From positions 124,001 through 188,000 of the IMG/VR virus record IMGVR_UViG_3300025161_000004: DNA of 64,000 bases, one strand, 5' to 3'. Source of the stretch: a virus. Below are positions 1 through 64,000 of this stretch, one piece after another; the stretch's first letter is position 1; each line of letters opens with the position of its first letter. The notes under the pieces are model-generated. The model worked only from the letters and a program-made list of their open reading frames with translations, did not search any database and was not told the DNA's origin. Both the position numbers and the translations under genes were made by a program.

Positions 1-157
1 CTTCAGTTAATGAATATTGGTTATAGTTTTCATATGGGTGAATACTGAATTCAAAACTATTAGATATACCAATGGTTTTATATATGTGATCATTGAACTT
101 ATTATTAAATGCTTGTCCAAGATGAGAGCTATAAATCACACGGATTATGGATTTCAT
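1..157 (-). CDS. Partial protein, possible glycosyltransferase (runs off left edge)
   Basis: An open minus-strand frame begins at an ATG (155-157) and continues without a stop to the window edge, giving 52 residues starting MKSIIRVIYSSHLGQ. The VIYSSHL start, followed by a conserved-looking HI..TIGI segment and a QYSLTE motif, resembles the N-terminus of small GT-A-type glycosyltransferases found in phages and bacteria, but this is recollection of a family style and not a firm match. An in-frame stop lies upstream, so the ATG is the natural start. It follows the gp53-like gene by 42 bases and probably shares its transcript. C-terminal part not visible. Confidence 0.5.
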   Translation of the reverse strand, partial: MKSIIRVIYSSHLGQAFNNKFNDHIYKTIGISNSFEFSIHPYENYNQYSLTE

Positions 158-199
158 ACAAAAATCAAAAATAATAGAAAATTTGATTCTTGTAAAGTG

Positions 200-514
200 T
201 TATTGATTTCTTATTTTTTGTAGACCGCTCTCATATACTGATTTAACTCTTTCCAATGGAAAGGGAATACGTATTAAAGTACCATCAGGGATATCAAATT
301 CAGATAAATATTCAGGATTCGCAAATAGTATAAAAAAATCATAAAATGGATCATTATAATATTTTTGTGATAATTTATCCATTCTACTTCTACCTTCATT
401 CCAAATTTCATATTTATCTGTACTGGCTATTGGTATCTTTACAAATGGTAATTGATCTATATCACCATTTTCATTAATGAAAATCTCGTATCTATTATAT
501 GTATTTCTTATCAT
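200..514 (-). CDS. gp53: Baseplate wedge protein, T4 gp53-like with LysM-type fold
   Basis: A 104-residue protein. Residues about 33-95 look like a LysM-like module of the type found in T4 gp53: KYEIWNEG, DKLSQKYYNDP, FFILFANPEY and a closing PDGTLIRIPFP strand. In T4, gp53 joins baseplate wedges around the hub. It lies directly downstream (12 bases) of the 987-residue baseplate/tail gene on the same strand, which fits a baseplate operon. No promoter motif is visible between the two, so it is probably co-transcribed. The family assignment rests on domain shape, size and context; a generic LysM baseplate protein is the alternative. Confidence 0.65.
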   Translation of the reverse strand: MIRNTYNRYEIFINENGDIDQLPFVKIPIASTDKYEIWNEGRSRMDKLSQKYYNDPFYDFFILFANPEYLSEFDIPDGTLIRIPFPLERVKSVYESGLQKIRNQ

Positions 515-526
515 AAATTAATTTAT

Positions 527-3490
527 TTAAAAACTAATATTTTTAGGATCATCAGTTCCATACTGTAAATCCTCATATTTTTTAGGTAATGCGTAAACAC
601 CTTTATCATAATATGTAGAATTTGCATAATAGTTAAATCCTATAGCATTTTGAAGTGCATCGATAGGTCCTCTTAATGACTGACCACCTATTACCTTCAT
701 AGACATTGAAATATCACAAATCATATACTGCATTCCCATTCCCTCAGGATTCGTATCCCAAGGTGCATCACTATAGTTAAAATTAATACTTTCTATAATT
801 ACTTTAGTATGAAAAAAGTCACCAATACGTAATATACATACTGGTTGACGACCAAATACAGAATTCTTACTACTTAATTGTTCACCATTAGAACTTATCA
901 TTCTCATGGCTGCGCCTTGGCGTACACATTGCTGTAAAAATGTTAATCTTTTATGAAAATCTTCTGGTGTTTGAGAATAAAAAACTGGTACAAATTTATT
1001 TTCACGTATATAATTAAACCCCCTAACTTTACCATCTTCAATTGTAAATGGATTAAATATACAATTTGATGGGTAGTTTTGTTCTGCTTTTATTCTAGAT
1101 ATTTCCTTATCCAAAGAATCTTTTGCTTCGATTAAATTATCAATTTCTTCTTGATTTATATTCGTTTGATTTTCGATAGTTTGTTGTTCTGTAACACCTT
1201 TGTTTCTAAATATAATTCTCACATATCTCGATTTTTTTGATTCAGGAAGATTTATACTGTCAGCAGATCTTGTACTTTCAGGTGCTAAAATACTACTATT
1301 AGGTACAATCGTAACAGTAGCACCTAGTTCTTCCATAGTTTTACCATTATTAGCTTCTTTGAATTTTTGTTCAAAGAAATTTTTTACAGCAATAGCTCTT
1401 CTTTCACTTAACTCTTTGTTATAATCAAATTCTTTTGATCTATCAATATACAACTTTGATGCATTACCTTCAAATATAATTTCAAGTGAAGCAATAGTAT
1501 CATCATCCTTTATGGATTGAATTCTATTATTAATTAATTCAACAAAATTACTATTCAAATTATCATTATTAGTGGCATATATATTTGTTGATTGATTACC
1601 TGTCTCATAATTAGCATCAATAATATCATTTTGTATTGTGGTATTTAGATTTGCATCTATTTTAGGTATGTCATTTGGGAAAAATATATTTATATCACTA
1701 TAATTAAAATCCTTATAATTTCTAATTACAGTTTTTTCTCTTAAAGTTTCAATTTGTTTAACTATATCATCTCTCTTTTTTACTTTATCTGATAAATTAT
1801 ATGTTTCTTTAGGTGTAGCTTCACCACCAAAAGCAAAAAAATCTGCAAATTCTTTATTTGTTGTAAATCCTTTTATTTGGGGTGGATAATCTATAATTAA
1901 CTTAAATGATAGAGTTGCAGATCTTTCAGAAAAACCATAAGTATACATTGGTTCATTTCTACCAATGAAATTTACTTGTTCCCACTTAGCAGTTGCTTGT
2001 TCTTCTAAATTAATATCATATGGTGCAAACCACATTAACCGACCATAATTCGGACCGATTTCGCACTTAGGTAATTGAATATTAGGCATACCTTCAGGTA
2101 ATCCAATCACATTACCTTCTTCATTTAATTGAAAAGCTAAATTCTCTATTGAGAACATAACTTTTTTATTAATCGCCTGAGATGATTTACTAATCATTGG
2201 GGTAATATTTGGTATTACCCTTTCATAAATAACTGAATTTGGATTACCATTATAAACATAGTTACCTTCAAATCTAATAGCCTTAGCGAAACGATTATAT
2301 TGATCAAGTACTGTATGCTGTCTTAATCCTTCATTTGGTGCATTTTCTCTATATCTTCTAACAATACTATTTTCAGGTACATTATATAATGCACTACCAT
2401 TAAATCCAACTAACTTACCTTTACCACTAATATCAGTCTTTCTGTAGAATTTCTTTCTGGTTTGATCAATTAAATTTCCACCATAAGCATTAAGTAATTG
2501 TGCTGTGTGTTTTAATAAACCTATTCTTGACCCAAATTTATTTATTGATTCACTTTCAACATTAGTATCTCTTGAATACTTCTGTACTTCTAATGTATCT
2601 TCACTTACATCTGTTTTACCCCAAATAATTTGATTATCGTCATCATAATGACCATCAGGTCTTCTTTCAAAATATTCAAATTCATCGGAAAAATTGTTAT
2701 TATCTGTTCTACCTAATGCAGCAATAAATTCATTATTGAGAGAAAAGTTTTTATCTAATGATCCTCCATATTCTTGATAAGCAGAATTATTTTTAGATAA
2801 TTCCATTCTTAATTCTGATTGAGATGCTCTTAATTTTGCATCAGCATCAGATTTATATGGAGCATCATCAGAAATATATCCTTCAATTTTATAATATGTA
2901 GATAATAATGGAAATCCTTGATTTTCTAATGATCCATATATTTGATTTGAAGAATTTCTATAAAAATTTCTACTTAAATTATTAGTTAATATTAATAACT
3001 GACCTTTACCTGTATTACGTATATAATCTATATCAGTACTTTGAGGTGTAAATGGTGATCTACGTAAGTTTGTACCGACTAATGTCTCAAGAATTCTACT
3101 TATATTTGATTGTTGTTCATCTCTTGTTATACGATAATCAATTTTACGTATAGCAAATTTTGTATTTGGATTTTTATCGAATAAATTACCTAAATTAAAC
3201 GTTGGTATTATTTCAGCAGAACCTTGAGATATTACTGTTTGAGATAATTGTTTTGCTAATTGAACTAATCCTATTTGAGCAATAGGAGTATTAGGCCCTA
3301 TGACTCTACCTAAAACTGTATTAGTAATATCAAATGATTTGAATGGTAATGCTATATTGGCTAATGCATTTACTGCATTTATGATTGCGGGATTATTTAT
3401 TTCATAAATGTTGTTGGGAGTATATAAGTTTTTAGCTAAAAGGGAATCTCTCAATTTAGCTGTTTCAATACTTGTTTCTAATCTTGACAT
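527..3490 (-). CDS. Large baseplate/tail protein with OmpA-like domain
   Basis: A 987-residue protein. Residues about 660-780 contain an OmpA-like peptidoglycan-binding domain: LEIIFEGNAS, then a NKELSERRAIAVKNFFEQ helix and a VTIVPNSS strand. The C-terminal 150 residues (VFGRQPVCILRIGDFFHTKVII...SINFNYSDAPWD) resemble phage baseplate proteins that combine beta domains with LysM-type modules. The N-terminal half is Asn/Ser-rich without recognisable domains. It is the first gene of an operon with the gp53-like gene. It probably contacts or passes cell-wall peptidoglycan during tail contraction (inference). Its exact T4 counterpart is not clear. Confidence 0.6.
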   Translation of the reverse strand: MSRLETSIETAKLRDSLLAKNLYTPNNIYEINNPAIINAVNALANIALPFKSFDITNTVLGRVIGPNTPIAQIGLVQLAKQLSQTVISQGSAEIIPTFNLGNLFDKNPNTKFAIRKIDYRITRDEQQSNISRILETLVGTNLRRSPFTPQSTDIDYIRNTGKGQLLILTNNLSRNFYRNSSNQIYGSLENQGFPLLSTYYKIEGYISDDAPYKSDADAKLRASQSELRMELSKNNSAYQEYGGSLDKNFSLNNEFIAALGRTDNNNFSDEFEYFERRPDGHYDDDNQIIWGKTDVSEDTLEVQKYSRDTNVESESINKFGSRIGLLKHTAQLLNAYGGNLIDQTRKKFYRKTDISGKGKLVGFNGSALYNVPENSIVRRYRENAPNEGLRQHTVLDQYNRFAKAIRFEGNYVYNGNPNSVIYERVIPNITPMISKSSQAINKKVMFSIENLAFQLNEEGNVIGLPEGMPNIQLPKCEIGPNYGRLMWFAPYDINLEEQATAKWEQVNFIGRNEPMYTYGFSERSATLSFKLIIDYPPQIKGFTTNKEFADFFAFGGEATPKETYNLSDKVKKRDDIVKQIETLREKTVIRNYKDFNYSDINIFFPNDIPKIDANLNTTIQNDIIDANYETGNQSTNIYATNNDNLNSNFVELINNRIQSIKDDDTIASLEIIFEGNASKLYIDRSKEFDYNKELSERRAIAVKNFFEQKFKEANNGKTMEELGATVTIVPNSSILAPESTRSADSINLPESKKSRYVRIIFRNKGVTEQQTIENQTNINQEEIDNLIEAKDSLDKEISRIKAEQNYPSNCIFNPFTIEDGKVRGFNYIRENKFVPVFYSQTPEDFHKRLTFLQQCVRQGAAMRMISSNGEQLSSKNSVFGRQPVCILRIGDFFHTKVIIESINFNYSDAPWDTNPEGMGMQYMICDISMSMKVIGGQSLRGPIDALQNAIGFNYYANSTYYDKGVYALPKKYEDLQYGTDDPKNISF

Positions 3491-3491
3491 A

Positions 3492-3569
3492 TTATCTCAA
3501 AATGGTCATATTTAAATTTTAGTTAAGAATTAAATTCTTACCTAACTCCGAGTAAACCTTTTGAGATAA
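3492..3569. repeat. 11-bp inverted repeat flanking the leader of the 987-residue gene
   Basis: TTATCTCAAAA at 3492-3502 and its exact reverse complement at 3559-3569. One arm abuts the start codon, the other overlaps the late promoter motif. A smaller hairpin (TAAGAAT/ATTCTTA, centred near 3532) lies inside. It could be an operator or an RNA structure. Confidence 0.45.
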
Positions 3570-3731
3570 ATACTTTTTAAAAAAAATATAAATTTGACTT
3601 GACTTTTTATATTCTACTACGTAGAATATAAAACACATAGAAAATAGACTGATTTTTTTAAATTTTTTTATCGAAAAAAAATGAGCAAAATAGTGCGCCT
3701 TAGACTTCGACATTACGATTTCACCGCACAT
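3519..3731 (-). CDS. Possible small early protein, hypothetical
   Basis: A 70-residue frame starting MCGEIVMSKSKAHYF, lysine- and phenylalanine-rich with a hydrophobic stretch near residues 28-40. Its only support is a host-type promoter upstream (3804-3834) and somewhat higher GC content at its 5' end than its surroundings. It overlaps the late promoter and inverted repeat of the next gene, and no family is recognisable. It may equally be non-coding or a structured RNA. Confidence 0.25.
   Translation of the reverse strand: MCGEIVMSKSKAHYFAHFFSIKKFKKISLFSMCFIFYVVEYKKSSQIYIFFKKYLSQKVYSELGKNLILN
3566..3574 (-). promoter_or_regulatory. Late promoter motif AGTATTTAT
   Basis: Matches the window-wide late motif and points toward the 987-residue gene, 76 bases upstream of its ATG. 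The long leader is unusual among these sites. Confidence 0.55.
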
Positions 3732-3803
3732 CCTCTTTTTATTTTTGTTTTATTTTTTTATTTTTTACAAAACTTTATTACGGTGCTTTCGCAAAGTTTT
3801 GGC

Positions 3804-3834
3804 GAAAGTTACAAAATTTTTTTGACATTTGCAA
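3804..3834 (-). promoter_or_regulatory. Host-type promoter, TTGC-N19-TAACTTTC
   Basis: On the minus strand TTGC (3831-3834) is followed after 19 bases by TAACTTTC (3804-3811), one mismatch from the Bacteroidota -7 box TAnnTTTG. It points into the gap downstream of the tape measure gene. Confidence 0.4.
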
Positions 3835-3865
3835 GTGATTTAGAAAAAAAAATTAATATTTTTTT

Positions 3866-6433
3866 TTATCCTCTACCTTTTTGGGCAGCTACTGTGACAT
3901 CTACGATTTGTCTCGATAATGCTGATGCCATAGTTCTACCATCAACATTAATTATCGTATTTACATTTAAAGCCACTTCTTTTCTGTCAAATTCAACTTT
4001 TAATGGTTTACTAAATAAATCAGATAATTGAGATATAAAATTATTATTAGAGACATCTGCTTCAGCAATAGTTTTGATTGCTTTAGCTGTTTCAATAAAG
4101 TTAGTATTATCACCTGCCATAACTGCAGCAATACCACTAAAAGCTGTACCAACCTTTTCAAGTGTTCCACTATATAATGCCATAACTGTTAATGCCGCAG
4201 TTAATGCAGTAACACCAATTATACCTGTAGTAGATAATAATGCCAATGATCCTGCTATTCCAGCAAATGCTAATGTTACTGCTTTCATTTTTTCAATAGA
4301 TATATTCTGCATTAGTTTTGTCATTCCATCAGCCATAAACCCAATACCAGCTGCAGCAATACCTATACCAGCACCAATCATTAATATTGCACCTCCAAAA
4401 CCAAGCATCGGTAATGCAGCAGAACTAGCAGCAAAACCGAGAGCAATTACTGCAACAGACAATACACCAAATCCAATACCTAAATAACTTACAACATCTT
4501 TTAACAGTGCCATTTGATCAACATTTAATTCTTTTATACTTTCAGCTAATCCAGAAATACCTTTTGCGGCTAACCATATACCAGCACCTAAAGCAACAAA
4601 AGCAGCACCCATTGCCAATATTGTTTTAGGATTAATTTTTTTCATTTCATTAGTTACATTCTCACTAATACCGCCACTTGGCATTTGTTTTATATTACCA
4701 CCAGCGATATCTTTCATTTTTCCTTTTGCTTTTTCTTTTACTTTTTCTTTCGCTGCTTCACCAACAGTGCTTTGAATTGTGCCAGTAATTTCTTTTTTTG
4801 AAAAATAAGAACCAATCATTTGAGCACTTGTTTTTATTGCAGAAAATGATTTGGTTGTTAAATCCCAAAACTTTTTTCCAGCAACAAATACAATACTAAG
4901 TGCTGCAACCCATTTCATAGCTGATTTACCCCAATCAGGAATAGAATCAAATATATCATTAATACCTTTTAGAATCGGAGAAATTGTATCAAGAACTGCA
5001 TTTATACCTCTTAACGAAGGTAATAATGCAGCTTTCAATCCCTCAACTGTCGCTGCTAATTGTTCATTAAATGTTTGTGCTGCTTTAGCTCTTTCCTCTA
5101 AAGAGGTTTTTTGGGATTTTAATCCCTCGATTTCAGCTTTACTTAATTTAGATAATTCCTTTTTTTGATCACCAATCATTACATAAAACTTACCTGTACC
5201 CTTTTCGAATTGAGCCATACCTTCAATTACACTTCTATCTTCAGGATTAAGTATACCACTACTAGACATTTGCCTGCGCATTTCCTGTATCTTAGCCATT
5301 TGAATTGCTTGTTCAGCAAGTTCCTCTGTTGACATACCAAGTGCTTCGGCAGCTTTTGCTAATATATCTCTCGATTGAGGTGATGCTAAATCAAATTCAA
5401 AGCCCTCAGAAGTTTTACGTAATGTTGCCATTCCTTTGGTCATTTCATTAATTGTTTGCATGAATTTTTTGGGATCATTACGTGATTCATATAGCATTTT
5501 AAATGGATCGGTTTTAGCGAATTCACCACCTAATACTTGTAATTTTGATGCTAAATCAACCGCCCCCTCAAGAGTTCTGGCTTTATCTGCAGCATTTAAA
5601 GTGCTTTCCATATTAATTTTAAATTTCTCAGAATACATTGCCATATCAGACATACCAGCAACCCCTGTTTTAAATCCATATGTTGCTAATCTCTTAAAAT
5701 TAGCATTCATAGATTTTAATATTTTATTACTATTAAGACCAAATTTTTCGGATGAATCAACAATATTTTGAACAGTTTTAGCAGTATCCTCTGCATTAGT
5801 ACCAACTAATTCAAATTTACCAATTAATTCTCCAGCACCTTGAACACCTAATGCAGTTCCTTTTGCTATTCTTGTTACAGCAATTGCAGCTTCTTTATAG
5901 AGTAAAGTTTGTCTACCAGTTAATTCAGAATAAGTTGTTTGAATTTCCGATAGTTCTTGGAGATTAGAACCAAGATATGCTAATTCTACTGCCGAATCTT
6001 CAAAATTTTTGCGTAATATATTTGCTTTATTACCTGATAAGCCTAAATTAAGTATTGTTTGTCTAATTGCCTTATCAGATTGCATTAGATATGTAAAATA
6101 GTTTCTAGCACTATTAACTATACCTTCCCTAATATTTTTTAAATTTTCTAATCCTTGTTTTTGTTTTTCTATTTCTTTTCTTTGTTGTCCATAAATTTTT
6201 AATAGATTTTCATTAGCCTTTAAAGTGTTTTCATCACCTTCAAGAATTTTAGATCTTAAATTTTGAATTTTTTTATTTATTTCACCGTAATCTTTATTAA
6301 GATCATTTAATCTTCTTTGTGTACTAAAAATACCTTTTTGTGTATCAAATATACTTAATAATGTTCTTTCTTCACCCTCAAGAAGCTGATTAATTTTTTC
6401 TTGTAGTTTTAATCTTTCATTATCGATTGCCAT
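3866..6433 (-). CDS. Tail tape measure protein
   Basis: An 855-residue protein with the usual tape measure architecture: an N-terminal coiled coil (about residues 1-110), a long alpha-helical body, and several hydrophobic Ala/Gly-rich segments between about 500 and 770 (for example TILAMGAAFVALGAGIWLAA and IGFGVLSVAVIALGFAAS) that may form a membrane channel on ejection. Tape measure length sets tail length. It lies downstream of the gp26-type/chaperone gene pair, as in other tailed phages, but has its own late promoter and is separated from that pair by a terminator hairpin. Start at ATG 6433 follows the promoter by about 20 bases. Confidence 0.88.
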   Translation of the reverse strand: MAIDNERLKLQEKINQLLEGEERTLLSIFDTQKGIFSTQRRLNDLNKDYGEINKKIQNLRSKILEGDENTLKANENLLKIYGQQRKEIEKQKQGLENLKNIREGIVNSARNYFTYLMQSDKAIRQTILNLGLSGNKANILRKNFEDSAVELAYLGSNLQELSEIQTTYSELTGRQTLLYKEAAIAVTRIAKGTALGVQGAGELIGKFELVGTNAEDTAKTVQNIVDSSEKFGLNSNKILKSMNANFKRLATYGFKTGVAGMSDMAMYSEKFKINMESTLNAADKARTLEGAVDLASKLQVLGGEFAKTDPFKMLYESRNDPKKFMQTINEMTKGMATLRKTSEGFEFDLASPQSRDILAKAAEALGMSTEELAEQAIQMAKIQEMRRQMSSSGILNPEDRSVIEGMAQFEKGTGKFYVMIGDQKKELSKLSKAEIEGLKSQKTSLEERAKAAQTFNEQLAATVEGLKAALLPSLRGINAVLDTISPILKGINDIFDSIPDWGKSAMKWVAALSIVFVAGKKFWDLTTKSFSAIKTSAQMIGSYFSKKEITGTIQSTVGEAAKEKVKEKAKGKMKDIAGGNIKQMPSGGISENVTNEMKKINPKTILAMGAAFVALGAGIWLAAKGISGLAESIKELNVDQMALLKDVVSYLGIGFGVLSVAVIALGFAASSAALPMLGFGGAILMIGAGIGIAAAGIGFMADGMTKLMQNISIEKMKAVTLAFAGIAGSLALLSTTGIIGVTALTAALTVMALYSGTLEKVGTAFSGIAAVMAGDNTNFIETAKAIKTIAEADVSNNNFISQLSDLFSKPLKVEFDRKEVALNVNTIINVDGRTMASALSRQIVDVTVAAQKGRG

Positions 6434-6454
6434 ATTAATTGCAAATTATTTCTA

Positions 6455-6462
6455 ATAAATAC
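6455..6462 (-). promoter_or_regulatory. Late promoter motif GTATTTAT
   Basis: Lies 21 bases upstream of the tape measure ATG and points toward it. Confidence 0.6.
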
Positions 6463-6472
6463 ACAATAAGCA

Positions 6473-6498
6473 AAAACCCTTCGAATTCGAAGGGTTTT
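6473..6498 (-). terminator. Perfect palindromic terminator
   Basis: AAAACCCTTCGAA followed by TTCGAAGGGTTTT: a perfect 26-base palindrome with U-run on exit, two bases after the stop of the 64-residue chaperone extension and upstream of the tape measure promoter. It separates two minus-strand units. Confidence 0.8.
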
Positions 6499-6500
6499 AT

Positions 6501-6695
6501 TTATCTCTTCCTTATACCAGAAACCGATAGCGTTTTATTTTTTCTGGCTTGTTTTTCAAAAATTTCTTTGGTTTCTTTAGCTTCTTTCTCAAGTAGATGA
6601 AGATAATATCTTCTTTTCCATACTGGAATACTTTCAATGTATTCGGAAGAAAATCTACCATGTTTAGTAAGCAGGTAAATTTCTTGAATTACCAT
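6501..6695 (-). CDS. Tail assembly chaperone extension, probably made by -1 frameshift
   Basis: A 64-residue frame (MVIQEIYLLTKHGRFSSEYIESI...) rich in charged helices. It lies between the gp26-type gene and the tape measure gene, where tailed phages encode the second tail assembly chaperone (gpGT of lambda; gp51 is the presumed T4 equivalent). Its frame is open without a stop back to the T9 run inside the upstream gene, exactly one -1 shift away, so it is probably translated as the C-terminal part of a fusion of about 387 residues. A GGAG sequence about 10 bases before the ATG leaves independent initiation possible. Confidence 0.65.
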   Translation of the reverse strand: MVIQEIYLLTKHGRFSSEYIESIPVWKRRYYLHLLEKEAKETKEIFEKQARKNKTLSVSGIRKR

Positions 6696-6712
6696 TTTTT
6701 TATATTCTCCAG

Positions 6713-7663
6713 CTAAAGATTTGGGAAAAAAAAATCTACTCCCATTACTATGGGTGCTTTAAATGTATTACCTGCAGGTGATGTAAATTGATAGTTCATA
6801 TCTACACCAGGGCTAACATCTAATATTTTTTTTCTTAGAGTTAATGAATCCAAAGCTGGCATAGCATCAACAAATCTACTAATATACATTTTATCTCTTT
6901 TACCATCTATCTCGGTTATTTGTGTTTTTAATCTAAGTGTATTTAATTCATTATATTCCTGATTATATGCTTCTTTCATTGCGTCAGCTTTTTTTATTAC
7001 TTCATCAATTTCTCTTGAATTTAATAATCTAAATTTTACAATCTTTTTTCTCATGGGTAATTCTATTGTAAACTCACCATTTTCATCAGGAAATTCGGTT
7101 ATCTCTTTATTTTTTAATTTAGTTAAATCAATAGTTGCCTTAAATTGTTTTCCAGTAAATGGATCGGTGACATTCACATCATAATCCTTACCATATGATG
7201 ATGCTCTTAGAAAAATTAGAATAGCATCCTTATCTCCAACTAATAGATCGCCCACATTAACGTTAGGTGTCTTAATTTTGCGTTTAAGAATCACATCAAG
7301 TACAGTACCATTTTCTATAAGTGCTGGGGTTGTTAAAATATCTTCATCTTTCGATGTAAGATATTCAACCATTACTTCATCTAATCTATTTTTATAAAAT
7401 AAACCCTTTGATGGTAATTTAACAGTATCAACACCAACAATAAGATCGGGATCATTTTCAACACTTATTCTTTTTATATGTTCATCAAAGTTATTATCGA
7501 GTTTAGGAATTTGAGTTTGTGCTGTACTGAATTGATTTTCAGGAATTCCCTTTTGGGATAATGTTACGTTTTCGGTTTTAGTTTTATATGCTGCATTAGC
7601 TTCTTCTTTTTTTGCGTAATAATTTCTAAGCGATTCATTTAGTAATGACGATTCTTGATTCAT
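6713..7663 (-). CDS. gp26: T4 gp26-type baseplate hub / tail assembly chaperone protein
   Basis: A 316-residue protein. Residues about 80-240 fit the T4_baseplate (gp26) family: VKLPSKGLFYKN, an LTSKDEDILTTPALIENGTVLDVILKRKI block, a GDKDAILIFLRASSYG block, and a C-terminal INSREID-like helical part (here LLNSREIDEV). The first 80 residues are polar and probably flexible. The coding end carries a T9 run that can shift ribosomes by -1 into the following 64-residue frame. The family is related to tail tube chaperones, and its position before the tape measure supports that role. Confidence 0.78.
   Translation of the reverse strand: MNQESSLLNESLRNYYAKKEEANAAYKTKTENVTLSQKGIPENQFSTAQTQIPKLDNNFDEHIKRISVENDPDLIVGVDTVKLPSKGLFYKNRLDEVMVEYLTSKDEDILTTPALIENGTVLDVILKRKIKTPNVNVGDLLVGDKDAILIFLRASSYGKDYDVNVTDPFTGKQFKATIDLTKLKNKEITEFPDENGEFTIELPMRKKIVKFRLLNSREIDEVIKKADAMKEAYNQEYNELNTLRLKTQITEIDGKRDKMYISRFVDAMPALDSLTLRKKILDVSPGVDMNYQFTSPAGNTFKAPIVMGVDFFFPNL
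6726..6734 (-). promoter_or_regulatory. Candidate programmed -1 frameshift site (T9 run)
   Basis: The minus-strand reads GAT TTT TTT TTC CCA in the zero frame, ending at TAG 6713-6715. Slipping back one base on T TTT TTT gives an open frame through TTT CCC AAA TCT to the 64-residue extension. Position and geometry match tail chaperone frameshifts. Confidence 0.65.
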
Positions 7664-7706
7664 ATCTCAGATTTATAAATTATTATAAAATATTATTATA
7701 TGTACC

Positions 7707-7715
7707 TATAAATAG
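7707..7715 (-). promoter_or_regulatory. Late promoter motif CTATTTATA
   Basis: Points toward the gp26-type gene, 43 bases upstream of its ATG at 7663. Confidence 0.5.
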
Positions 7716-7765
7716 TTGTATAAAAAAAAAGTTATAAAAAAATTCAAGATTTTTAATTAAAAATT

Positions 7766-7774
7766 GTATAATAC
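7766..7774 (+). promoter_or_regulatory. Promoter motif GTATAATAC before phoH
   Basis: A sigma70-like TATAAT core with a preceding G, 20 bases before the phoH ATG. One of four related GTATAATAT/C motifs in the window. Confidence 0.45.
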
Positions 7775-7794
7775 AATATAAACTAATTAAATAA

Positions 7795-8583
7795 ATGACT
7801 AAAAAGAGAAGGGATCAGTCCTTTACCCTAACACAGGAAGAAGTTAATAAACAAGCCAAAGAGTTAATAAATAATATTATTATTTCAGATGTTAAAATAC
7901 ATGCTAAAAATGAAAGTCAAAAGAAATTAATAAAGACAATTAATGAAAAAGAAATAACAATATGTGCAGGTCCACCAGGGTGTGGTAAAACCATAGTTTC
8001 ATTAGCTATGGCTTTGTCTTTAATAAAGAAAGATGATAATAATTATAGAAAAATATATTTGATAAAATCAGTTACAACATTAAAGGGTGAAGAAGTTGGT
8101 TTCTTAAAAGGAGATTTAAGTGAAAAGATTGAACCATTTATGTGGAGTTTTATTTTGAATGTTGATAAGTTAATTAGTGAACATGAAATTAAATCATTGT
8201 TTGATAGTGATATTATTAGACCGTTTCCATTAGCATATATTAGAGGTACTACCCTTGATAATGCAATTATTATAATTGATGAGGCTCAAAATATAACAAT
8301 TGATAATGCCAGAACAATCTTAACTCGTATTGGGCAAAATAGTAAAATGATATTATTAGGTGACACTAATCAAATTGATTTAAAGAATAAAAATGAAAGT
8401 TCGTTAGATATTTTAATTAAAATGTTTGATAACAGTGATAAAATTGGTGTGGTAAAAATGGATACTTCAGATACAAGCATACGTAATCCTATTATCAATT
8501 ACATTGAAGATACTTATAATAAGTACTTCCAAGAACTAGAAAAGGAAGGAAAATCAGCTAAACGTAATTTATTATATGGATAA
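7795..8583 (+). CDS. phoH: PhoH-like ATPase
   Basis: A 262-residue protein with the PhoH P-loop ATPase core: Walker A GPPGCGKT (residues about 58-65), a KSVTTLKGEEVGFLKGD segment typical of the family, Walker B IIIIDEAQN (about 160-168), and a GDTNQID sensor motif (about 188-194). PhoH proteins are common phage auxiliary genes; some have RNA helicase/nuclease-associated roles, but the function in phages is not settled. It is the first gene of a plus-strand unit running to the late sigma gene and overlaps the next gene by eight bases. Confidence 0.9.
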   Translation: MTKKRRDQSFTLTQEEVNKQAKELINNIIISDVKIHAKNESQKKLIKTINEKEITICAGPPGCGKTIVSLAMALSLIKKDDNNYRKIYLIKSVTTLKGEEVGFLKGDLSEKIEPFMWSFILNVDKLISEHEIKSLFDSDIIRPFPLAYIRGTTLDNAIIIIDEAQNITIDNARTILTRIGQNSKMILLGDTNQIDLKNKNESSLDILIKMFDNSDKIGVVKMDTSDTSIRNPIINYIEDTYNKYFQELEKEGKSAKRNLLYG

Positions 8584-8866
8584 TTTAATATTGGTATATT
8601 ACATTGGAACAGCAATGATTCCTGAGAATCAGATTGAATCTTATGTTAAACAAATTATTGATAGGATAAAATCTGAATCTAAAATGGTGGCAGAAATTAT
8701 TGTAATTCCCACAAAACAAGTTGATACAAGAATCGAGTGTATAAATCCAAAGTATATTACTGAACCAGAATTAATCAGAGAACATAGACTTAAAATGGAT
8801 ATGTTACATGAATATTTAAATCATTATATTAATGAATTAAAAGAAAGAAAAAAAGATGAGCAATAA
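8576..8866 (+). CDS. Hypothetical protein
   Basis: A 96-residue acidic/basic mixed protein starting MDNLILVYYIGTAMI, with alternating strands and helices and no recognised motif. It overlaps phoH by eight bases and the next gene by eleven, so it is translationally coupled in the phoH unit. Its compact size would fit a small ferredoxin-like or regulatory domain, but this is a guess. Confidence 0.75.
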   Translation: MDNLILVYYIGTAMIPENQIESYVKQIIDRIKSESKMVAEIIVIPTKQVDTRIECINPKYITEPELIREHRLKMDMLHEYLNHYINELKERKKDEQ

Positions 8867-9305
8867 TGAATTACCAGAAGACAATACTGAAATGATTCTG
8901 AAGAAAATTTATGAACGTTTATCAGATAAGTCAGTAAAAAAGGAATTATACGATGCTATCGAAAAGATAGAAAAAATTTATGGTTATCCTATTGATATTA
9001 CATTAATAATTAATGATAATCGTAGCGATCTTGGTGTGAATACATACAATGAAGACTCATATAATTATGGTCAACAATTGGATTATGATTATATACTAAA
9101 AAAACCTCAAGATGGTACGATGAAATTATCAGAATTTATTAAGTTCTTATCTGATGAAGATCCTGAATTAAAAATATGTATTGACCCAATATATCTAAAA
9201 CATGGTATTAATGATATAGGCAATGTTCTATTGACTACTTTTAATAATAAAGTGATAATAGTCCCTAAACCAACAGAAGTAAATGAAGCCAATAATAGGA
9301 ATTGA
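8856..9305 (+). CDS. Hypothetical protein
   Basis: A 149-residue protein, acidic, with a helical N-terminus (residues 5-45: EMILKKIYERLSDKSVKKEL) and a more beta-rich remainder. No family recognised. Overlaps both neighbours (eleven bases upstream, 23 downstream), consistent with a tightly packed operon. Confidence 0.75.
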   Translation: MSNNELPEDNTEMILKKIYERLSDKSVKKELYDAIEKIEKIYGYPIDITLIINDNRSDLGVNTYNEDSYNYGQQLDYDYILKKPQDGTMKLSEFIKFLSDEDPELKICIDPIYLKHGINDIGNVLLTTFNNKVIIVPKPTEVNEANNRN

Positions 9306-9999
9306 TATAAATGAAATAATTAGAGGTAGATGGCAAAAATTTGATCAATGCTATGTATCAGAATATGGTTTAGATGGTGTAATTGAACCGTTCGATACAT
9401 TTGATTTTAGAAATCATTATAAGTTTTATGATAAAGTAGAAACTATAAATTTTCTAAATGAAGAATTACCAGATAATATTTCACCTATAGAATATCAGGT
9501 TAACCCTGAAACAGGTGAAGCACCAGTAGACGCATTTGCATTTAAAAAAGAAACTCAAAATATTAGTGCGGATTTAGCATATAAGAAATTTTTATACGAG
9601 GATTACGTATTTGAAATTTTTGGTGCTGCACCATTGCTTTATAAGAATGTGGATCTTGATTTCGAAAAATTTTATAAAATGTACATGAATAAGTATGATA
9701 TTAGAGTTATCTCAAGAGAGAATTTTTTAAGTATTCCTGCAACGCTTTTCTTTTTAAGTAAAATAAGGTCAAGATATATGAATTATCATTTTTTTGAAGA
9801 TAATGAAACAATTTGGAGTGTGATGGATTGTATTATAACAACTGATCCAGAACTAATTAAATCAAAACCTGAGGGTAAAAAAGTAATTAAGTTTATAAGG
9901 CAATGGAATGAACAATTATCTGGAGATATGAATGTAACCAGTATAGTAGATATAATTGAAAATAAAGATTTTGATAAATTATTTGAAGTACAAGAATAA
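9283..9999 (+). CDS. Hypothetical protein, possible HAD-like N-terminus
   Basis: A 238-residue protein starting MKPIIGIDINEIIRGRW. The GIDINE motif at residues 6-11 is like the first Asp motif (DxN/DxD) of HAD-superfamily nucleotidases, but the later HAD motifs are not clear; a TTDPELIKSKPEGKK segment near residue 190 could be a weak motif. It precedes two glycosyltransferase genes. Function unresolved; HAD-like phosphatase is a possibility only. Confidence 0.7.
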   Translation: MKPIIGIDINEIIRGRWQKFDQCYVSEYGLDGVIEPFDTFDFRNHYKFYDKVETINFLNEELPDNISPIEYQVNPETGEAPVDAFAFKKETQNISADLAYKKFLYEDYVFEIFGAAPLLYKNVDLDFEKFYKMYMNKYDIRVISRENFLSIPATLFFLSKIRSRYMNYHFFEDNETIWSVMDCIITTDPELIKSKPEGKKVIKFIRQWNEQLSGDMNVTSIVDIIENKDFDKLFEVQE

Positions 10000-10017
10000 A
10001 ACCAAACTAAAAGTAAA

Positions 10018-11169
10018 ATGAATCAGAGAGAAGAACAATTAAAACAAGTAGAACTTGAAAGAATCGAAAAATTAACAAATGCTCTTGACAAATTAAAGGC
10101 AAAAAAAAGTAAATTCATGTTTTTTGTTGCTAATACTTTACAACCATCAGCAGCAATTCACGAAATCTATTTTCATGCTACTTTAGTTAAGAAAATGGGT
10201 TATGAATCAATAATGTTAACTGATGTTGAGGATTATGTTATACCAACATATTTGGATAGCGAGTTAGTGGAATTAGAGCATATTTCTATGGCTAAAGCAC
10301 AGTTAACTGTAGGTCCTGAGGATGTGTTGATTATACCAGAAATATTCTCAAATGTCATGGAACAAACTAAAAATCTACCATGCATTAGAGTAGCATTTAT
10401 ACAGTCAATTGATTTTGCTTTAAATGCATTAATTCCTGCAATGGATTGGAGTTCGTTTGGTATTAAAAAGGTACTTACTACCAGTGAACAATTGAAATCA
10501 TTAATTATTGAATATTTTGGAGAAAATAAATTTGAAATTAGTACCTATACTATAGGTATTCCAGATTATTTTGCACCATCAAAAGAACCGAAAAGACCAG
10601 TTATTTCTATAGTAGGTAGAAATGCAAATGAGATAACTAAAATAGTAAAACTTTTCTATTTAAGATATCCACATTATAGCTGGATCGGTTTTGATACTAT
10701 GCAAACAGAATCAAAACCACCACAACTAATGAGAAGAAAGGATTTTGCCGAAAAACTTTCAAAAAATTTTGCTGCGGTATGGATTGATCGTATTTCTAAC
10801 TTCGGTACTTTTCCTCTTGAATGTATGAAATGTGGTACAATTCCAGTGGCAATTATTCCAGATATTACACCTGAATATTTAATTGATCGAGAAAAGAATG
10901 ATTATGTTCAGAATTGTGGTATATGGACTAATGATTTTTATGCGTTACCAAAATTACTTGGTGATCTCATTACTAAGTTTTTGGATGATAATATTTCAGA
11001 TGAAGTATATACTTCAATGCGAGAAATTGCATCCAAATATAGCATTGAAAAATCTGAATCTGATTTATCAACATATTATAAATCATTGTTAGATGAAAGA
11101 ATCAGAGTTATTGAATCTGAACTTGAAAGATTAAAATCTAAATCAGAAGCAGTTAATACATCTATTTAA
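10018..11169 (+). CDS. GT-B-fold glycosyltransferase-like protein
   Basis: A 383-residue protein. Residues about 35-190 look like an N-terminal Rossmann-type domain (FFVANTLQPSAAIHEIYFHATLVKKMGYES), and the second half has a GT4-like pattern: PVISIVGRNANEITKI, HYSWIGFD, then LSKNFAAVWIDRISNFGTFPLECMKCGTIPVAIIPDITPEYL, resembling the donor-binding E-x7-E region of GT-B enzymes. The final 30 residues are a coiled coil. Paired with a GT-A enzyme directly downstream. It could glycosylate virion proteins, DNA or host surface; the target is unknown. Confidence 0.65.
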   Translation: MNQREEQLKQVELERIEKLTNALDKLKAKKSKFMFFVANTLQPSAAIHEIYFHATLVKKMGYESIMLTDVEDYVIPTYLDSELVELEHISMAKAQLTVGPEDVLIIPEIFSNVMEQTKNLPCIRVAFIQSIDFALNALIPAMDWSSFGIKKVLTTSEQLKSLIIEYFGENKFEISTYTIGIPDYFAPSKEPKRPVISIVGRNANEITKIVKLFYLRYPHYSWIGFDTMQTESKPPQLMRRKDFAEKLSKNFAAVWIDRISNFGTFPLECMKCGTIPVAIIPDITPEYLIDREKNDYVQNCGIWTNDFYALPKLLGDLITKFLDDNISDEVYTSMREIASKYSIEKSESDLSTYYKSLLDERIRVIESELERLKSKSEAVNTSI

Positions 11170-11191
11170 TAAAAATTAATAAATTAAACAT

Positions 11192-12016
11192 ATGAACATG
11201 GAATTATCTGTAATTATACCAATTCATGAATATAATGAAACAGTTGAAAAATATCTAAAAATAGCTCTTGATTCCATAAAAAATCAAGAAGATATTAACA
11301 ATGAATTCCCTGATGTTGTTGTAGTTGCAGCATCATCAGCAATAAAGGAAAACCTCGATAAATTAGTACATTCTTTTGGATTACCGTTCACCATTCAAAT
11401 ATTAGTGAATGATCAAGGAAACACATCATTTCAAGGACAAGTTAATTTTGGTGTATCAAAAATTAATACTAAATATTTTACAATCCTTGAATTTGATGAT
11501 GAATTTAGTGTTAGATATTTAAAAAATTATAAACTATATACATCAGTATATCCAAATGTTGATTTGTTTATGCCCATAATTGTTGAGGTTAATGAACAAA
11601 ATCAACCACTTAAATTAACAAACGAACCAGTATGGTCGAAGCAATTTGTTGGTGAAAATGGAGTAATAGGTTATTTAAATTCAAGAGTGTTATCACAATA
11701 TAGTGATTTTAAAATTTCAGGTTCTATTTTTAAAACAGAAGAATATAAAACTAATGGGATGTTAAAGACTAAGATAGAATTAACATTTAATTATGAATTA
11801 CTTCTTAGATATGTAAATATGGGTAGTAAAATTTTTGTAATTCCTAAAACAATTTATAAACATGTTGCAACAAGACCAGATAGTTTATTTGCTAAATATG
11901 CTGTTACTATGACATTAAAAGAGAGAAAATTTTGGTTTGACGTTGCTAAGAAAGAAAGTAATTTTAGTACTGATAGAGAAATTAATAAATCAGAATTATC
12001 GATATCAGTAGTATAA
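11192..12016 (+). CDS. GT2-family (GT-A) glycosyltransferase
   Basis: A 274-residue protein with a family 2 start, ELSVIIPIHEYNETVEKYLKIALDSIKNQ (residues 3-31), and a metal-binding acidic motif ILEFDDEFS (about residues 94-102), preceded by the QVNFGVSKINTKYF segment typical of nucleotide-sugar binding. It lies 22 bases after the GT-B-like gene; the two probably act in one pathway. Acceptor unknown. The C-terminal acidic/aromatic motifs are less typical, so specificity cannot be stated. Confidence 0.75.
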   Translation: MNMELSVIIPIHEYNETVEKYLKIALDSIKNQEDINNEFPDVVVVAASSAIKENLDKLVHSFGLPFTIQILVNDQGNTSFQGQVNFGVSKINTKYFTILEFDDEFSVRYLKNYKLYTSVYPNVDLFMPIIVEVNEQNQPLKLTNEPVWSKQFVGENGVIGYLNSRVLSQYSDFKISGSIFKTEEYKTNGMLKTKIELTFNYELLLRYVNMGSKIFVIPKTIYKHVATRPDSLFAKYAVTMTLKERKFWFDVAKKESNFSTDREINKSELSISVV

Positions 12017-12048
12017 AATAACATATATTATGATATGCATTATGGGTG

Positions 12049-12870
12049 ATGAGAAAGAAAAAGGCTATTAAAAATGTAATTGTAGAGACATCAAGACCAA
12101 CACCTATAGAAAATACGGACGATACAATTAATAAAAATTATTTTGGTGAGAGAGAAGAGAAGGCATTAATTGACTATATCAATAGTGATTCTCCAGATGA
12201 AAGACAATTCATTTATAATACTATTCTAAAAAAGCCATTTCAAAAAATGGTTGAATCAATTTTAAGAAAATATCCTATTCATATAGGTAACTATGATATA
12301 AAAGAAATCGAAATGAATGGGTTGTCTCATCTTATTGAGAATATGGTTAAATTTAACCCAAATAAACTTAATAAAATGGGTCAAAAGGTGAGAGCATTTA
12401 GTTATTGTCAAACTATTGTTCGAAATTATTTTAAAGATCATGGTAGAAAAAGTTATAAAGAGAAAAAAACAATCCTTAGTTTTGATAACTATTCAGAAGA
12501 AATCCTTCATAGAGAGGAATATCTATATGAAATAGATAAAAATGAACATGATGAGTTACAATTATTGATCAATAATGTAATAGCTAAAATAAGAGAAAAA
12601 ATTGATACTGATAAGTCATTAAAAAAAAATGAAATTATTGTTGGAGATGCAATAGTGAATGTATTAGAAAATTGGCATGTATTGTTTTTAGAAGAGACCA
12701 AAGAAGGTAAATTCAACAAAAAAATTACAAATAACTATCAAAAAAATAAGATACTTTTATTTTTAAAAGAGCAAACGGGTTTATCCACAAAAGAAATACG
12801 ATTATCGATGAAATCATTCAAGGATATTTATTTTATTGAAAAAGCCATGTTCTATGGTAATGATGATTAA
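12049..12870 (+). CDS. gp55: Late-transcription sigma factor, T4 gp55-like
   Basis: About 273 residues; ATG 12049 is preferred to the GTG one codon upstream. Residues about 115-145 (KVRAFSYCQTIVRNYFKDHGRKSYK) match sigma region 2 as found in T4 gp55-type factors, which direct RNA polymerase to late promoters; an NGLSHLIENMVKFNP segment before it also fits. The C-terminal half is helical (KIREKIDTDKSL..., GLSTKEIRLSMKSF) and may act as region 4-like or clamp-binding tail. It immediately precedes a late operon with a strong late motif and is the likely reader of the (A/G)(G/C)TATTTATA motifs in this window. Confidence 0.82.
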   Translation: MRKKKAIKNVIVETSRPTPIENTDDTINKNYFGEREEKALIDYINSDSPDERQFIYNTILKKPFQKMVESILRKYPIHIGNYDIKEIEMNGLSHLIENMVKFNPNKLNKMGQKVRAFSYCQTIVRNYFKDHGRKSYKEKKTILSFDNYSEEILHREEYLYEIDKNEHDELQLLINNVIAKIREKIDTDKSLKKNEIIVGDAIVNVLENWHVLFLEETKEGKFNKKITNNYQKNKILLFLKEQTGLSTKEIRLSMKSFKDIYFIEKAMFYGNDD

Positions 12871-12885
12871 TTTTTTTTGTAGTCT

Positions 12886-12894
12886 GTATTTATT
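12886..12894 (+). promoter_or_regulatory. Late promoter motif GTATTTATT
   Basis: Fifteen bases before ATG 12910, at the start of the plus-strand structural operon. Its position supports ATG 12910 over the upstream TTG codons. Confidence 0.6.
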
Positions 12895-12909
12895 ATAAAT
12901 TTGTTGGTT

Positions 12910-13278
12910 ATGCCTAGAATTAAAAGAAAACAAATTAAATTTGATGAGGAAAGTGCGAACAATTTACTTCAGGAAATTTATAATGACTCGCATAATATTA
13001 GAGCAAAAATTACTATGCTTTTTAGAAAATGGGAAAAATATATTGACGACGAATCTAAAATTGCAGTATTAGGCGAACAAATAGTGAAACTTATTCAAGC
13101 AGAGGCAAAAAATCAAGACCAAAAAATACTTCTTTTAAAGTTCCTAAAAGAAGTCGCATATAAAGACGTTTCTAATAAAGAAAATGGGCAGGATGATTCT
13201 ACTAGTGGTGTAATATCAAATGAGAGAAGAAATGCGCTTTTAAATTTGGTAAAAAATGAATTAGAAGCTAAAAAATAA
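12910..13278 (+). CDS. Hypothetical helical protein, first gene of late operon
   Basis: A 122-residue, largely helical and charged protein (MPRIKRKQIKFDEESANNLLQEIY...). The ATG at 12910 is chosen because the late promoter motif ends 15 bases before it; the TTG codons upstream would fall too close. The stop overlaps the next start (TAATG). No family is recognised; its size and basic N-terminus would fit a small terminase or DNA-binding accessory protein, but nothing here proves that. Confidence 0.75.
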   Translation: MPRIKRKQIKFDEESANNLLQEIYNDSHNIRAKITMLFRKWEKYIDDESKIAVLGEQIVKLIQAEAKNQDQKILLLKFLKEVAYKDVSNKENGQDDSTSGVISNERRNALLNLVKNELEAKK

Positions 13279-14591
13279 TGGGTTTAATTGATGATAAAAG
13301 AAGTATATTCACCGAAGTAGGTGCTTACATTTCAGTTCAAAAAAATATAAAAAGAACTGATAATCTTAATACTTTTTCGTCTGTAAATAATAAAAAAGAA
13401 CCCATTCCTTTTATGTTGGATTTGATTACTGTCACATCAGGTAGTGAGGCAGTTAAAGGAGTATTCGGTAAAATAATGACCAAATACATTAGAGAAGTGA
13501 CACCAACATTAAAAGATGAACTAAAAAAACTTAATACTCTTCATAATTCAGATACTCCTGTATCTGGTACATTTACTACAACAGGATTTAGAACATCAGC
13601 AAAAAATATTGATGTTTCCGGTAAATTTAATAATGACCCATCTAATGGTGTTGGTAAATTATTATATGGGGATAATGTGAATGATTTTGATAGAAAATCA
13701 TATGATGCTATAGCTAATCCAAATACCGATATAGCATATGGATCAAACATGACCATAAGATACGATGAACTTACAGATGAATTTGTTTATAAAGGTACTA
13801 ATCCATCAATGACAAAAGGAGACTTTATAAACAACTATATTGATAACTTAACTCTTATTGATGAAAAAGAGTTGAATAGTAAGATTCTTGATTCTATTTA
13901 TGGTAATATTAGTTCTAAATCAAAAGATAATACGCTAAACACCGTATTTGAACTTGAGAAATATAATAAAGCTCTTGAAAAGTTACTTGCTGAGGAAGAA
14001 AATATTGATGTATTAGATAGTGAATTAGAAGAAATATTAAAAATTGCTGAACAAAGATATAAAGGTAAAGCAGAAATTCAAATTGGATGTTGTGATTGTA
14101 TTAATGCATCTCTTGATTTAAATGATACTGAAAATTTAATTAGCGTTATTACAGGTAGTAGTGATCCTACATTAGTGGGTGATTTATATGAAAGAACTAT
14201 AGATCAAAGTGTGACTGATCCTTCACAACAAGAATTAAAAAATATAAATAAGGCTACCATTAAAGACGGATTTTTCAAGAGATTAATTAACAACATTGTA
14301 AGAACTATAATGGAAGCCATTACATCAACTCCACAAATAAGAGCATTACAATTAATAGTTAGCGGATTTAAAAATAATGGGGCGGCAACATTGGATTCTC
14401 CAATAAACGAATTAAAGAAAAACAGAAACACTGCAGATTGTTTAGCTAAAACAGTAAAAATATCAATTAATAAATTTATATTTGATTTAGTAAAAAAAGA
14501 ATTGCTTAAAATTGTTTCTGCGGTTTCAGTTGTTATTTTAAGAGAAAAAATAAATCAATTTATAAGAATATTAAGAAGTTTAATTAGTTAA
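13278..14591 (+). CDS. Putative virion structural protein
   Basis: A 437-residue protein with no recognised family. Visible are a Gly/Asn-rich region (residues 90-170), acidic helices (residues 225-260) and a cysteine cluster GCCDCINAS near residue 272, which could bind metal or form disulfides. The last 90 residues contain an amphipathic/hydrophobic segment (ELLKIVSAVSVVILREKINQ). It is in the late operon between a small helical protein and the gp5-like hub gene, so a baseplate or tail role is likely by context. Confidence 0.7.
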   Translation: MGLIDDKRSIFTEVGAYISVQKNIKRTDNLNTFSSVNNKKEPIPFMLDLITVTSGSEAVKGVFGKIMTKYIREVTPTLKDELKKLNTLHNSDTPVSGTFTTTGFRTSAKNIDVSGKFNNDPSNGVGKLLYGDNVNDFDRKSYDAIANPNTDIAYGSNMTIRYDELTDEFVYKGTNPSMTKGDFINNYIDNLTLIDEKELNSKILDSIYGNISSKSKDNTLNTVFELEKYNKALEKLLAEEENIDVLDSELEEILKIAEQRYKGKAEIQIGCCDCINASLDLNDTENLISVITGSSDPTLVGDLYERTIDQSVTDPSQQELKNINKATIKDGFFKRLINNIVRTIMEAITSTPQIRALQLIVSGFKNNGAATLDSPINELKKNRNTADCLAKTVKISINKFIFDLVKKELLKIVSAVSVVILREKINQFIRILRSLIS

Positions 14592-14595
14592 TATT

Positions 14596-14757
14596 ATGAT
14601 AGCAGATAATAAAGTAAAAAACAAATCCTTTGTGGGTGTCTTTTTAATGGATGGCACTGATGATGGAGTAAAATTAGCACTAACAAAAAAACCTAATTTA
14701 ATTAGACGAATTTTAATTAGGATTTTATTAGGATGGGTTTGGTTTGATGTAAAATAA
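14596..14757 (+). CDS. Small hypothetical protein (53 residues)
   Basis: A complete frame fills the gap between two late genes: it starts with ATG four bases after the previous stop and ends at TAA 14755-14757. The product begins MIADNKVKNKSFVGVFLMD and ends with an amphipathic, membrane-prone tail (IRRILIRILLGWVWFDVK). The sensible polar-to-aromatic composition and perfect fit between neighbours support it as a real gene of the late operon. Function unknown. Confidence 0.6.
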   Translation: MIADNKVKNKSFVGVFLMDGTDDGVKLALTKKPNLIRRILIRILLGWVWFDVK

Positions 14758-14787
14758 TAATATTAATAATAATATTATTAATATTAT
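14757..14787 (+). repeat. 14-bp A/T hairpin overlapping a start codon
   Basis: ATAATATTAATAAT (14757-14770) and its exact reverse complement (14774-14787) with a 3-base loop. The right arm includes the A and T of the ATG of the next gene. In mRNA this would place the start codon in a stem. Confidence 0.7.
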
Positions 14788-15193
14788 GGCAGTAGATTAT
14801 AGTAACATATCATCGATAATTTCTGGATTTCAGAAAATACTAAAACTACAAACAGCTGGCGCACCAACAGTGTTACCTGCACCAATTCTTTTTGTTGGTG
14901 TAAGAAGGAAAAGTGGTCTATCACCAACAAAAATTGCAAGTAGAATTATTTCTAGAAAAAGTGAAGCTGGTGTACCAATTGGAGCACTGCCAAGTGGTGG
15001 TGTAAGCCCAGATGAAATCATGGAAAGAATTAGAATAGAAGAAATTGTTCGTGGATTTCACGAAGATGCAATTGTAATTGTTGGTATTCCACCCGGTACG
15101 ACAGTGAGTGCTGCAGGTGCTTCACCAGCAGGACCTGTTACTGTGTTTGGCTCTACAATAACATTTACTACTGCATATGGTCAAATACAATAA
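14786..15193 (+). CDS. Putative virion protein
   Basis: A 135-residue protein. Its N-terminus (MAVDYSNISSIISGFQKIL) is helical, the middle is basic (GVRRKSGLSPTKIASRIISRKSEAG), and the end is Gly/Ala/Thr-rich beta-type sequence. No family recognised. It sits in the late operon, two bases before the next gene, with its start codon inside an A/T hairpin. A small tail or baseplate component is the contextual guess. Confidence 0.7.
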   Translation: MAVDYSNISSIISGFQKILKLQTAGAPTVLPAPILFVGVRRKSGLSPTKIASRIISRKSEAGVPIGALPSGGVSPDEIMERIRIEEIVRGFHEDAIVIVGIPPGTTVSAAGASPAGPVTVFGSTITFTTAYGQIQ

Positions 15194-15195
15194 TT

Positions 15196-15390
15196 ATGTT
15201 TGAGAATTATACTGATACTGAAATAATAAAAAAAATAGATGATACTGTTAAAGATCACGAACATAAAAAACAAAAAATAATTGATCTAACATATCAGATA
15301 GATACCCTTATAAGTGAATTAGATAAATTAGAAGAACAGTATGTTGCATTAATAGCTGAATTAAATAGAAGAAAAGATGGCATACGATAG
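15196..15390 (+). CDS. Small coiled-coil protein
   Basis: A 64-residue protein that is almost entirely a coiled coil with heptad spacing (DLTYQIDTLISELDKLEEQYVAL). It overlaps the start of the gp5-like gene by 14 bases, so translation is coupled. Possibly an assembly chaperone or a structural partner of the hub protein; no family recognised. Confidence 0.7.
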   Translation: MFENYTDTEIIKKIDDTVKDHEHKKQKIIDLTYQIDTLISELDKLEEQYVALIAELNRRKDGIR

Positions 15391-16255
15391 AAAGTTTTTA
15401 ATTACCAGTGATCCTTATAGAAGGGATACTAATAAAGACACAACTATAAGAAATGTATACTATGGTGAAGTTGTGAGTATTGATGACCCAACTGAAGGTG
15501 GTAGAATAAAAGTTAGAATATCTGGTATTGACGATAAAAAAACAAATGATAGACTACCTTGGGCATATCCATTATTACCTAAATTTTTTCATGTTTATCC
15601 TAAAGTTGGTGAGGCAGTAAGAATTATTTTAGAAGACGTAAGATATCCAGAGAAGGGTCGTCAATGGATGGGTAGTGTCATATCACAACCACAAACAATA
15701 TATTTTGATGCTTTTGCAAGTGCATTTTCTACAACAGATTTAGCTAGAAATGCTCCAGATAAAGCACCATCAACGTTTCCAAACGCTATTGGAGTGTTTC
15801 CAAAAATTGATGATATTGCATTAATTGGTAGAGACAATACTGATATTATTTTGAGAAATAAAGAAATAGAATTACGTGCAGGCAAGCATGAAGTAAATAA
15901 TGTTCTTAGTTTAAATAAAAAAAACCCGTCATCAATTAAATTAACAATCGAACCAGATGGTTCACAATCTAGTGCTATGATGATGGCAGATAAAATTGCG
16001 ATTATATCACACGATGGTGTACCTAAATTCAAATCTTATGATGTTAATTCTGAAGAAAGAAATAAAATATTCACTCAAGGTCATCCAATGACAAGAGGTG
16101 ATGTTTTGGTTGAAGCACTAGAAATACTAAGAAAAGCAATAATTAATCATATTCACGGTTATAGTGGATTACCTGCAGATAAATCTGGTTCGATTATTGA
16201 TCTTGAAAAGATTAATTTCGAAGGTATTCTTCAAAGAAATATTGTAATTAACTAA
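15377..16255 (+). CDS. gp5: Baseplate hub/spike protein with gp5/gpV-like OB domain
   Basis: A 292-residue protein. Residues about 27-110 form an OB-fold domain typical of the gp5 N-terminus and gpV spike proteins: NVYYGEVVSIDDPTEGGRIKVRI, WAYPLLPKFFHVYPKVGEAVRII, and GRQWMGSVIS. No lysozyme domain is present; cell-wall digestion may be supplied by the separate transglycosylase (46538-47392). The C-terminal part has DIILRNKEIELRAGKHE, like the beta-helix-forming spikes, and ends in a helical LEILRKAIINHIHG segment. Last gene of the late operon. Confidence 0.75.
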   Translation: MAYDRKFLITSDPYRRDTNKDTTIRNVYYGEVVSIDDPTEGGRIKVRISGIDDKKTNDRLPWAYPLLPKFFHVYPKVGEAVRIILEDVRYPEKGRQWMGSVISQPQTIYFDAFASAFSTTDLARNAPDKAPSTFPNAIGVFPKIDDIALIGRDNTDIILRNKEIELRAGKHEVNNVLSLNKKNPSSIKLTIEPDGSQSSAMMMADKIAIISHDGVPKFKSYDVNSEERNKIFTQGHPMTRGDVLVEALEILRKAIINHIHGYSGLPADKSGSIIDLEKINFEGILQRNIVIN

Positions 16256-16261
16256 TATTAC

Positions 16262-16292
16262 TTGATTTTTTTCTTAGATATGTATAATATTG
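16262..16292 (+). promoter_or_regulatory. Host-like promoter before nuclease gene
   Basis: TTGA near 16262 and TAATATTG at 16285-16292 (one mismatch to TAnnTTTG), 12 bases before the ATG. It also contains GTATAATAT at 16282-16290, so two motif classes coincide. Confidence 0.45.
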
Positions 16293-16304
16293 CATTTCTA
16301 ATGC

Positions 16305-17105
16305 ATGATTGAAAATCTACCAATATCATTATTTAGTCAATTTAATAATGTCAAATTTTATGATGATGTTCATAAGTATTTTGTTGGCGATAAAGAGTTA
16401 ATTTCAGTTACAACTTTACTTCATAGGTATCAGTCTGAATTTAATAAACAATATTGGTCACAACATAAGGCTGATGAATACCATCTTGATCAAAGAGAAA
16501 TTGAGAGAGCATGGGAATTTTTAAATAAAAAAGCAACCTTAAAAGGTACTATCGTACATAATTATGCCGAAAACTTATGGAATAATAAATTTTTCCCTTA
16601 TCCTAAGGATTTGGTTGTTAATGTATTTGGATATGATCCGATTTATGATGAATTTATAAAGACAAAAAAATTAATTGACATATTTTTTAGTAGGTCTTAT
16701 GGTAGTTTAATTCCAATTAAAACAGAGTATGTGATTTGTGATGTGGAATATGGTATTGGTGGAATGGTTGATTTATTAGCGTATAATGTAAAAAAGAAAG
16801 AGTTTCAGCTATGGGATTATAAAACTAATAAGAAACTTAATACAGAGAATAAAGTGGGAGATACATTAAAAGGTAGTTTATTCCCATTACAAGATTGTGA
16901 GATGGAGATTTATTCGTTACAATTAGGTTTATATAAGAAAATTATAGAAAAAAACACAGGAATTAAGATTGGTAGATGTTATTTAGTATGGGTATCCCAC
17001 ACCAATGATGAACCAATATATCTTGAGGTAAAGGATAGAAGTTCTTATGTTGATATAATGATTAATGAACATATGGCTGAAAACCAACTACTTAAAATCA
17101 CTTGA
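16305..17105 (+). CDS. PD-(D/E)XK (RecB/Cas4-like) exonuclease
   Basis: A 266-residue protein. The N-terminal SVTTLLHRYQ segment and a KGTIVHNYAENLW helix (about residues 84-97) fit motif I of RecB-family nucleases. The active-site core is GGMVDLLAYN followed by FQLWDYKTNKK (about residues 149-175), with catalytic D and the D-x-K pair. It ends in a Tyr/Leu helix (EIYSLQLGLYKKII) usual for this family. Likely role: DNA processing or host DNA degradation. Transcribed on its own, from a host-like promoter. Confidence 0.78.
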   Translation: MIENLPISLFSQFNNVKFYDDVHKYFVGDKELISVTTLLHRYQSEFNKQYWSQHKADEYHLDQREIERAWEFLNKKATLKGTIVHNYAENLWNNKFFPYPKDLVVNVFGYDPIYDEFIKTKKLIDIFFSRSYGSLIPIKTEYVICDVEYGIGGMVDLLAYNVKKKEFQLWDYKTNKKLNTENKVGDTLKGSLFPLQDCEMEIYSLQLGLYKKIIEKNTGIKIGRCYLVWVSHTNDEPIYLEVKDRSSYVDIMINEHMAENQLLKIT

Positions 17106-17132
17106 CAGGTACTTTTTTATTTTGTACTTTTA
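17102..17132 (+). promoter_or_regulatory. Host-type promoter, TTGACA-N17-TACTTTTA
   Basis: TTGACA (17102-17107) and TACTTTTA (17125-17132, one mismatch from TAnnTTTG), followed by a leader of about 40 bases to the HTH gene. Confidence 0.55.
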
Positions 17133-17171
17133 CATTTAATAATAAAATTATCCATTTAAATTCAAAAAATC

Positions 17172-17393
17172 ATGGCAACAAAAAAAACAAACAAAAAAAA
17201 TACAATTTCTAAAAAAGAGAAATTGTACAATTACCTTAAAACAGGTAAATCGGTTACTGAGAAAATAGCAATCAATCAATTTAAACTTAAAAATCTAAGG
17301 GCAACAATTTCTGATCTTCGAGAAGAAGGAGTTACTAATATAGTAACTTCACGCACTAAAGATGGAGTATTGAAATACCAGATGGTTCTTTGA
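17172..17393 (+). CDS. Small helix-turn-helix DNA-binding protein
   Basis: A 73-residue basic protein. After a Lys-rich tail (residues 1-17) it carries a winged-HTH-like domain: KLYNYLKTGKSVTEKIAINQF, KNLRATISDLREEG, then a strand-turn-strand wing (TNIVTSRTKDGVLKYQMVL). This is the form of small phage regulators. It is monocistronic, with its own host-type promoter and a strong terminator, so it is probably expressed early and may regulate other phage genes. Confidence 0.7.
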   Translation: MATKKTNKKNTISKKEKLYNYLKTGKSVTEKIAINQFKLKNLRATISDLREEGVTNIVTSRTKDGVLKYQMVL

Positions 17394-17410
17394 TTACTTA
17401 AATGATATGA

Positions 17411-17438
17411 AAAAGGGATAGTTTTGACTATCCCTTTT
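17411..17438. terminator. Bidirectional terminator
   Basis: AAAAGGGATAG (17411-17421), six-base loop, CTATCCCTTTT (17428-17438) and a T-run. It ends the HTH gene and, in the other direction, the tail tube gene. Confidence 0.85.
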
Positions 17439-17464
17439 TTTATTTTTTTTTAAATGATTGCTTA

Positions 17465-17953
17465 TTAATAGTTTAAGATACATCTCCAAGGCTGTACAGT
17501 AAATGACACCATTTGCACAGCGTCAGAATCCATAGAGTTGTTACCAAAATCAACACTCGTAATCATGCATTGCTCCAAAAACCATTTTTCTACTTGAACT
17601 CCAGTAGGGTCAAGTGCTTTAATTATGAGATTTTTCTTATATCCAGCAGCATAACCCATACGACCAGTTAATGATTCTGCATGTAGACGAACCCATTCCA
17701 TAATTTGTGTTGACGTAGAAGGGCCTATCGTATCAATTAATTTAATATCAATTGTTTCCCATTTATATTTACCTGCAACATAGTTGGTTTCATTAATAAA
17801 AGGAATTTCAACTGCATTTATTGTCATAGAAGGTCTTTTAACCTCTTGTATTTTCCATTCTTCAATACCTAATTCAGTAGGGAACTCAAGAAAGAATCTA
17901 TTCTCTCTTTTAGGTTCATAATCGAAAGGTATACCACGGATAAGTTCTGCCAT
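17465..17953 (-). CDS. gp19: Tail tube protein, T4 gp19-like
   Basis: A 162-residue protein of the contractile tail tube family: FDYEPKRENRFFLEFP at residues 10-25, VKRPSMTINAVEIPF, YVAGKYKWETIDIKLID, and a C-terminal ITSVDFGNNSMDSDAVQMVSFTVQPW segment, in the usual order. These polymerise into the inner tube. It follows the sheath gene, as in T4 (18 then 19), but has its own late promoter, and a terminator lies between the two genes, allowing different expression levels. Confidence 0.9.
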   Translation of the reverse strand: MAELIRGIPFDYEPKRENRFFLEFPTELGIEEWKIQEVKRPSMTINAVEIPFINETNYVAGKYKWETIDIKLIDTIGPSTSTQIMEWVRLHAESLTGRMGYAAGYKKNLIIKALDPTGVQVEKWFLEQCMITSVDFGNNSMDSDAVQMVSFTVQPWRCILNY

Positions 17954-18009
17954 TTTTTTTTATTTTTTATTATATGAATTATTCTTTAATAATGAACATG
18001 TCATTTTTT

Positions 18010-18019
18010 TATAAATACT
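18010..18019 (-). promoter_or_regulatory. Late promoter motif AGTATTTATA
   Basis: Points toward the tail tube gene, 56 bases upstream of its ATG. Confidence 0.6.
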
Positions 18020-18036
18020 TACTAATTGAAAAAAAT

Positions 18037-18062
18037 AAAAACCTGTGTCTCCACAGGTTTTT
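18037..18062 (-). terminator. Terminator after tail sheath gene
   Basis: AAAAACCTGTG (18037-18047), TCTC loop, CACAGGTTTTT (18052-18062). It lies 20 bases after the sheath stop and before the tube promoter. Confidence 0.8.
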
Positions 18063-18081
18063 ATTTATTAATTTTTAATTA

Positions 18082-20793
18082 TTAAACCTCATCGAAATTT
18101 GCTCCAGAAGGAGTTATTGTAAATGTAATTCCAATGTATTCTACTGCTCTAGTAGGTTTAATTTGGATTTCACCATATAATTCATTTCTATCTCTAGTTT
18201 CTGGTGAATTATTTGAATCATCCATTATTATTCTGAATTCTTGTAATCCTCTTTCTCTCTTAATAGTATCCAATATTGGATTTACTTTAGATAAAAATTC
18301 GTCAATTGTAGTTTGATCATTTTGTTCGAACACCAATCTAATGGCAACGTTAGAGATTAATACCTTTAATTGTAATAATAATCTTCTAACATTTATTCTA
18401 TCTAAAGCAGATTCTCTTACCTGCAATGTCTTTTGTCCGAAAACCGCACTACCGACATCAGTAAAATCAGCAATAGGGTTGATTCTACCTTTATATAGAA
18501 TGTCTCTTGCCTCAATAGATAATTTATATTTAGCTCTTCTTGCATCTATAATACCACGCTGTAAACCAGCAGGTGCGAACCAAGGAAACTTAATATTATC
18601 GGTGAATGCAATTGCCTTACATACTTGACCTGTAGGTGGAATATACACACTTACATTATTGTCGGTATCTAAAATTTTAATCCAAGGAAAGTAGGTTGCA
18701 GTATAACTACTGTCGATATCAACGGTATCCAATAAATCAACAATATCTTCTGCAGCTACAACATCTTGTCTTTCATCTATACCAATTGGAACTGATACAT
18801 CAGGAGTATCTAATATATATAAACTATCTGCACGATCATTTTCTATCATGTCAATCACTTGCTTTACAAGACTAGTATGATCAGCAAAGTTTAAGCAAGG
18901 AGTTGCAAATAAGTTTATTGTGATTTCTTCAGGATTAGCGAAAGTATTGATAGCAGCTTCCCATGCTTGATAATCGTTAGTTGGCGTAACACCATCAGGA
19001 ACGCCATCAAAAGGACCACCTTTTCTGAATAGGTCAGTATTACTTCTTTCACTTCTATGTTCGTCCCATCCATCGAATCCACCAGCAGGAACTAAAGTAA
19101 ACTTTCTTGATTGTGGATTTGAATATGGATTCGAACTATTATTAATATCGGCTAAAGTTTGGAAGTTAGCAGCACCAACCTCAAATTCACCCATTTCGTA
19201 CACACCAGTGGCATCAATATCCATGTGGAAACCTTTTGATTTAGTCAAGTCGTTAGATACTCCAATAAAATTAAACAGATTCTGATTAATTCCAGTACCC
19301 CTTAATGATACACCATCATAACCTCTTTCAGATATACCGAGATATGTTCTATTAATTCTATCATCTGGTAAGTATGATGTTTTATAAAATATCTTTGGTG
19401 CAATACCAGTTGGCCCGAAATTAGGTTGCTTATAACCTTCAAAACCTGCAGGGAATGCATCTTCTGGAGCATCCTCTGCGATTTCAAGCATAATATATTT
19501 GCTCTTCAAATCGTAATCACCATTAGCTGTACCAATTCTGTTACCGACATAACCAGTTTCAGTTTTTCTCATTGTACATCTCTGAAACGTTTCTAAAACT
19601 CTTATGTTATCGTCAGTATCATTAAAATCACGAATTATAACATCAAACTCTTTAGTTACTGGATTGATATTAGCAATAGTAATTTTAATTTCTTTGTTAG
19701 CCGAATTACCATCAGAAATTGAAATACACTTGAAAAGTTTTTCGATTCTATTACCACGCAATTCGGAAACAATCCAAGGTGTCTCAGGAGTCTGATATTG
19801 ATATCTGTAGTTAGTAAACATATCAGATGTTAATGTTAATACTGAACTATTAACACCATACGCTAATGAATCAGCATCTAATTTTTTTATTAAATCAGGG
19901 AATACTGATTCAACATATAATCTTGTATTCTTTCCTTTTGGTTTGTCACCCAATACATTAACAATATAATCTCTCGAATTAGGATTTAGAGATACAACAT
20001 ACGTTTCTGCACTCGTAGAACCTGTAATAGCTGTATTAATTGCTTTTATAGTAAATTGACCAAACAAATTACCAGTACCAGTATTAGTAGCGTTTGCTGA
20101 GATTTCCACTAAGTCGGCTTCAAAATTGGTTACTGGCGCAACACCATCTTCGTCTTTGACGGTAGCTCTTGATCTTAATACAGCAAGAACCATGTTTTCA
20201 TAATTAGGATTAGAAATAGCATTCAAAGTATATGCTGTATAGTTAAGAGTACCACTACCATTACTCAATAACGAAGTAACTTCATAAACATACTTTACAC
20301 CAGTAAAGGTTGTCGGACTTACTTTAGTAAATCCACTAAATATTGTACCAGTTTGTCCGTTACTTGAAATTACTTCACCAAGGTAAGAGAAATTTGTGAA
20401 TGAAACACCTGTTAGAGTATTTGTTGTGCCAGTAGTGATGGTGTCACCACTAACACCAGCACTTAAAGTAATTGCCCAAGCAGTCCCAGCATCATATCCA
20501 GATAACCCTAATACTCTTGTGACATATAATTGTGATGATTCTTCCAAGTATGCATTTGCATAGTAAGGAAGTATATATCTTAAATTACCTGTTTGAAATC
20601 TTTCTACACTTTGAGAACCAAATCTTTCTCTGAACTGACCTTTATCTTGAATGAATGTGGGTTCAAAGGCAGGTCCTTTTTGTGTTTCTCCAACAAGACC
20701 TAAAGTAGTTACACCAACATTTCTAGTTACAAATGATAAATCTCTCTCTCTGAATTTAACCCCAGGTGAGGTAAATATGAAACCATGTGCCAT
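18082..20793 (-). CDS. gp18: Tail sheath protein, T4 gp18-like
   Basis: A 903-residue protein. The N-terminus (PGVKFRERDLSFVTRNVGVTTLGLVGETQKGPAFEP) is the conserved sheath start. The C-terminal 300 residues carry the conserved core: VPIGIDERQDVVAAEDIVDLLD, WIKILDTDNNVSVYIPPTGQVCKAIAFTDN, PWFAPAGLQRGII, RINVRRLLLQLK and a closing GEIQIKPTRAVEYIGITFTI strand. The longer middle (about residues 120-500) is an insertion, probably surface domains. It is longer than T4 gp18 (659). A sheath of this kind contracts to drive the tube into the cell. Confidence 0.93.
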   Translation of the reverse strand: MAHGFIFTSPGVKFRERDLSFVTRNVGVTTLGLVGETQKGPAFEPTFIQDKGQFRERFGSQSVERFQTGNLRYILPYYANAYLEESSQLYVTRVLGLSGYDAGTAWAITLSAGVSGDTITTGTTNTLTGVSFTNFSYLGEVISSNGQTGTIFSGFTKVSPTTFTGVKYVYEVTSLLSNGSGTLNYTAYTLNAISNPNYENMVLAVLRSRATVKDEDGVAPVTNFEADLVEISANATNTGTGNLFGQFTIKAINTAITGSTSAETYVVSLNPNSRDYIVNVLGDKPKGKNTRLYVESVFPDLIKKLDADSLAYGVNSSVLTLTSDMFTNYRYQYQTPETPWIVSELRGNRIEKLFKCISISDGNSANKEIKITIANINPVTKEFDVIIRDFNDTDDNIRVLETFQRCTMRKTETGYVGNRIGTANGDYDLKSKYIMLEIAEDAPEDAFPAGFEGYKQPNFGPTGIAPKIFYKTSYLPDDRINRTYLGISERGYDGVSLRGTGINQNLFNFIGVSNDLTKSKGFHMDIDATGVYEMGEFEVGAANFQTLADINNSSNPYSNPQSRKFTLVPAGGFDGWDEHRSERSNTDLFRKGGPFDGVPDGVTPTNDYQAWEAAINTFANPEEITINLFATPCLNFADHTSLVKQVIDMIENDRADSLYILDTPDVSVPIGIDERQDVVAAEDIVDLLDTVDIDSSYTATYFPWIKILDTDNNVSVYIPPTGQVCKAIAFTDNIKFPWFAPAGLQRGIIDARRAKYKLSIEARDILYKGRINPIADFTDVGSAVFGQKTLQVRESALDRINVRRLLLQLKVLISNVAIRLVFEQNDQTTIDEFLSKVNPILDTIKRERGLQEFRIIMDDSNNSPETRDRNELYGEIQIKPTRAVEYIGITFTITPSGANFDEV

Positions 20794-20864
20794 CTTCGAT
20801 ATTTTTATTTTATATATTTAAATTATTCTATTTAATTTTATTCCTACTCCACAGTAGATTTTTT

Positions 20865-20874
20865 TATAAATACT
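20865..20874 (-). promoter_or_regulatory. Late promoter motif AGTATTTATA
   Basis: Points toward the sheath gene, with a leader of about 65 bases. Confidence 0.6.
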
Positions 20875-20909
20875 TCCTATTTTCTCAAAAACAAGAAATA
20901 AATCAGTTA

Positions 20910-20920
20910 AGTATTTATAA
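20910..20920 (+). promoter_or_regulatory. Late promoter motif AGTATTTATAA
   Basis: Points toward the 694-residue gene, 21 bases before its ATG. Divergent to the sheath motif 35 bases away. Confidence 0.6.
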
Positions 20921-20941
20921 ATTGCTATAATCTGGATTTCC

Positions 20942-23026
20942 ATGAATAAGTCACAAAGAATAAAAGCAACTTTAGATGGAAGTGATAAATACATACAGGT
21001 AAAACTTGAGCAAAATGTTGATTTTTTAGAGATTTTATCACTAAAAATTGACCAACAACAAGCATATCAAAATTTTAATTCTGACTATGGAGTATTGGTT
21101 GGTAGAGTAATTGCAAATGATGGTATAGGTGTTCCAAATGTTAAAATTTCTATATTTATACCTTTATCTGATGAAGATGAATTGAATCCTAAAATAAAAG
21201 CAATCTACCCATATAAATCACCTCAAGATAAAAATGTTGATGGTAAAAGATATAATTTATTACCACGTGTAGCAACCAAATCAGCTGATGGAACATATAA
21301 ACCAGTTCAACCTTTTGGAAGTTTTCCTCCGAAGGAGGAAATACTTACAAATGAGACTTATTTAGAGGTATATGAAAAATATTATAGATATACAACAGTA
21401 ACGAATAATTCTGGAGATTACATGTTATTTGGTGTTCCTGTAGGAATACAAACAGTTCATATGTCAGTTGATATAACTGATATTGGACAATTTTCAATGA
21501 CACCCGCATCAATGATAAGTCAATTAGGTTATTCGCCTAATTTATTTATTAATAATTCGATTATAAAACCATCTAATGATTTATCTGATTTACCAAATAT
21601 TGAAACACAGGAAATTTCTGTTGAAATAAGACCATTTTGGGGTGATACTGAAAATTATGAAATTGGAATTACAAGACAAGATTTTAGAATTCGTGCTGTT
21701 TTAGTTAGTACTTTTACTATATTTGGTCATGCATTTACTGATGCTTATTATGCGGCATGGGGTTGGAGTGGTGAATTAAATAGAATGCAAGCAAATCAAG
21801 ATCCTAATATTGAATTTACAAATACAGCAGATAGATATAGATATAATTTAGACATTGAATCTAAAAGACAAGGGATATTCGATATATCAGTATTTTACTA
21901 TCCAAATACTGTTACTGATGATAAAATCAATAGTGGTGATATTGATACGATGAGAGATATACTTCTATTAGATAAATCACAGTATAGCGAAATATTAGAT
22001 GATGGTTTATTTATTTTAAATATACCATGTAATAGAAGAAAAAAAATACTAAATGAGTTTGGAGAATTAGTTGATACGACAGATGATAATCCAAATGGAA
22101 TTTTTACGGAATTCAAAGGATTCATTACTATCAAGTATGGTGAAGATTTAGATAATTATGAAAAACGTAGTTCTAACGATGGGAATAGAATTGATATTGT
22201 AAGAATTAAAATACCTCAATCATCACCAATAATAGGTAATGACTCTCCTTTAGTTGCGCCAACATATGAAAGAGGAGTTACTATTAGTAATCCGAATGGT
22301 ACTAGTAATAGTAGACTAAGAAATGAGATATGGCGAAAACAGTATTATACTTTTAAATTTGGTAAAATATATAGTATAACAAAATTTCATGGTACAGTTT
22401 ATGGTACTGGCAGTGGTAATATAACACATCCTGATGGTAGTAATATTGATATTTTATCAAATAGAGCATATGGAATTGTCAATAATAAAACAGCGAATCC
22501 TGCACGTAATTCTGGTTGTATAATTGTTGGATCATCTACTGGTGAAACATATGGTATGGTTACTAACGCAACCAATGTACCAATTAACTATTCAAATATT
22601 AATGCAAATGCATCTGATCCTAAAGTAAATGTTTTTGCTGCAGAATGGTTAAACTTAGGTATGTATCTTCCACAATTTAAAATAACAACAGCAGGTATTA
22701 CTGATATATCAGACAACGTTACGCCATATAAAAATAATGTTTCCGGTATGGTTAGAAGTAATACACAATTAGTTGCAGGTGGTGTTTTTGATACAAGTAT
22801 GTTTTTAAGATCAGATTTTCACCCAACGTCATTCATTGAAGTACCAAGAGAAGATTTAGTGAAAATGGCTAATACTCCAAATAGGGGATTTACAACAAAT
22901 AACTTTATTGGCAATCCTTTAATTGGTAATTACTCTGGAACTACATCAATAAAATATTTTTTTAAAGGTATAGGTGAAAGGGACTCCATTCAATTTCTAA
23001 TTGATAATGGTATTATATCAGTATAA
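20942..23026 (+). CDS. Virion protein with carboxypeptidase-regulatory-like domain
   Basis: A 694-residue protein. Residues about 38-185 contain a beta-sandwich domain of the CarboxypepD_reg type: GVLVGRVIANDGIGVPNVKISIF, a long insert, then TVTNNSGDYMLFGVPVGIQTVHMSVD. The rest is Asn/Gly/Tyr-rich, as in phage fibre and baseplate proteins, including GSSTGETYGMVTNA and a late QLVAGGVFDTSMFLRSDFHP segment. Its late promoter and context point to a structural part such as a tail-associated fibre or decoration. The exact role is unknown. Confidence 0.65.
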   Translation: MNKSQRIKATLDGSDKYIQVKLEQNVDFLEILSLKIDQQQAYQNFNSDYGVLVGRVIANDGIGVPNVKISIFIPLSDEDELNPKIKAIYPYKSPQDKNVDGKRYNLLPRVATKSADGTYKPVQPFGSFPPKEEILTNETYLEVYEKYYRYTTVTNNSGDYMLFGVPVGIQTVHMSVDITDIGQFSMTPASMISQLGYSPNLFINNSIIKPSNDLSDLPNIETQEISVEIRPFWGDTENYEIGITRQDFRIRAVLVSTFTIFGHAFTDAYYAAWGWSGELNRMQANQDPNIEFTNTADRYRYNLDIESKRQGIFDISVFYYPNTVTDDKINSGDIDTMRDILLLDKSQYSEILDDGLFILNIPCNRRKKILNEFGELVDTTDDNPNGIFTEFKGFITIKYGEDLDNYEKRSSNDGNRIDIVRIKIPQSSPIIGNDSPLVAPTYERGVTISNPNGTSNSRLRNEIWRKQYYTFKFGKIYSITKFHGTVYGTGSGNITHPDGSNIDILSNRAYGIVNNKTANPARNSGCIIVGSSTGETYGMVTNATNVPINYSNINANASDPKVNVFAAEWLNLGMYLPQFKITTAGITDISDNVTPYKNNVSGMVRSNTQLVAGGVFDTSMFLRSDFHPTSFIEVPREDLVKMANTPNRGFTTNNFIGNPLIGNYSGTTSIKYFFKGIGERDSIQFLIDNGIISV

Positions 23027-23034
23027 AAAAAATA

Positions 23035-23049
23035 CTCTGAAATTCAGAG
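23035..23049. terminator. Short bidirectional terminator
   Basis: CTCTGA (23035-23040), loop AAT..., TCAGAG (23044-23049), flanked by A-rich and T-rich sequence between two convergent genes. Confidence 0.55.
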
Positions 23050-23075
23050 CATTTTAATTTTATTAAAAAATGATT

Positions 23076-23570
23076 TTATTTTGTAAATGTCCACTTACCC
23101 TTTGAACCATTAATTTGTTGTGCTACAACTGAAGAGCCATTAAAATCCTTTGCTGGAGTAATAAGTTCAAAATTAAATGTTGTTGCTTGAATTAATGTAA
23201 TTCTAATTTTACCATTAACTTCTGTCACAGTATAATCAGAAATACCTGTGATTCCAAGACAAGTATTAATCAATTCAACTTGATTTTCATTAATGAAATG
23301 GAAATCAATATTTCCAACATCTACTGCATTTTGTATCCATGTGGGATATGATGATTTACTACATTCACCATTATATATGATGGTGACCCCATCCTTAGTT
23401 AGTTCGTTAGATACAAAATTCCAATATGAACCAGCAATACCTTCTTTTACCAAATCCAAGTCAGTTTTTTGGGGTGCAGGGTCTTCACTTTTATCTCCAC
23501 AAGAAGATAATCCGAGCGCAAATACTAAGGCTAAAAAGCCCAAAATCATTGTTTTCATTGTATTTTTCAT
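23076..23570 (-). CDS. Predicted lipoprotein, lipocalin-like
   Basis: A 164-residue protein with a lipoprotein signal: MKNTMKTMILGFLALVFALGLSSCGDKSED, lipobox LSSC with Cys24. The mature part (IAGSYWNFVSNELTKDGVTIIYN...) has the small beta-barrel look of lipocalin-like proteins seen in Bacteroidota, ending in an NGSKGKWTFTK strand. It stands alone between two structural genes. A plausible role is change of the host envelope, for example superinfection exclusion, but this is inference. Its promoter is of the GTATAATAT class, not late. Confidence 0.75.
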   Translation of the reverse strand: MKNTMKTMILGFLALVFALGLSSCGDKSEDPAPQKTDLDLVKEGIAGSYWNFVSNELTKDGVTIIYNGECSKSSYPTWIQNAVDVGNIDFHFINENQVELINTCLGITGISDYTVTEVNGKIRITLIQATTFNFELITPAKDFNGSSVVAQQINGSKGKWTFTK

Positions 23571-23580
23571 ATTTTTTTAT

Positions 23581-23590
23581 CATATTATAC
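23581..23590 (-). promoter_or_regulatory. Promoter motif GTATAATATG
   Basis: Eleven bases upstream of the lipoprotein ATG, preceded by TTGTC. Nearly identical to the motif before the exported protein at 56158. Confidence 0.45.
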
Positions 23591-23637
23591 GACAATGATG
23601 TTTATTTGGTTATGAAATTCATATTTTCTGAGTATAT

Positions 23638-23646
23638 CTATTTATA
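23638..23646 (+). promoter_or_regulatory. Late promoter motif CTATTTATA
   Basis: Twenty-two bases before the ATG at 23669. Confidence 0.55.
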
Positions 23647-23668
23647 TTAATACGAATTATCATTATAT

Positions 23669-24799
23669 ATGGATATTCAGAAAAGAGTTCAATTAGGAGA
23701 AAAAAAATATGAGGGTGCTGTTAATGTCGATTATTATCAACAGCTATCTTTAAGTAACGAAAAAAAACCATTAATTGAGTATGATATTAGAAATGTTCTT
23801 GATGTTAGTGACGTTTTTTATAATGAAAGACAACAATGTGAATCATATAGGATTTATGGTAGAATTGAATATTTGTCACTATTAAATGGATTAAAAAACA
23901 CATATAATAATTTAATTGATTTTTTTTCGCCACAAAAAAGTAATAGTAAAAACATATTTAATTCATTTGATTGGTATTTACTTATTAATTCAACGGGTTA
24001 TACATCTCTAGGGTCTAATAGATATGTTAGAAACTATAAAGTAATTTCAAAATTAAATGATATTGATATTTATAAATCAGGTTTTTCAGTAAATATATAT
24101 AATGAACAACAATACGCTTTCAATTTTAAAACAGAAATAAATGTCGGTGGGTTGCTTGATGCACTACATTTCCCAATAACCGAGGTTTACTTATATCCAG
24201 TATATAAAATAGATGAAGTTAAACCTGAATTGATGCAAAGACTAACATTTCCTTCAGGTATTAAAACCTTATTTACATATGATTCATTAAATGGGTATAA
24301 TATTGGTGATATCATCTATGGTGATTATATTGAATATGATAGCGACAATTATAGATATTATGTAATATCTGCGCAAACATATTTTATAACATGCCCATAT
24401 AATAATAACACCAAACAATTGGTTTTTAAATATAATCCATTTTATAAGATACCATTAAATGTTTTCTCTAATGAAGTTGAACAGGTAAATATTTCTGGTA
24501 CTTCATATGAAGATATAGTCAGAATACCATACTATGCAATTCCATCGAGTGCGAATGATGGTAATTATGTTTGGAGAGATATTTTACCTAAAGGTTTCTC
24601 CGATCCAATTAATGGGCAGGGAGTAAATTTCCCTTTTGTAAATCAAAAACATTATGTATTTAATAGCTACTTATTATCTATAATACCTGATTTAAATCAT
24701 GAGAATACTGCTCAGGTATTTAGCCAAATAAAGTACAAAGATAATCAAAAACTATATAGTAGCACAAATACACTATCTAACTTAAGTAAACTATGTTGA
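23669..24799 (+). CDS. Putative virion structural protein
   Basis: A 376-residue Tyr/Asn-rich beta-type protein with no recognised family. Segments such as INSTGYTSLGSNRYVRNYKVISKL and EINVGGLLDALHFPITEVYLYPVYK suggest beta domains as in fibres. Its last seven bases overlap the next gene (24793), so the two are coupled. A late promoter precedes it, which supports a structural role. Confidence 0.7.
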   Translation: MDIQKRVQLGEKKYEGAVNVDYYQQLSLSNEKKPLIEYDIRNVLDVSDVFYNERQQCESYRIYGRIEYLSLLNGLKNTYNNLIDFFSPQKSNSKNIFNSFDWYLLINSTGYTSLGSNRYVRNYKVISKLNDIDIYKSGFSVNIYNEQQYAFNFKTEINVGGLLDALHFPITEVYLYPVYKIDEVKPELMQRLTFPSGIKTLFTYDSLNGYNIGDIIYGDYIEYDSDNYRYYVISAQTYFITCPYNNNTKQLVFKYNPFYKIPLNVFSNEVEQVNISGTSYEDIVRIPYYAIPSSANDGNYVWRDILPKGFSDPINGQGVNFPFVNQKHYVFNSYLLSIIPDLNHENTAQVFSQIKYKDNQKLYSSTNTLSNLSKLC

Positions 24800-25560
24800 A
24801 GTTTCAAAAACATAAAATACGTCAAACAGGTAATGATCAAAACATATTAATTAATCTATCAAGTAGAAATAATCATACTGGGTTGACCGACGGGCTTAGT
24901 AATTTTATTGAAGAAAAAACAGGATTGTCAATTAACCCTGCAAAAGATAAAGAAGTGATTAGGTTTCAATCAATAAGTAATATTGCATATTATTTTAATT
25001 TTTATAATACAGGAACGACATCATATGGTTTAACACTAGAAAATGCAGGGTTTACAGTAAATGATTTTAACAGAAATAATATTATCAAAAGCTATTATAT
25101 ATTACAAGTATATGATTCAATAAAATCAGAATCCCAAAAATTGTTATATACTGGATTTTTAGGTTTATATAATTATCCTACAGGATTTTCAACAATTTAT
25201 AACTTACCCATTGATAGGGAGTTTAATAATATATTTTTAAATGTAGACGATTTAGATAATCTAACTAGTGATAGTGTTTATATTAAACTAAGTTTTTTTA
25301 ATGCAAAAAAAGGTAAACAGCAATTATTTTTTAATGTATCTAAAATTTCAGATACTACAGAAAATATATTTTATTTTGATTGTACTATTAATAAAACCAA
25401 TAGAACGTTTGATGTTGGTGTAACTTTAAATGCGAGAGAATTTATTAATTATAATTATGTAAGTAAAATTAACGAAAATCTTAATATTTTACTTGAAGAA
25501 AAAGTAATATATCCTACTGGTGGGACTGCTTTAAGTGGAAATACGTATTTTGTACCATAA
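24793..25560 (+). CDS. Putative virion structural protein
   Basis: A 255-residue protein, beta-type and Asn/Thr-rich, with no recognised family. Coupled to the upstream gene by overlap, so the products may form one complex (tail fibre or baseplate arm). Visible blocks are NYFNFYNTGTTSYGL-like and KLLYTGFLGLYNYPTGFSTIYNL-like beta segments. Confidence 0.7.
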   Translation: MLKFQKHKIRQTGNDQNILINLSSRNNHTGLTDGLSNFIEEKTGLSINPAKDKEVIRFQSISNIAYYFNFYNTGTTSYGLTLENAGFTVNDFNRNNIIKSYYILQVYDSIKSESQKLLYTGFLGLYNYPTGFSTIYNLPIDREFNNIFLNVDDLDNLTSDSVYIKLSFFNAKKGKQQLFFNVSKISDTTENIFYFDCTINKTNRTFDVGVTLNAREFINYNYVSKINENLNILLEEKVIYPTGGTALSGNTYFVP

Positions 25561-25565
25561 TACAT

Positions 25566-25574
25566 GTATTTATA
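25566..25574 (+). promoter_or_regulatory. Late promoter motif GTATTTATA
   Basis: Fifteen bases before the ATG at 25590, just after the preceding stop. Confidence 0.6.
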
Positions 25575-25589
25575 TAAAATTATACTAAT

Positions 25590-26345
25590 ATGAAAAGAAT
25601 ATACACGCTTGATGAGCAAATAAAAAGAATGAAACAATTATCTACCTATAATAAGTCATTAGGTAAATATCAATTTCTTAATGAAGATGCTCCCAATAAT
25701 ATTGGCGGAGGTCAATCTGCTAAACAACAAGGACAAGTCACGCCTGATCAGAACATAGATCAAATATTGGATAATCCACAATTCGACCAAGAATTAAATA
25801 AGGCAATGGCTAAAATTATTCAAGCATTACCTACAGATTTGAAAAGGGTTGCTACAACAACAGGTGACAGGGATGGTCAACTAGAAGTAGAACAAGAACA
25901 AAAAGAATTGGTGGTTAATGAAGGTTTATTAATGGCAGCTGGTGCTGTATTAGCTGTACCTAAAATTATCGAATTAATGGGTCAAGGACTTAATAAATTA
26001 GGTATTAAAGTTAATGCACAAACCCTACAAAAGGTTGGAAATAAAATGTCACAGTTTGGACACGCAATACATAATAAATATATTGATGCAATAGAGACAA
26101 TATTAAAACCAATTACTGGTTATATGGATGATGAACAAAGACATCAATTGGCAGGTACTATATTAACTATGATTGTTGCTGGATTAGGTGTTGTTTCAAT
26201 ACATGGTGCAATTACAGCAGCGCAAGCTGGTCATACTGCATTAGCAACAGCTGAAGGTGGTTTATCTGCAATCAAAGGTTTAGAATTAGCTGAAAAAGTC
26301 AGAGAATTATTACCTGCTGCATTACAAGCTGGTGGTGCTGCATAA
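25590..26345 (+). CDS. Putative head- or tail-associated protein with hydrophobic C-terminus
   Basis: A 251-residue protein. It starts with a basic helical segment (MKRIYTLDEQIKRMKQLSTYN) and reaches FLNE|D near residue 31, which fits the gp21-type cleavage pattern. Then come a Gln-rich linker, helices, and two hydrophobic stretches (LLMAAGAVLAVPKIIELMG near 111 and GTILTMIVAGLGVVSIHGAITAAQAG near 190). A late promoter precedes it. It may be a packaged or injected membrane-active protein, by inference only. Confidence 0.6.
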   Translation: MKRIYTLDEQIKRMKQLSTYNKSLGKYQFLNEDAPNNIGGGQSAKQQGQVTPDQNIDQILDNPQFDQELNKAMAKIIQALPTDLKRVATTTGDRDGQLEVEQEQKELVVNEGLLMAAGAVLAVPKIIELMGQGLNKLGIKVNAQTLQKVGNKMSQFGHAIHNKYIDAIETILKPITGYMDDEQRHQLAGTILTMIVAGLGVVSIHGAITAAQAGHTALATAEGGLSAIKGLELAEKVRELLPAALQAGGAA

Positions 26346-26394
26346 TTTAATTTGAAAATAAAAATCTTATTTTTTATTTACATAATAAACGTTT

Positions 26395-26402
26395 TATATT
26401 TG
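26395..26402 (+). promoter_or_regulatory. Host-type -7 box TATATTTG
   Basis: Exact TAnnTTTG match 57 bases before the 61-residue gene. A TTTAC at about 26377 is a weak -33 element. Confidence 0.5.
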
Positions 26403-26458
26403 CAACCGTTAGCGGTCATTTTTGAAACACGAAATTATAAATTAAAAATAAATTTGAT

Positions 26459-26644
26459 ATGAAAAACAAACTTTCGATTAAGCAGAGAATTAAGGCGTGT
26501 TTCACATTGCTTGTTAGCGGTTCGTTACCATCGTGGTGGTGGAGCGACTTATCTGACAAATTTTATGAAAGCAAAATAGCACATGACTATAAAGATGGTA
26601 AAATTGATTATAGAACTATAAGGGTATGGTTTTTGAAGCTATGA
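26459..26644 (+). CDS. Small hypothetical protein, probably early
   Basis: A 61-residue basic protein (MKNKLSIKQRIKACFTLLVSGSLPSWWWSDLSDKF...) with a Trp triplet and a short hydrophobic segment. It has a host-type promoter with a leader of about 50 bases that contains a small ACCG-TTA-GCGGT hairpin. Its base composition is slightly richer in GC than its neighbours. It stands alone between late genes, like a small early host-takeover protein; no family is known to me. Confidence 0.55.
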   Translation: MKNKLSIKQRIKACFTLLVSGSLPSWWWSDLSDKFYESKIAHDYKDGKIDYRTIRVWFLKL

Positions 26645-26648
26645 AATA

Positions 26649-27416
26649 TCATCTTATTTTATAAGAAATCTTAAGTGGTCTGGTAGTTTTAATTACTTCA
26701 AATTCTTTTTCATTCTGAATATAACCTTGAACTTTAAGTTTATATGCAGTAACAAAATACCTATCACCATCGATGTTTTGTACAGTATTTTCTTCACTAA
26801 TCTCGTCTAATAATACTGGAAATGGAACTCCCTTGACGAAAACATATGCTTGTCTACTAGCAAAATTTCTTAGTGTTTTTTCATCATACTCATTTATGTC
26901 AACAATATATTTGGCAAATAATCTAACATCATAAGTTAAATCAACATTTACAGGTTCAGGAATTTTAATTCTATAATTAATTATAACACCATCATCCAAT
27001 ACGGGAACATCAATGTATCTGAATGTTTTACCCTGTGCAATTCTCCATTTAGTACCTAATCGAGTACCTTGCTCTTTTGCAAATCGCCTAACAGTTATAA
27101 ACGGAGTCAATATATTTTTATCCTTGTCAGTATATTTCCAAGTTTGTGAGAATTCCCCCCATCTTTCATTATCCAACCAAATAACAGGTACATCCTTACC
27201 ATCTATTACTAATTTCATTTCACCCTTTTCAACATATTCATATGCGGCTAAATCAATATCCTCCAATTTTATTGTGTATGGAAAATACTTTGTTTTATTA
27301 TCAGTTTGGCGCATTAATTCCTCTACTCTATCTGCTCCAAATTTAAGGAATTCCCTTCCTATCTTTGGCGGATCTATATTTACTGGAATTTTTTCTTTTT
27401 TTCTCGGTAATGCCAT
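26649..27416 (-). CDS. gp15: Tail completion / sheath stabiliser, T4 gp15-like
   Basis: A 255-residue protein. Residues about 165-250 (NVDLTYDVRLFAKYIVDINEYDEKTLRNF, RQAYVFVKGVPFPVLLDEI, DRYFVTAYKLKVQGYI) follow the pattern of gp15-type tail terminators, where a Y-L/F-T/K-RY motif is followed by beta strands and a closing GW/GYI strand. T4 gp15 caps the sheath and joins tail to head. The neck-like gene pair lies 5 kb to the right on the same strand. The assignment rests on pattern and context. Confidence 0.55.
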   Translation of the reverse strand: MALPRKKEKIPVNIDPPKIGREFLKFGADRVEELMRQTDNKTKYFPYTIKLEDIDLAAYEYVEKGEMKLVIDGKDVPVIWLDNERWGEFSQTWKYTDKDKNILTPFITVRRFAKEQGTRLGTKWRIAQGKTFRYIDVPVLDDGVIINYRIKIPEPVNVDLTYDVRLFAKYIVDINEYDEKTLRNFASRQAYVFVKGVPFPVLLDEISEENTVQNIDGDRYFVTAYKLKVQGYIQNEKEFEVIKTTRPLKISYKIR

Positions 27417-27430
27417 TCTTATATATTTTT

Positions 27431-27440
27431 TATAAATACT
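27431..27440 (-). promoter_or_regulatory. Late promoter motif AGTATTTATA
   Basis: Fourteen bases upstream of the gp15-like ATG at 27416, giving a very short leader. Confidence 0.6.
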
Positions 27441-27441
27441 C

Positions 27442-27472
27442 TTTACAAGTAATTTAAATTTTTATATATTTG
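27442..27472 (+). promoter_or_regulatory. Host-type promoter, TTTA-N19-TATATTTG
   Basis: TTTA (27442-27445) and TATATTTG (27465-27472), five bases before ATG 27478. The expected start of transcription falls at or next to the ATG, so the mRNA may be leaderless. Confidence 0.55.
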
Positions 27473-27477
27473 TAATT

Positions 27478-27828
27478 ATGTTATTAAAAAGAGTCGTACA
27501 ATTAGATGATAATGGTGTTGAAGATGTTATTGAGGCAATATATGATTCATCTAACTTATTAAAAACCACATACTTACCTAAACAACAAATCCTATATATT
27601 TACTTTAAAAAGGGAGTTGTATATTCGTATTATAATGTAGATAAGGCGGTCTATACTGAATTTGAAACCGCAGAATCTCAGGGCACATATCACAATAAAA
27701 ACTTTAAGAATAATAACAAATATCCCTATTCTAAAGAATTTAAAATGTTGAATTTTGAGATTCAAAATATTAATGAAGAGATTGAAGAAGCGTTAAAAAA
27801 TAAATTAAGCCAATCAAATAATGGTTGA
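27478..27828 (+). CDS. KTSC domain protein
   Basis: A 116-residue protein. Residues about 23-85 match the KTSC domain: YDSSNLLKTTYLPKQQILYIYFKKG, VYSYYNVDKAVYTEFETAESQGTYHNKNFKNNNKYPY. These domains occur with lysyl-tRNA synthetases and in small phage proteins and may bind nucleic acid, but the function is unproven. First gene of a plus-strand metabolic unit that continues to the phenylalanine hydroxylase; overlaps the next gene by eight bases. Confidence 0.78.
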   Translation: MLLKRVVQLDDNGVEDVIEAIYDSSNLLKTTYLPKQQILYIYFKKGVVYSYYNVDKAVYTEFETAESQGTYHNKNFKNNNKYPYSKEFKMLNFEIQNINEEIEEALKNKLSQSNNG

Positions 27829-28120
27829 CGAACAGCATTTATTAAATCAGATTAAATTATTGAAAATGGCTCTTGAGTTTTATGCTGAAGAAGCTAATTA
27901 TGTCAATAATCAAATTTTTAATGATAAAGGATTTATTGCAAGAAACACCCTAGATAGATTATCTATTTTAAATAATGAAATTAGACAATCTCAAGAGTTA
28001 TTCGATAAAATACAGAAAATAAAAACTGATAATAATATCGATGATACTGGTATTAGTGATACGGATTTAATAAATATTTTAGGAAAATTAGATGAATTAA
28101 ATAACAAACTAAATACATGA
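27821..28120 (+). CDS. Small coiled-coil hypothetical protein
   Basis: A 99-residue, acidic, helical protein (MVDEQHLLNQIKLLKMALEF...) without a known family. It overlaps both neighbours by eight and four bases. By position it could partner the AAA ATPase encoded next. Confidence 0.7.
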   Translation: MVDEQHLLNQIKLLKMALEFYAEEANYVNNQIFNDKGFIARNTLDRLSILNNEIRQSQELFDKIQKIKTDNNIDDTGISDTDLINILGKLDELNNKLNT

Positions 28121-29250
28121 AAATAAAACAAAATAATAAAACGTATATACCTAAATTTTCTAAACCTGAAACAAGAGATATTTATTCACATTTTTTTGAT
28201 TCTGATTTCGGAATTTTACAAAAAAATATTATATCGTATTTTAATAATACCTTAAATATTGATTCATTTTCTATTACAGTCGAAAATCTATTGAAGGATG
28301 ATTTATACATAAAACTTAATGAATTGGGTTTTTATTTATTATACAAACACGAAAATCTTAATAGAAATGATAAACAAAACACCACACAAAGTAATTTTGC
28401 AATTGATGATTTTTATTATGGTGATAGTGTTACAGTTTTTGCAAAAGAAAATTATGAAGCAATTTTAAGTATTGAGAGATCAAGTAGGAATAATTTAAAT
28501 GTTACATGCTTCTATATTCAAGAAACAAAAAATATAGAAGAATTAATCAAATTTCTTAGTAAACATCACCGTAAGATAGATAAAAAGGTTCAAATAATAA
28601 CGAGAAGATCGCATGGTTATGAAATACAAGCTATTGATGTAAAAAAAATTGATATTGATTTCGATCTCTATTACAATGATGATTTTAAATATTCTGAATT
28701 GAAAAAAAATATTGAATTAGATGAAAATGGAATCATCATTATGAGCGGTGTACCGGGAAGCGGTAAAAGTTCCCTTATAAAGTACATGATAAGAGATATT
28801 CCAAGAGAATTTTGCTATTTACCACCAAATAATATTGAATTGTTTTCTGATCCTTCTTCACTACCATTTATTATTCAAGAGTTAAATAATAAGATTTTAA
28901 TAATCGAGGATTGTGAAAAATTATTAAGATCAAGAGATGAAGGTGACAATTGGAATATTGCAACAATATTAAATATTAGTGATGGTATTTTAGGAGATTA
29001 TCTTAATTTAAAGATGATTTTAACCATCAATACTACCGAAAAAATAGATGAGGCTTTGTTAAGAAAAGGAAGATTACTATATTCGTATGATTTTAAAAAT
29101 CTGACTGTGGCTAAAGTAAATGCTTTAGCTAAAAAACTTGGAATTGATAAGGAATTTACACAAGAATTACCATTGACTGATCTTTTAAATTATGATAAAG
29201 AAAATAATGCAACTAATTTTGTTAAGAAAAAGAAAAAAATAGGATTTTAA
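28117..29250 (+). CDS. AAA-type ATPase
   Basis: A 377-residue protein. The ATPase core occupies residues about 205-355: Walker A SGVPGSGKSS, Walker B KILIIEDCEKLL, sensor-type MILTINTTEKIDEALLRKGR with the Arg-containing arginine-finger region. The fold resembles the AAA family of BCS1/FtsH/p97-like ATPases. The N-terminal 200 residues are unknown and possibly recognise a substrate. Role in the phage is unknown; the host-type promoter and neighbours suggest early function. The C-terminus ends in KKKKKIGF. Confidence 0.75.
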   Translation: MKIKQNNKTYIPKFSKPETRDIYSHFFDSDFGILQKNIISYFNNTLNIDSFSITVENLLKDDLYIKLNELGFYLLYKHENLNRNDKQNTTQSNFAIDDFYYGDSVTVFAKENYEAILSIERSSRNNLNVTCFYIQETKNIEELIKFLSKHHRKIDKKVQIITRRSHGYEIQAIDVKKIDIDFDLYYNDDFKYSELKKNIELDENGIIIMSGVPGSGKSSLIKYMIRDIPREFCYLPPNNIELFSDPSSLPFIIQELNNKILIIEDCEKLLRSRDEGDNWNIATILNISDGILGDYLNLKMILTINTTEKIDEALLRKGRLLYSYDFKNLTVAKVNALAKKLGIDKEFTQELPLTDLLNYDKENNATNFVKKKKKIGF

Positions 29251-29693
29251 TGTCTATGAATAAAATAAAATTTAAAAAATTATCAACACATGCCGTTTCA
29301 CCTTATAAAGCAAAAAAAGGCGATGCGGGCTTTGATATGACTGCAATTTCAATAGATGAAACCGAAAATTACATTGAGTATGGTACGGGTATTGCCGTTG
29401 AAATACCAGAAAATTATTTAGGAATACTTGTACCAAGAAGTTCAGTTACAAATAAAAATCTTATTTTGAAAAATTCTATTGGAATTATAGATAGTGGATA
29501 TCGTGGTGAACTTAAATTCAGATATTTACGATTGAAAGATGAAACAGGTAATATGAGAAATAATATTTATAATGTTGGTGAAAGATGTGGTCAACTGATA
29601 ATTTTAGAACTTCCATGTTTTGAAATGGAAGAAGTTAATGAATTATCTGATTCTGAAAGAGGGTGTGGTGGATACGGAAGTACGGGAAGTTAG
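29250..29693 (+). CDS. dut: dUTP diphosphatase (dUTPase)
   Basis: A 147-residue trimeric-type dUTPase with all five motifs: GDAGFDM (24-30), PRSSV (about 71-75), GIIDSGYRGEL (about 88-98), GQLII (about 118-122) and the C-terminal ERGCGGYGSTG. It converts dUTP to dUMP and so supplies the substrate of thymidylate synthase while keeping uracil out of DNA. It overlaps the stop of the ATPase gene (TAATG), and thyX follows 160 bases later. Confidence 0.95.
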   Translation: MSMNKIKFKKLSTHAVSPYKAKKGDAGFDMTAISIDETENYIEYGTGIAVEIPENYLGILVPRSSVTNKNLILKNSIGIIDSGYRGELKFRYLRLKDETGNMRNNIYNVGERCGQLIILELPCFEMEEVNELSDSERGCGGYGSTGS

Positions 29694-29886
29694 AGAATAC
29701 CATAGTAATGGTTTTCTAAAGTCAATTTATTTTCTTAATAATGAAAATAAAAAACATGGCATATATAAAGAATATTGGTTTGATGATGGATCACTTATGC
29801 AAATAAGTTTTTATAATAATGATATTTTAGAAACAAGTATATATTTTTATAAATATGGAAGTAAAACTCAAATCAATTACACCTAA
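29620..29886 (+). CDS. YwqK/MORN-repeat-like small protein
   Basis: An 88-residue frame lies in the other frame across the dUTPase end and the gap to thyX. From EVREYHSNGFLKSIYFLNNENKKHGIYKEYWFDDGSLMQI onward it has the short repeats of YwqK/MORN-like proteins. The ATG at 29620 lies 73 bases inside dut; GTG codons at 29665 and 29668 would give a shorter overlap and are likely starts. The stop lies inside thyX. Function unknown; such repeats occur in toxin-antitoxin-like and membrane-associated proteins. Confidence 0.6.
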   Translation: MKWKKLMNYLILKEGVVDTEVREVREYHSNGFLKSIYFLNNENKKHGIYKEYWFDDGSLMQISFYNNDILETSIYFYKYGSKTQINYT

Positions 29887-30535
29887 TGCAGAATTGAATA
29901 TTGTTGAAATAGCAAGAGTTAGTTCAACAAGAAAAGATAAAACTGAAAAACCAGAACAATTACTTAACTATCTTATAAAGAATAAGCACTGGAGTCCATT
30001 TGAACATAGTTATTTAACTTTTGAAATAATTACATCAAAAGCAATAGGTATTCAATTATTAAGACACAGAAGTTTTACTTTTCAAGAATTGAGTCAACGA
30101 TATGCTATTGTAGATAATATAGAATCGATTGAATTCAGACTTCAAGCAAAAAAGAATAGGCAAAGCAGTACATTTAGTATCGCAAAATTAGATTTCAATG
30201 ATAGCACATTTAAATTATCATTAGAAGCTGAAAATTTTTATCAGGTAGAATATAATGACCTTTTAATGGAAATCGGTAAAAATATTCTTAAAGCTCAAGA
30301 ATTATATAAAAGGGCAATTGAAAATGGAATAGCTAAAGAGTGTGCAAGAATGATATTGCCAATGGCAACTGAAACTAAAATATATATGACTGGTAGTATT
30401 AGATCATGGATTCATTTTTTGGAAATTAGAGATGATGAGCACGCACAAAAAGAAATACAATTGATAGCGAAAGAAATAAAAAGAATATTTACATCTGAAT
30501 GTCCTATTATAAGTAAATCTTTGGGTTGGTGTTAA
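29855..30535 (+). CDS. thyX: Flavin-dependent thymidylate synthase
   Basis: A 226-residue ThyX. It holds the signature RHRSFTFQELSQRY (about residues 70-83), a variant of RHRxxSxxxxSxR with Thr for the first Ser, which binds substrate and FAD. ECARMILPMATETKIYMTGSIRSWIHFLEIR (near 165-195) is the other conserved block. It makes dTMP from dUMP with FAD and methylenetetrahydrofolate. Together with dut it forms a dTTP-supply module fitting this AT-rich genome. Confidence 0.93.
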   Translation: MEVKLKSITPNAELNIVEIARVSSTRKDKTEKPEQLLNYLIKNKHWSPFEHSYLTFEIITSKAIGIQLLRHRSFTFQELSQRYAIVDNIESIEFRLQAKKNRQSSTFSIAKLDFNDSTFKLSLEAENFYQVEYNDLLMEIGKNILKAQELYKRAIENGIAKECARMILPMATETKIYMTGSIRSWIHFLEIRDDEHAQKEIQLIAKEIKRIFTSECPIISKSLGWC

Positions 30536-30546
30536 AAATTTGAATT

Positions 30547-31104
30547 ATGAGAGTAGTAGAAACAGATATACTAGGCTGTTTTATAATATATCCTACTGTA
30601 TTTAACGATTACAGAGGTAGTTTTACAGAATTATTTAATTTAGAGCGATATATTGATATTGGTATTATTGATAGAAATACAAAATTTGTACAAGATAATA
30701 TTTCATTTTCTGTATCTGGTACAATAAGAGGGCTGCACTTCCAAAAAGGAATACATGCACAAGCCAAACTTGTGACATGTCTAATGGGTAGAGTGTTAGA
30801 TGTAATTGTGGATTGTAGAAAAAGTAGCCCTTCATTTGGTAAGGTATTGACGTATGATATTGATTCAGTAGCAAAACAACAAATATATATACCACGTGGT
30901 TGTGCACATGGTTTTGCCGTGTTATCTGATTCAGCATATTTCATGTACAAATGTGATAATTATTATAATAGAGAAAGTGATTCTGGTATTGTCTATAATG
31001 ATCCCGATCTTAAAATAAATTGGTTTGTGGATAATGGACTTCCCTTAATCTCTGAAAAGGATAGAAATTTACCTACATGGAATAATTGTTATAAATTTGA
31101 ATGA
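30547..31104 (+). CDS. rfbC: dTDP-4-dehydrorhamnose 3,5-epimerase-like protein
   Basis: A 185-residue RmlC/RfbC-type cupin. Marks: LGCFIIYPTVFNDYRGSFTELFN, QDNISFSVSGTIRGLHFQ (RGLHFQ with the catalytic His near 62), VLDVIVDCRKSSPSFGK, and PRGCAHGFAVLSD. It acts in dTDP-sugar synthesis. No other rml genes are seen in the window, so it may modify host-made dTDP-sugars, perhaps for the phage glycosyltransferases at 10018-12016 (inference). Confidence 0.9.
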   Translation: MRVVETDILGCFIIYPTVFNDYRGSFTELFNLERYIDIGIIDRNTKFVQDNISFSVSGTIRGLHFQKGIHAQAKLVTCLMGRVLDVIVDCRKSSPSFGKVLTYDIDSVAKQQIYIPRGCAHGFAVLSDSAYFMYKCDNYYNRESDSGIVYNDPDLKINWFVDNGLPLISEKDRNLPTWNNCYKFE

Positions 31105-31340
31105 ATGTTTTCATAGCATGTATATTAATATTATCCATTACAGTACTTCTATTATCGATTGCTATTCTTTTAGTTATAAAGAAAACAATCTATTTGTCAA
31201 GGAAGGAAAAGGATTTTATTGAATTTGCTATTGATATGTATATTGACTATGCCAAAGATTTGGATATAAATTCAGAAACAGAACATGATAGAATTGTTGT
31301 AGAACTAAAAAAAATTAAAGACAAACTAAATAAAGAATAA
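31101..31340 (+). CDS. Small single-pass membrane protein
   Basis: A 79-residue protein with an N-terminal membrane segment (FIACILILSITVLLLSIAILLVI, residues 3-25) followed by a basic then acidic helical cytoplasmic part. It overlaps the epimerase gene by four bases and is one base from the hydroxylase gene. No family recognised. Confidence 0.75.
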   Translation: MNVFIACILILSITVLLLSIAILLVIKKTIYLSRKEKDFIEFAIDMYIDYAKDLDINSETEHDRIVVELKKIKDKLNKE

Positions 31341-31341
31341 A

Positions 31342-32094
31342 ATGAATGAAAAATTAAAATATGTTATTACAGAACAAAATTATGATGCATATACTAAAGA
31401 AGATCAATTGGTTTGGAGTACTCTTTATTCTAAATTATATGTTTATTTTTTATATAAGGATGCTATCGTTACAGAATTTTACGATGGATTGTTAAAATTA
31501 AAAATCGGTAGTGACAGGATTCCAAAATTTGATGAAGTTAATAAAATACTCGCTCAAGAAACAGGATTTGAAATTGTCCCTGTAAATGGAATTGTAGATG
31601 ACGATATATTTTTTGCTTTTTTAAAAAACAAACAATTTCCAGTTACAACTTGGATAAGAAAGCCAGATCAGTTAAATTATATCGAACAACCTGATATGTT
31701 TCATGATTTATTTGGTCATGTACCTTTCTTGGTTAACAAGAAATATTGTGATTTTTTGATAAGATTAGGTAGACATGCGGAGGCAATATTTAATTCTAAC
31801 GATAAGGAAAGGCAGTATAAGATGAGTAGATTGTATTGGTATACAATTGAATTTGGATTGGTAAAAGACAAAATTGGAGATATATTAATATATGGTTCAG
31901 GTATAATATCTTCATTTGGTGAAACAAATAAAGTTTACGATTTATCAAGATCGAAATATAGCGATCATGAAATTTGTGAATTTAATTTAAATATTCTTAA
32001 TAGAAGATTTGTGAAAAACGAATTTCAAGAATTTTATGCGTATATTAGTGATTCATTAGATTCATTAATGGATATTCCAGTAGAATCGATATGA
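31342..32094 (+). CDS. phhA: Phenylalanine 4-monooxygenase (aromatic amino acid hydroxylase)
   Basis: A 250-residue protein of the pterin-dependent aromatic amino acid hydroxylase family. QPDMFHDLFGHVPFL supplies iron ligands His121 and His126, and RLYWYTIEFGLV supplies Glu170. TWIRKPDQLNYIEQPD before them and YGSGIISSFGE after them are also conserved. Bacterial enzymes of this size form Tyr from Phe with tetrahydropterin and O2. All catalytic residues are intact, so it is probably active. It is translated after the small membrane gene and is the last gene of the metabolic unit. Highly unusual in a phage. Confidence 0.93.
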   Translation: MNEKLKYVITEQNYDAYTKEDQLVWSTLYSKLYVYFLYKDAIVTEFYDGLLKLKIGSDRIPKFDEVNKILAQETGFEIVPVNGIVDDDIFFAFLKNKQFPVTTWIRKPDQLNYIEQPDMFHDLFGHVPFLVNKKYCDFLIRLGRHAEAIFNSNDKERQYKMSRLYWYTIEFGLVKDKIGDILIYGSGIISSFGETNKVYDLSRSKYSDHEICEFNLNILNRRFVKNEFQEFYAYISDSLDSLMDIPVESI

Positions 32095-32637
32095 TTATTT
32101 AGTTTCGTTAAGAAATGGTAAGACATCTTCCTTAACTGGAATTGCAGTTATTTTTTTCCAATACGGTTTGAAATTGGCAATCGTTTGTGATGTTACATCA
32201 GTAACATTCTGAGCATTCTCAACTTCAAAATATCTTGGTCTCTCGCCTGACATGTTATATTCTATAATATCACCTCTAAGTATTTCAATATTTTTCTCTG
32301 CCAATTCTTGTAGATATACATTAACTACTATCGAAGTAATATCATCTCTAACAGCACCACCATCAGTATAATTTTTCTGTTCGGTATCGTTAATTTCAAC
32401 TAAGGCATGTAGTTCTACTGGTGGAAAAAATTTCTTATCTGATGGTTTTGCTTGCCCATATAATTTATGGACTTTAGATTCAATAACGTTTATTTTATGG
32501 ATTTTAACCTTATAGTTAACATCACTTTTAAGATACTCCCTACCAATACTAATATCTAGATTAAAACTATTCTCACTCATGAATAGTCCATAACGTTCAT
32601 GTTCTAAATTAATTATGTCAACTTTTTTCTTACTCAT
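32095..32637 (-). CDS. Putative neck / head completion protein
   Basis: A 180-residue protein, beta-type in its middle part (VNYKVKIHKINVIESKVHKLYG...), ending with QTIANFKPYWKKITAIPVKEDVLPF. It follows the gp13-like gene by one base on the minus strand. Position next to gp13 suggests a gp14-type neck role, but the sequence does not prove it. Confidence 0.55.
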   Translation of the reverse strand: MSKKKVDIINLEHERYGLFMSENSFNLDISIGREYLKSDVNYKVKIHKINVIESKVHKLYGQAKPSDKKFFPPVELHALVEINDTEQKNYTDGGAVRDDITSIVVNVYLQELAEKNIEILRGDIIEYNMSGERPRYFEVENAQNVTDVTSQTIANFKPYWKKITAIPVKEDVLPFLNETK

Positions 32638-32638
32638 A

Positions 32639-33757
32639 TTATATTGCCATTATAGGAGTACGTGGTGGTTGATATCCTCTTTCTTTATTAACATTTTCAG
32701 CTATAGCTGCTCTATCAGCGGTCATTTGAACCAGCGATAATTTGTTCAGTGTGTCAAAAATCTTCTCACGTGTTTCGGTTTTAAGTTTTTCACCTTCATC
32801 TAAAAGATGTCTATAATCCATAGTTAGTGCCTTATTAGTACTACCAATTTCTCCAGAAAAGAATCCACGAATACCACCAATAACAATTTTAGTTCTTGCT
32901 ATGAAAAGATCACGAACTTGCTGTTTCGCTACATCATTTAATTTATCCCATCTCAAGATTTGAGTAGGAGCATCACTTGGTAATTTAATTATATCTTCAT
33001 TCTCCTCTAAACATTTATCTCTTCCAGAATCTTTTGTATCATAATAGAAATACCACACTTTTCTACCTTCATAATGTTTACCCCAACGACCAGCAATTTC
33101 ATTTCGTTTACCGGGAATAGGGTAAAGATGCAATAGCTTTGTACCATCAGCCTGACCAGTAATTCTATATGTCAGTGTTGATTGTAATACTCTTTGTTTC
33201 ATTCTTCTATCTTGTGCAGATAAAAGAATAGAATATGTTGGTTGAACATACATAGCAGGTCTACCCATATACGACCATCCAAATTGTCCCGCAGTCCAGT
33301 TAGTTAAGGCAAAAGGGTCATTTATACCTTGGTCAATTGATGGTGGAGTTTCCCACAAAACTTCATTAATTTCTCTATTAGCTGGTATTACATAATGTTG
33401 TGTATCTGCTGAAATCGTAATGAAATCTCTTTTTAATTCCCATTTATCACCAGCAGGAGCATTTGTACCTAAACCTACTTGTTTAGAATAGGCATAAGTA
33501 AAACTTCTCATGAAATCATTCGATTTTGTGCTATATGCAGTTAAAAAATCGGCACTATTAAGATCTAAACCCTGTAAAGATACCCATTGTTGTTGAATTA
33601 ACCACTCATTAACATAACTACTATAATCTTCTATAGAGAGTTCTAAAAATGAGTCTAACATCTCATCTGTGACTTGAATAGGTCTAATCGGATACCCCAA
33701 TTCATGTTTAACTTTTAAATAAAGTTTTTCTTTATCCGTTTTGCTTATTAGTGCCAT
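32639..33757 (-). CDS. gp13: Neck protein, T4 gp13-like head completion protein
   Basis: A 372-residue protein. The start (KEKLYLKVKHELGYPIRPIQVTDEMLDSFLELSIEDYSSYVNEWL) resembles the N-terminal helices of gp13-type adaptors that bind the portal. A middle FITISADTQHYVIPANREINEVLWE region and a helical C-terminus (DLFIARTKIVIGGIRGFFSGEIG, LLDEGEKLKTETREKIFDTL) fit an adaptor of the head-tail joint. T4 gp13 has 309 residues. Driven by a late promoter overlapping an early promoter on the other strand. Confidence 0.6.
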   Translation of the reverse strand: MALISKTDKEKLYLKVKHELGYPIRPIQVTDEMLDSFLELSIEDYSSYVNEWLIQQQWVSLQGLDLNSADFLTAYSTKSNDFMRSFTYAYSKQVGLGTNAPAGDKWELKRDFITISADTQHYVIPANREINEVLWETPPSIDQGINDPFALTNWTAGQFGWSYMGRPAMYVQPTYSILLSAQDRRMKQRVLQSTLTYRITGQADGTKLLHLYPIPGKRNEIAGRWGKHYEGRKVWYFYYDTKDSGRDKCLEENEDIIKLPSDAPTQILRWDKLNDVAKQQVRDLFIARTKIVIGGIRGFFSGEIGSTNKALTMDYRHLLDEGEKLKTETREKIFDTLNKLSLVQMTADRAAIAENVNKERGYQPPRTPIMAI

Positions 33758-33770
33758 TTTATTATATTTG
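33739..33770 (+). promoter_or_regulatory. Host-type promoter, TTTTG-N19-TATATTTG
   Basis: TTTTG (33739-33743) and TATATTTG (33763-33770), both exact, with 19-base spacer. It drives the plus-strand gene at 33795, and lies across the start codon of the gp13-like gene. Confidence 0.65.
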
Positions 33771-33778
33771 TATTTTTA

Positions 33779-33788
33779 TATAAATACT
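33779..33788 (-). promoter_or_regulatory. Late promoter motif AGTATTTATA
   Basis: Twenty-two bases upstream of the gp13-like ATG at 33757, and head-on to the host-type promoter on the other strand. Confidence 0.6.
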
Positions 33789-33794
33789 CAAAAA

Positions 33795-34319
33795 ATGACA
33801 TTTAAGATTGAATATCAAATACGACTAAATGATAATGGTAGACCCTATATCTATCTTAATCCAGAATTTCAAGATATACCTGCACATAGATTTTTTGTAT
33901 TGGAAATGACCAGATACATACTCTTTGATGTTATAGATAGAAATATGAGAAAACCTGATAACCAAAAGATATCTAATCAGGCGTTAAATATATTACAAAA
34001 TACAGCTATTTCAATTGGAAATATCAGTGACGAAATTGCAAAGATTATTAAATCATCAATGATCAATAATGTACCAATAAATAAAGTTTATAATGGTACT
34101 AAGTTTGATATCGTAGTAGATAGTAAATCAGATTTAAAGAATGTTTTAAAAGCATTTGTATTTAATAGTAAAATATATATAAGAAAAAACAATATCAAAG
34201 TACTCGTATTAGATGAAAAGAAAGTCTATCAGTTAGATTGGAAAAACATAAAAAAACCTAAATGGATACTATTAGATTCTTCAGAAAGGAATGAAAAAGA
34301 TTCAAAGAATGAAGCGTAA
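33795..34319 (+). CDS. Hypothetical protein
   Basis: A 174-residue protein starting MTFKIEYQIRLNDNGRPYIYL. This ATG is preferred to upstream alternative codons because it follows the host-type promoter by about 25 bases, and the upstream frame crosses the promoter. The protein is basic in its second half. It slightly overlaps, or directly precedes, the helicase gene. No family recognised. Confidence 0.7.
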   Translation: MTFKIEYQIRLNDNGRPYIYLNPEFQDIPAHRFFVLEMTRYILFDVIDRNMRKPDNQKISNQALNILQNTAISIGNISDEIAKIIKSSMINNVPINKVYNGTKFDIVVDSKSDLKNVLKAFVFNSKIYIRKNNIKVLVLDEKKVYQLDWKNIKKPKWILLDSSERNEKDSKNEA

Positions 34320-34332
34320 AAAAAATAATAAA

Positions 34333-35871
34333 ATGGAAAAGGTTTTTGAAAAAACAATAAACTGTAAATCCCAAGAATTACCAGTATTTCCATATCCACC
34401 AACAAAGGAACAAGAAGTTATTTTTGATGCAGCACTAAATAGTAATGATAATCTTCTTATTGAAGCGAGAGCAGGCGCATCAAAAACAACAACTATTATT
34501 CATATCGCAAAATTACTACCTAAAAATAAGAGTAAAATATTTCTTGCTTTTAATAGACACATTAAAGAAGAATTAACTCTTAAATTGCCTGAAGATGTGA
34601 AATGTTACACATCACATGGTTTAGGTATGATGGCTATTAAAAGAAAATATGGTGATAAAATCACCATGGATGAATTCAAGATAAGTAAAATCATAGAAAA
34701 GAAATCCGAAACTTGGAATCTTGAAAGAGATTTTACTATAGATCAAATTCCCGATTATAAATCTTCTATTCGTAAGATGGTTGATTTATGTAGATTAACC
34801 ATGACATTTGATAAGAAATATGTTGAATATATTGCAGAGAAATATGATATAGTGTATTCTGAACCTTTAGATATTAAAAGAGTTTTATCTGTATTGGATA
34901 GTGCCATGGAAGATAGAACTACATTTGATTTTATTGATATGATATTTTTACCTGCTGTAGATAAAACAATATGGGTACAACAGTTCGATTATATTTTTAT
35001 TGACGAAGCACAAGATATGTCAAGAGCGCAGCAAGAACTCGTAAAAAGATTAGTAAAACGTGATATGTTTAATAATTATGTTGGAAGAACTATAGTTGTC
35101 GGTGATGAAAAACAATCAATATATTCATTTGCTGGTTCAGATCACAAATCATTTGCATGGTTTAGAAAATTTAATAATCCAAAAATATTACCATTAACAA
35201 CCACATTTCGTTGTGCGAAAAAAATTGTCGAACACGCACAACAATTAGTTCCAGATATTATGCCAAGAGAAAATGCTCCTGATGGTGTGGTAATGAAAGG
35301 TAGCGTATACGATGCAAAAGATGGTGATTTTGTCTTGTGTAGAACTACAGCACCATTAGTCGTATTGTTTTTTGAACTTTTAGCACAAGGTAAAAAAGTG
35401 ACGATAAAAGGTAGCGATATTGGATTATCATTACTTGATATGATAAAAAAATATAAAAGTCTATCCACCATGAGTGCTGGATTATATAATGAACTTATTC
35501 AAATGCAAGGTATTTTAAGAAAGAAAGGTATAACTAAATTTCATGAGTGTAGTGCGTATGTTAATTTTATTGATAAGGTTGAAGTTTTAAACTTCATGGC
35601 AAAGCAAGTTAATGATATTGAAGAATTAAGAAAAAAAATTCAATCGATTTTTACTGAAAATGTTAGTGGTATTGTATTGAGTACGATTCATAAAGCAAAG
35701 GGGTTAGAAGCCGAAAGAGTCTTTATTATTAGACCAGATCAATTACCCATGAGAGTATCTAAGGCATGGATGGCAGAGCAAGAAAAAAATCTAATATATG
35801 TTGCAATGACTCGTGCTAAAAATGAATTGATTTATGATTATGAATGGACTAACGTAAAAGATGATGAGTAG
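34333..35871 (+). CDS. UvrD/Rep-like superfamily 1 helicase
   Basis: About 512 residues from ATG 34333 (an ATG at 34291 would add 14 residues and overlap the preceding gene). SF1A motifs are in order: motif I ARAGASKTTT (in place of the canonical GxGKT, with Ala-Ser before Lys), Ia LAFNRH, II FIDEAQDMS, III VVGDEKQSIYSFAG, IV TTTFRCA, V STIHKAKGLEAERVF and VI LIYVAMTRAKNELIY. Likely a DNA helicase in replication or recombination. Downstream of a host-type promoter with 33795. Confidence 0.9.
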   Translation: MEKVFEKTINCKSQELPVFPYPPTKEQEVIFDAALNSNDNLLIEARAGASKTTTIIHIAKLLPKNKSKIFLAFNRHIKEELTLKLPEDVKCYTSHGLGMMAIKRKYGDKITMDEFKISKIIEKKSETWNLERDFTIDQIPDYKSSIRKMVDLCRLTMTFDKKYVEYIAEKYDIVYSEPLDIKRVLSVLDSAMEDRTTFDFIDMIFLPAVDKTIWVQQFDYIFIDEAQDMSRAQQELVKRLVKRDMFNNYVGRTIVVGDEKQSIYSFAGSDHKSFAWFRKFNNPKILPLTTTFRCAKKIVEHAQQLVPDIMPRENAPDGVVMKGSVYDAKDGDFVLCRTTAPLVVLFFELLAQGKKVTIKGSDIGLSLLDMIKKYKSLSTMSAGLYNELIQMQGILRKKGITKFHECSAYVNFIDKVEVLNFMAKQVNDIEELRKKIQSIFTENVSGIVLSTIHKAKGLEAERVFIIRPDQLPMRVSKAWMAEQEKNLIYVAMTRAKNELIYDYEWTNVKDDE

Positions 35872-36337
35872 TGATCAAATAAAAATAAATGAAATTTTAA
35901 ATTCAGATTCTAAAATGGTAAGAAATTTTTTTATAGGTGGCACTAAAGATGAAAGAATAAAAGTTGCCAAAAAAAAGGGTGAACAATTCATTATAGTATA
36001 TTTTATTTTGGAGAAAAAGAAAGGTTTTTTCTGGAATAAATTATATATGGAGGCATACGTATTATTACCTGATCCAATTAAAGAATTGAAAATAGTTCAT
36101 TTAAATGAATTCGAAAAAATTCCATATGAGGAATATTTTCCGAATAAAATAAATTTAATCAAGATTGAAGAATTGGATATTCCTAAGTTAATATATACAA
36201 CATATACCAACTATATTGAGAGATTAGAGATATTCAATAACATACATAAATATGCTGATATTATTAATGCATGGGACAAAGAGATAAATGATATGATAAA
36301 GGGAATTTCCGAAGCAGAAATTGAAGTTAATGACTAA
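35861..36337 (+). CDS. Hypothetical protein
   Basis: A 158-residue charged protein; ATG 35861 or the directly following ATG 35864 may start it. It overlaps the helicase gene by eleven bases. Visible: basic N-terminal half (KVAKKKGEQFIIVYFILEKKKGFFW) and acidic C-terminus. It may be a helicase partner. No family recognised. Confidence 0.7.
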   Translation: MMSSDQIKINEILNSDSKMVRNFFIGGTKDERIKVAKKKGEQFIIVYFILEKKKGFFWNKLYMEAYVLLPDPIKELKIVHLNEFEKIPYEEYFPNKINLIKIEELDIPKLIYTTYTNYIERLEIFNNIHKYADIINAWDKEINDMIKGISEAEIEVND

Positions 36338-36469
36338 TTACATTTTTAATATGGTTTGTAACCAATGATTGTTATTTTTTTTACTTGATGATATTATATT
36401 TTTCTTTAAAAAATTAACGTTTAAAAAGTATCTTTTACTTACTTTCCAAGTTTTGTCAATGATCTTCAT
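36338..36469 (-). CDS. Small basic hypothetical protein (43 residues)
   Basis: A complete minus-strand frame, MKIIDKTWKVSKRYFLNV..., ending at TAA 36338-36340. Its ATG lies four bases after the stop of the coiled-coil frame (36474), and it ends next to the stop of the convergent gene at 36337, so the frame fits the gap exactly. Lys/Asn-rich. The close spacing supports a real gene; no function is known. Confidence 0.4.
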   Translation of the reverse strand: MKIIDKTWKVSKRYFLNVNFLKKNIISSSKKNNNHWLQTILKM

Positions 36470-36473
36470 TCAG

Positions 36474-36641
36474 CTATTTTAATATTTTTTTTATATCTCC
36501 ACTCATCTGCATTGTTTTTATAATATTATTCAGTGAGTCGATTTTTTTATTTTGTTTTTTTATTTTATATTCAAGTACTATAATAGTACTATCTTTTTTA
36601 AATAAACATTGATTAAGTTTTAGTAAACTATCTTTTTCCAT
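36474..36641 (-). CDS. C-terminal coiled-coil part of split spanin-like gene
   Basis: A 55-residue frame, MEKDSLLKLNQCLF..., mostly coiled coil (YKIKKQNKKIDSLNNIIK). Its frame is open back to the A9 run at 36680-36688, where a +1 shift, or loss of one A, joins it to the TM-containing frame upstream, giving about 118 residues of TM plus coiled coil. It may be translated only as this fusion or also from its own ATG. Confidence 0.5.
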   Translation of the reverse strand: MEKDSLLKLNQCLFKKDSTIIVLEYKIKKQNKKIDSLNNIIKTMQMSGDIKKILK

Positions 36642-36669
36642 TTGATGATTTTTAAATGCGTCTTTTCTT

Positions 36670-36831
36670 TCAATGTTTATTTTTTTTTATAGTGTTATCG
36701 TTTCCTTTAATATCTACATCAAGATATTTACGATTTATAAGAATTAACAATATAGGTAGTGTAATTAAAATTAAAAGACCAAACCAAATCATTACTGAGC
36801 CAAAGCTAACACTATTACCATATCTACTCAT
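36670..36831 (-). CDS. N-terminal membrane part of split spanin-like gene
   Basis: A 53-residue frame beginning MSRYGNSVSFGSVMIW with a membrane segment (IWFGLLILITLPILLILINR, residues 15-34), then a short soluble part ended by TGA just after an A9 run. A late motif lies 19 bases upstream of the ATG, which supports its being a true gene. With the following frame it would resemble an inner-membrane spanin or a similar lysis or membrane protein. Confidence 0.55.
   Translation of the reverse strand: MSRYGNSVSFGSVMIWFGLLILITLPILLILINRKYLDVDIKGNDNTIKKNKH
36680..36688 (-). other. A9 run at the junction of two frames
   Basis: On the minus strand ATA-A9-TAAAC. The zero frame ends five codons later; a +1 slip or a one-base shorter run opens the frame into the coiled-coil part. 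Programmed slip, mutation or homopolymer sequencing error are all possible. Confidence 0.55.
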
Positions 36832-36850
36832 TGGATAATTTTTCCTATAA

Positions 36851-36858
36851 ATAAATAC
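36851..36858 (-). promoter_or_regulatory. Late promoter motif GTATTTAT
   Basis: Nineteen bases upstream of the small TM-protein ATG at 36831. Confidence 0.5.
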
Positions 36859-36859
36859 A

Positions 36860-37070
36860 ATCCTTATATTATAAAATATTATGAAATTTATTAAGAAATA
36901 AAAAAAATAGTTTTATAGGTAAGTAATGATTAAAACATGAAGTATAATGTTATAAAAATATTTATATAATGAATTTTTATTGATATTTAAATTTTTGTTT
37001 ATATGAATTGGATTTGTTATTTGATTTGATTCTGTAAGGTTTCTTATATTTTTATATTAATAGTATTGAA
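36860..37070. other. AT-rich spacer without visible gene
   Basis: About 210 bases of A/T-rich sequence between the split gene and the capsid terminator. It holds only very short frames and a GTATAAT at about 36944 with no gene after it. I see nothing else. Confidence 0.6.
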
Positions 37071-37075
37071 ACAAA

Positions 37076-37101
37076 AAAGGGTTGCTTTTTTGCAACCCTT
37101 T
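37076..37101 (-). terminator. Terminator of the capsid gene
   Basis: AAAGGGTTGC (37076-37085), six-base T loop, GCAACCCTTT (37092-37101), with a T-run on the minus strand. It follows the major capsid gene stop by 20 bases. Confidence 0.88.
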
Positions 37102-37120
37102 AGTTTTAATTAGTTATCGA

Positions 37121-38776
37121 CTACACTAAATCGCCGATACCAAACACTTCAAGACCATCGCAAAGAATTTTACCGTAGTAACGGTTTAAGATCATCTTCT
37201 TAGCGTAACGAGTCATAATACCACGAATAGGTTTGAAGTCAAATGGATTGTACATTACTGGTGTTAACTGCATTGGTATATATGGTGCGTAGATGTAACC
37301 AGATTCCAAGATTGACGAACCCTTATGACCAATCAAAACAGTGTTTGGTGGTGAATAAGGATCACGATATACTTGGTAACGGTTTTGTAATACACCAATC
37401 TTTTCTATACCCATGTTATACTTATCTTGCTCAGGAGCGGCATTAGATACATGGAAGTATTCTAAATCGTCAAACACAGCAGACACTTCAGGTGATACAA
37501 CAACCCATGTAGCACCACCTCTTAAAGTTGACTTATGGATTTGAGCAGAGATTTGGTTAATCTTGGTCATCAAGGTCTGATTCCAGTCCTTTTGTGTACC
37601 ATAATAAACGTTGGTTTGCTTACGCAATCCGTTGTAATCCCAGCGTAATGTCCAAGCCGCACCTCTACGCAAATCTCTAAGAACTTCACGATCGATTTCA
37701 GCTGCCATTTGCTCCGACAACAATGCTGTCAATTCAGCTTCAGCGTCAATATTATGGAATGCGCTTACGTCTTGAGCAAGTTCAGGAGTCCACTGTGATC
37801 TCATCTTGCGAGTTTCAACAGCAACAGTAACTTCATCTAATTCGAAAGTAACTTCTGCCATTTCCGAATCCTCTTCAAGATCAGAGTATACTCTATAAGT
37901 AACAACGAAATCGGTTGTTGTTCCAGCAGTTAAACCTTTATAGCCATCTTGCCCAGGATATGATAAGTCTAAAGTTAATACAAGTTGTCCTTGTTTATTA
38001 ACAATAGCCTGACCATATTTTTGTACTTTGACACTATAAGGAATAGGTTCACCAGCAGCAATTGAAGCATCTTGGAATGGTGCAGGAGCATTTAAATCAT
38101 CTACAGCGGTCACTTTAAGTGATGCTAAGAATGATTCAGTATCCATAGGAACACCAGAAGGACCTACAAGTTTACCATTTGAGATTGAGAAACCAGATAC
38201 AGTTAAAGTAGCAACTCTGTCACCATCAGTATAAGATGGATCAAGATAAGTTGTACCACTAACAACTGTAAAACGTCCCTTGCTTCTATCAAATAATGAT
38301 GTACCTTCATCACCATACTCAGTAGCATAGAATGCATCATACAATGATCTTTGTTCGTACTGAGTTCTTTGAGATGGTGTCAAAGTAGCTGCATTCGAAT
38401 AAGCACCATCAGGTGAAGTGTGCTCGTTAGCAGAACCTCTAACAGAAATCTTAGGATTAATGTAATATAATTTGCCAATTGGCAAGTTCAAAGCCTGAAC
38501 AGATACGATGTCGTTTGCTAACAATTTAGCAAATACACGTCTGATAACAGGGAATGCAACTGTTTCGAATTGTCCTGAAGATGCTGAATCTGTTGATTCG
38601 TTAATCATATAAGATAACTGATTCTCAAATAATTGAGCACAGTTCTCTTTTATGTGACCCTCAAGCCCTTCTAAAAGTCCAATCTTTTCCCATCTGTTGG
38701 TAGTAATTTCTCTTTGTTCTCTTAATTGCTTAAGACCGATATTACCAACTTCTGCACTTTCAATTAAAAATCCCAT
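37121..38776 (-). CDS. gp23: Major capsid protein, T4 gp23-like
   Basis: A 551-residue HK97-fold capsid protein. The N-terminus contains a leader ending at GLLE|G (Glu36), which fits the T4 prohead protease rule (I/L)-x-E. Then HIKENCAQLFENQLSYMINEST and FPVIRRVFAKLLANDIVSVQALNLPIGKLYYI are conserved gp23 blocks. The C-terminal region (MYNPFDFKPIRGIMTRYAKKMILNRYYGKI) matches the gp23 end. Codon and base composition are more GC-rich than in neighbouring genes, as is common for highly expressed capsid genes. It is followed by a strong terminator. Confidence 0.95.
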   Translation of the reverse strand: MGFLIESAEVGNIGLKQLREQREITTNRWEKIGLLEGLEGHIKENCAQLFENQLSYMINESTDSASSGQFETVAFPVIRRVFAKLLANDIVSVQALNLPIGKLYYINPKISVRGSANEHTSPDGAYSNAATLTPSQRTQYEQRSLYDAFYATEYGDEGTSLFDRSKGRFTVVSGTTYLDPSYTDGDRVATLTVSGFSISNGKLVGPSGVPMDTESFLASLKVTAVDDLNAPAPFQDASIAAGEPIPYSVKVQKYGQAIVNKQGQLVLTLDLSYPGQDGYKGLTAGTTTDFVVTYRVYSDLEEDSEMAEVTFELDEVTVAVETRKMRSQWTPELAQDVSAFHNIDAEAELTALLSEQMAAEIDREVLRDLRRGAAWTLRWDYNGLRKQTNVYYGTQKDWNQTLMTKINQISAQIHKSTLRGGATWVVVSPEVSAVFDDLEYFHVSNAAPEQDKYNMGIEKIGVLQNRYQVYRDPYSPPNTVLIGHKGSSILESGYIYAPYIPMQLTPVMYNPFDFKPIRGIMTRYAKKMILNRYYGKILCDGLEVFGIGDLV

Positions 38777-38808
38777 TTTTAATTTTTTGATTTAATTATT
38801 AATAATTA

Positions 38809-40224
38809 TTATTTCTTTTTTATACCGTAATCCATTAATTTTTTAATCCTATTCACGTGCTCATTTACAAATACTGTATTTTCTACTACAGTACCTAAAA
38901 CATTAGCACTTGAAGGTTGGATTGAGTCGGTTAGTTTTTCTTCGATAGATTCGTTAACCGACTTCTTTTTCTTAGAAATTTCAGAAATTATTTCTCTATA
39001 TTTTTTTTCTGATTCTTCTAATGTCGATACCTTTTTGAATCTATCGATGATGCTCTTTTTTTCACTACTTGTCAATGTAAAATCTTCATTCAAAAGAATG
39101 TTGTTTACATGTGCCAAGTTGTTGTTAAACACAGCCATTTCAGTAAGTTGCTTTCTATACTTCTCAAGAGCAGAACGGTATTGATCAACAACACCAGCTA
39201 ATTCGTTAGCTTTAGCTTTGTTCTCGTTGAGCTTTTTTGTTAGCTTCTTATTTTCCTCCAATAATGAAGAAAGTTTTTTAGATTCCTGAACTGCACTTCT
39301 AACTTTGTTTTTTGCATAGTTTTTGTAATCTAATCGTGGTGTTTTATTACCACTAACTTTCTTATTATTTGAAAGTGAAATGCCATGTGCTTCATCCACT
39401 TCTTTGCCTTTTTCGTGACCATCAGAAGCTACCACTTCAGACATTTTATCTCTTTTTTCATCTGTAAATGGTGCAACATCAGTCACCTTAGCCTTTTTTT
39501 CTTTTTTCATTTTATTAGATTTATACATTTCGAACATTTCGTTATATTTCTGCTCACCTAATGATTCCTTAAATTCTTCACCATACATCTCAGTCATTTT
39601 ACTATCAAACTCATTTTGGTAACTTTCAACAGAAAGTTTTTCTTCTATTGCCTTGATAGCTTCACTAAGTTCTTCATGCATTTTTTTCATGAATTTATAT
39701 GGATCAGAAGTCTCAGATTCTTTTATTCCTGAATTATCATCAGTAACTAAATCATCAATAAACATTTTTTCAGAATAATTACTCATGCGTGTTAATTCTT
39801 CCTCAATTTCTTTCATCATATCGTCACTGATAATATCATCATCCGATTCTGAGTTAGAATCACTAACAATTTCAATCTCATCTTCAGAATTAGCATTGTC
39901 ATATGCAGCCTCTATGTCATCAAGACTTAGATTTGTCATATTTAATACTTCGTCATCACAACACGATTGTTCTTTATTCGCCAATTTATCTCCAATAGTA
40001 GGCTCTTCAGTATTATCCGAAACGGACTCTTTATTTTTTTGTGATTCTTTATTAATGTCAACAGTAGTTGACTCATTAATTGTGGATTTATTTAATTCTT
40101 CTTTTAAGAATTTATCAAACTCTTTAGGCATGGCATTAGCTAATTTTTCCATAGCTGATTTTTCTGCAGCTTCTTTAATCTGTTTTACCTCTAAAACAGC
40201 TTCCTCTAATACTGATTTACTCAT
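38809..40224 (-). CDS. gp22: Prohead core scaffold protein, gp22-like
   Basis: A 471-residue, acidic, coiled-coil-rich protein directly upstream of the capsid gene and downstream of the protease, the T4 order 21-22-23. The N-terminus MSKSVLEEAVLEVKQ contains LEE|A and other (L/I)-x-E sites. There is a strongly acidic section (ISDDMMKEIEEELTRMSNY) and long coiled coils (SSLLEENKKLTKKLNENKAKANELAG). It is longer than T4 gp22 (269). It probably fills the prohead and is degraded by the protease. Confidence 0.75.
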   Translation of the reverse strand: MSKSVLEEAVLEVKQIKEAAEKSAMEKLANAMPKEFDKFLKEELNKSTINESTTVDINKESQKNKESVSDNTEEPTIGDKLANKEQSCCDDEVLNMTNLSLDDIEAAYDNANSEDEIEIVSDSNSESDDDIISDDMMKEIEEELTRMSNYSEKMFIDDLVTDDNSGIKESETSDPYKFMKKMHEELSEAIKAIEEKLSVESYQNEFDSKMTEMYGEEFKESLGEQKYNEMFEMYKSNKMKKEKKAKVTDVAPFTDEKRDKMSEVVASDGHEKGKEVDEAHGISLSNNKKVSGNKTPRLDYKNYAKNKVRSAVQESKKLSSLLEENKKLTKKLNENKAKANELAGVVDQYRSALEKYRKQLTEMAVFNNNLAHVNNILLNEDFTLTSSEKKSIIDRFKKVSTLEESEKKYREIISEISKKKKSVNESIEEKLTDSIQPSSANVLGTVVENTVFVNEHVNRIKKLMDYGIKKK

Positions 40225-40254
40225 AGAAAATTGCCTTTATGTTTTTTTCTTAAT

Positions 40255-40264
40255 TATAAATAGT
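40255..40264 (-). promoter_or_regulatory. Late promoter motif ACTATTTATA
   Basis: Thirty bases upstream of the scaffold ATG at 40224; it probably also serves the capsid gene, which has no motif in its short upstream gap. Confidence 0.55.
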
Positions 40265-40315
40265 AATTTATTTTTAAAAAGTACAGTTTTTTATAAAAAA
40301 TGGTAATTAAAAGAA

Positions 40316-41023
40316 TTATTTTATTAGAAACTTATTCAATACATTTAATACATTATCATACTCATTTATTGAATTCTTATTAGAAACATGACTTTCACCA
40401 AGTCCATTAAATGATGTCATTTCAGGAAAAAGATATGCACCGGGTGTACTCGGTGATGCAACTAAATCAAAACAAATTAATTCGAAATCGTCTTGAACAA
40501 TATTATCACCATTAACCTGTTTAAGTGTTCCAATACCTCTACTTGAAATACCCAATCTAATACCTCTTTTTAGATATTCGACTATCTTGTCACCAATCAT
40601 ACACACAATTCCATTACGCATATATGCTGGAGATGTGATAATCTCTATTTGACCAAATAACACGTTCTGATTTTCGCCACTACCCCACCAAGTCTTTTTA
40701 ATTAGATGTGATACATTATTTAAAGACACCACAGATGAATCTGGATGGTCTGCTTCAGATATAGCAGAAGAATTTTCAACCATATTTTTTACATAATTAT
40801 CAACCTCACGCATTAATACCTCTTTAGGGTATATTCTACCGTTTTTATTTTTTACACCCCATTTTTGAAGTATACAATTAACTAAAACAGGTTTATCAGG
40901 ATCAAATTTAAATTTGGTTGATTCTGTGACAAGTGTGGGGTTCAATTCCAAATCAATATAACCAGCATCATGCTCAATAAGAATTCCGTAACCAGTCTCG
41001 TTTTTCCCTAAAATTTTAGACAT
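40316..41023 (-). CDS. gp21: Prohead core protease, T4 gp21-like
   Basis: A 235-residue serine protease of the gp21 (S77-type) family. Motifs: ILQKWGVKNKNGRIYPKEVL (substrate-side NGRIYP), SAISEADHPD with the catalytic His, RNGIVCMIGD, and RGIRLGISSRGIGT with the catalytic Ser, then FELICFDLVASPSTPGA. It cleaves scaffold, capsid and internal proteins after (I/L)-x-E. Its late motif lies inside the end of the upstream cupin gene. Confidence 0.9.
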   Translation of the reverse strand: MSKILGKNETGYGILIEHDAGYIDLELNPTLVTESTKFKFDPDKPVLVNCILQKWGVKNKNGRIYPKEVLMREVDNYVKNMVENSSAISEADHPDSSVVSLNNVSHLIKKTWWGSGENQNVLFGQIEIITSPAYMRNGIVCMIGDKIVEYLKRGIRLGISSRGIGTLKQVNGDNIVQDDFELICFDLVASPSTPGAYLFPEMTSFNGLGESHVSNKNSINEYDNVLNVLNKFLIK

Positions 41024-41024
41024 A

Positions 41025-41456
41025 TTAGTTTTTTTTCTTTTTATAAATACTATTTTCTTCTATAATTTTATATCTAGTTATAGTAGAATTAGGCTTATAA
41101 ACTATTATTATTTCACAATTATCAAGACAACTAATAATATGTTGTGTTTTTGGTGGTATTAATATGGTATTAGGTGAATGAACTAGGGCATGGTCATCAT
41201 GTTCTGGGAAATTAATATTTAATAATCCTTTCACACAAATAATTCTTTTAAATTCATTGTTCACAATAATCCCAGTACTATAATCCTTATCTAATCTCAA
41301 TATTTGATACGTAGTCTCACCATTATCATTAATAAATATATTATCACCATAAATTAATTCTACTTCATTTTTTTCGGCTAACTGTTCAATTCTTTCGTTT
41401 ATGTATGAATTAATCTTTTTTAGTGCCCTTAATTTATCATAGTTGTCGAGAGTCAT
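41025..41456 (-). CDS. Cupin-like protein
   Basis: A 143-residue protein. Residues about 60-125 form a cupin-type barrel (RIICVKGLLNINFPEHDDHALVHSPNTILIPPKTQHIISCLDNCEIIIVYKP), with the HD/H metal-like residues partly present. Role unknown. It overlaps the upstream membrane protein gene by four bases and lies in the head gene cluster. A second cupin-like protein is encoded at 61664-62074. Confidence 0.6.
   Translation of the reverse strand: MTLDNYDKLRALKKINSYINERIEQLAEKNEVELIYGDNIFINDNGETTYQILRLDKDYSTGIIVNNEFKRIICVKGLLNINFPEHDDHALVHSPNTILIPPKTQHIISCLDNCEIIIVYKPNSTITRYKIIEENSIYKKKKN
41042..41051 (-). promoter_or_regulatory. Late promoter motif AGTATTTATA
   Basis: Inside the final codons of the cupin gene, 19 bases upstream of the protease ATG. 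Confidence 0.55.
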
Positions 41457-41962
41457 TTTATTTCCTTTTTTATTGATTCAATTGATGATATTATTCTATT
41501 TTCCATTTCTTGAAGTTTCATATAGATACTATTTCTATTTGTTTGATCCATTTTTTCGCCCATTTCAAGTAATGATGTAACCCCATTCAAGACGTTTAAT
41601 GTTTCTTTTTCAGATTCAAGCCATTGTCTTGACCTTTCTTCCTCTCTTTTAATCGCATTATTTTGAATTGCTTCGATTTTTTGAGCATGTTCAGAATTTA
41701 ACTTCTTTATTTCATCAGCATGAGCAGCATTTAATTTTTTCACCTCATCATTATGTTTATTCTGAAGCTCATTTAGTTTATTTAAAAATTCTTCTTGTAG
41801 TATGAGATGTTCATCTTTTGTTTTTTCATACTTTCTAAAAAGAAAATAGCAAACACCAAATAATATTAATACAATTGATACAAGTACACCTGAAACTATA
41901 CTGGTTTCTGATGCTTTATCAAAACCCTCAAGACTAATCTGCGCTAATATTGTGTATATCAT
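41453..41962 (-). CDS. Membrane-anchored coiled-coil protein
   Basis: A 169-residue protein with an N-terminal membrane segment (TSIVSGVLVSIVLILFGVCYFLFRKY, about residues 20-45), then a coiled coil with an 11-residue repeat (KLNAAHADEIKKLNSEHAQKI) and a helical end. This TM-coiled-coil form resembles inner-membrane spanins or a prohead initiation protein. It has its own late motif. The function is not proven. Confidence 0.65.
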   Translation of the reverse strand: MIYTILAQISLEGFDKASETSIVSGVLVSIVLILFGVCYFLFRKYEKTKDEHLILQEEFLNKLNELQNKHNDEVKKLNAAHADEIKKLNSEHAQKIEAIQNNAIKREEERSRQWLESEKETLNVLNGVTSLLEMGEKMDQTNRNSIYMKLQEMENRIISSIESIKKEIK

Positions 41963-41984
41963 TTTTTATTACTATCTTTAAAAA

Positions 41985-41993
41985 TAAATACTG
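41985..41993 (-). promoter_or_regulatory. Late promoter motif AGTATTTAT
   Basis: Twenty-three bases upstream of the membrane coiled-coil protein ATG. Confidence 0.55.
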
Positions 41994-42038
41994 ATTTTTC
42001 ATGCATAAACTATATATTGAACGGTTTTAATAGGATTA

Positions 42039-42047
42039 CTATTTATA
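42039..42047 (+). promoter_or_regulatory. Late promoter motif CTATTTATA
   Basis: Fifteen bases before the ATG of the 1487-residue baseplate gene; divergent to the motif at 41985. Confidence 0.55.
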
Positions 42048-42062
42048 TTTAAATTTTAAAAT

Positions 42063-45000
42063 ATGCCAACATCAAAAGTTAACCTTATTGACCCGATTGA
42101 TGTAGTATCAAAATTTCAATCGAACTATAATGGTATGCCAGAATATGAGAAGATATCAATATTTGTTGAGTTGTCTGTCATAAGAAGAGGCAAAACAATT
42201 ATGGTAGCATCTGCACAAGGTGTAAATCAAGAAACTGACACAACAACTGTCAACATAAATATGTTAGGTTTTGAACAATCAAGCAATTCTCCATTTAATA
42301 AGTATCACACAACAAACTGGACGAATAATACTGCAGATGGAAAAACTCGTTATGAGGGATTTGGAATTGAATCAATAAATATCTCAATAACACCAAGTGC
42401 TGTACCTATCGTAAATATAGAATTTGTCGATGTAAAAGGAATGAATCTTTTAAATAAGGGTTCTGATTCACCATATGCTGTATTATATGATTTTCCTCCT
42501 CCAATATTCACTTTGACAATAAAAGGTTATTATGGTAAAAAATTAACGTATACGCTTCATCTTCTTGAACAGAGTACAAGATTTGACGGTACAAGTGGTA
42601 ATTATTACATATCAGCAAAGTTTACGTCAAGAACATTTTCACCATTGACCGACATACTTTTTAACTATATTAAAGTTATACCATTTATGGATACTAATGG
42701 TAGTACTGCTTTTACCGAAAGTAGTAGTAAAGTAAAAGTACCACCTCCAACAAACACATATGAATTGATACAAAATTTAAAAAGGAGAAATACTGAAATA
42801 ATTAAATTAAATAATACATCTGAAGAACTTAAAACAGTAAAAGAATCATTATTAAAATTTGAAAAGGTTAAAAATGCATTAGAATCAATAGATAAAATAC
42901 TTTTTAATTATTCTGAAGGCTTTAGTAATCAAACAAGAATATTACTGCATAACGCAGACTTTGCCAATGATCCTCAATCAAAAGAAAACGAAATCGAATT
43001 TTTGAATAGTGTTAGTGAATATAATTCATATATTAGAGATAACGATATACCAAATGATTACAGAAAAAGATTAATACTTGCAATCATAAATAGAACCACT
43101 GTTGACGGCAATACTAATGTAAAAGCGGAAGATAGTAGTCAATATAATGCGAAATTGACTTTGCTCGATAAAACTATAACAGAAAATTTATTAAAAAATA
43201 TTACCGAAATAATACCATTACCATCTAATAGAAAAGGGTTAATAAGGAGTGTATCATCAACAAATATACCAGATAAATTATCTATTAACGGAACTAAAAT
43301 AGAAAGAACTAGTTTTCTTGGTATCGATATAACTAAGTACTATGTTACTCTTTATAATGAAAAAAATAAAATAAAAAAGGATTACGAGACAGCTAAAAAG
43401 AAGTATGATGATCTTGTTAATGAAAGGACGATTGAAACATTAGGATTTAAACCAACATTAAATAATGTTTTTAGTATATTAGCTAATGATTGTGATAAAT
43501 TTTTTAGTAAATTAATTGATGTGGGTGCTAAAAGTGATGAACATCACGAAGAATTTAGATCACAAATAATATCAAATACTAATTCAAAAAATAAGGCTAA
43601 TATTCCTATTGGTGCATTTCCATTATGTTTTAAGTTGACGACTACAAGTTCATCTAGTGGTGATGGAAGTAAGTCATATAATAGAGTCGATAGAGCTTAT
43701 CCGACAGAAATACAACAATTTAGACAATTACCTAAACCATTCCCAGAAGTTGATTTTGTTGAAAAATTTATTAATGCGTCAATCGAACTATCTAAATTAG
43801 ATAGATTTAACTCAGCAAAAGAAACAACAGATGTTATCGGAAATAATTTATGGTTTCCAATTAATCCAGTGGATACCACATTAAAATCTTCATATTCAAA
43901 TGAATCACCATATTTTCAATTAGAAAGGAAAATTAGTGGATATTCATTGAATTTATTATATGATATTATTTTAAATAGATATTATATATTATCACAATTT
44001 ACTAATAATGATTTCTTTCTTGATAATGAAGAATATGTTATACTTGCTGCTAAATCCGAAGCAATAAATATTGCTAAATCATTTATAGATAGAGGTTTGT
44101 TGGGTTTATTAAAACAAAATGCAAAAAATCATAAAATATACTCTAATTTTATTGAATGGATAAAAAATCCAAAAAATAATGTAAGATATTATTCATCATT
44201 AAATGGTACTACTGAGTTTGCAAAATTTGATAATAGTGATATTAAATTTTATAGGTCAAGAAATAATGAGAATTTTGTTGGATTTGATTATGTTGATAAC
44301 AACATAACGATATCAGAAAGAGTTATTCAAGAAAACAGTGATGATATCCTCGATCAATTCATTAATGAACAAAGAAGTACTTGGACAAAAGTATCTAACT
44401 TTTTTACAGGGAGCAACTCTAACGTACAAAAGTTTAGTAAAGAGAATTTAATTTATTTTCCAGATGAAAATAAAAGCGAAGATGAATACGATTCTAAATT
44501 CATTGAAGGTGATTCAACTGTTGAATTATGGTCAGATTATATCACCGATGATGGTGAAACATTAAAAGAGGTATTCACTAACGATAGCAAATTTAATCAT
44601 TTTCAAAAGGCATTTTTTATTGTTAGTAATATCGGAAGAACAAGAAGTTTTTTTAGTTACGAAAAGGGTATTATTGGCAAGTTTAGTGTTGGCTCTGTAG
44701 TTCAAGTACCTCAATTTTCAAATTTATATATGGGTGCTTTAGCCTTAGCTTATCATGATGATATTCAAAGACCATCACCATCATATTATTCTGATATGAT
44801 TGACAAATTAATAAATGATTTACCATTATTTGAAAGCGGATCCTTGTATCCGTTTTTTACTAAATTTAGATTATATGGACTTCAACAAAATAATATTGTA
44901 ACGTTAGGCGATAATGAATTAATTAAATATTTATCAAAAAATGATGCCCAAAAATTTGTCGATGAATTTATCAGATTTGTTGGTGCAGATGCGAATAATG

Positions 45001-46526
45001 ATGTGAACGGTGAAGGGTATGAATATCAAAGAGTCCTTGATTCAATAATTGATATTATTGATAATACTGAGATACCCGAAGATGAAAGTAGCAAAAATAA
45101 GAAGATTAGATATCAGGAAGAATTAAAATCATCTTACTTTATTAAGTATATAAATAATGATAGATATATTTTAAATTTTTCAGATATTACATTTAAAATA
45201 AGAGATAAAAAATTTGATAAAGAATCATTTGTACCCATAAGTGAACTAAGTGGTAATAGTTTACGTAGAACAACATTATATTTCAATCAATTCTTTTCTC
45301 AATTAATAAATTCTATTGACGATAGAAATACTGAGTTAGATAATCTTGACAAAGAAATTGTCGGTAAATTAAATGATAATGATATAAGAAATCAAATGTA
45401 TTATTCATTTAAAACCATTTATGATAGATGGATTCCATCGCCCAATTTTATACCGAAAAATGGTAAAATTACACAGTTAGGTGTAAATGGCGGATTTCCA
45501 TTAACAGGTAAACCACTATTTCAGAGTTTTAAATTTGTTGATAGAGCATTTAATGATATTGGTGATAAGGTACAATTAAATATCGATTCACTAATCGATA
45601 TGGAAAAAGATTTTGATTTAAGTGTATTTCAAGTAATGAGTAGAATATTATCGGAAAATAATTTTGAGTTTTTTCCTCTTGAGAATTTTATGGTTTTCGA
45701 TAGTGGAAAATATAAATGGGAGGATGCATTCAAAATAAGTGAAACGTTAGATCAGCCAAATGAACCTTATTTTATCTGTATGCATATTGGTGGTACAGCA
45801 TCTTCATTAGATATTGAAAAAAGTGAAACGGAAGATACTGGTATTAAGGATTTAGAAAGAGAACTACCAGTAGATTTTATTAATAATAATGATTCAGATG
45901 ACCCATTCTATGCCAATATTAACGCATTTAGAGTTAGATTTGGAGAGCAAAATCAATCATTCTTTACTGACATTCAGTTTGATCAAAAAGAATTTACTGA
46001 AACAAACGAATCACTATCAATACTATCATCTATTGCAGATGATCAAGGTAACTCCTCACCAATCCCTAAAGGACAGAATTTATTCAATATATATTCTCAA
46101 AGATCATACACTGCAAAGGTTAGTGGTCTTGGAAATGCTATGATACAACCAATGCAATATTTTCAAATAGAAAATGTACCTATATTTAGTGGCGCATACA
46201 TTATTCTGAAAGTTGAACATCAAATAACTCCAAATCATATGACAACATCTTTTGAAGGTATGAGGTTATCAAAAATACCAGTTCCATTTGTGACCGATTC
46301 ATTTACTTCATCAGACTTTAATCAACAAACATCACAAAATTCAACAGAACAAGATAATGACACAGGAACACCTAATAGTGTTATTAATAACAGTAACTTT
46401 TCAAGAACACAAACAGATGATGGTTTTCCAGATAATACACAATATCCGAATCCATCCATTACAAATAGTATGGATAATTTATTTAGTACAGTGAATACAA
46501 CACCATTAAAAACAGATAATTCTTAA
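42063..46526 (+). CDS. Very large baseplate hub-like protein
   Basis: A 1487-residue protein. The N-terminus (residues 90-200) contains hub-type beta strands (GFGIESINISITPSAVPIVNIEFVDVKG..., PPPIFTLTIKGYYGKKLTYTLHL). The C-terminus (NLFNIYSQRSYTAKVSGLGNAMIQPMQYFQIENVPIFSGAYIILKVEHQITPNHMTTSFEGMRL) is typical of phage hub proteins related to gp27/gpD. The central 1000 residues are large inserts with no known domain. It is placed directly before a lytic transglycosylase, supporting a cell-wall-penetrating hub. Much larger than T4 gp27 (391). Confidence 0.7.
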   Translation: MPTSKVNLIDPIDVVSKFQSNYNGMPEYEKISIFVELSVIRRGKTIMVASAQGVNQETDTTTVNINMLGFEQSSNSPFNKYHTTNWTNNTADGKTRYEGFGIESINISITPSAVPIVNIEFVDVKGMNLLNKGSDSPYAVLYDFPPPIFTLTIKGYYGKKLTYTLHLLEQSTRFDGTSGNYYISAKFTSRTFSPLTDILFNYIKVIPFMDTNGSTAFTESSSKVKVPPPTNTYELIQNLKRRNTEIIKLNNTSEELKTVKESLLKFEKVKNALESIDKILFNYSEGFSNQTRILLHNADFANDPQSKENEIEFLNSVSEYNSYIRDNDIPNDYRKRLILAIINRTTVDGNTNVKAEDSSQYNAKLTLLDKTITENLLKNITEIIPLPSNRKGLIRSVSSTNIPDKLSINGTKIERTSFLGIDITKYYVTLYNEKNKIKKDYETAKKKYDDLVNERTIETLGFKPTLNNVFSILANDCDKFFSKLIDVGAKSDEHHEEFRSQIISNTNSKNKANIPIGAFPLCFKLTTTSSSSGDGSKSYNRVDRAYPTEIQQFRQLPKPFPEVDFVEKFINASIELSKLDRFNSAKETTDVIGNNLWFPINPVDTTLKSSYSNESPYFQLERKISGYSLNLLYDIILNRYYILSQFTNNDFFLDNEEYVILAAKSEAINIAKSFIDRGLLGLLKQNAKNHKIYSNFIEWIKNPKNNVRYYSSLNGTTEFAKFDNSDIKFYRSRNNENFVGFDYVDNNITISERVIQENSDDILDQFINEQRSTWTKVSNFFTGSNSNVQKFSKENLIYFPDENKSEDEYDSKFIEGDSTVELWSDYITDDGETLKEVFTNDSKFNHFQKAFFIVSNIGRTRSFFSYEKGIIGKFSVGSVVQVPQFSNLYMGALALAYHDDIQRPSPSYYSDMIDKLINDLPLFESGSLYPFFTKFRLYGLQQNNIVTLGDNELIKYLSKNDAQKFVDEFIRFVGADANNDVNGEGYEYQRVLDSIIDIIDNTEIPEDESSKNKKIRYQEELKSSYFIKYINNDRYILNFSDITFKIRDKKFDKESFVPISELSGNSLRRTTLYFNQFFSQLINSIDDRNTELDNLDKEIVGKLNDNDIRNQMYYSFKTIYDRWIPSPNFIPKNGKITQLGVNGGFPLTGKPLFQSFKFVDRAFNDIGDKVQLNIDSLIDMEKDFDLSVFQVMSRILSENNFEFFPLENFMVFDSGKYKWEDAFKISETLDQPNEPYFICMHIGGTASSLDIEKSETEDTGIKDLERELPVDFINNNDSDDPFYANINAFRVRFGEQNQSFFTDIQFDQKEFTETNESLSILSSIADDQGNSSPIPKGQNLFNIYSQRSYTAKVSGLGNAMIQPMQYFQIENVPIFSGAYIILKVEHQITPNHMTTSFEGMRLSKIPVPFVTDSFTSSDFNQQTSQNSTEQDNDTGTPNSVINNSNFSRTQTDDGFPDNTQYPNPSITNSMDNLFSTVNTTPLKTDNS

Positions 46527-46537
46527 CTAAGACATAT

Positions 46538-47392
46538 ATGGCATATAAACAATTAACTGAAAAGGGTAAAGAATTTATAAAAAAAACCATAATTAATTAT
46601 GGTAGTGGTGTTTTTACTGGTAGGAATAAATATGCTGTGCCATATACCACAATACCACAAGGTACAAACATTACAAGTAAAGCATATGACGATAACGGTA
46701 ATCAGACAACAGATCCAGAAAGGTTTGCTAATTTGGTTATTAAATGGATAGAAGAATATTCGAAACAATATGGAATTGATGCTAATATTATATCAGCACA
46801 ACAATTTGCTGAAAGCGGTATGAAGCCATGGAATTACTCAAGTACTGGTGCTATGGGTTTTACTCAATTTGTTCTTTCAACTGTTGTTGAGTGGATTTTC
46901 AGAGGTGATAGTAGATTTAGTAATACTGAAATTCAAGCATTATCTCTGGGTATTAACGGAGATTTAAAAAGGGTTGAGACATTTATCACATCTAAAAGTC
47001 AATCGGAACAATATAATCAAATTAGACTTGAAAATAGAACAAAGCTATTCCAAAATATTGTTGATAACCCTAAAATAATGATAAAAGCACAAATATCATT
47101 GATGGCATATATTTCAAATAGAAATAATAGAATTGCGGCATCTACTCTTTTCGCCTATAATAGAGGTAGTGCACTAACATCAGAATCGTATGTAGACGTA
47201 ATAGTTAAAATGGCTAACATGTTTAAAGATAAAGATAGAACGAAAAAATATGGTAGAGAATACACCATAGAAGGTCTTGAATATGTTAACAGAATTTTTA
47301 CTTTATTAAATAATAGATATGGTTATAATTTAGATTTATCAATAAATGATAATGCTACCAAAGAAGTTAATATAAGAACTCAAAATTCTTAA
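46538..47392 (+). CDS. Lytic transglycosylase (SLT domain)
   Basis: A 284-residue protein. Residues about 78-215 form an SLT domain: IISAQQFAESGMKPWNYSSTGAMGFTQF with catalytic Glu92, and later IKAQISLMAYISNRNN and AASTLFAYNRGSALTSESYVDVIV. It cuts glycan strands of peptidoglycan. Located 11 bases after the hub gene, it is likely virion-associated for local wall digestion rather than a lysis endolysin, though either is possible. Its C-terminus converges with the next minus-strand gene (overlap of four bases). Confidence 0.82.
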   Translation: MAYKQLTEKGKEFIKKTIINYGSGVFTGRNKYAVPYTTIPQGTNITSKAYDDNGNQTTDPERFANLVIKWIEEYSKQYGIDANIISAQQFAESGMKPWNYSSTGAMGFTQFVLSTVVEWIFRGDSRFSNTEIQALSLGINGDLKRVETFITSKSQSEQYNQIRLENRTKLFQNIVDNPKIMIKAQISLMAYISNRNNRIAASTLFAYNRGSALTSESYVDVIVKMANMFKDKDRTKKYGREYTIEGLEYVNRIFTLLNNRYGYNLDLSINDNATKEVNIRTQNS

Positions 47393-48183
47393 AGAGATTT
47401 GAGTAGGTTTAGATGGATAATATCTTCAGTTAAAGTAGACTTGTTGTAGGTCATAGCTTTAATTTTTTCAATTGACTTATTCACTTTATCTTCGTGAATC
47501 CCTTTCTCCTTTAATTTCATGAGAGAATTTAAACCCTCATTCTTTAAGGTTTCAAATAATGATTTTTTTTCTGTTTCTTCGGCAAATGCGATAATGTTTA
47601 ATATTCTTTTTTCTTCTTCCGATAACGAAGAATATCTTTCGTTAAATTTGATTAAAGCTCTCTCGATAACCAAATCAGTATTGAGTGAACTGTCTAATTT
47701 AACATTACTTTCAGATTCAGCGATAGATATTTTTGGTTTCTTTATGTGTTCAAAAACGTAAGTAAATGAATCATATAATTTATCCACATTAGTCATAACA
47801 CCATAACCATCTAATGATTCATAAATTAAAGTATGAATATTTTCATATAAATTTACCTGATTTTTATCTAGTAAAATGACACTCTCATCGATAAATTTAT
47901 CAAGTTTCTGGTGTTCAGAAATTAAATCTTGTTTGGTATATTTTTTTAATAGGGAAATATTTTCATCAATATATTTAGTGATAAGAGTGTCATTATCAAT
48001 GTGTTTGTTCTCCAAATTAGAGAATATCATGTATTCAGTTTTAAGTAAGTCTGAGTTTTTTAAAATATTAACAAACTCATTAATCTTTTTTTTGCCAAAA
48101 ACATTATCAGTACTCTCAAGAAGCACTTCTGAAAAAGTGTTTGAGATGATAGCTTTTACTATACCGAAATTAGCAATTTTCAT
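47389..48183 (-). CDS. Hypothetical helical protein
   Basis: A 264-residue, helical, charged protein with no recognised family. It begins MKIANFGIVKAIISNTFSEVLLESTDNVFGKKK and has a late promoter. Its ends overlap the transglycosylase gene by four bases. Located near head genes; a head/neck assembly function is possible. Confidence 0.7.
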   Translation of the reverse strand: MKIANFGIVKAIISNTFSEVLLESTDNVFGKKKINEFVNILKNSDLLKTEYMIFSNLENKHIDNDTLITKYIDENISLLKKYTKQDLISEHQKLDKFIDESVILLDKNQVNLYENIHTLIYESLDGYGVMTNVDKLYDSFTYVFEHIKKPKISIAESESNVKLDSSLNTDLVIERALIKFNERYSSLSEEEKRILNIIAFAEETEKKSLFETLKNEGLNSLMKLKEKGIHEDKVNKSIEKIKAMTYNKSTLTEDIIHLNLLKSL

Positions 48184-48208
48184 AAATTTTCCCTATATTT
48201 GATATATA

Positions 48209-48217
48209 ATAAATACT
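48209..48217 (-). promoter_or_regulatory. Late promoter motif AGTATTTAT
   Basis: Twenty-five bases upstream of the ATG at 48183. Confidence 0.55.
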
Positions 48218-48244
48218 ACTTATTTTTTAAAAATAACATAGGTG

Positions 48245-48254
48245 ACTATTTATA
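48245..48254 (+). promoter_or_regulatory. Late promoter motif ACTATTTATA
   Basis: Only three bases before ATG 48258. If it acts as a -10 element, transcription starts at or inside the start codon. TATTTATAAATA here is palindromic. Confidence 0.45.
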
Positions 48255-48257
48255 AAT

Positions 48258-48629
48258 ATGGAGATTATTAGAGATTATAAAACAGAACACTATAACAATA
48301 ATATTGAAATCGCAGATAGCATAATTGGTGAACATAATAACATTCATGAATTAGTTAAGAGTTTAGATGATAAAACTTTATTAATTTGGCTTAGAGCGTG
48401 TAATATAATGATTAAAAATAACAAAAAATATTTCTTAGAAACAACTGCTGTGCTAACTTTAACAATTAGAATGTTTCTAAGAGAACTAGATGTTGATGAA
48501 GGAATCATACTAAATAATAAACAAATCCAAAAGATTTTTAATAGATTTCATTCTATTTTAAAGAAAGAATTTGTCATTAGACATACACAAAAAACATCTA
48601 CTGAGACTTATTCCTTACTTAGAGATTAG
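48258..48629 (+). CDS. Hypothetical protein
   Basis: A 123-residue helical protein, MEIIRDYKTEHYNNNIEIAD..., with no known family. The ATG follows the late motif by only three bases, so the mRNA may be leaderless; no other good start codon is near. It lies between two minus-strand head genes. Confidence 0.7.
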   Translation: MEIIRDYKTEHYNNNIEIADSIIGEHNNIHELVKSLDDKTLLIWLRACNIMIKNNKKYFLETTAVLTLTIRMFLRELDVDEGIILNNKQIQKIFNRFHSILKKEFVIRHTQKTSTETYSLLRD

Positions 48630-48673
48630 GAAGTGAGTATAAGTTATTAAATAATATAATATTTCTTTTATTT

Positions 48674-50773
48674 TTAATTCTCATCATAATCTAATCCAAT
48701 ATCATCTAAATCAAGTTCCTTAATTTCTGAATCACTGATGTCGTTTTTCTTATCTGGATCAGTATATGATGGTATTTTAGGATATTTTTTCGAATTAATT
48801 TTATTGGATTTTTCTAATAATGAATCAATTTCACTAATCATTCTAAAAGCATTATTTCTAAGTTCATTAGATTTTTTAGATATATCTTCTGTAAGAAGTT
48901 CATCTTTTTCCCTATTTTCAACTGATTTATCTTTAGAATTAAACCTACTGTCAATAAATTTGTTAAATTCATTTTCATCTAAAATAGGTGATCCTGTTTT
49001 TCTAAATTTTTTTCTACTATTTTTTTCATTTAGTATTGGTTTATAATTATGTGTTGATTCTGCTGGTATTGCAGCACCTCCTGCGGTAGGCGCAGCAGTG
49101 GGTGCACCTCCAACAGTGCCCGTCATAGGTTCACCTTCTATTGGTGGTAATTCAGTCATATCACCCAATTTAGATGGGTCACTACCAAGTACGTTATCTA
49201 CCATTTGCTGGGTAGTACCAGTAGCAGCACCTTCAGAAGGCACACTTTCACTAGTACCATATCTTTTATCAAGGTCAGTGAATAAACCGCTCTGTTTAAT
49301 AACAACTGCAGAGTCAACTAACTCTTGACCAACAACTCTTTCCATTCTTTGTTTTTTCAAATCATCTGCAATTTCAGCTTCTGACCATTCAAACACAAAT
49401 TGTTTTGCATTAGTATGTGACATTGGCGCAATACCGCCTTCAGGTGCTGTTGTTAATAAATTATATAGATTAGCTTTTTGTGTCCAAAGATCAGTTTTTA
49501 ATAAATCTTGTTGTGTTGATGGGTTACTCAATCTTAACACAAAATCATTAACGTTTTCTTTTTTATATCCTCTTAGATATAAATGTATTATTGCAATTTT
49601 GTTTAATTCTTGAATAAGTGCTTGTTGAATTCTATTAATCTTTTTTGCAAAACGAACATCAGATTGTGCCATGTTTTTTCCTTCACCCGCACTTGCCTGA
49701 TAACCTAAGAATGTTCTTGGTACTCCTAATCCAGTAAATAAATTATCACGTAAATATTCGATATCGGCAATCTGATCTAGGTTCTGAGCACCGGGAAGCG
49801 TATCGATACCTGTCTGTACATTACCATTTCTTACTGGTAAAAAGAAATCTTCGTCATTACCTAAAATATTAAAACGATAATCTATATGACCGCTATCTGG
49901 ATATACTTGAGAAGTTTTTTTAAATTTAGTAGCGACTTTATAGATATATGATTCAATATCATCCTCATCAATATTACCTACATCTATTTTAAATACTCTT
50001 TTTTCGCCTGCACGAACAATACGATAAGTTAACATGGCATCTTCTGCCATAACTAATTGTCTGAATACTCTTCTTATTTTATTTAAAATTGAGGATCCAT
50101 ATGGTAAATATTTATCATCCCCTAATAATCTAAAATGTGCAATTTCGAGTAGGTTGAATTCAGTTGATGTCTCTCTTTGTTTAAACTTAACAATCAATTT
50201 ACCGTTCTCAATTTTTTCAATACGCTCCATTTCATAGTTAACTAATTGTTTTGCATATATTACGCCTGCATTTTTTTCGGCAAAAAGATAGACGAAATTA
50301 TCACCATATTTGCACATATTTCGTGTCCAAAATGGTAGATTGATATTTATGTTCAGTCTGTTGTAAAATAAATCTTCGAGTTCTTCTTTAATTCTTGGTT
50401 TGTCTGAATATATATTCAGCATTTTACCGTTACTACCAACAACAGTGGCTTCTTCCATGAATAAATCCAGTGCGCTAGCAATAAGAGGATAATATTCCAT
50501 ACCTTCATAATCAAGGTATGCAGGAAGTCTATTAGCCTCATACTGCATAGCCTTCTGGAATCCATGATCTGTTGTTTTGTAGAACTTTTTCCAGAGAGCG
50601 TCTCTTTGTTGAATTTCTAGTGCTTTTTTCTTTATATCTTCAGGCGAATCTCCCCTAATAATGATTTTTTTCGGCTCATTTTTAGATGCTTGACTACCTC
50701 TATCTGCAAAACCATCCAGATTTAAAATAGAATTTAAATTCTGATATATAGTTCTTTTCTTATTGTCTGCCAT
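48674..50773 (-). CDS. gp20: Portal vertex protein, T4 gp20-like
   Basis: A 699-residue portal protein. Conserved blocks: YLDYEGMEYYPLIASALDLFMEEATVVG, NLPFWTRNMCKYGDNFVYL, a long DAMLTYRIVRAGEKRVFKIDVGN segment, and LGVPRTFLGYQASAGEGKNMAQSDVRFAKKINRIQ. These match gp20. The last 160 residues are an acidic/Pro-rich extension not in T4 gp20 (524 residues), with LNEKNSRKKF and LDENEF as possible protease sites. Upstream: terminase. Confidence 0.93.
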   Translation of the reverse strand: MADNKKRTIYQNLNSILNLDGFADRGSQASKNEPKKIIIRGDSPEDIKKKALEIQQRDALWKKFYKTTDHGFQKAMQYEANRLPAYLDYEGMEYYPLIASALDLFMEEATVVGSNGKMLNIYSDKPRIKEELEDLFYNRLNININLPFWTRNMCKYGDNFVYLFAEKNAGVIYAKQLVNYEMERIEKIENGKLIVKFKQRETSTEFNLLEIAHFRLLGDDKYLPYGSSILNKIRRVFRQLVMAEDAMLTYRIVRAGEKRVFKIDVGNIDEDDIESYIYKVATKFKKTSQVYPDSGHIDYRFNILGNDEDFFLPVRNGNVQTGIDTLPGAQNLDQIADIEYLRDNLFTGLGVPRTFLGYQASAGEGKNMAQSDVRFAKKINRIQQALIQELNKIAIIHLYLRGYKKENVNDFVLRLSNPSTQQDLLKTDLWTQKANLYNLLTTAPEGGIAPMSHTNAKQFVFEWSEAEIADDLKKQRMERVVGQELVDSAVVIKQSGLFTDLDKRYGTSESVPSEGAATGTTQQMVDNVLGSDPSKLGDMTELPPIEGEPMTGTVGGAPTAAPTAGGAAIPAESTHNYKPILNEKNSRKKFRKTGSPILDENEFNKFIDSRFNSKDKSVENREKDELLTEDISKKSNELRNNAFRMISEIDSLLEKSNKINSKKYPKIPSYTDPDKKNDISDSEIKELDLDDIGLDYDEN

Positions 50774-50795
50774 TATATAAAATTTTATATTTTTT

Positions 50796-50805
50796 TATAA
50801 ATACT
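50796..50805 (-). promoter_or_regulatory. Late promoter motif AGTATTTATA
   Basis: Twenty-three bases upstream of the portal ATG at 50773. Confidence 0.6.
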
Positions 50806-50839
50806 TTCTATGTCTGGAAATTCTTTATTTTTAAATACT

Positions 50840-52891
50840 TTATTTTTTACCTAAACCCTTAAATAGCCACGCATTTGCTACATATGGGTTATTTCTTATA
50901 ATTTTCGCATTAATTTTTTTAGGTTGTATTCTTTCAATCTTATCTTCACCCGTTTCTTTATTTTCAATAATAATTTGGTTTGAGTCTATTTTCATCATTG
51001 CATCAATCATTTTCTTTGTTCTTTCTGGGTTTTGAGAGAATTTCTTAAATTCATAACTACCAACATAAATCGCCATAGCAATCGCCATAATCGCATCATC
51101 GTGAAATGATCTTTTGTGGTCAGCAATTCTGCTACCCTCAACACGAACAAATGTTTTAAATTCAGTTAAAAGTCTATATGATCTTACAATAGTATCATTC
51201 ATACGAATAGAACGTTCCATTTCTTGAAGTATCATTGCTCTGTTTGCGGAAATCATGAATCCCGGTATCATTTCTATCTCCTTAAATTCGTTAGGTGATA
51301 TCTCTTTATTCATTTTCTTAATAAACGAAGACATTCTATCTTTCAATGGTTTTAATGATATCTCGCTATAATGAATATTAGGATATCCGAATTCAAGTAG
51401 CTTCTCCACAGTACCAATTCCATAACCACCAGTAATATCAACAACAGCATAGGCATAATTATATCTCTTACCATAATGGTACATTAATTCTGCAACACCT
51501 TGAGGGGTTAGTTTACCCATGTATTCGGCAACTTGCTCTAATTGTTTTCTTCTTACTTTAAATTTTTTTGGTTTACCATCTTTAATAATAACTTTTTCTT
51601 CGATTATTTCTTTTACTTTTAAAATTGTTACTACTGAAGAATCATCACTGAATCCAGATGAAATATCTGCTGACATAATATAATCCTCACCAAGAACAGA
51701 TTCTTCCCAAATATACATCCCTTTATCAATCCACTCTTGTAATTTAGGTTTTGTTATGTCCTTTTCTTCTATCTTTCTCAATATTTCTTCGGCAATAAAA
51801 TTATCACCTGAACCCAAAAATGAACCTAATAATTCTTGTGCAACTTTTCTCATGTCGCCATTATAATCGGCAACTTGTTTTTCAAACCAAGGACTTGTAG
51901 CCTCCCAGCCATCAGCTACTAATTTTGCTCTATAATCCGCACTAAAATTATTATCCTTTATTCTGACTTCATTTTCTTTATCTTTATTTTTTACCCATTC
52001 CAATTCTTTGTTGTATCTTGGATCATTATACCACCATAATTCAATAGCATTGAAACTATTTTTTTTATGTATTGCACCTTCGAATGTTTTGTAAAACACA
52101 GAATCTAAACCATTTGGTGTGGAAACCATAATACAATTACCGCCAGTTTGAAGAGCAGGTTTTGTACCTGTCCAGAATACGTCACCCTTTTCAGTCCATG
52201 CTGTTTCATCCCAAAATATTAAAGTAGGTGTATAACCACGAAGACCTTTAGATGAAAATGCACCTAATTGACTGCCATTATCATAAATCTTGTGTGCTGC
52301 AGTATCTTTTCCTGTCGGAGTTATTCTTAAATATGGTGGGCAATTATTAATGAATTCAACGACATCACGCATTAATTCATCACGTGCAGTTTGTAATTTG
52401 TTTGCGACAATTGCAACGGTTCTATTTGGGTTAAACATCACATACCAAGCAATATATGCACATGTAGTGGTTGAGACACCAGCTTGACGATATTTATTTG
52501 CTATATTATATTTGTGTTTTTGATAACTAAGTATTAGTTCTTTTTGAAAGTCAAATAATTTAAATGGAACAATCAACCCACCATCACCTTGTGTTTGATC
52601 AAAAATCGTTAAATATGTTTCAATAAAATAAATAGGATTTAATGCACATTTAATAAATTCTTCATCTTTTTCTTGTTGAGTTAATTGGCTTGCTTTTTTT
52701 ATTTCACCTGATTCTGTGACAATGATTGGTTCAATATTTGTTGCTTGCTTTCTTAAAGTATCAGCACGTTCACGAAGTTCTTTCTTTTTTTTCTCAATCT
52801 CTATTAAATATGGATCTTGTATAACCTCCTCAGTTTCGTTATTTTCAATTTCATCATCAATTCTTTTTATGGGTTTATTTTTTTTTGTCAT
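50840..52891 (-). CDS. gp17: Terminase large subunit, T4 gp17-like
   Basis: A 683-residue DNA packaging ATPase/nuclease. The ATPase part has LFDFQKELILSYQKHKYN, Walker A-like NKYRQAGVSTTT (about residues 130-140; an Ala-Gly-Val-Ser-Thr variant lacking the canonical Lys), and Walker B TLIFWDETAW. The RNase H-like nuclease part has MSADISSGFSDDSSVV, VVDITGGYGIG and FHDDAIMAIAMAIY with its Asp residues. Upstream of the portal gene on the same strand, as in T4. A small terminase was not recognised. Confidence 0.94.
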   Translation of the reverse strand: MTKKNKPIKRIDDEIENNETEEVIQDPYLIEIEKKKKELRERADTLRKQATNIEPIIVTESGEIKKASQLTQQEKDEEFIKCALNPIYFIETYLTIFDQTQGDGGLIVPFKLFDFQKELILSYQKHKYNIANKYRQAGVSTTTCAYIAWYVMFNPNRTVAIVANKLQTARDELMRDVVEFINNCPPYLRITPTGKDTAAHKIYDNGSQLGAFSSKGLRGYTPTLIFWDETAWTEKGDVFWTGTKPALQTGGNCIMVSTPNGLDSVFYKTFEGAIHKKNSFNAIELWWYNDPRYNKELEWVKNKDKENEVRIKDNNFSADYRAKLVADGWEATSPWFEKQVADYNGDMRKVAQELLGSFLGSGDNFIAEEILRKIEEKDITKPKLQEWIDKGMYIWEESVLGEDYIMSADISSGFSDDSSVVTILKVKEIIEEKVIIKDGKPKKFKVRRKQLEQVAEYMGKLTPQGVAELMYHYGKRYNYAYAVVDITGGYGIGTVEKLLEFGYPNIHYSEISLKPLKDRMSSFIKKMNKEISPNEFKEIEMIPGFMISANRAMILQEMERSIRMNDTIVRSYRLLTEFKTFVRVEGSRIADHKRSFHDDAIMAIAMAIYVGSYEFKKFSQNPERTKKMIDAMMKIDSNQIIIENKETGEDKIERIQPKKINAKIIRNNPYVANAWLFKGLGKK

Positions 52892-52907
52892 ATATTGAAA
52901 TATATAT

Positions 52908-52917
52908 TATAAATACT
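52908..52917 (-). promoter_or_regulatory. Late promoter motif AGTATTTATA
   Basis: Seventeen bases upstream of the terminase ATG at 52891, directly after the terminator of the upstream gene. Confidence 0.6.
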
Positions 52918-52921
52918 AAAA

Positions 52922-52943
52922 AAGACTATGTTTTTATAGTCTT
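52922..52943 (-). terminator. Terminator before terminase promoter
   Basis: AAGACTAT (52922-52929), short loop, ATAGTCTT (52936-52943), then T-run on the minus strand. It ends the transcript of the 188-residue gene and abuts the late motif. Confidence 0.75.
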
Positions 52944-52966
52944 AATTGGTACAATATATATTGGTA

Positions 52967-53533
52967 TCAGAATTTTATTTGAAAAAAGTCTTCGTCTGTT
53001 GATTCTTTAGTATCATCAATTTCGATTTCTTCTTGTTCTTTTTTAAGAACTTTATCTACTTGTTTTTGTGGTTTTGTTTTCGATTTAGATTTTGTTGCGG
53101 TAAAGTTATTTCCTTTTAATATGACATCTCTTTCATATAGTAAATCTTTTACCTGATCAACCGTCATTCCATAATGAAAAACCAAAAGAGGCATATCACC
53201 ATATAATGCATTATATTCTGGGTCACTTTGATAGTCCTCATCTTCGTAAGCCAAAGCCTGTATCGAATGATACCCATGCATGTATGGTCTATCATCAGAC
53301 TCATGTAAACAGATCAATTGAAATAGATTTGTTTTAAGAGTATAAATTTCACTAATGGCATCTTCAGATGGGGGTTCGGCATTAGATGACGCTGGAATTT
53401 TAGTCCAACCCCATGCTTCGGCATCTACTGATTCGGGATCATCACTAAATATGAATTCATATATTCCTTCATCTTTAGAATTATATCCCACTTTATTTAC
53501 ATAGATAAGTTTCAGTTCTTTTTCTTTCTTCAT
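52967..53533 (-). CDS. Hypothetical protein
   Basis: A 188-residue acidic protein with a Lys/Glu-rich tail (residues 150-185). The central section (DRPYMHGYHSIQALAYEDEDYQSDPEYNALYG) is Tyr- and Asp-rich. No family recognised. Overlap of stop and start (TAATG) with the large acidic protein suggests coupled expression. It lies upstream of the terminase, where a small packaging factor could be placed, but no such domain is visible. Confidence 0.7.
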   Translation of the reverse strand: MKKEKELKLIYVNKVGYNSKDEGIYEFIFSDDPESVDAEAWGWTKIPASSNAEPPSEDAISEIYTLKTNLFQLICLHESDDRPYMHGYHSIQALAYEDEDYQSDPEYNALYGDMPLLVFHYGMTVDQVKDLLYERDVILKGNNFTATKSKSKTKPQKQVDKVLKKEQEEIEIDDTKESTDEDFFQIKF

Positions 53534-56013
53534 TATTTAGTTCTAAACCTACTTAAATTTACTTTTGGTTTATCTTGATCTTGTCCAGATTGAGATTTTG
53601 CAGTGGCAATTTGATTTTGAATTGTGGCTAATATTGATTTTGGATTAATAGGCTGTTCACCAGCCTTAACTGCTGAAGCATTTAACTTAGCAATTAGTTG
53701 ACCTAATTCAATAGCCATTTTTTCAATATCATCAATTATATCATTTTTTGCACCAACATGATATGATTTAACAATTTCATCACCAGCAGCTTTAATTACG
53801 TTAGCCGCACTTTGAACCTTTTGTTCAACTTCACTGTATGCTTTTTGTATTGCGCCAGATACCATAGAACCTATATTTTTACCAACACCAGATACCATAG
53901 AACCTATATTTTTACCAGCACCTAACAAACCACTAAGTGAAATTTCATTCAACTCAGCCTCTGTTAATTTACTTAATTCTTCATCTATCATTTTTTCAAT
54001 TAAAATTGCTGTAGCTGTTTTCTTACCTTCCGTTAAAACTGGTTTTCTAATCCCTAATTTTTCCTCAATTTTAATTTTAATGTATTTTTTTAATTTATCT
54101 TTTTTGTCGTCATCTTTTTCATCTTCATCTTTTTTGTCGTCATCTTTTTCATCTTCATCTTTTTTGTCGTCATCGTTTACGTCATCATATTCTTCATCAT
54201 CGAATTCATCATCATTTGTTTCCGATTTAGTCGTTAAAATATGACCTGTAGGTGTAAAATTTATTTCTTTTTTCTCTTTTGACTCCTTTTCGTCATCATC
54301 TTCATTTGTGTCGGATATGTTATCTTTAACATCTGGCATTGGTTCAACAGAACCAAATTTAGCTAATTGGTTTTCACCTATTTCACCCACAACAGCCTTT
54401 AACTTTTTAATGAAGTCACCATGACCAACATCTTCAAGATATTTTTGAATTTCTGGTGTCAAATATATTGCAACAGTTTTATAATCACCATCATTTTCAC
54501 CGTCAGCATGTGCACTAGCCCAATTGCTAACTACACTACCAATTTCATCTTCAGTTGCTTCCTCAAGATTATTTGGGTCATATCCTCTTTTTCTTAAATA
54601 ATTATTAAATCCAGTATCAGCATCAAAAGCAGCTTTTGCTTTTTTCTTATCCTCAGGAGTAATCCCTAACTCATCATCAAGATCACTCATTTCATCGTCC
54701 AAATCGTCATCATCAAAACCATTTTCTTTTAGATTTGCTACATGACTATTAATTGCCTCATTTGCCTCATCATCTAATTCATATGTCTCATCATCAGTCA
54801 TATCCTTATCTTCTTTTTTATTTGTTTTTAGTATTTTATTTGCGATTTCTTTTCTTTTTTCAGGATCAAGTTCAGTTAATTTACTACTGAAAGATGAGAT
54901 AATTTGATTTAATAATGCTGCAGCTTTATCTGATGTTATTTCAGTACTTCTAACAGCATTATCTAATTTACCTGTTAATTTCTCAACTTTCTTTACATCG
55001 CTTTCTTTATCATCTACTTTATCATTCAAATCAACATCAGATTTTTTATCGGTTAAATCAACATCAGATTTTTTATCTGTTAAATCAACATCAGATTTTT
55101 TATCAACATTCAAATTAGGATTTGATTTAGATGTGCTATTAATATCTGATGTTGTTGTTTGTTTTTCAGTTGATGTTGAACTATTAATTACTTCATCGTT
55201 AGATACTTGACTTTCCACAGAAGCATCTGCTACCACTAAATCATCGAGTGCTTTAGCCGCAGCATCCAATTCTGCATCTACACTCTTATTATCTACTTCA
55301 TCATCCTCATTAATTTTAGAATCTGATGTTACAAGATCACTTGGTTGTCCATGACCCAAATTCGCTTTGGTTTTTGCATTTTTATCATTTATTGGTGCTT
55401 CTGGGGTTTCTTTTTCATTACTCTTATTTACTACAATGTCATCGTCTACAATTTGAGAATCAGCAGTAGTTAATATTTGAGATTCCTTCTTAATTGAAGA
55501 ATCTGTTTGTTCATGATCTTTATGATCTTTCTCAAGAGATCTAAGGTTTTTTTTAAATTTCTCTTCTGCTGACTTAGTTATTTTTTTCCTTCCCTCAGAA
55601 ATTCTATTTTTTAAGAACTCTTCAATTGACCCATCTATTTTAAGTTTGGTCGCTTCATTTAGTGAAACTTTTTTTTCTTCTGTTGTTTTTTCATCTCTTA
55701 AAGAGAATGCTTCATTTAAAGAAGCCATATAATATTCTCTTTGCTTTTCAGCTTTAGAGAGACTTTCATATTGATACTTTCTTTTATTTTCTATACCACC
55801 AATATATGCAAAGTCTGCGGCAGTAAGTTTATCACCTTGAACTTTTGAGGTTTTGATATAATAGTTATGATTTTCTTTGATAATACCTAATGCTGTACCA
55901 TCGTTTGCTCTCTTAAAATTAATAAGAGTCACGGAACTGAGAGGAGTAGAATTTGTTCTTGTTTCATCAATGGCAGATAGTTCTTTTAGTCTTTTATAAA
56001 AGTTTTCCTTCAT
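53533..56013 (-). CDS. Large acidic protein with tandem repeats, probably head-associated
   Basis: About 826 residues from ATG 56013 (a TTG three codons upstream is less likely). The N-terminal 120 residues form an ordered domain beginning MKENFYKRLKELSAIDE, with LKE|L and IDE|T protease-type sites. A very acidic, low-complexity middle follows, with DKKSDVDLT repeats, KKDEDEKDDD repeats, and near the C-terminus GKNIGSMVSG repeats and helices (ELSKLTEAELNEISLSG). It is a candidate internal head or core protein, as in T4-type phages. The charge could balance packaged DNA. Confidence 0.65.
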   Translation of the reverse strand: MKENFYKRLKELSAIDETRTNSTPLSSVTLINFKRANDGTALGIIKENHNYYIKTSKVQGDKLTAADFAYIGGIENKRKYQYESLSKAEKQREYYMASLNEAFSLRDEKTTEEKKVSLNEATKLKIDGSIEEFLKNRISEGRKKITKSAEEKFKKNLRSLEKDHKDHEQTDSSIKKESQILTTADSQIVDDDIVVNKSNEKETPEAPINDKNAKTKANLGHGQPSDLVTSDSKINEDDEVDNKSVDAELDAAAKALDDLVVADASVESQVSNDEVINSSTSTEKQTTTSDINSTSKSNPNLNVDKKSDVDLTDKKSDVDLTDKKSDVDLNDKVDDKESDVKKVEKLTGKLDNAVRSTEITSDKAAALLNQIISSFSSKLTELDPEKRKEIANKILKTNKKEDKDMTDDETYELDDEANEAINSHVANLKENGFDDDDLDDEMSDLDDELGITPEDKKKAKAAFDADTGFNNYLRKRGYDPNNLEEATEDEIGSVVSNWASAHADGENDGDYKTVAIYLTPEIQKYLEDVGHGDFIKKLKAVVGEIGENQLAKFGSVEPMPDVKDNISDTNEDDDEKESKEKKEINFTPTGHILTTKSETNDDEFDDEEYDDVNDDDKKDEDEKDDDKKDEDEKDDDKKDKLKKYIKIKIEEKLGIRKPVLTEGKKTATAILIEKMIDEELSKLTEAELNEISLSGLLGAGKNIGSMVSGVGKNIGSMVSGAIQKAYSEVEQKVQSAANVIKAAGDEIVKSYHVGAKNDIIDDIEKMAIELGQLIAKLNASAVKAGEQPINPKSILATIQNQIATAKSQSGQDQDKPKVNLSRFRTK
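53855..53917. repeat. 33-bp tandem repeat, two copies
   Basis: Two copies with period 33 inside the large acidic protein gene, coding for GKNIGSMVSG(V/A). Confidence 0.75.
54100..54174. repeat. 30-bp tandem repeat, about two and a half copies
   Basis: Period 30, coding for the acidic KKDEDEKDDD unit. Confidence 0.75.
55028..55104. repeat. 27-bp tandem repeat, three copies
   Basis: Units start at 55028, 55055 and 55082, coding for DKKSDVDLT or near variants. Confidence 0.8.
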
Positions 56014-56054
56014 TTTAATCAATATTTAAAGAAATTATTCTTATTACATTTTTT

Positions 56055-56064
56055 TATAAATACT
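56055..56064 (-). promoter_or_regulatory. Late promoter motif AGTATTTATA
   Basis: Forty-two bases upstream of ATG 56013, at the start of the acidic protein unit. Confidence 0.6.
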
Positions 56065-56135
56065 ATTTTTTTTCTCAAAAAAACATAAATCATGAGTTAA
56101 ATTAATACTTATATAACCATAAATACCACTTTTTC

Positions 56136-56144
56136 GTATAATAT
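56136..56144 (+). promoter_or_regulatory. Promoter motif GTATAATAT
   Basis: Fourteen bases before the ATG at 56158, in the context TCGTATAATAT, shared with the lipoprotein gene promoter. Confidence 0.45.
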
Positions 56145-56157
56145 ATAAAAAACAACC

Positions 56158-56616
56158 ATGAAACACTTGTTCATTCTATTTTTAATGATGATACCGACTC
56201 TGGTATTCCCACAAAAAGAGGATAAGTCTAGAAGTAATTTAGTTGATGTTTATAATTATTATAAAGATAAACGCTATGTAGAAATAGAATATAATAACTC
56301 TATTTCGATAGGTGAAATTGTAGAGTTGAGATCAAATCCTAATTGCCCAGATCATTTTTATGACATGAAAATCAGGGTGAAAAATCCCAATTACAATAAA
56401 ACGAATGGCGCAGATAAATATCTATATTACAGTATTGGATACATTCACTTTGAAAATATTGATGGAGATATAGGCGAAAAACTAAAAAATGGCGAAAAAT
56501 ACATTATTAAAAAAAGACGAAATAAACTTATGTTATATGAAAAAGAAAGTAATTATGGCTTACACTTAAAACTTGATAAGGAATTAATATTGGTTGAAAT
56601 TATAAAGGGGGCTTAA
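56158..56616 (+). CDS. Exported protein of unknown function
   Basis: A 152-residue protein with a signal peptide (MKHLFILFLMMIPTLVFPQKE, cleavage probably near residues 18-20). The mature part is beta-type and basic (YVEIEYNNSISIGEIVELRSNPNCPDHFYDMKIRVKNPNY). No family recognised. Its promoter is of the GTATAATAT class, not late. It ends in a terminator shared with the convergent gene. Confidence 0.7.
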   Translation: MKHLFILFLMMIPTLVFPQKEDKSRSNLVDVYNYYKDKRYVEIEYNNSISIGEIVELRSNPNCPDHFYDMKIRVKNPNYNKTNGADKYLYYSIGYIHFENIDGDIGEKLKNGEKYIIKKRRNKLMLYEKESNYGLHLKLDKELILVEIIKGA

Positions 56617-56626
56617 AACCCCCTTT
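56604..56626. terminator. Bidirectional terminator containing both stop codons
   Basis: AAAGGGGG (56604-56611), loop CTTAAAA, CCCCCTTT (56619-56626) plus a T-run. The stops of the plus gene (TAA 56614-56616) and of the minus gene (56613-56615) both lie in its loop. Confidence 0.88.
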
Positions 56627-57839
56627 TTTTAAAGTCAATTTTTTGCATTTTAACTTTTGGTACTTGTATTTTACAAACTGAAATGTCTTGTTTACCTGCC
56701 CTTTTTTGTGGTTTAATCTTACCACCCTCTTGTCTAATTCTCATACTCAAATAATCATAATTTGGCATTTCCTCAATTTTATCAATCATAACAGTACCTG
56801 TTATAACAACATTTACGTATTGAAATTGTTTGTAGTCTTCGATATTTTCAAGTGGTGGATCTTGAGCTTTTGATTTCCAAAATTTTGAATCGATATTATT
56901 GTTTTTATATGCTTGAATGTATTTAGGGTTCACCTCATAAGGACTTTTAGGTCCGCTTGTTCCATCACCATTTGTTCCATATGGATCTATTGACACCATA
57001 TCATCAGTAATTTCGGTAACATTATCACCACACCCTCCGAAACTAGTTTTCATACCAACCATTATATTTTTCAGAGCATTAGCTCTTTCAGTTGAAAGCT
57101 CCAACCAAGTTTTTCCTTCAGATTCTCTAGTATTTCTTAAGGTGCTTGAGGATGATACAATTTCTATTTTATCTATCTTGGTGTAACTATCCATTATTTC
57201 TTGTAGTTTATTTTTTAATTCTTCTATATTTTTTAATTCAGAACTATTAAACGCAAAATAACTACCAACAGGTGTTGAAGAGGTGGTATATACTGTATCA
57301 ACACTAACCTCCCTAACAATTTTTTTTCCGATATTCACCATTTTACCACCAATTTGATCTGGTGATAATTTACTATTAATTATCAGTCCAAAATCAATTT
57401 TTGAAATATCTGAAAGTTTATTTATTCTATCTCTAATTGCTTTTAATACTTCGATTTTTTTTTCTTGTGGTAATTGATTATATCTACTGAGAACTACTCT
57501 ATCGAATTTCTCGGCATGTTTTATAAATGCTTTTTCAATTTGATTTAGGTCAATTTTTTTTCCGGAAACAATTTGTTCTGCTTTTGTTATATTTTCTTGC
57601 GGAACACCAGCTGCTCGCAATTCTTGTGCGCTAACATTATTAGCCATTAATCCTGCAATAACACCAACAGTTAATAGCCCTCTCCTTAAATAATCTTTAA
57701 GGGTGTCAGATATTGCTTCATCGATTTGTTCAGACTCATTTAATGTATTTTTCAAATATTCTATCTTTTCTAAAATAGAATTCACTACTTTTCTTTCAAG
57801 TAGTGCATTGTATTGCGATTCTTTAATTATTATTTTCAT
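56613..57839 (-). CDS. Membrane/OmpA-domain protein, probably head-packaged
   Basis: A 408-residue protein. It begins MKIIIKESQYNALLERKV and contains IDE|A (Glu41) as a gp21-type site. A hydrophobic segment follows (GLLTVGVIAGLMANNVSAQEL, residues about 54-74). Residues about 195-260 and 290-355 contain an OmpA-like domain (YFAFNSSELKNIEELKNKLQEIM, LSTERANALKNIMVG). The OmpA domain binds peptidoglycan in other proteins. It may be packaged and act during entry (inference). Its start overlaps the end of the nucleotidyltransferase gene. Confidence 0.65.
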   Translation of the reverse strand: MKIIIKESQYNALLERKVVNSILEKIEYLKNTLNESEQIDEAISDTLKDYLRRGLLTVGVIAGLMANNVSAQELRAAGVPQENITKAEQIVSGKKIDLNQIEKAFIKHAEKFDRVVLSRYNQLPQEKKIEVLKAIRDRINKLSDISKIDFGLIINSKLSPDQIGGKMVNIGKKIVREVSVDTVYTTSSTPVGSYFAFNSSELKNIEELKNKLQEIMDSYTKIDKIEIVSSSSTLRNTRESEGKTWLELSTERANALKNIMVGMKTSFGGCGDNVTEITDDMVSIDPYGTNGDGTSGPKSPYEVNPKYIQAYKNNNIDSKFWKSKAQDPPLENIEDYKQFQYVNVVITGTVMIDKIEEMPNYDYLSMRIRQEGGKIKPQKRAGKQDISVCKIQVPKVKMQKIDFKKRGF

Positions 57840-59412
57840 ATTCTAAAGATAATTTTTTATTTAAACTATTAAATAATGCATTCTTTATTTTTTTTAAGTA
57901 ACCATTATTTCTTAATATTTTAAATACGAGATTTTCTGTGGAAAATTCACCTTCGCTTTCTAATCCAGCTTTCCTATAATTTTTTAATTTTTCTTTTAAT
58001 GTGTTTAGTAAGCTAATTTTAATATCATTATCATCTAAACTTTCAAGATGATCAATTAGATTCATTAATGAAGCCGATTTTAGTTGTATGTCTGATGTGT
58101 CGATACCTATAACTTGCTTAATTGGTTTTTCAATCCATTGATCTTTTATTAGTGAATATACACCAGTACTATTTACATCTTCATTAATATCTTCAACATA
58201 AAGTTCAACATCATATCCTTTTACCTTTGCTTTTATTTTTGTTTCCCACAAACTCTTTTTCGTTTTGAATAATTCTCTAAGGGTATCTTCATCGGCATCT
58301 AATTCATTGAAATCAATTACAATATGAACATCTAAATCAGAAAAATCAGTCCAAGTGTAATTAGCCAAACTTCCAGTAAATCTAATATCTTTGATTGGTA
58401 ACTTTTCTAAGTTAAGAAACTTTATAAATTCTATAGCATTTTTTAGTAGAGCTGCCCTTACTTGAGGTTGTAATTTGTTTTCGTTTTTCCAAATCTTAGG
58501 ATTTAGTTGGTCTTTTACTTTGAGATATTCAACCCCAATACTTTTAGGGTCGACAATTTCATTCAAAATATCACTAACCTTTTTAGTTGACCAAAATTTA
58601 CATGACCAATATCTTGGTGTAGTTTTATCTGTGGCAGTATCACAGTTATGTCTTGCTCTAAATGATTTTCTTCTTTCTGGATCATCTCTTTTGATTTCCA
58701 TATTTGGATCACCAAAATTAACTTTCTTTATATTACCAGTTTTTTTATCTCTAACATAAACTTTATATTTTTTAACATCACCTCTCATTGGTTTATTGAG
58801 TGGTTTATTTTTTTTACTCTCAAAAACCTTAAGTGATGTTTGGTTTCTATTTTCCGATGCCCATTTTAAATAGTCTGGATTATTTTTTGCAAAGTCCATT
58901 TCCATTTTTTGCATTTTTTTTTCAGCATCTTTTATCCATTCAAAACTACCATAGTATTTGTATATTTCATTAGCTAATACTTCACTATCTGACGAGATTT
59001 TTTTATATTCTTTTTCTGAAAAATCTCCACCTTTTGACTGATTATACTTCATTATATTTTGTTGAAATTCAAGATCAATCCATTTATCAATCAAAGTATT
59101 TGTTTCTTCTGACACATCATAATCCTCAACAATATCATATAATTCATATTTTTCATCTAAATAATTCGATAAATACTCATTAATAAACTTACCGTATCTA
59201 AACAATTTTTTAGATGCCTCTTCATCAAAGTCCAAAATTTTATATGAAGTAAATAAATTAGATAGTGGTATACTTACTGGTAATGCTGCTTGTTTTCTCA
59301 GAGATTTAAATTTAATTTCCCTATTCTCACCTATCATCTCTTTAAGAAGAATTTCAGCCTCATTAAGTATTTCACCGATATTATTTAATCTACTACTTTG
59401 ATTTTTTTGCAT
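57823..59412 (-). CDS. Nucleotidyltransferase-domain protein, possibly injected
   Basis: A 529-residue protein from ATG 59412 (an ATG at 59421 would lie next to the late motif). The C-terminal domain, about residues 345-410, is of the minimal nucleotidyltransferase type: RFTGSLANYTWTDFSDLDVHIVID with GS and the DxD pair, then GYDVELYVED with a third acidic residue. A Cys/Trp-rich motif (RARHNCDTATDKTTPRYWSCKFW) lies in the middle; it is known to me from T4-like and other phage head proteins. Near the N-terminus IGE (14) and LNE|A (18) are protease-type sites. Confidence 0.7.
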   Translation of the reverse strand: MQKNQSSRLNNIGEILNEAEILLKEMIGENREIKFKSLRKQAALPVSIPLSNLFTSYKILDFDEEASKKLFRYGKFINEYLSNYLDEKYELYDIVEDYDVSEETNTLIDKWIDLEFQQNIMKYNQSKGGDFSEKEYKKISSDSEVLANEIYKYYGSFEWIKDAEKKMQKMEMDFAKNNPDYLKWASENRNQTSLKVFESKKNKPLNKPMRGDVKKYKVYVRDKKTGNIKKVNFGDPNMEIKRDDPERRKSFRARHNCDTATDKTTPRYWSCKFWSTKKVSDILNEIVDPKSIGVEYLKVKDQLNPKIWKNENKLQPQVRAALLKNAIEFIKFLNLEKLPIKDIRFTGSLANYTWTDFSDLDVHIVIDFNELDADEDTLRELFKTKKSLWETKIKAKVKGYDVELYVEDINEDVNSTGVYSLIKDQWIEKPIKQVIGIDTSDIQLKSASLMNLIDHLESLDDNDIKISLLNTLKEKLKNYRKAGLESEGEFSTENLVFKILRNNGYLKKIKNALFNSLNKKLSLEYENNN

Positions 59413-59425
59413 AAAACGCATTTTT

Positions 59426-59435
59426 TATAAATACT
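59426..59435 (-). promoter_or_regulatory. Late promoter motif AGTATTTATA
   Basis: Fourteen bases upstream of ATG 59412, favouring that start. Confidence 0.6.
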
Positions 59436-59450
59436 TATAAAAGGACTATT

Positions 59451-59460
59451 AGTATTTATG
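59451..59460 (+). promoter_or_regulatory. Late promoter motif AGTATTTATG
   Basis: Sixteen bases before ATG 59477, divergent to the motif at 59426. Confidence 0.6.
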
Positions 59461-59476
59461 TGAAACTAATATTTTA

Positions 59477-61453
59477 ATGGAATTAAAGTGTCTTAATGAT
59501 ATAATTCATAATGGTTTAGCGATTCACATTGATTTAACTAATTCAAAATCATGGGATCTCAATAATAAATTTACATTAATTAGTTTAAATCAATGGAAAA
59601 ATGCTAAATCGGATAACATATTTTTATATGATTTTGGTTTAACGGCATTTGATAATGGTAGAGTTTCTAATATGTATGATACTCTGTCACTAACTCCAAA
59701 CGATACCAAAGTTAAACTTTATAGAGTAGGTTATAACACTGAAACTGGTGGTACTTTCTATGATGGTTATGGTATAACTGGTGTGACAGAAAATGGATAT
59801 ATATATGGTTTAGAATTTACTGGTATTACTGCAAATACTACATTTACTGGCGATAGTTTTGTGGGTAGACATTTAAACCTTAATGGTGGTTATTTACAAG
59901 GATTTTTTAAATTATATAATTATAACTATGAGTTATTTCCATCAAGATTAAATGGCATTACAATTGAAACTGTTGTTAGAATTGATGAGAATTCATACTC
60001 TAATAATGGTATTTTGTTCATGATGGGAGCTAGATCAGAAGATAAATATAATGATCCATTTTCTGGTGAGACAATTCTTTTGTCCACCTATAAAACTAAA
60101 ACAGAAAAGAATGGAATTATTGAGTATCTTGATTCATATAATTCATATTCGGGAATAACTACTGGTGAAGCTAATTACTTAGCAGCATATAAAACTGGAA
60201 CTACGATACCTAATGGTGTTAAAAATTTGGATAATAAATATAATGAAATTTATATTAGACAGAAAAAAAATTCTATAAATGGTAATGTTATTGCTTTACA
60301 GTTAACTACAGATGGTTATCTTGGTTTTAAATATATCGATGACGATGGAATATTACATAACCAAATATCATCGAATAAAATTAGTACTGGTTGGACTATA
60401 ATCACATTAACATTTAAACCATATGAAATAATTACTAATCCAGATTTACTCGAATGTGCTGAAAAAAGAAAGGGAGATTTAGCTGTATATGTAAATGGTA
60501 GACTGTTCTGGAAAATTAAAGAGTTTGATGAATTCTATTTTAAAAATATTAAAAATCAAAAAGAAAAACAATTGGGTGTTCCATATAATATTTCTTGGGG
60601 TGGTGGTAGTTTTGGATTGAGACACTCATATCATTGGGATGTGAACAAGAGAATATTATATAATGGGAATGATCAGTCATATATTAACTCTAATTTTAAA
60701 TTAGATCTAAACCCATTAGTGGACTACTCGTGCATTACTACTACTGGAATGACTGGTACTTCAGCAACAACAGGAATACAACTTCTAATGAATGATACTC
60801 TATTCTATAGTATTGATATTTGTGATCCACAAATAGAACTACCAGTCACTGTATTGGAGATAAGAAATCTTACTGGAGTTACTCCGACTAAATCGAAATA
60901 TTATATTGAATTTATACCCTCATTTGAATTATTAAGTAATAGAGATTATGTTTTATCTGCTAAGATTTATGATACTGGAATATTCAGAAACACGAATAAC
61001 TCAACTCAATTACCAACAATGAATAAAATATCGTTAGTTGTTTATGGAACTACAGATATCAATGTACTTAATGAAGTGACTTATCGTGGTACAACCCCTA
61101 ATAAATGGTCTGATTTAAGTTTAAAGTTTAGATTAAAAGATAATACTGGTTTACAAACAATTTTTGTTGGGATATACATCGAATCAGATGAACCATTAGT
61201 AGATGGTTTTAGGTTATATATTGATGATTATACTTTAACGGGATCAGATAAATTATCAAAAGATTTATCCAAAAACGATTTACTAATAGAAAATAATTTT
61301 AGTAATTCATTTGTTGGTGGATTACAAAAATTAAGAATTTATGACTATGCATTTACATCGGAAGAAGCATTACATAATGCATATTGGGAATCAAAAAAGA
61401 ATCCAAATTTAAATTTAAATGTTGTTAAGGGAGGTAGAATAATATTTAGATAG
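59477..61453 (+). CDS. Putative adhesin / LamG-like virion protein
   Basis: A 658-residue, Gly/Asn/Thr/Tyr-rich beta protein. Residues about 160-310 (LNGITIETVVRIDEN, NGILFMMGARSED, WTIITLTFKPYEI, GDLAVYVNGRLFWKIKEFDEF) and the RIYDYAFTSEEALHNAYWE end have the pattern of concanavalin/LamG domains, which bind glycans. It may be a tail fibre or receptor-binding protein. Late promoter; three bases before the next gene. Confidence 0.65.
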   Translation: MELKCLNDIIHNGLAIHIDLTNSKSWDLNNKFTLISLNQWKNAKSDNIFLYDFGLTAFDNGRVSNMYDTLSLTPNDTKVKLYRVGYNTETGGTFYDGYGITGVTENGYIYGLEFTGITANTTFTGDSFVGRHLNLNGGYLQGFFKLYNYNYELFPSRLNGITIETVVRIDENSYSNNGILFMMGARSEDKYNDPFSGETILLSTYKTKTEKNGIIEYLDSYNSYSGITTGEANYLAAYKTGTTIPNGVKNLDNKYNEIYIRQKKNSINGNVIALQLTTDGYLGFKYIDDDGILHNQISSNKISTGWTIITLTFKPYEIITNPDLLECAEKRKGDLAVYVNGRLFWKIKEFDEFYFKNIKNQKEKQLGVPYNISWGGGSFGLRHSYHWDVNKRILYNGNDQSYINSNFKLDLNPLVDYSCITTTGMTGTSATTGIQLLMNDTLFYSIDICDPQIELPVTVLEIRNLTGVTPTKSKYYIEFIPSFELLSNRDYVLSAKIYDTGIFRNTNNSTQLPTMNKISLVVYGTTDINVLNEVTYRGTTPNKWSDLSLKFRLKDNTGLQTIFVGIYIESDEPLVDGFRLYIDDYTLTGSDKLSKDLSKNDLLIENNFSNSFVGGLQKLRIYDYAFTSEEALHNAYWESKKNPNLNLNVVKGGRIIFR

Positions 61454-61455
61454 TT

Positions 61456-61662
61456 ATGGCTGAACTAGAAGAAATATACTCGGGCTGGAAAAATTATATT
61501 TTCCCAAATAAAGAAACTGAAGAATTGGCTAAGAAAAGAATCAGTATATGCTTTTCTTGTACGAATTATAAACAAAAAATAAATAGATGTAATATTTGTG
61601 GATGCTTTATGCCAGCAAAGGTTAGATCAATAAATTCATCATGTCCACTAAAAAAGTGGTAA
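61456..61662 (+). CDS. Small zinc-ribbon-like protein
   Basis: A 68-residue protein with cysteines in CFSC, CNICGC and CPLKKW arrangements (residues about 32-66), typical of a zinc ribbon. It follows the adhesin gene by three bases. Role unknown; similar small Cys-rich proteins occur in phages and Bacteroidota. Confidence 0.75.
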   Translation: MAELEEIYSGWKNYIFPNKETEELAKKRISICFSCTNYKQKINRCNICGCFMPAKVRSINSSCPLKKW

Positions 61663-61663
61663 T

Positions 61664-62074
61664 TTATTGAGCAAATACCACTAAAAATGTATCTTCAAGA
61701 AATTCTATTGAATGTGTTGTGTATTTTTTTACCTTAAAGGTTTCAAATGAATTTATTATGGTAGATGAATTTAAAAAATTTATCTTCATTTTTCCAAATA
61801 AACAAATGTATGATTCGTTAAATTCATGAACATGATTATCAATAACAGTGTCTTTTTTTATGTAGTAAACTTTTACCCTATCATCTTTATTTGGCATGTC
61901 ATTAATACATGTAAGATGAACTCCCTTATCCTTTAAAAAATCAAGTATTTTATGATATTCAGTCTCATGAATAATACTAAGTGCATTATTAATTTGATTG
62001 ATTAATAACGCTTCCTTTTTTTTTGATATTAATCTATTAGCCTTATCGATTGCTATCTCGAAAGACGGACTCAT
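61664..62074 (-). CDS. Cupin-like protein
   Basis: A 136-residue protein. Residues about 85-135 (IDNHVHEFNESYICLFGKMKINFLNSSTIINSFETFKVKKYTTHSIEFLEDTFLVVFAQ) have a cupin pattern with HxH-like and later H residues. No substrate is evident. It is converging with the zinc-ribbon gene and has tandem late promoters. Confidence 0.6.
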   Translation of the reverse strand: MSPSFEIAIDKANRLISKKKEALLINQINNALSIIHETEYHKILDFLKDKGVHLTCINDMPNKDDRVKVYYIKKDTVIDNHVHEFNESYICLFGKMKINFLNSSTIINSFETFKVKKYTTHSIEFLEDTFLVVFAQ

Positions 62075-62090
62075 TTTTTTTGTATTTTTT

Positions 62091-62108
62091 TATAAATACT
62101 ATAAATAC
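62091..62108 (-). promoter_or_regulatory. Tandem late promoter motifs
   Basis: AGTATTTATA (62091-62100) and GTATTTAT (62101-62108) in tandem, 17 bases upstream of the cupin ATG at 62074. Confidence 0.55.
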
Positions 62109-62144
62109 GTCAAAAAATGAAAAAAATCATACATGATAATTACA

Positions 62145-62795
62145 TCAACCATAATTTATTAGTAATTTCTTAATAAATTTTCTTTTAAATATTGGTTTTA
62201 TCGTGAATTCGAAATTTTCTTTGGGTGGTGTTTCTACTATAAAGTAGTTTTTTTGATATCTATTTTTGAAAAAAGTATTCTCGGATATATCAGTTAATTC
62301 TAATACAAATAATTCATCTGAAGTAAGTTTTTTATTTAAAAAGTATTCATAATAATATTTTTTAATATTATCTATAATTACAATATAACCTGAGTATAAT
62401 GAAAAGTTGCTAACAATATTTCCATCAATATTGATTTTTGATTCAATTTCATCATATAATTTAGAATACGATAAAAATAAACTATCGAATATTTCCTTTC
62501 CAAATTCTGCTGTTTCTACTATGTCATTTAATGATGAATCATTTATTAATGATCTATATATAATTTTTTGTTCGATTACATCTAAACCTATAATTTCTTT
62601 TTTTCCATTTTCGAAAACATAAATATTATCTAAAAAAATGTCGATATAATTTTTATTAGCAATAATATCAATAAAATCAGGATAAAGTAATCTATGTCTG
62701 AATCGCTCTCTTTTCTCTTTTTCATAAGCAAGCAACAAATACTTCTTGTATTCAAAATCAATTGGGTTGTTTATAAGCCAACCTTTATTTAACAT
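62145..62795 (-). CDS. Hypothetical protein
   Basis: A 216-residue Lys/Tyr/Phe-rich protein, MLNKGWLINNPIDFEYKKY..., with no family recognised. Mixed alpha/beta with an acidic central helix. It has a late promoter and could be a baseplate or head accessory. Confidence 0.7.
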   Translation of the reverse strand: MLNKGWLINNPIDFEYKKYLLLAYEKEKRERFRHRLLYPDFIDIIANKNYIDIFLDNIYVFENGKKEIIGLDVIEQKIIYRSLINDSSLNDIVETAEFGKEIFDSLFLSYSKLYDEIESKINIDGNIVSNFSLYSGYIVIIDNIKKYYYEYFLNKKLTSDELFVLELTDISENTFFKNRYQKNYFIVETPPKENFEFTIKPIFKRKFIKKLLINYG

Positions 62796-62809
62796 AGATA
62801 TAATTTAAA

Positions 62810-62820
62810 TATAAATACTT
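62810..62820 (-). promoter_or_regulatory. Late promoter motif AAGTATTTATA
   Basis: Fifteen bases upstream of the ATG at 62795. Confidence 0.6.
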
Positions 62821-62835
62821 GTTTGATATTTTTAA

Positions 62836-62844
62836 AGTATTTAT
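62836..62844 (+). promoter_or_regulatory. Late promoter motif AGTATTTAT
   Basis: Twelve bases before ATG 62856; shows that an in-frame TTG at 62823 is not the start. Confidence 0.55.
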
Positions 62845-62855
62845 TTTTGTTGTTT

Positions 62856-63344
62856 ATGGGTATAGTTAGGATTTTAATAATTACACTTATCTTAACCCTA
62901 ATAACAAACATATCTTTCTCACAATCGATTTCGAAAATTGAAACACCGCAATCAATTCCATTAAAAAATTATCAACACATGTATTATATTGAAGTTTTTA
63001 TTAATGGTAAAAGAGGAAATCTAATTATAGATACTGGAGCATCATTCACATTATTTGATATCACTCAATCAGAAGAATATGGTTTTAAACCAGTCTATAG
63101 TGATTTTGATTTAATTGGTCTTGGTGGCAGAAAAAAAAGATATCAACTAAAAAATTGTTATGTTGTTTATAAAGACTTTCCATTATTACTTAAGGCATAT
63201 GGTACAGATATGAGTGAATTAGTTAAATCATTTTCTGAACATGGTTTACATATTTTAGGTATAATTGGATCAGATTACTTTACAATGGCAAATGCAATAA
63301 TTGATTATAAAAACAAAAAATTATTATTAAATTGGAAAATGTAA
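62856..63344 (+). CDS. Exported retropepsin-like aspartyl protease
   Basis: A 162-residue protein from ATG 62856, chosen because the late motif lies between this ATG and an upstream TTG. It starts with a signal peptide (MGIVRILIITLILTLITNISFSQ), then a retropepsin-like domain: YYIEVFINGKRGNLIIDTGASFTLFD with catalytic Asp59, GLGGRKKRYQL, and GIIGSDYFTMANAIIDYKNKKLLL. Single-domain aspartyl proteases of this type occur in Bacteroidota. As a phage gene it is unusual; the substrate is unknown, and a role at the host envelope is possible. Confidence 0.78.
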   Translation: MGIVRILIITLILTLITNISFSQSISKIETPQSIPLKNYQHMYYIEVFINGKRGNLIIDTGASFTLFDITQSEEYGFKPVYSDFDLIGLGGRKKRYQLKNCYVVYKDFPLLLKAYGTDMSELVKSFSEHGLHILGIIGSDYFTMANAIIDYKNKKLLLNWKM

Positions 63345-63379
63345 TTTATATTAATTACGTACGCATAAAAATGTTGGAG

Positions 63380-63414
63380 TTTTGTTTTTTTATGTAAAAT
63401 TTTAATTATATTTG
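63380..63414 (+). promoter_or_regulatory. Host-type -7 box TATATTTG
   Basis: TATATTTG at 63407-63414 with TTTTG at 63380-63384 (22-base spacer, a little long), 27 bases before a 37-residue frame. Confidence 0.45.
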
Positions 63415-63441
63415 AAGCTACAAATTTTAATAAATTTAAAA

Positions 63442-63555
63442 ATGGCAAAGACACCACCGAAACCAACAGGTAATCGTATTATAGATTTAATTACTATTGT
63501 AAATAATTCAAGCTGGATTTCTAAAGTAAAAGCAGTTCTTCTATTAAAGAAATAG
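63442..63555 (+). CDS. Small hypothetical protein (37 residues)
   Basis: A complete frame with a host-type promoter: ATG 63442 to TAG 63553-63555, product MAKTPPKPTGNRIIDLITIV...SSWISKVKAVLLLKK, basic with a short amphipathic helix. It is absent from longer-ORF lists. Promoter and clear start/stop support it; function unknown. Confidence 0.5.
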   Translation: MAKTPPKPTGNRIIDLITIVNNSSWISKVKAVLLLKK

Positions 63556-63629
63556 TAATTCTGCTCAGATTCGAACTGAGAACTTAACTTTCAGAGAGTT
63601 ATGTGTTTGACCAATTACACCACAGAATA
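63556..63629 (-). tRNA. tRNA-Gln (anticodon CTG)
   Basis: Folds with D-arm GTGT/ACAC, anticodon stem TAACT/AGTTA with loop CTCTGAA (CTG), T-arm CTCAG/CTGAG with TTCGAAT. Acceptor pairs 2-7 are good; pair 1-72 is T-T, which fits the weak 1-72 pair of tRNA-Gln. CCA is not encoded. Confidence 0.82.
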
Positions 63630-63637
63630 ATATAAAG

Positions 63638-63709
63638 GGTGAAAGGTCGGTTACGATCCGACGACTCCATTTTCACAGAATGGTATGTTACCATTACACC
63701 ACAATCACC
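63638..63709 (-). tRNA. tRNA-His (anticodon GTG)
   Basis: Anticodon stem CCATT/AATGG, loop CTGTGAA (GTG). It has the His hallmark: an extra 5' G(-1) opposite C73. T-arm GTCGG/CCGAC. The acceptor has two T-T mismatches in the middle (pairs 5 and 6), which is odd. Confidence 0.82.
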
Positions 63710-63713
63710 ATAT

Positions 63714-63788
63714 TGGATGTCGTGGATGGACTTGAACCATCACTTTCAGAGTCAAAGTCTGAAGTACTATTCATTATACTACACGACA
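63714..63788 (-). tRNA. tRNA-Gln (anticodon TTG)
   Basis: Perfect seven-pair acceptor TGTCGTG/CACGACA, anticodon stem TCAGA/TCTGA with loop CTTTGAC (TTG), T-arm GATGG/CCATC with TTCAAGT. T73 is followed by an encoded CCA. Confidence 0.87.
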
Positions 63789-63859
63789 ATATAGCTTTCA
63801 AAAAAATAATTCATATTTATCACTTCTACTTAAAGATATAACTCACATAATAAGTATTG

Positions 63860-63934
63860 TCGAGTAGGCTGGATTCGAACCAGCGACCTCTTGCTCCCAA
63901 AGCAAGTGCGTTGACCTGACTACGCTACTACTCG
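63860..63934 (-). tRNA. tRNA-Pro (anticodon TGG)
   Basis: Perfect acceptor CGAGTAG/CTACTCG, D-arm GCGT/ACGC, anticodon stem CTTGC/GCAAG with loop TTTGGGA (TGG), T-arm GCTGG/CCAGC with TTCGAAT. Confidence 0.92.
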
Positions 63935-63976
63935 TTTTATCAAATCTCTATTGATTACACAAAATCAATATTTGTG

Positions 63977-64000
63977 TCGGGTAAGCAGGATTTGAACCTG
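63977..64000 (-). tRNA. Partial tRNA (3' end) at window edge
   Basis: T-arm GCAGG TTCAAAT CCTGC and acceptor 3' strand TTACCCG with A73. The anticodon lies outside the window, so identity is unknown. Confidence 0.75.

Follow-up and report, generated by a model that had tools for sequence, protein, structure and literature searches.

The late promoters of phage T4 carry the box TATAAATA and are served by gp55, gp33 and gp45 (PMC2988020, PMC7892883). In T4, P-SSM4, HTVC008M (Pelagibacter) and CP81 (Campylobacter), we find that the gene-directed box is TATAAATA. A variant late box, with a/gC at -13/-12, is cited in PMC2988020 for the Aeromonas phage Aeh1. Here we analysed a window of 64,000 nucleotides from a T4-like phage record of 246,768 bp (G000; G+C content 28.6%), together with its relatives (80 IMG/VR capsid relatives were kept, several of them in records of >300 kb). 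The hosts of this lineage are, we infer, probably mostly Bacteroidota. Like Aeh1, as far as that variant is cited, this phage has a changed late box, but the change lies at -10/-9 and thus elsewhere in the box. The boxes described below are very probably late promoters that a diverged sigma of the gp55 type reads in a lineage of T4-like phages, a reading based on their conservation, the class of genes served, their position in operons and a lineage-wide sigma-2-like protein.

The exact decamer RSTATTTATW occurs 19 times in the window, compared with 6.6 expected from dinucleotide shuffles (none of 100 shuffles gave 19 or more). All 19 copies lie 3-71 nt 5' of the called start of a co-directed ORF, which bears out the statement of the initial annotation that the sites point toward genes. 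With the looser form [G/C]TATTTA[T/C], we recovered exactly the 26 gene-directed sites of that annotation, at 3566-62844 and no more than 80 nt 5' of a co-directed start; a few are weak, namely 3566, which falls within an ORF, and 48246 and 59427, where the called ATG follows after 4-5 nt. Counted by itself, the octamer TATTTATA shows no enrichment across the window (29 versus 23.6); the signal resides in position and direction.

Along the window (strand in parentheses), a box at 6455-6462 (-), directly 3' of an intrinsic terminator, is 21 nt from the ATG of ORF 3866-6433 (855 aa, no known function), ACTATTTATA at 7707-7716 (-) precedes the baseplate hub gene (6713-7663), and a box at 12886-12893 (+) precedes ORF 12910-13278. 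The sequence AGTATTTATA is found 5' of the gp19-like tail tube gene (17465-17953) at 18010-18019 (-), where a terminator precedes it, 5' of the tail sheath gene gp18 (18082-20793) at 20865-20874 (-), and, divergent with the gp18 box, 5' of ORF 20942-23026 at 20910-20919 (+). Further sites are CTATTTAT at 23638-23645 (+) for ORF 23669-24799, a box at 25566-25573 (+) for ORF 25590-26345, and AGTATTTATA at both 27431-27440 (-) for ORF 26649-27416 and 33779-33788 (-) for ORF 32639-33757. In the head gene region, ACTATTTATA at 40255-40264 (-) serves ORF 38809-40224, which opens the operon of the major capsid gene gp23, AGTATTTATA at 41042-41051 (-) the prohead protease gene gp21 (40316-41023), AGTATTTATT at 41983-41992 (-) ORF 41453-41962, ACTATTTATA at 42038-42047 (+) ORF 42063-46526 (1487 aa), and AGTATTTATT at 48208-48217 (-) ORF 47389-48183. 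AGTATTTATA recurs at 50796-50805 (-) before the gp20-like portal gene (48674-50773), at 52908-52917 (-) before the large terminase gene gp17 (50840-52891), at 56055-56064 (-) before ORF 53533-56013, and at 59426-59435 (-) at ORF 57823-59421, where the called ATG is 4 nt off and a later ATG is likely to be the true start. Divergent with the last of these, GTATTTAT at 59452-59459 (+) precedes ORF 59477-61453. Two boxes (62091-62100 and 62101-62108, -) lie 5' of ORF 61664-62074, and AGTATTTATA at 62810-62819 (-) for ORF 62145-62795 is divergent with AGTATTTATT at 62836-62845 (+) for ORF 62856-63344.

Across the whole genome, GTATTTAT precedes 50 of the 287 called gene starts, against 2.4 +/- 1.5 expected from second-order Markov simulations (maximum 7). 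The orientation reported for the window holds genome-wide: 50 copies face the same direction as the gene and 15 the opposite one (p=1.6e-5), and the latter include some that serve a divergent neighbour gene. Gene-directed boxes are TATTTATA in 46 cases and the T4 core TATAAATA in 14. De novo ranking of 8-mers likewise put GTATTTAT first among gene-directed words, and the same procedure applied to T4 returned TATAAATA. Distances from box to ATG are mostly 11-26 nt, with a full spread of about 4 to 72 nt. Boxes precede 24 of 55 divergent starts and 22 of 92 starts that follow a same-direction gap of >60 nt, but only five of 96 with a gap of 20 nt or less; an intrinsic terminator lies just 5' of six of 58 box sites, compared with 16 of 3000 random positions. 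By function, a box precedes nine of 14 structural or lysis genes and one of 24 metabolic genes (p=1e-4). Structural, packaging and lysis genes are served, and those of DNA metabolism are avoided. The claim that only structural genes or genes without known function carry the box holds in the window, but not genome-wide, as one tRNA nucleotidyltransferase-like gene is preceded by it. Several known structural genes have no box of their own, and these may be internal to operons.

Comparison of orthologous starts across 65 related, non-redundant loci showed that five gene sets keep the box: 33/35 for the first gene of the gp23 operon, 55/61 for gp21, 44/46 for ORF 42063-46526, 36/40 for ORF 47389-48183 and 40/44 for ORF 32639-33757; ORF 41453-41962 keeps it in 22/26. 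No box precedes the operon-internal gp23 (0/60) or the helicase gene (0/41). Written out in full, the consensus reads A[G/C]TATTTATA-NN-AAA, with G or C immediately before the box (-1) in 98-99% and A at +11/+12 in 97/95% of the sites, a pattern that TATTTAT sites distant from starts did not show. Nineteen nucleotides 5' of the box, at about -32, is a position with 40% C and 1% G (background around 10% each), a signal that is weaker in G000 alone; no hexamer of the -35 type was found 5' of the late boxes. The initial annotation regarded the box as the reverse complement of the T4 late box. This is correct as letters but not as biology, because TATTTATA matches TATAAATA at six of eight positions in the same orientation. 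A literally reversed box was rejected, since its asymmetric neighbours (G/C before, AAA after, C at -32) are in the normal orientation; the box is thus read in the ordinary gene-directed sense, and we take the reverse-complement likeness to be a coincidence.

The sigma gene was correctly placed by the initial annotation at 12049-12870 (+). Its product, a gp55-like, sigma-region-2-like protein of 273 aa and the presumed late sigma, has orthologs in 26 of 32 clade records and relatives in the phages immuto, Mel-JY01, LR756508 and RM378 (E=3e-10). Sigma factors, including gp55 of phiW-14, dominate its named matches in a structure library. Profile-profile comparison (hhalign) with T4-type gp55 gave a colinear sigma-2 alignment with E=0.011 and a probability of only 4%; phrog_234 (the gp55 family) had no match in G000, and the immuto relative matched it with E=0.008. 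The structure model is of moderate quality (pLDDT 71) and had no PDB match below E=0.001, and searching PDB sequences with the profile of the sigma gave no real match. The protein may be a remote relative of T4 gp55, and for the proposal that the motif is the -10 box of a gp55-type sigma it is this link (E=0.011) that is distant, whereas conservation, gene class, operon position and the lineage-wide protein all favour it. In the alignment with T4 gp55, the T4 residue Y97 is kept; it stacks on A(-12), a base that has not changed. N13, whose contact is the changed base -9, gives way to another residue, and T99 (base -8) is Q, S or G. Modelled separately, the last 108 aa of the protein give a confident fold (pLDDT 85). 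A role of this C-terminal domain as a sigma-4-like reader of the -32 element is not supported, as it has no sigma-4 or other solved-fold match and no consistent Pfam family. Directly 3' of the sigma gene, a 122-aa protein (12910-13278, +) with its own box is syntenic in the clade and is an unproven candidate for a sigma partner and might correspond to gp33. For the sliding clamp gp45, PF02916 had no match and phrog_223 only a weak one within the polymerase frame.

Like T4, this phage has an 8-bp, -10-like box before late structural genes on both strands, an AT-rich stretch 3' of it, a sigma-region-2-like phage protein, and the same A(-12), A(-8) and outer TAT...ATA positions. Unlike T4, it has TT instead of AA at -10/-9, a near-obligatory G/C before the box, an AAA that is conserved around -3 to -1, a C/never-G position near -32, a region without sequence conservation in T4, and a sigma of 273 aa with an extra C-terminal domain compared with 185 aa; gp45, needed in T4, was not detected. 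The cyanophages, HTVC008M and CP81 also have a single gene-directed box 5' of starts, but in all of them it is TATAAATA, as in T4, and they have a recognisable T4-type gp55. By contrast, Flavobacterium phage immuto, Microcystis phage Mel-JY01 and Rhodothermus phage RM378 share the TATTTA core and a related, unannotated sigma-like protein. The immuto boxes precede the late genes gp17, gp18, gp19, gp20 and hub, and both immuto and RM378 have AAA at the position that it takes in G000. Their flanks differ from those of G000, with [A/C] before TATTTATA in immuto, A in Mel-JY01, and T and TATTTAAA in RM378, and none of the three showed the C signal at -32. No report of TATTTATA, TATTTAT or TATTTA late promoters or late genes, including those of immuto, Mel-JY01 and RM378, was found in the literature searched.

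That the boxes are late promoters read not by the 12049-12870 protein but by a different phage sigma, or by a host sigma that has been modified, seems improbable. The link to gp55 is remote, and no clear box of the TATTTA type was found in LR756508, which does have a relative of the sigma; against this, the family of the 12049-12870 protein co-occurs with TATTTA boxes in five tested genomes, as does T4-type gp55 with TATAAATA in four, and its named structure matches are mostly sigma factors. It is very unlikely that the boxes are ordinary host promoters, in which the housekeeping sigma of Bacteroidota (sigma A) would recognise the box as its -7 element. An AT-rich, -10-like box at a fitting distance would suit such promoters, and host-type promoters are present in phages of the lineage. 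These promoters are two-part, with a 19-20 bp spacer and a core unlike the late box, and precede other genes in the same phages: their form TTG-N19/20-TAnnTTTG is separate in G000 (17 same versus six opposite direction), TTG/TAnnTTTG sites in Mel-JY01 (19 versus three) show zero overlap with late-box genes, and the two promoter classes of immuto are cleanly distinct. Moreover, the late boxes lack the -33 TTG and -7 TAnnTTTG columns and avoid DNA-metabolism genes. There is similarly little chance that the motif works in RNA, as a translation-initiation or processing element of the leader. Most sites are indeed 11-26 nt 5' of the ATG, and Shine-Dalgarno is absent from the enriched upstream k-mers, but the spacing is anything between about 4 and 72 nt, boxes are lacking at packed downstream genes, for which translation is equally required (gp23, 0/60; tight gaps, 5/96), and the conserved C at -32 is well 5' of the box. 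An artefact of AT-rich composition or gene-start calling, as the 28.6% G+C content and the unenriched octamer might suggest, can practically be dismissed in view of the simulations, the shuffles, the near-obligatory G/C at -1 and the direction of the sites, and is refuted by conservation across 65 loci against diverged flanks.

If the boxes are late promoters of the gp55-type sigma, A[G/C]TATTTATA would be a -10-like element at about -13 to -6, in which the central bases (-10, -9) would have changed from AA to TT relative to T4. The box would be melted and its non-template strand read by the diverged sigma (12049-12870) on the host RNA polymerase late in infection. Transcription would start around 5-7 nt 3' of the box, at or just past the conserved AAA, giving leaders of around 5-20 nt. 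Early genes would probably be driven by host-type TTG-N20-TAnnTTTG promoters; in immuto, early starts would fall at TTG-N-TATATTTAG sites. A doubtful extension is a two-domain gp55-like sigma, the C-terminal domain of which would read the C at about -32 and replace gp33 and the gp45 clamp. If true, this would be a mechanistically distinct system with two-part late promoters and no clamp tie to replication.

The T4 late box has been thought nearly constant across T4-like phages, whereas in the large lineage described here it is consistently changed. This lineage-wide box would represent a second 'dialect' of the classic T4 late switch. The base-contacting residues of the diverged sigma differ where the base has changed, which offers a test of co-change between sigma and promoter. 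The box may also serve as an annotation rule for the late operons of Bacteroidota phages, and it points to sigma genes that have been left unannotated, including RM378p020.

The claim of the initial annotation that a TATTTA-type motif points at gene starts was borne out: all 19 exact copies of RSTATTTATW in the window (6.6 expected) are directed at an ORF start 3–71 nt distant, and genome-wide GTATTTAT lies upstream of 50 of the 287 starts (2.4 expected). The 26 gene-directed sites listed earlier were reproduced with the looser pattern [GC]TATTTA[TC]. A search made without prior assumption returned GTATTTAT as the most gene-directed 8-mer of the genome (G000); the same script applied to T4 gave the T4-type late box, TATAAATA. 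The bare octamer by itself is not enriched within the window.

Box frequency tracks the need for a promoter, because divergent starts (24/55) and same-direction gaps of >60 nt (22/92) carry the box far more often than tightly packed starts (5/96). Among 65 non-redundant loci, it is retained at orthologous starts in five gene groups (33/35, 55/61, 44/46, 36/40 and 40/44) and was found at neither the operon-internal capsid gene (0/60) nor a helicase gene (0/41). This conservation does not merely reflect relatedness, since median protein identities in the box-bearing ortholog groups are only 30–68%. Six of the 58 box sites in the G000 genome stand directly behind an intrinsic terminator, compared with 0.5% of random positions. 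With gene classes assigned mainly by PHROGs matches, the box occurs at 9 of 14 identified structural, packaging and lysis genes and at 1 of 24 metabolic genes. As judged from sequence alone, its position, conservation and gene class indicate that the box is very probably a promoter and not another kind of signal; its start site and late timing are inferred.

The extended consensus, newly described here, is A[G/C]TATTTATA-NN-AAA. G or C stands directly before the box in ~98% of the aligned conserved sites, while offset +11 is A in 97% and offset +12 is A in 95%; TATTTAT copies away from starts are without these flanking features. A sharp C peak (C 40%, G 1%; flanking background ~10% each), followed by an A/T run, is located 19 nt upstream of the box. 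It is present in most independent promoter groups and weak in the G000 genome alone (C 18%, G 2%). T4 late promoters, in contrast, have no conserved sequence at this position (PMC2988020). The literature searched, which took in few subscription papers, yielded no previous description of the TATTTA box.

The window, bases 124,001–188,000 of a 246,768-bp record, is part of a T4-like myovirus genome, encoding a gp23-type capsid, a gp18-type sheath and tail tube, a gp21 protease and a large terminase, together with a portal gene recognised through homology to T4. The sheath (18082–20793; 903 aa) is far longer than T4 gp18 and resembles other sheaths mostly in its C-terminal third; its nearest named relatives are in Microcystis phage Mel-JY01, an uncultured 484-kb phage and Flavobacterium phage immuto. 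Capsid proteins 70–88% identical to that of the window occur in at least 80 IMG/VR loci, and in GTDB just two genome contigs carrying it were found, in bins labelled Bacteroidota and Bacteroidales. Because of these labels and the Bacteroidota-type promoters in the G000 genome (TTG-N-TAnnTTTG, 17 same-direction versus 6 opposite), the host is best inferred to be a member of Bacteroidota. GTATAATA lies upstream of 10 G000 starts (opposite direction, 2), among them the window starts at 7795 and 16305 as well as starts of further non-late genes in the record; it is possibly another promoter class. In Mel-JY01 (PP395634), 19 gene starts (for example 68793, 129081 and 143155) have textbook Bacteroidota promoters, nearly all TTGC-N20-TAnnTTTG, and none of these 19 belongs to a late-box gene; the phage may in fact infect a Bacteroidota bacterium present in the culture and not a cyanobacterium.

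The boxes are likely read by the sigma-like protein encoded at 12049–12870 (+), which has orthologs in 26 of the 32 clade records searched and relatives in immuto, Mel-JY01, LR756508 and RM378. In profile–profile comparison the family is colinear with T4-type gp55 across the sigma-2 region (E=0.011, with a low hhalign probability), and the relative in immuto hits the T4 late-sigma family (E=0.008). The predicted structure (pLDDT 71) matched mainly sigma factors in a viral library, gp55 of phiW-14 among them, and gave weak PDB matches, of which SigI6 was the best. The C-terminal 108 aa are confidently predicted as a fold of their own, which matched no known fold. About 10 of the clade's sigma-like proteins (L148–L157) have an insertion of roughly 30–45 residues just before the base-reading region. 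The 122-aa protein following the sigma gene (12910–13278), with synteny kept across the clade, is a candidate gp33-like partner; the clamp gp45 was not found in the searches made. In a related 364-kb phage, a separate open reading frame of 118 aa (G003:C1:279636–279911) matches phrog_234, the family of the T4 late sigma (E=0.002), and possibly encodes a second sigma-like protein.

Gene-directed boxes of all compared phages were derived with one script. The box is TATAAATA in T4, HTVC008M, P-SSM4 and CP81, and of the TATTTA type in G000, its close relative G001, immuto, Mel-JY01 and RM378, the last in the form TATTTAAA; immuto and RM378 share AAA at the same offset as in G000. The late class of immuto, [AC]TATTTATA without a -33 element, is cleanly separate from its second class, TTG-N-TTCNTATATTTAG, which precedes other, mostly small genes. 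Such genes of immuto (MW353176), for example those at 62184 and 70994, are preceded by 21 sites of strongly conserved AGTTGC-N-TTCNTATATTTAGGTAT, probably early host-sigma promoters. Rhodothermus phage RM378 has an unannotated sigma relative, RM378p020 (L175:17032–17826; E=3e-10), and a gene-directed TATTTAAA-NN-AAAA box (TATTTAAA, 22 versus 4 starts). Across these phages, box type thus follows the phage sigma family, with the exception of LR756508, which has a related sigma and no evident box.

The box had also been described as the reverse complement of the T4 late box. Aligned in one and the same direction, TATTTATA and TATAAATA share six of eight positions, and only -10 and -9 are changed (T4 numbering, with T at -13; PMC7892883). 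Pockets of T4 gp55 take up A(-12), A(-9) and A(-8) via Y97, N13/H95 and T99, respectively (PMC7892883). In our alignment, the TATTTA group keeps Y97, has a different residue at the N13 position and carries Q, S or G in place of T99; at this low sequence identity, the residue changes are a testable correlation with the box change, not proof. The boxes are best explained as a variant, specific to this lineage, of the T4 late-promoter system.

Follow-up and report, generated by a model that had tools for sequence, protein, structure and literature searches.

Does the gp26-type gene of a T4-related virus end in a ribosomal slip site, producing, in the manner of lambda G and GT, a pair of tail assembly chaperones? 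The question is raised by a locus on the minus strand of a 64,000-nucleotide stretch of DNA (the window), which belongs to a virus record of 246,768 bases. The analysis described below makes it very probable that the locus encodes such a pair by means of a -1 slip, and that this frameshift is common in the T4 superfamily.

Reading frames and slip site of the locus

The gp26-type gene, here called G, occupies positions 6713-7663 and encodes 316 residues. Its 3' end reads GTA GAT TTT TTT TTC CCA AAT CTT TAG, the TAG at 6715-6713 being the zero-frame stop which ends the short product. The run of nine T, reported by the original prediction close to the end of the gene, is indeed located at 6726-6734, the third base of GAT counting among the nine. 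It includes the in-frame heptamer U_UUU_UUU (6734-6728); at 6725-6731 lies another one in frame, U_UUU_UUC, which is the form of the cyanophage-type relatives. The stop follows the run after 10 bases, and not after 12 as initially proposed.

The -1 frame contains no stop from upstream of the run until a stop codon ending at 6501. As had been anticipated, a -1 slip would open this frame across the zero-frame stop, attaching to G a C-terminal extension, here called T (6501-6731, minus strand, starting with FFPKSLAGEYKKM), for a total of about 387 residues (313 + 10 + 64). For a slip on either U_UUU_UUU or U_UUU_UUC, the predicted junction is ...GVDFFFPKSLAGEYKKMVIQEIYLLTKHGRFSSEYIESIPVWKRRYYLHLLEKE..., and the expected junction peptide is FFFPKSLAGEYK in loci of the window type and FF-R-I/V in cyanophages. 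An ATG-started frame of 64 residues, present in the ORF listing, lies within T (6501-6695, minus strand) and could provide an additional start.

Conservation of frames and slip sites

A set of 240 loci was gathered from collection scans and phage records. In the window's own group T was detected in 64 loci, of which 48 are distinct, the window included; a marine cyanophage-type group comprises 80 loci (71 distinct), and 89 loci, 74 of them distinct, make up a third group. Wherever T is detectable, its frame is -1 in the window's group (64/64) and in the cyanophage-type group (80/80), and +1 in the third (89/89).

The comparison with related phages, suggested along with the original prediction, revealed that the heptamer is kept in every -1 locus, since all 48 distinct window-type loci and all 71 distinct cyanophage-type ones have U_UUU_UUY in frame. 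The U_UUU_UUC form is found in 45 of the 48 and in 70 of the 71, respectively; both heptamers are offered in 42 of the 48 window-type loci, and one valid -1 heptamer in the remaining 6. From the codon usage of the same genes, GAT-TTT-TTT-TTC would be expected at a frequency of only some 9%, and by this measure the conservation of the window-type slip site exceeds chance. In addition, the GAT-FFF codons fall, in the window's group, within the five consecutive codons of G with the highest synonymous conservation; for the cyanophage-type slip codons, synonymous conservation is surpassed only by that of the gene start.

A sequencing or assembly error in the homopolymer of nine might also have split one continuous gene, and a single in-frame G-T fusion ORF, with no stop at the junction, does exist in one relative, L013 (2827-3957; GAGTTTTTTTTGCCC). 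However, the same T9 and stop recur across tens of independent metagenomes, and homologous overlaps are present in finished isolate genomes, so that an error of this kind can practically be disregarded. The L013 fusion retains the old TAG in another frame; slipping could therefore make the short form there, not the long one.

In the third group, UUU_U, CUU_U or UUU_C is present in 74/74 distinct loci, with UUU_UGG in 54 and UUU_UAC in 12. T is likewise in the +1 frame in phages of Listeria, Bacillus and Streptococcus, the slip codon being unclear in LIS04. The same frame would be reached by a -2 slip, and -2 slips of the Mu type exist. TTC TTT TGG and CTT TGG allow, however, a +1 movement (UUU or CUU to UUU) and only poor -2 re-pairing; a -2 slip is considered unlikely, and the third group is referred to below as the +1 type.

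Two further phages were observed to carry related arrangements. In Salmonella phage Vi01 (L112), near position 47,528 of NC_015296, a T-like -1 frame follows gp26, with a slip site, A_AUU_UUC, which is non-canonical and unlike the usual heptamer. In Pseudomonas phage PA5oct (L118), U_UUU_UUC is located at the end of gp26 and is followed by an unrecognised -1 extension of 78 residues, for which no phrog_634 match was obtained.

Probable read-through and possible separate start of T

T could alternatively be an independent, overlapping gene, whose 64-residue product is initiated at an ATG located past the stop of gp26. Such an ATG is indeed present close to the beginning of T in 44 of the 48 window-type loci and absent in 4 only, an ATG is found in the T frame of 39/71 cyanophage-type loci, and separate gp51 genes, corresponding to T as described below, are annotated in public records. 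Against this reading, seven codons of the -1 frame located between the zero-frame stop and the ATG are conserved in the window's group as L-A-G-E-Y-K-K. They vary mostly at third positions, the Ala codon being GCG in 24 loci, GCA in 17 and GCT in 2; conservation of the residues with synonymous third-base changes indicates that the -1 frame is entered by slipping. Moreover, the cyanophage-type loci lack an ATG in the T frame in 32/71 cases and any kind of start codon in 15/71, and in 65/74 +1-type loci the T frame has no start codon close to the slip. As for the annotations, the gp51 of syn9 is made to begin at a Met that lies within the conserved domain; in Aeh1 no gp51 is annotated, although T is present in the -1 frame. 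Together with the retention of the heptamer in all -1 loci, these data make two independent genes very unlikely. T has thus no start of its own in many relatives, yet its frame in the window contains an ATG, as in most close relatives, and some free T could therefore be made in addition to the product of slipping.

Homology, reading frames, slip site conservation and selection on the -1 frame are, in conclusion, supported directly by the compared sequences.

RNA elements around the slip site

A Shine-Dalgarno-like sequence of the GGAGG type, ending 9-10 nt upstream of the run, was found in 46/71 cyanophage-type loci, against a background of 5% of windows elsewhere in the gene. A spacing of 9-10 bases is that known from -1 sites of the dnaX type.

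Downstream of the slip site, a putative conserved RNA fold was identified in the window's group by scanning column pairs (6653-6718, minus strand). It consists of a stem, 6718-6711 paired to 6660-6653, which begins 7 bases past the run, and of an inner stem, 6694-6688 paired to 6671-6665. The two stems covary, with 38 compensatory cells, where shuffles give 18.1 +/- 4.4 and sliding the fold gives 4-11, and several of the compensatory changes are at third positions. As the fold was chosen and then tested on the same data, these controls are only partial; the sequence of the window itself forms both stems only in part, and RNAalifold, run on ungapped alignments, returned no consensus fold. In the cyanophage-type loci the column-pair scan detected no common stem; predicted folding of the 50 nt after the site is nevertheless more stable than that of shuffled sequences (mean z -2.1 to -2.5). 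More generally, the mRNA right after the slip site folds better than shuffles in all groups, which is mostly not the case for windows within the gene.

These elements bear on another possible origin of the fusion, namely transcriptional slippage on T9, which would yield a fusion mRNA with no need for a ribosomal slip. Runs of nine T or A are known slippage sites for RNA polymerase, and the run is maintained at 9 T in 41 and at 8 in 6 of the window-type relatives. Cyanophage-type homologues, however, have only about six to seven T at the site and keep the phase of the ribosomal heptamer; the frequent SD-like stimulator in the latter and the covarying downstream stem in the window's group also argue for slipping by the ribosome. 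Transcriptional slippage is on the whole judged improbable.

Identity of the G and T domains

G scores 38.2 bits against the Pfam model PF12322 (T4_baseplate), above the gathering cut-off of 24.5, and matches phrog_150 with an E-value of 8e-11. No solved relative of G was found by sequence. Its folded part (residues 78-316, 239 aa) is predicted with a pLDDT of 92.4 and a pTM of 0.86; the model appears to be built of two similar halves, each with strands, helices and a beta hairpin, which suggests an internal duplication, as far as a predicted structure can tell. When G was compared to the PDB with foldseek, the HK97 tail assembly chaperone 2ob9 was the top match in one search and had the highest probability among the matches shown in another. 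The match is weak and not significant (E 0.6-3, TM score on the target 0.33-0.48), and a BFVD search also returned tail assembly chaperones, with weak E-values only. Common descent of G with lambda G is therefore suggested, not demonstrated.

For T, no match was obtained when the extension by itself was compared to phage records with Blast, and profiles were therefore used. T alone matches phrog_634 ('baseplate hub assembly catalyst', corresponding to gp51) only weakly, with an E-value of 0.0029. Initial profile comparisons of small alignments with single T4 proteins were not significant, and the link came from hmmscan and from larger alignments: a profile built on T relatives matched one of cyanophage gp51 and the T4 gp51 C-terminus with a probability of 95.6% and an E-value of 1.3e-8. 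On the strength of these profiles, the extension is the C-terminal domain of gp51, and not a new chaperone part. A search by sequence for a solved structure of T gave a chance-level match only. The T domain is helical in the model of the L013 fusion, in which the fold of the whole protein is poor for part of G (pLDDT 71).

The T4 genes and their relatives

PF12322 matches over its full length both T4 gp26 (208 aa, E 8.8e-64) and T4 gp51 (249 aa, E 3.9e-52), and only gp51 extends into the T domain. T4 has thus a two-gene version of G and G-T, and gp51 is, as judged from these matches, a gp26 paralogue with the T domain fused in frame. In agreement with the original statement that the T4 counterparts are separate, the two genes are divergently oriented and without a heptamer, in contrast to the single gene with a slip of the window; the separation is accounted for by gp51 being a duplicated gp26 with T fused in frame. 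The C-terminus of T4 gp26, RGLKEFFELL, resembles LRGLSDFFD of Aeh1, the heptamer being gone because the T4 codons are GAG TTC TTT GAG. Independent genes with no slippery run, which would have spoken against the proposed frameshift had they been the rule among homologues, are thus encountered only in the T-evens.

Elsewhere, U_UUU_UUY at the end of G with T in the -1 frame was found in S-PM2, P-SSM2, syn9, HTVC008M, Melnitz, Cr30, phiM12, KVP40, Aeh1 and phiW-14. In the public records checked for cyanophages, KVP40 and phiM12, short gp51 are annotated as separate genes. The gp26 and short gp51 of cyanophages and vibriophages have the same overlap as the window, with a -1 heptamer which is mostly U_UUU_UUC, and their short gp51 corresponds to the T domain of the window. 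Cyanophage gp51 has been described as about 20% of the normal length and as missing in Aeh1, with no mention of frameshifting (Sullivan et al. 2010, PMC3037559). According to a review, the frameshift from G into T is shared widely by long-tailed phages, 'except T4' (Atkins et al. 2016, PMC5009743). This exception is mostly removed by the present data, and what remains of it is explained by duplication. The proposed link between the T4 and lambda systems is therefore supported; its scope is wider than the single lineage originally considered, as the unrecognised G/T overlap is also found in cyanophages, KVP40, Aeh1, Cr30 and phiM12. No paper linking gp51 to frameshifting was found in the literature searched, which largely excluded subscription journals.

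Proposed function and comparison with known systems

The next gene downstream of T (3866-6433, minus strand) encodes 855 residues and is a putative tape measure gene, on the basis of its position and of a weak similarity (E 2e-4) to the protein annotated as tape measure in Flavobacterium phage immuto. The order in the window is G, T, putative tape measure, and an annotated tape measure is located shortly downstream in immuto, LIS04, Cr30 and phiM12. The position next to the tape measure, the two products and the helical T domain match lambda G/GT, and for this reason a design of the same kind is proposed. Both the chaperone role put forward in the original prediction and its parallel with lambda are sustained by the conserved heptamer, the conserved residues before the ATG, the homology of the extension and the adjacency of the tape measure.

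According to the proposed mechanism, most ribosomes would complete G, and a minority would slip by -1 on the U_UUU_UUY contained in T9, yielding a G-T protein of about 387 residues with a gp51-type T domain. If lambda is a guide, the neighbouring tape measure protein would be coated by numerous G and a few G-T molecules, T would recruit the tail tube or the hub, and both G and G-T would then leave. Working in the manner of lambda G/GT is the best inference available; with no protein or ribosome data, actual slipping, the ratio of the products, the role as chaperones and the direction taken by evolution are all inferred.

The likeness to lambda G/GT (Levin 1993; Xu 2004, 2013, 2014, as far as summarised in PMC5009743) consists of two overlapping frames before the tape measure gene, a slip near the end of the first and a minor product carrying a short C-terminal domain. 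Unlike in lambda, the window uses U_UUU_UUY, and its G is larger and belongs to the T4 gp26 family; no sequence homology between the two systems was detected. In T4, where PF12322 matches both proteins and phrog_634 matches gp51, the names in use are 'baseplate hub subunit' for gp26 and 'hub assembly catalyst' for gp51. Both are listed as hub assembly chaperones by Leiman et al. 2010 (PMC3004832); gp51 is needed for assembly yet absent from the particle, and gp26 is also described as a hub component (PMC3004832). A two-gene solution resembling that of T4 is known in phage 0305phi8-36, where the tail chaperonins gp143 and gp144 have a homologous domain in common, one of the two being extended by an additional part (PMC2147016, which does not mention the T4 pair). 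The third group resembles halovirus HSTV-2, a +1 frameshift in a myovirus tail chaperone, according to what PMC5009743 reports of it; in the T4-type loci, by contrast, homology at one and the same site links the users of +1 to those of -1.

The frameshift chaperone is thus very probably the common state of the T4 superfamily. In the T-evens, a duplicated gene (gp26 as G, gp51 as G plus T in frame) would have replaced it, with loss of the slip site, and the third group would have shifted to slipping by +1 at this position. A wider hypothesis, regarded as likely, is that gp26-to-gp51 frameshifting is ancestral and general in the superfamily, that T4 duplicated the gene and let the slip decay, that another branch changed from -1 to +1 on the same codons, and that T4 gp26 and gp51 are tape measure chaperones, not hub parts. 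Frameshift tail chaperones are already known as a kind of system. New, in the sources searched, are their general presence in the T4 superfamily, the correspondence of gp26 and gp51 to G and G-T, and the use of -1 in some groups and +1 in another at a homologous site. As one recoding event is represented in these phages by homologous variants of the -1, +1, fused and two-gene types, they should be useful to study the evolution of frameshift sites.

Other sequence features

A perfect terminator-like hairpin with an 11-bp stem, present on both strands (AAAACCCTTCGAATTCGAAGGGTTTT), is located at 6473-6498, between T and the tape measure gene; the 70 nt which contain it fold at -20 kcal/mol. Hairpins after T were also observed in some relatives (L012, L018, L142). 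The motif TGTATTTATAT recurs before the putative tape measure start in L014, L015, L016, L144, L147 and others; its reverse complement holds the T4 late promoter core TATAAATA, and it is possibly a promoter element. Finally, four tRNA genes (Gln, His, Gln, Pro) are clustered at 63555-63934 of the window, on the minus strand.
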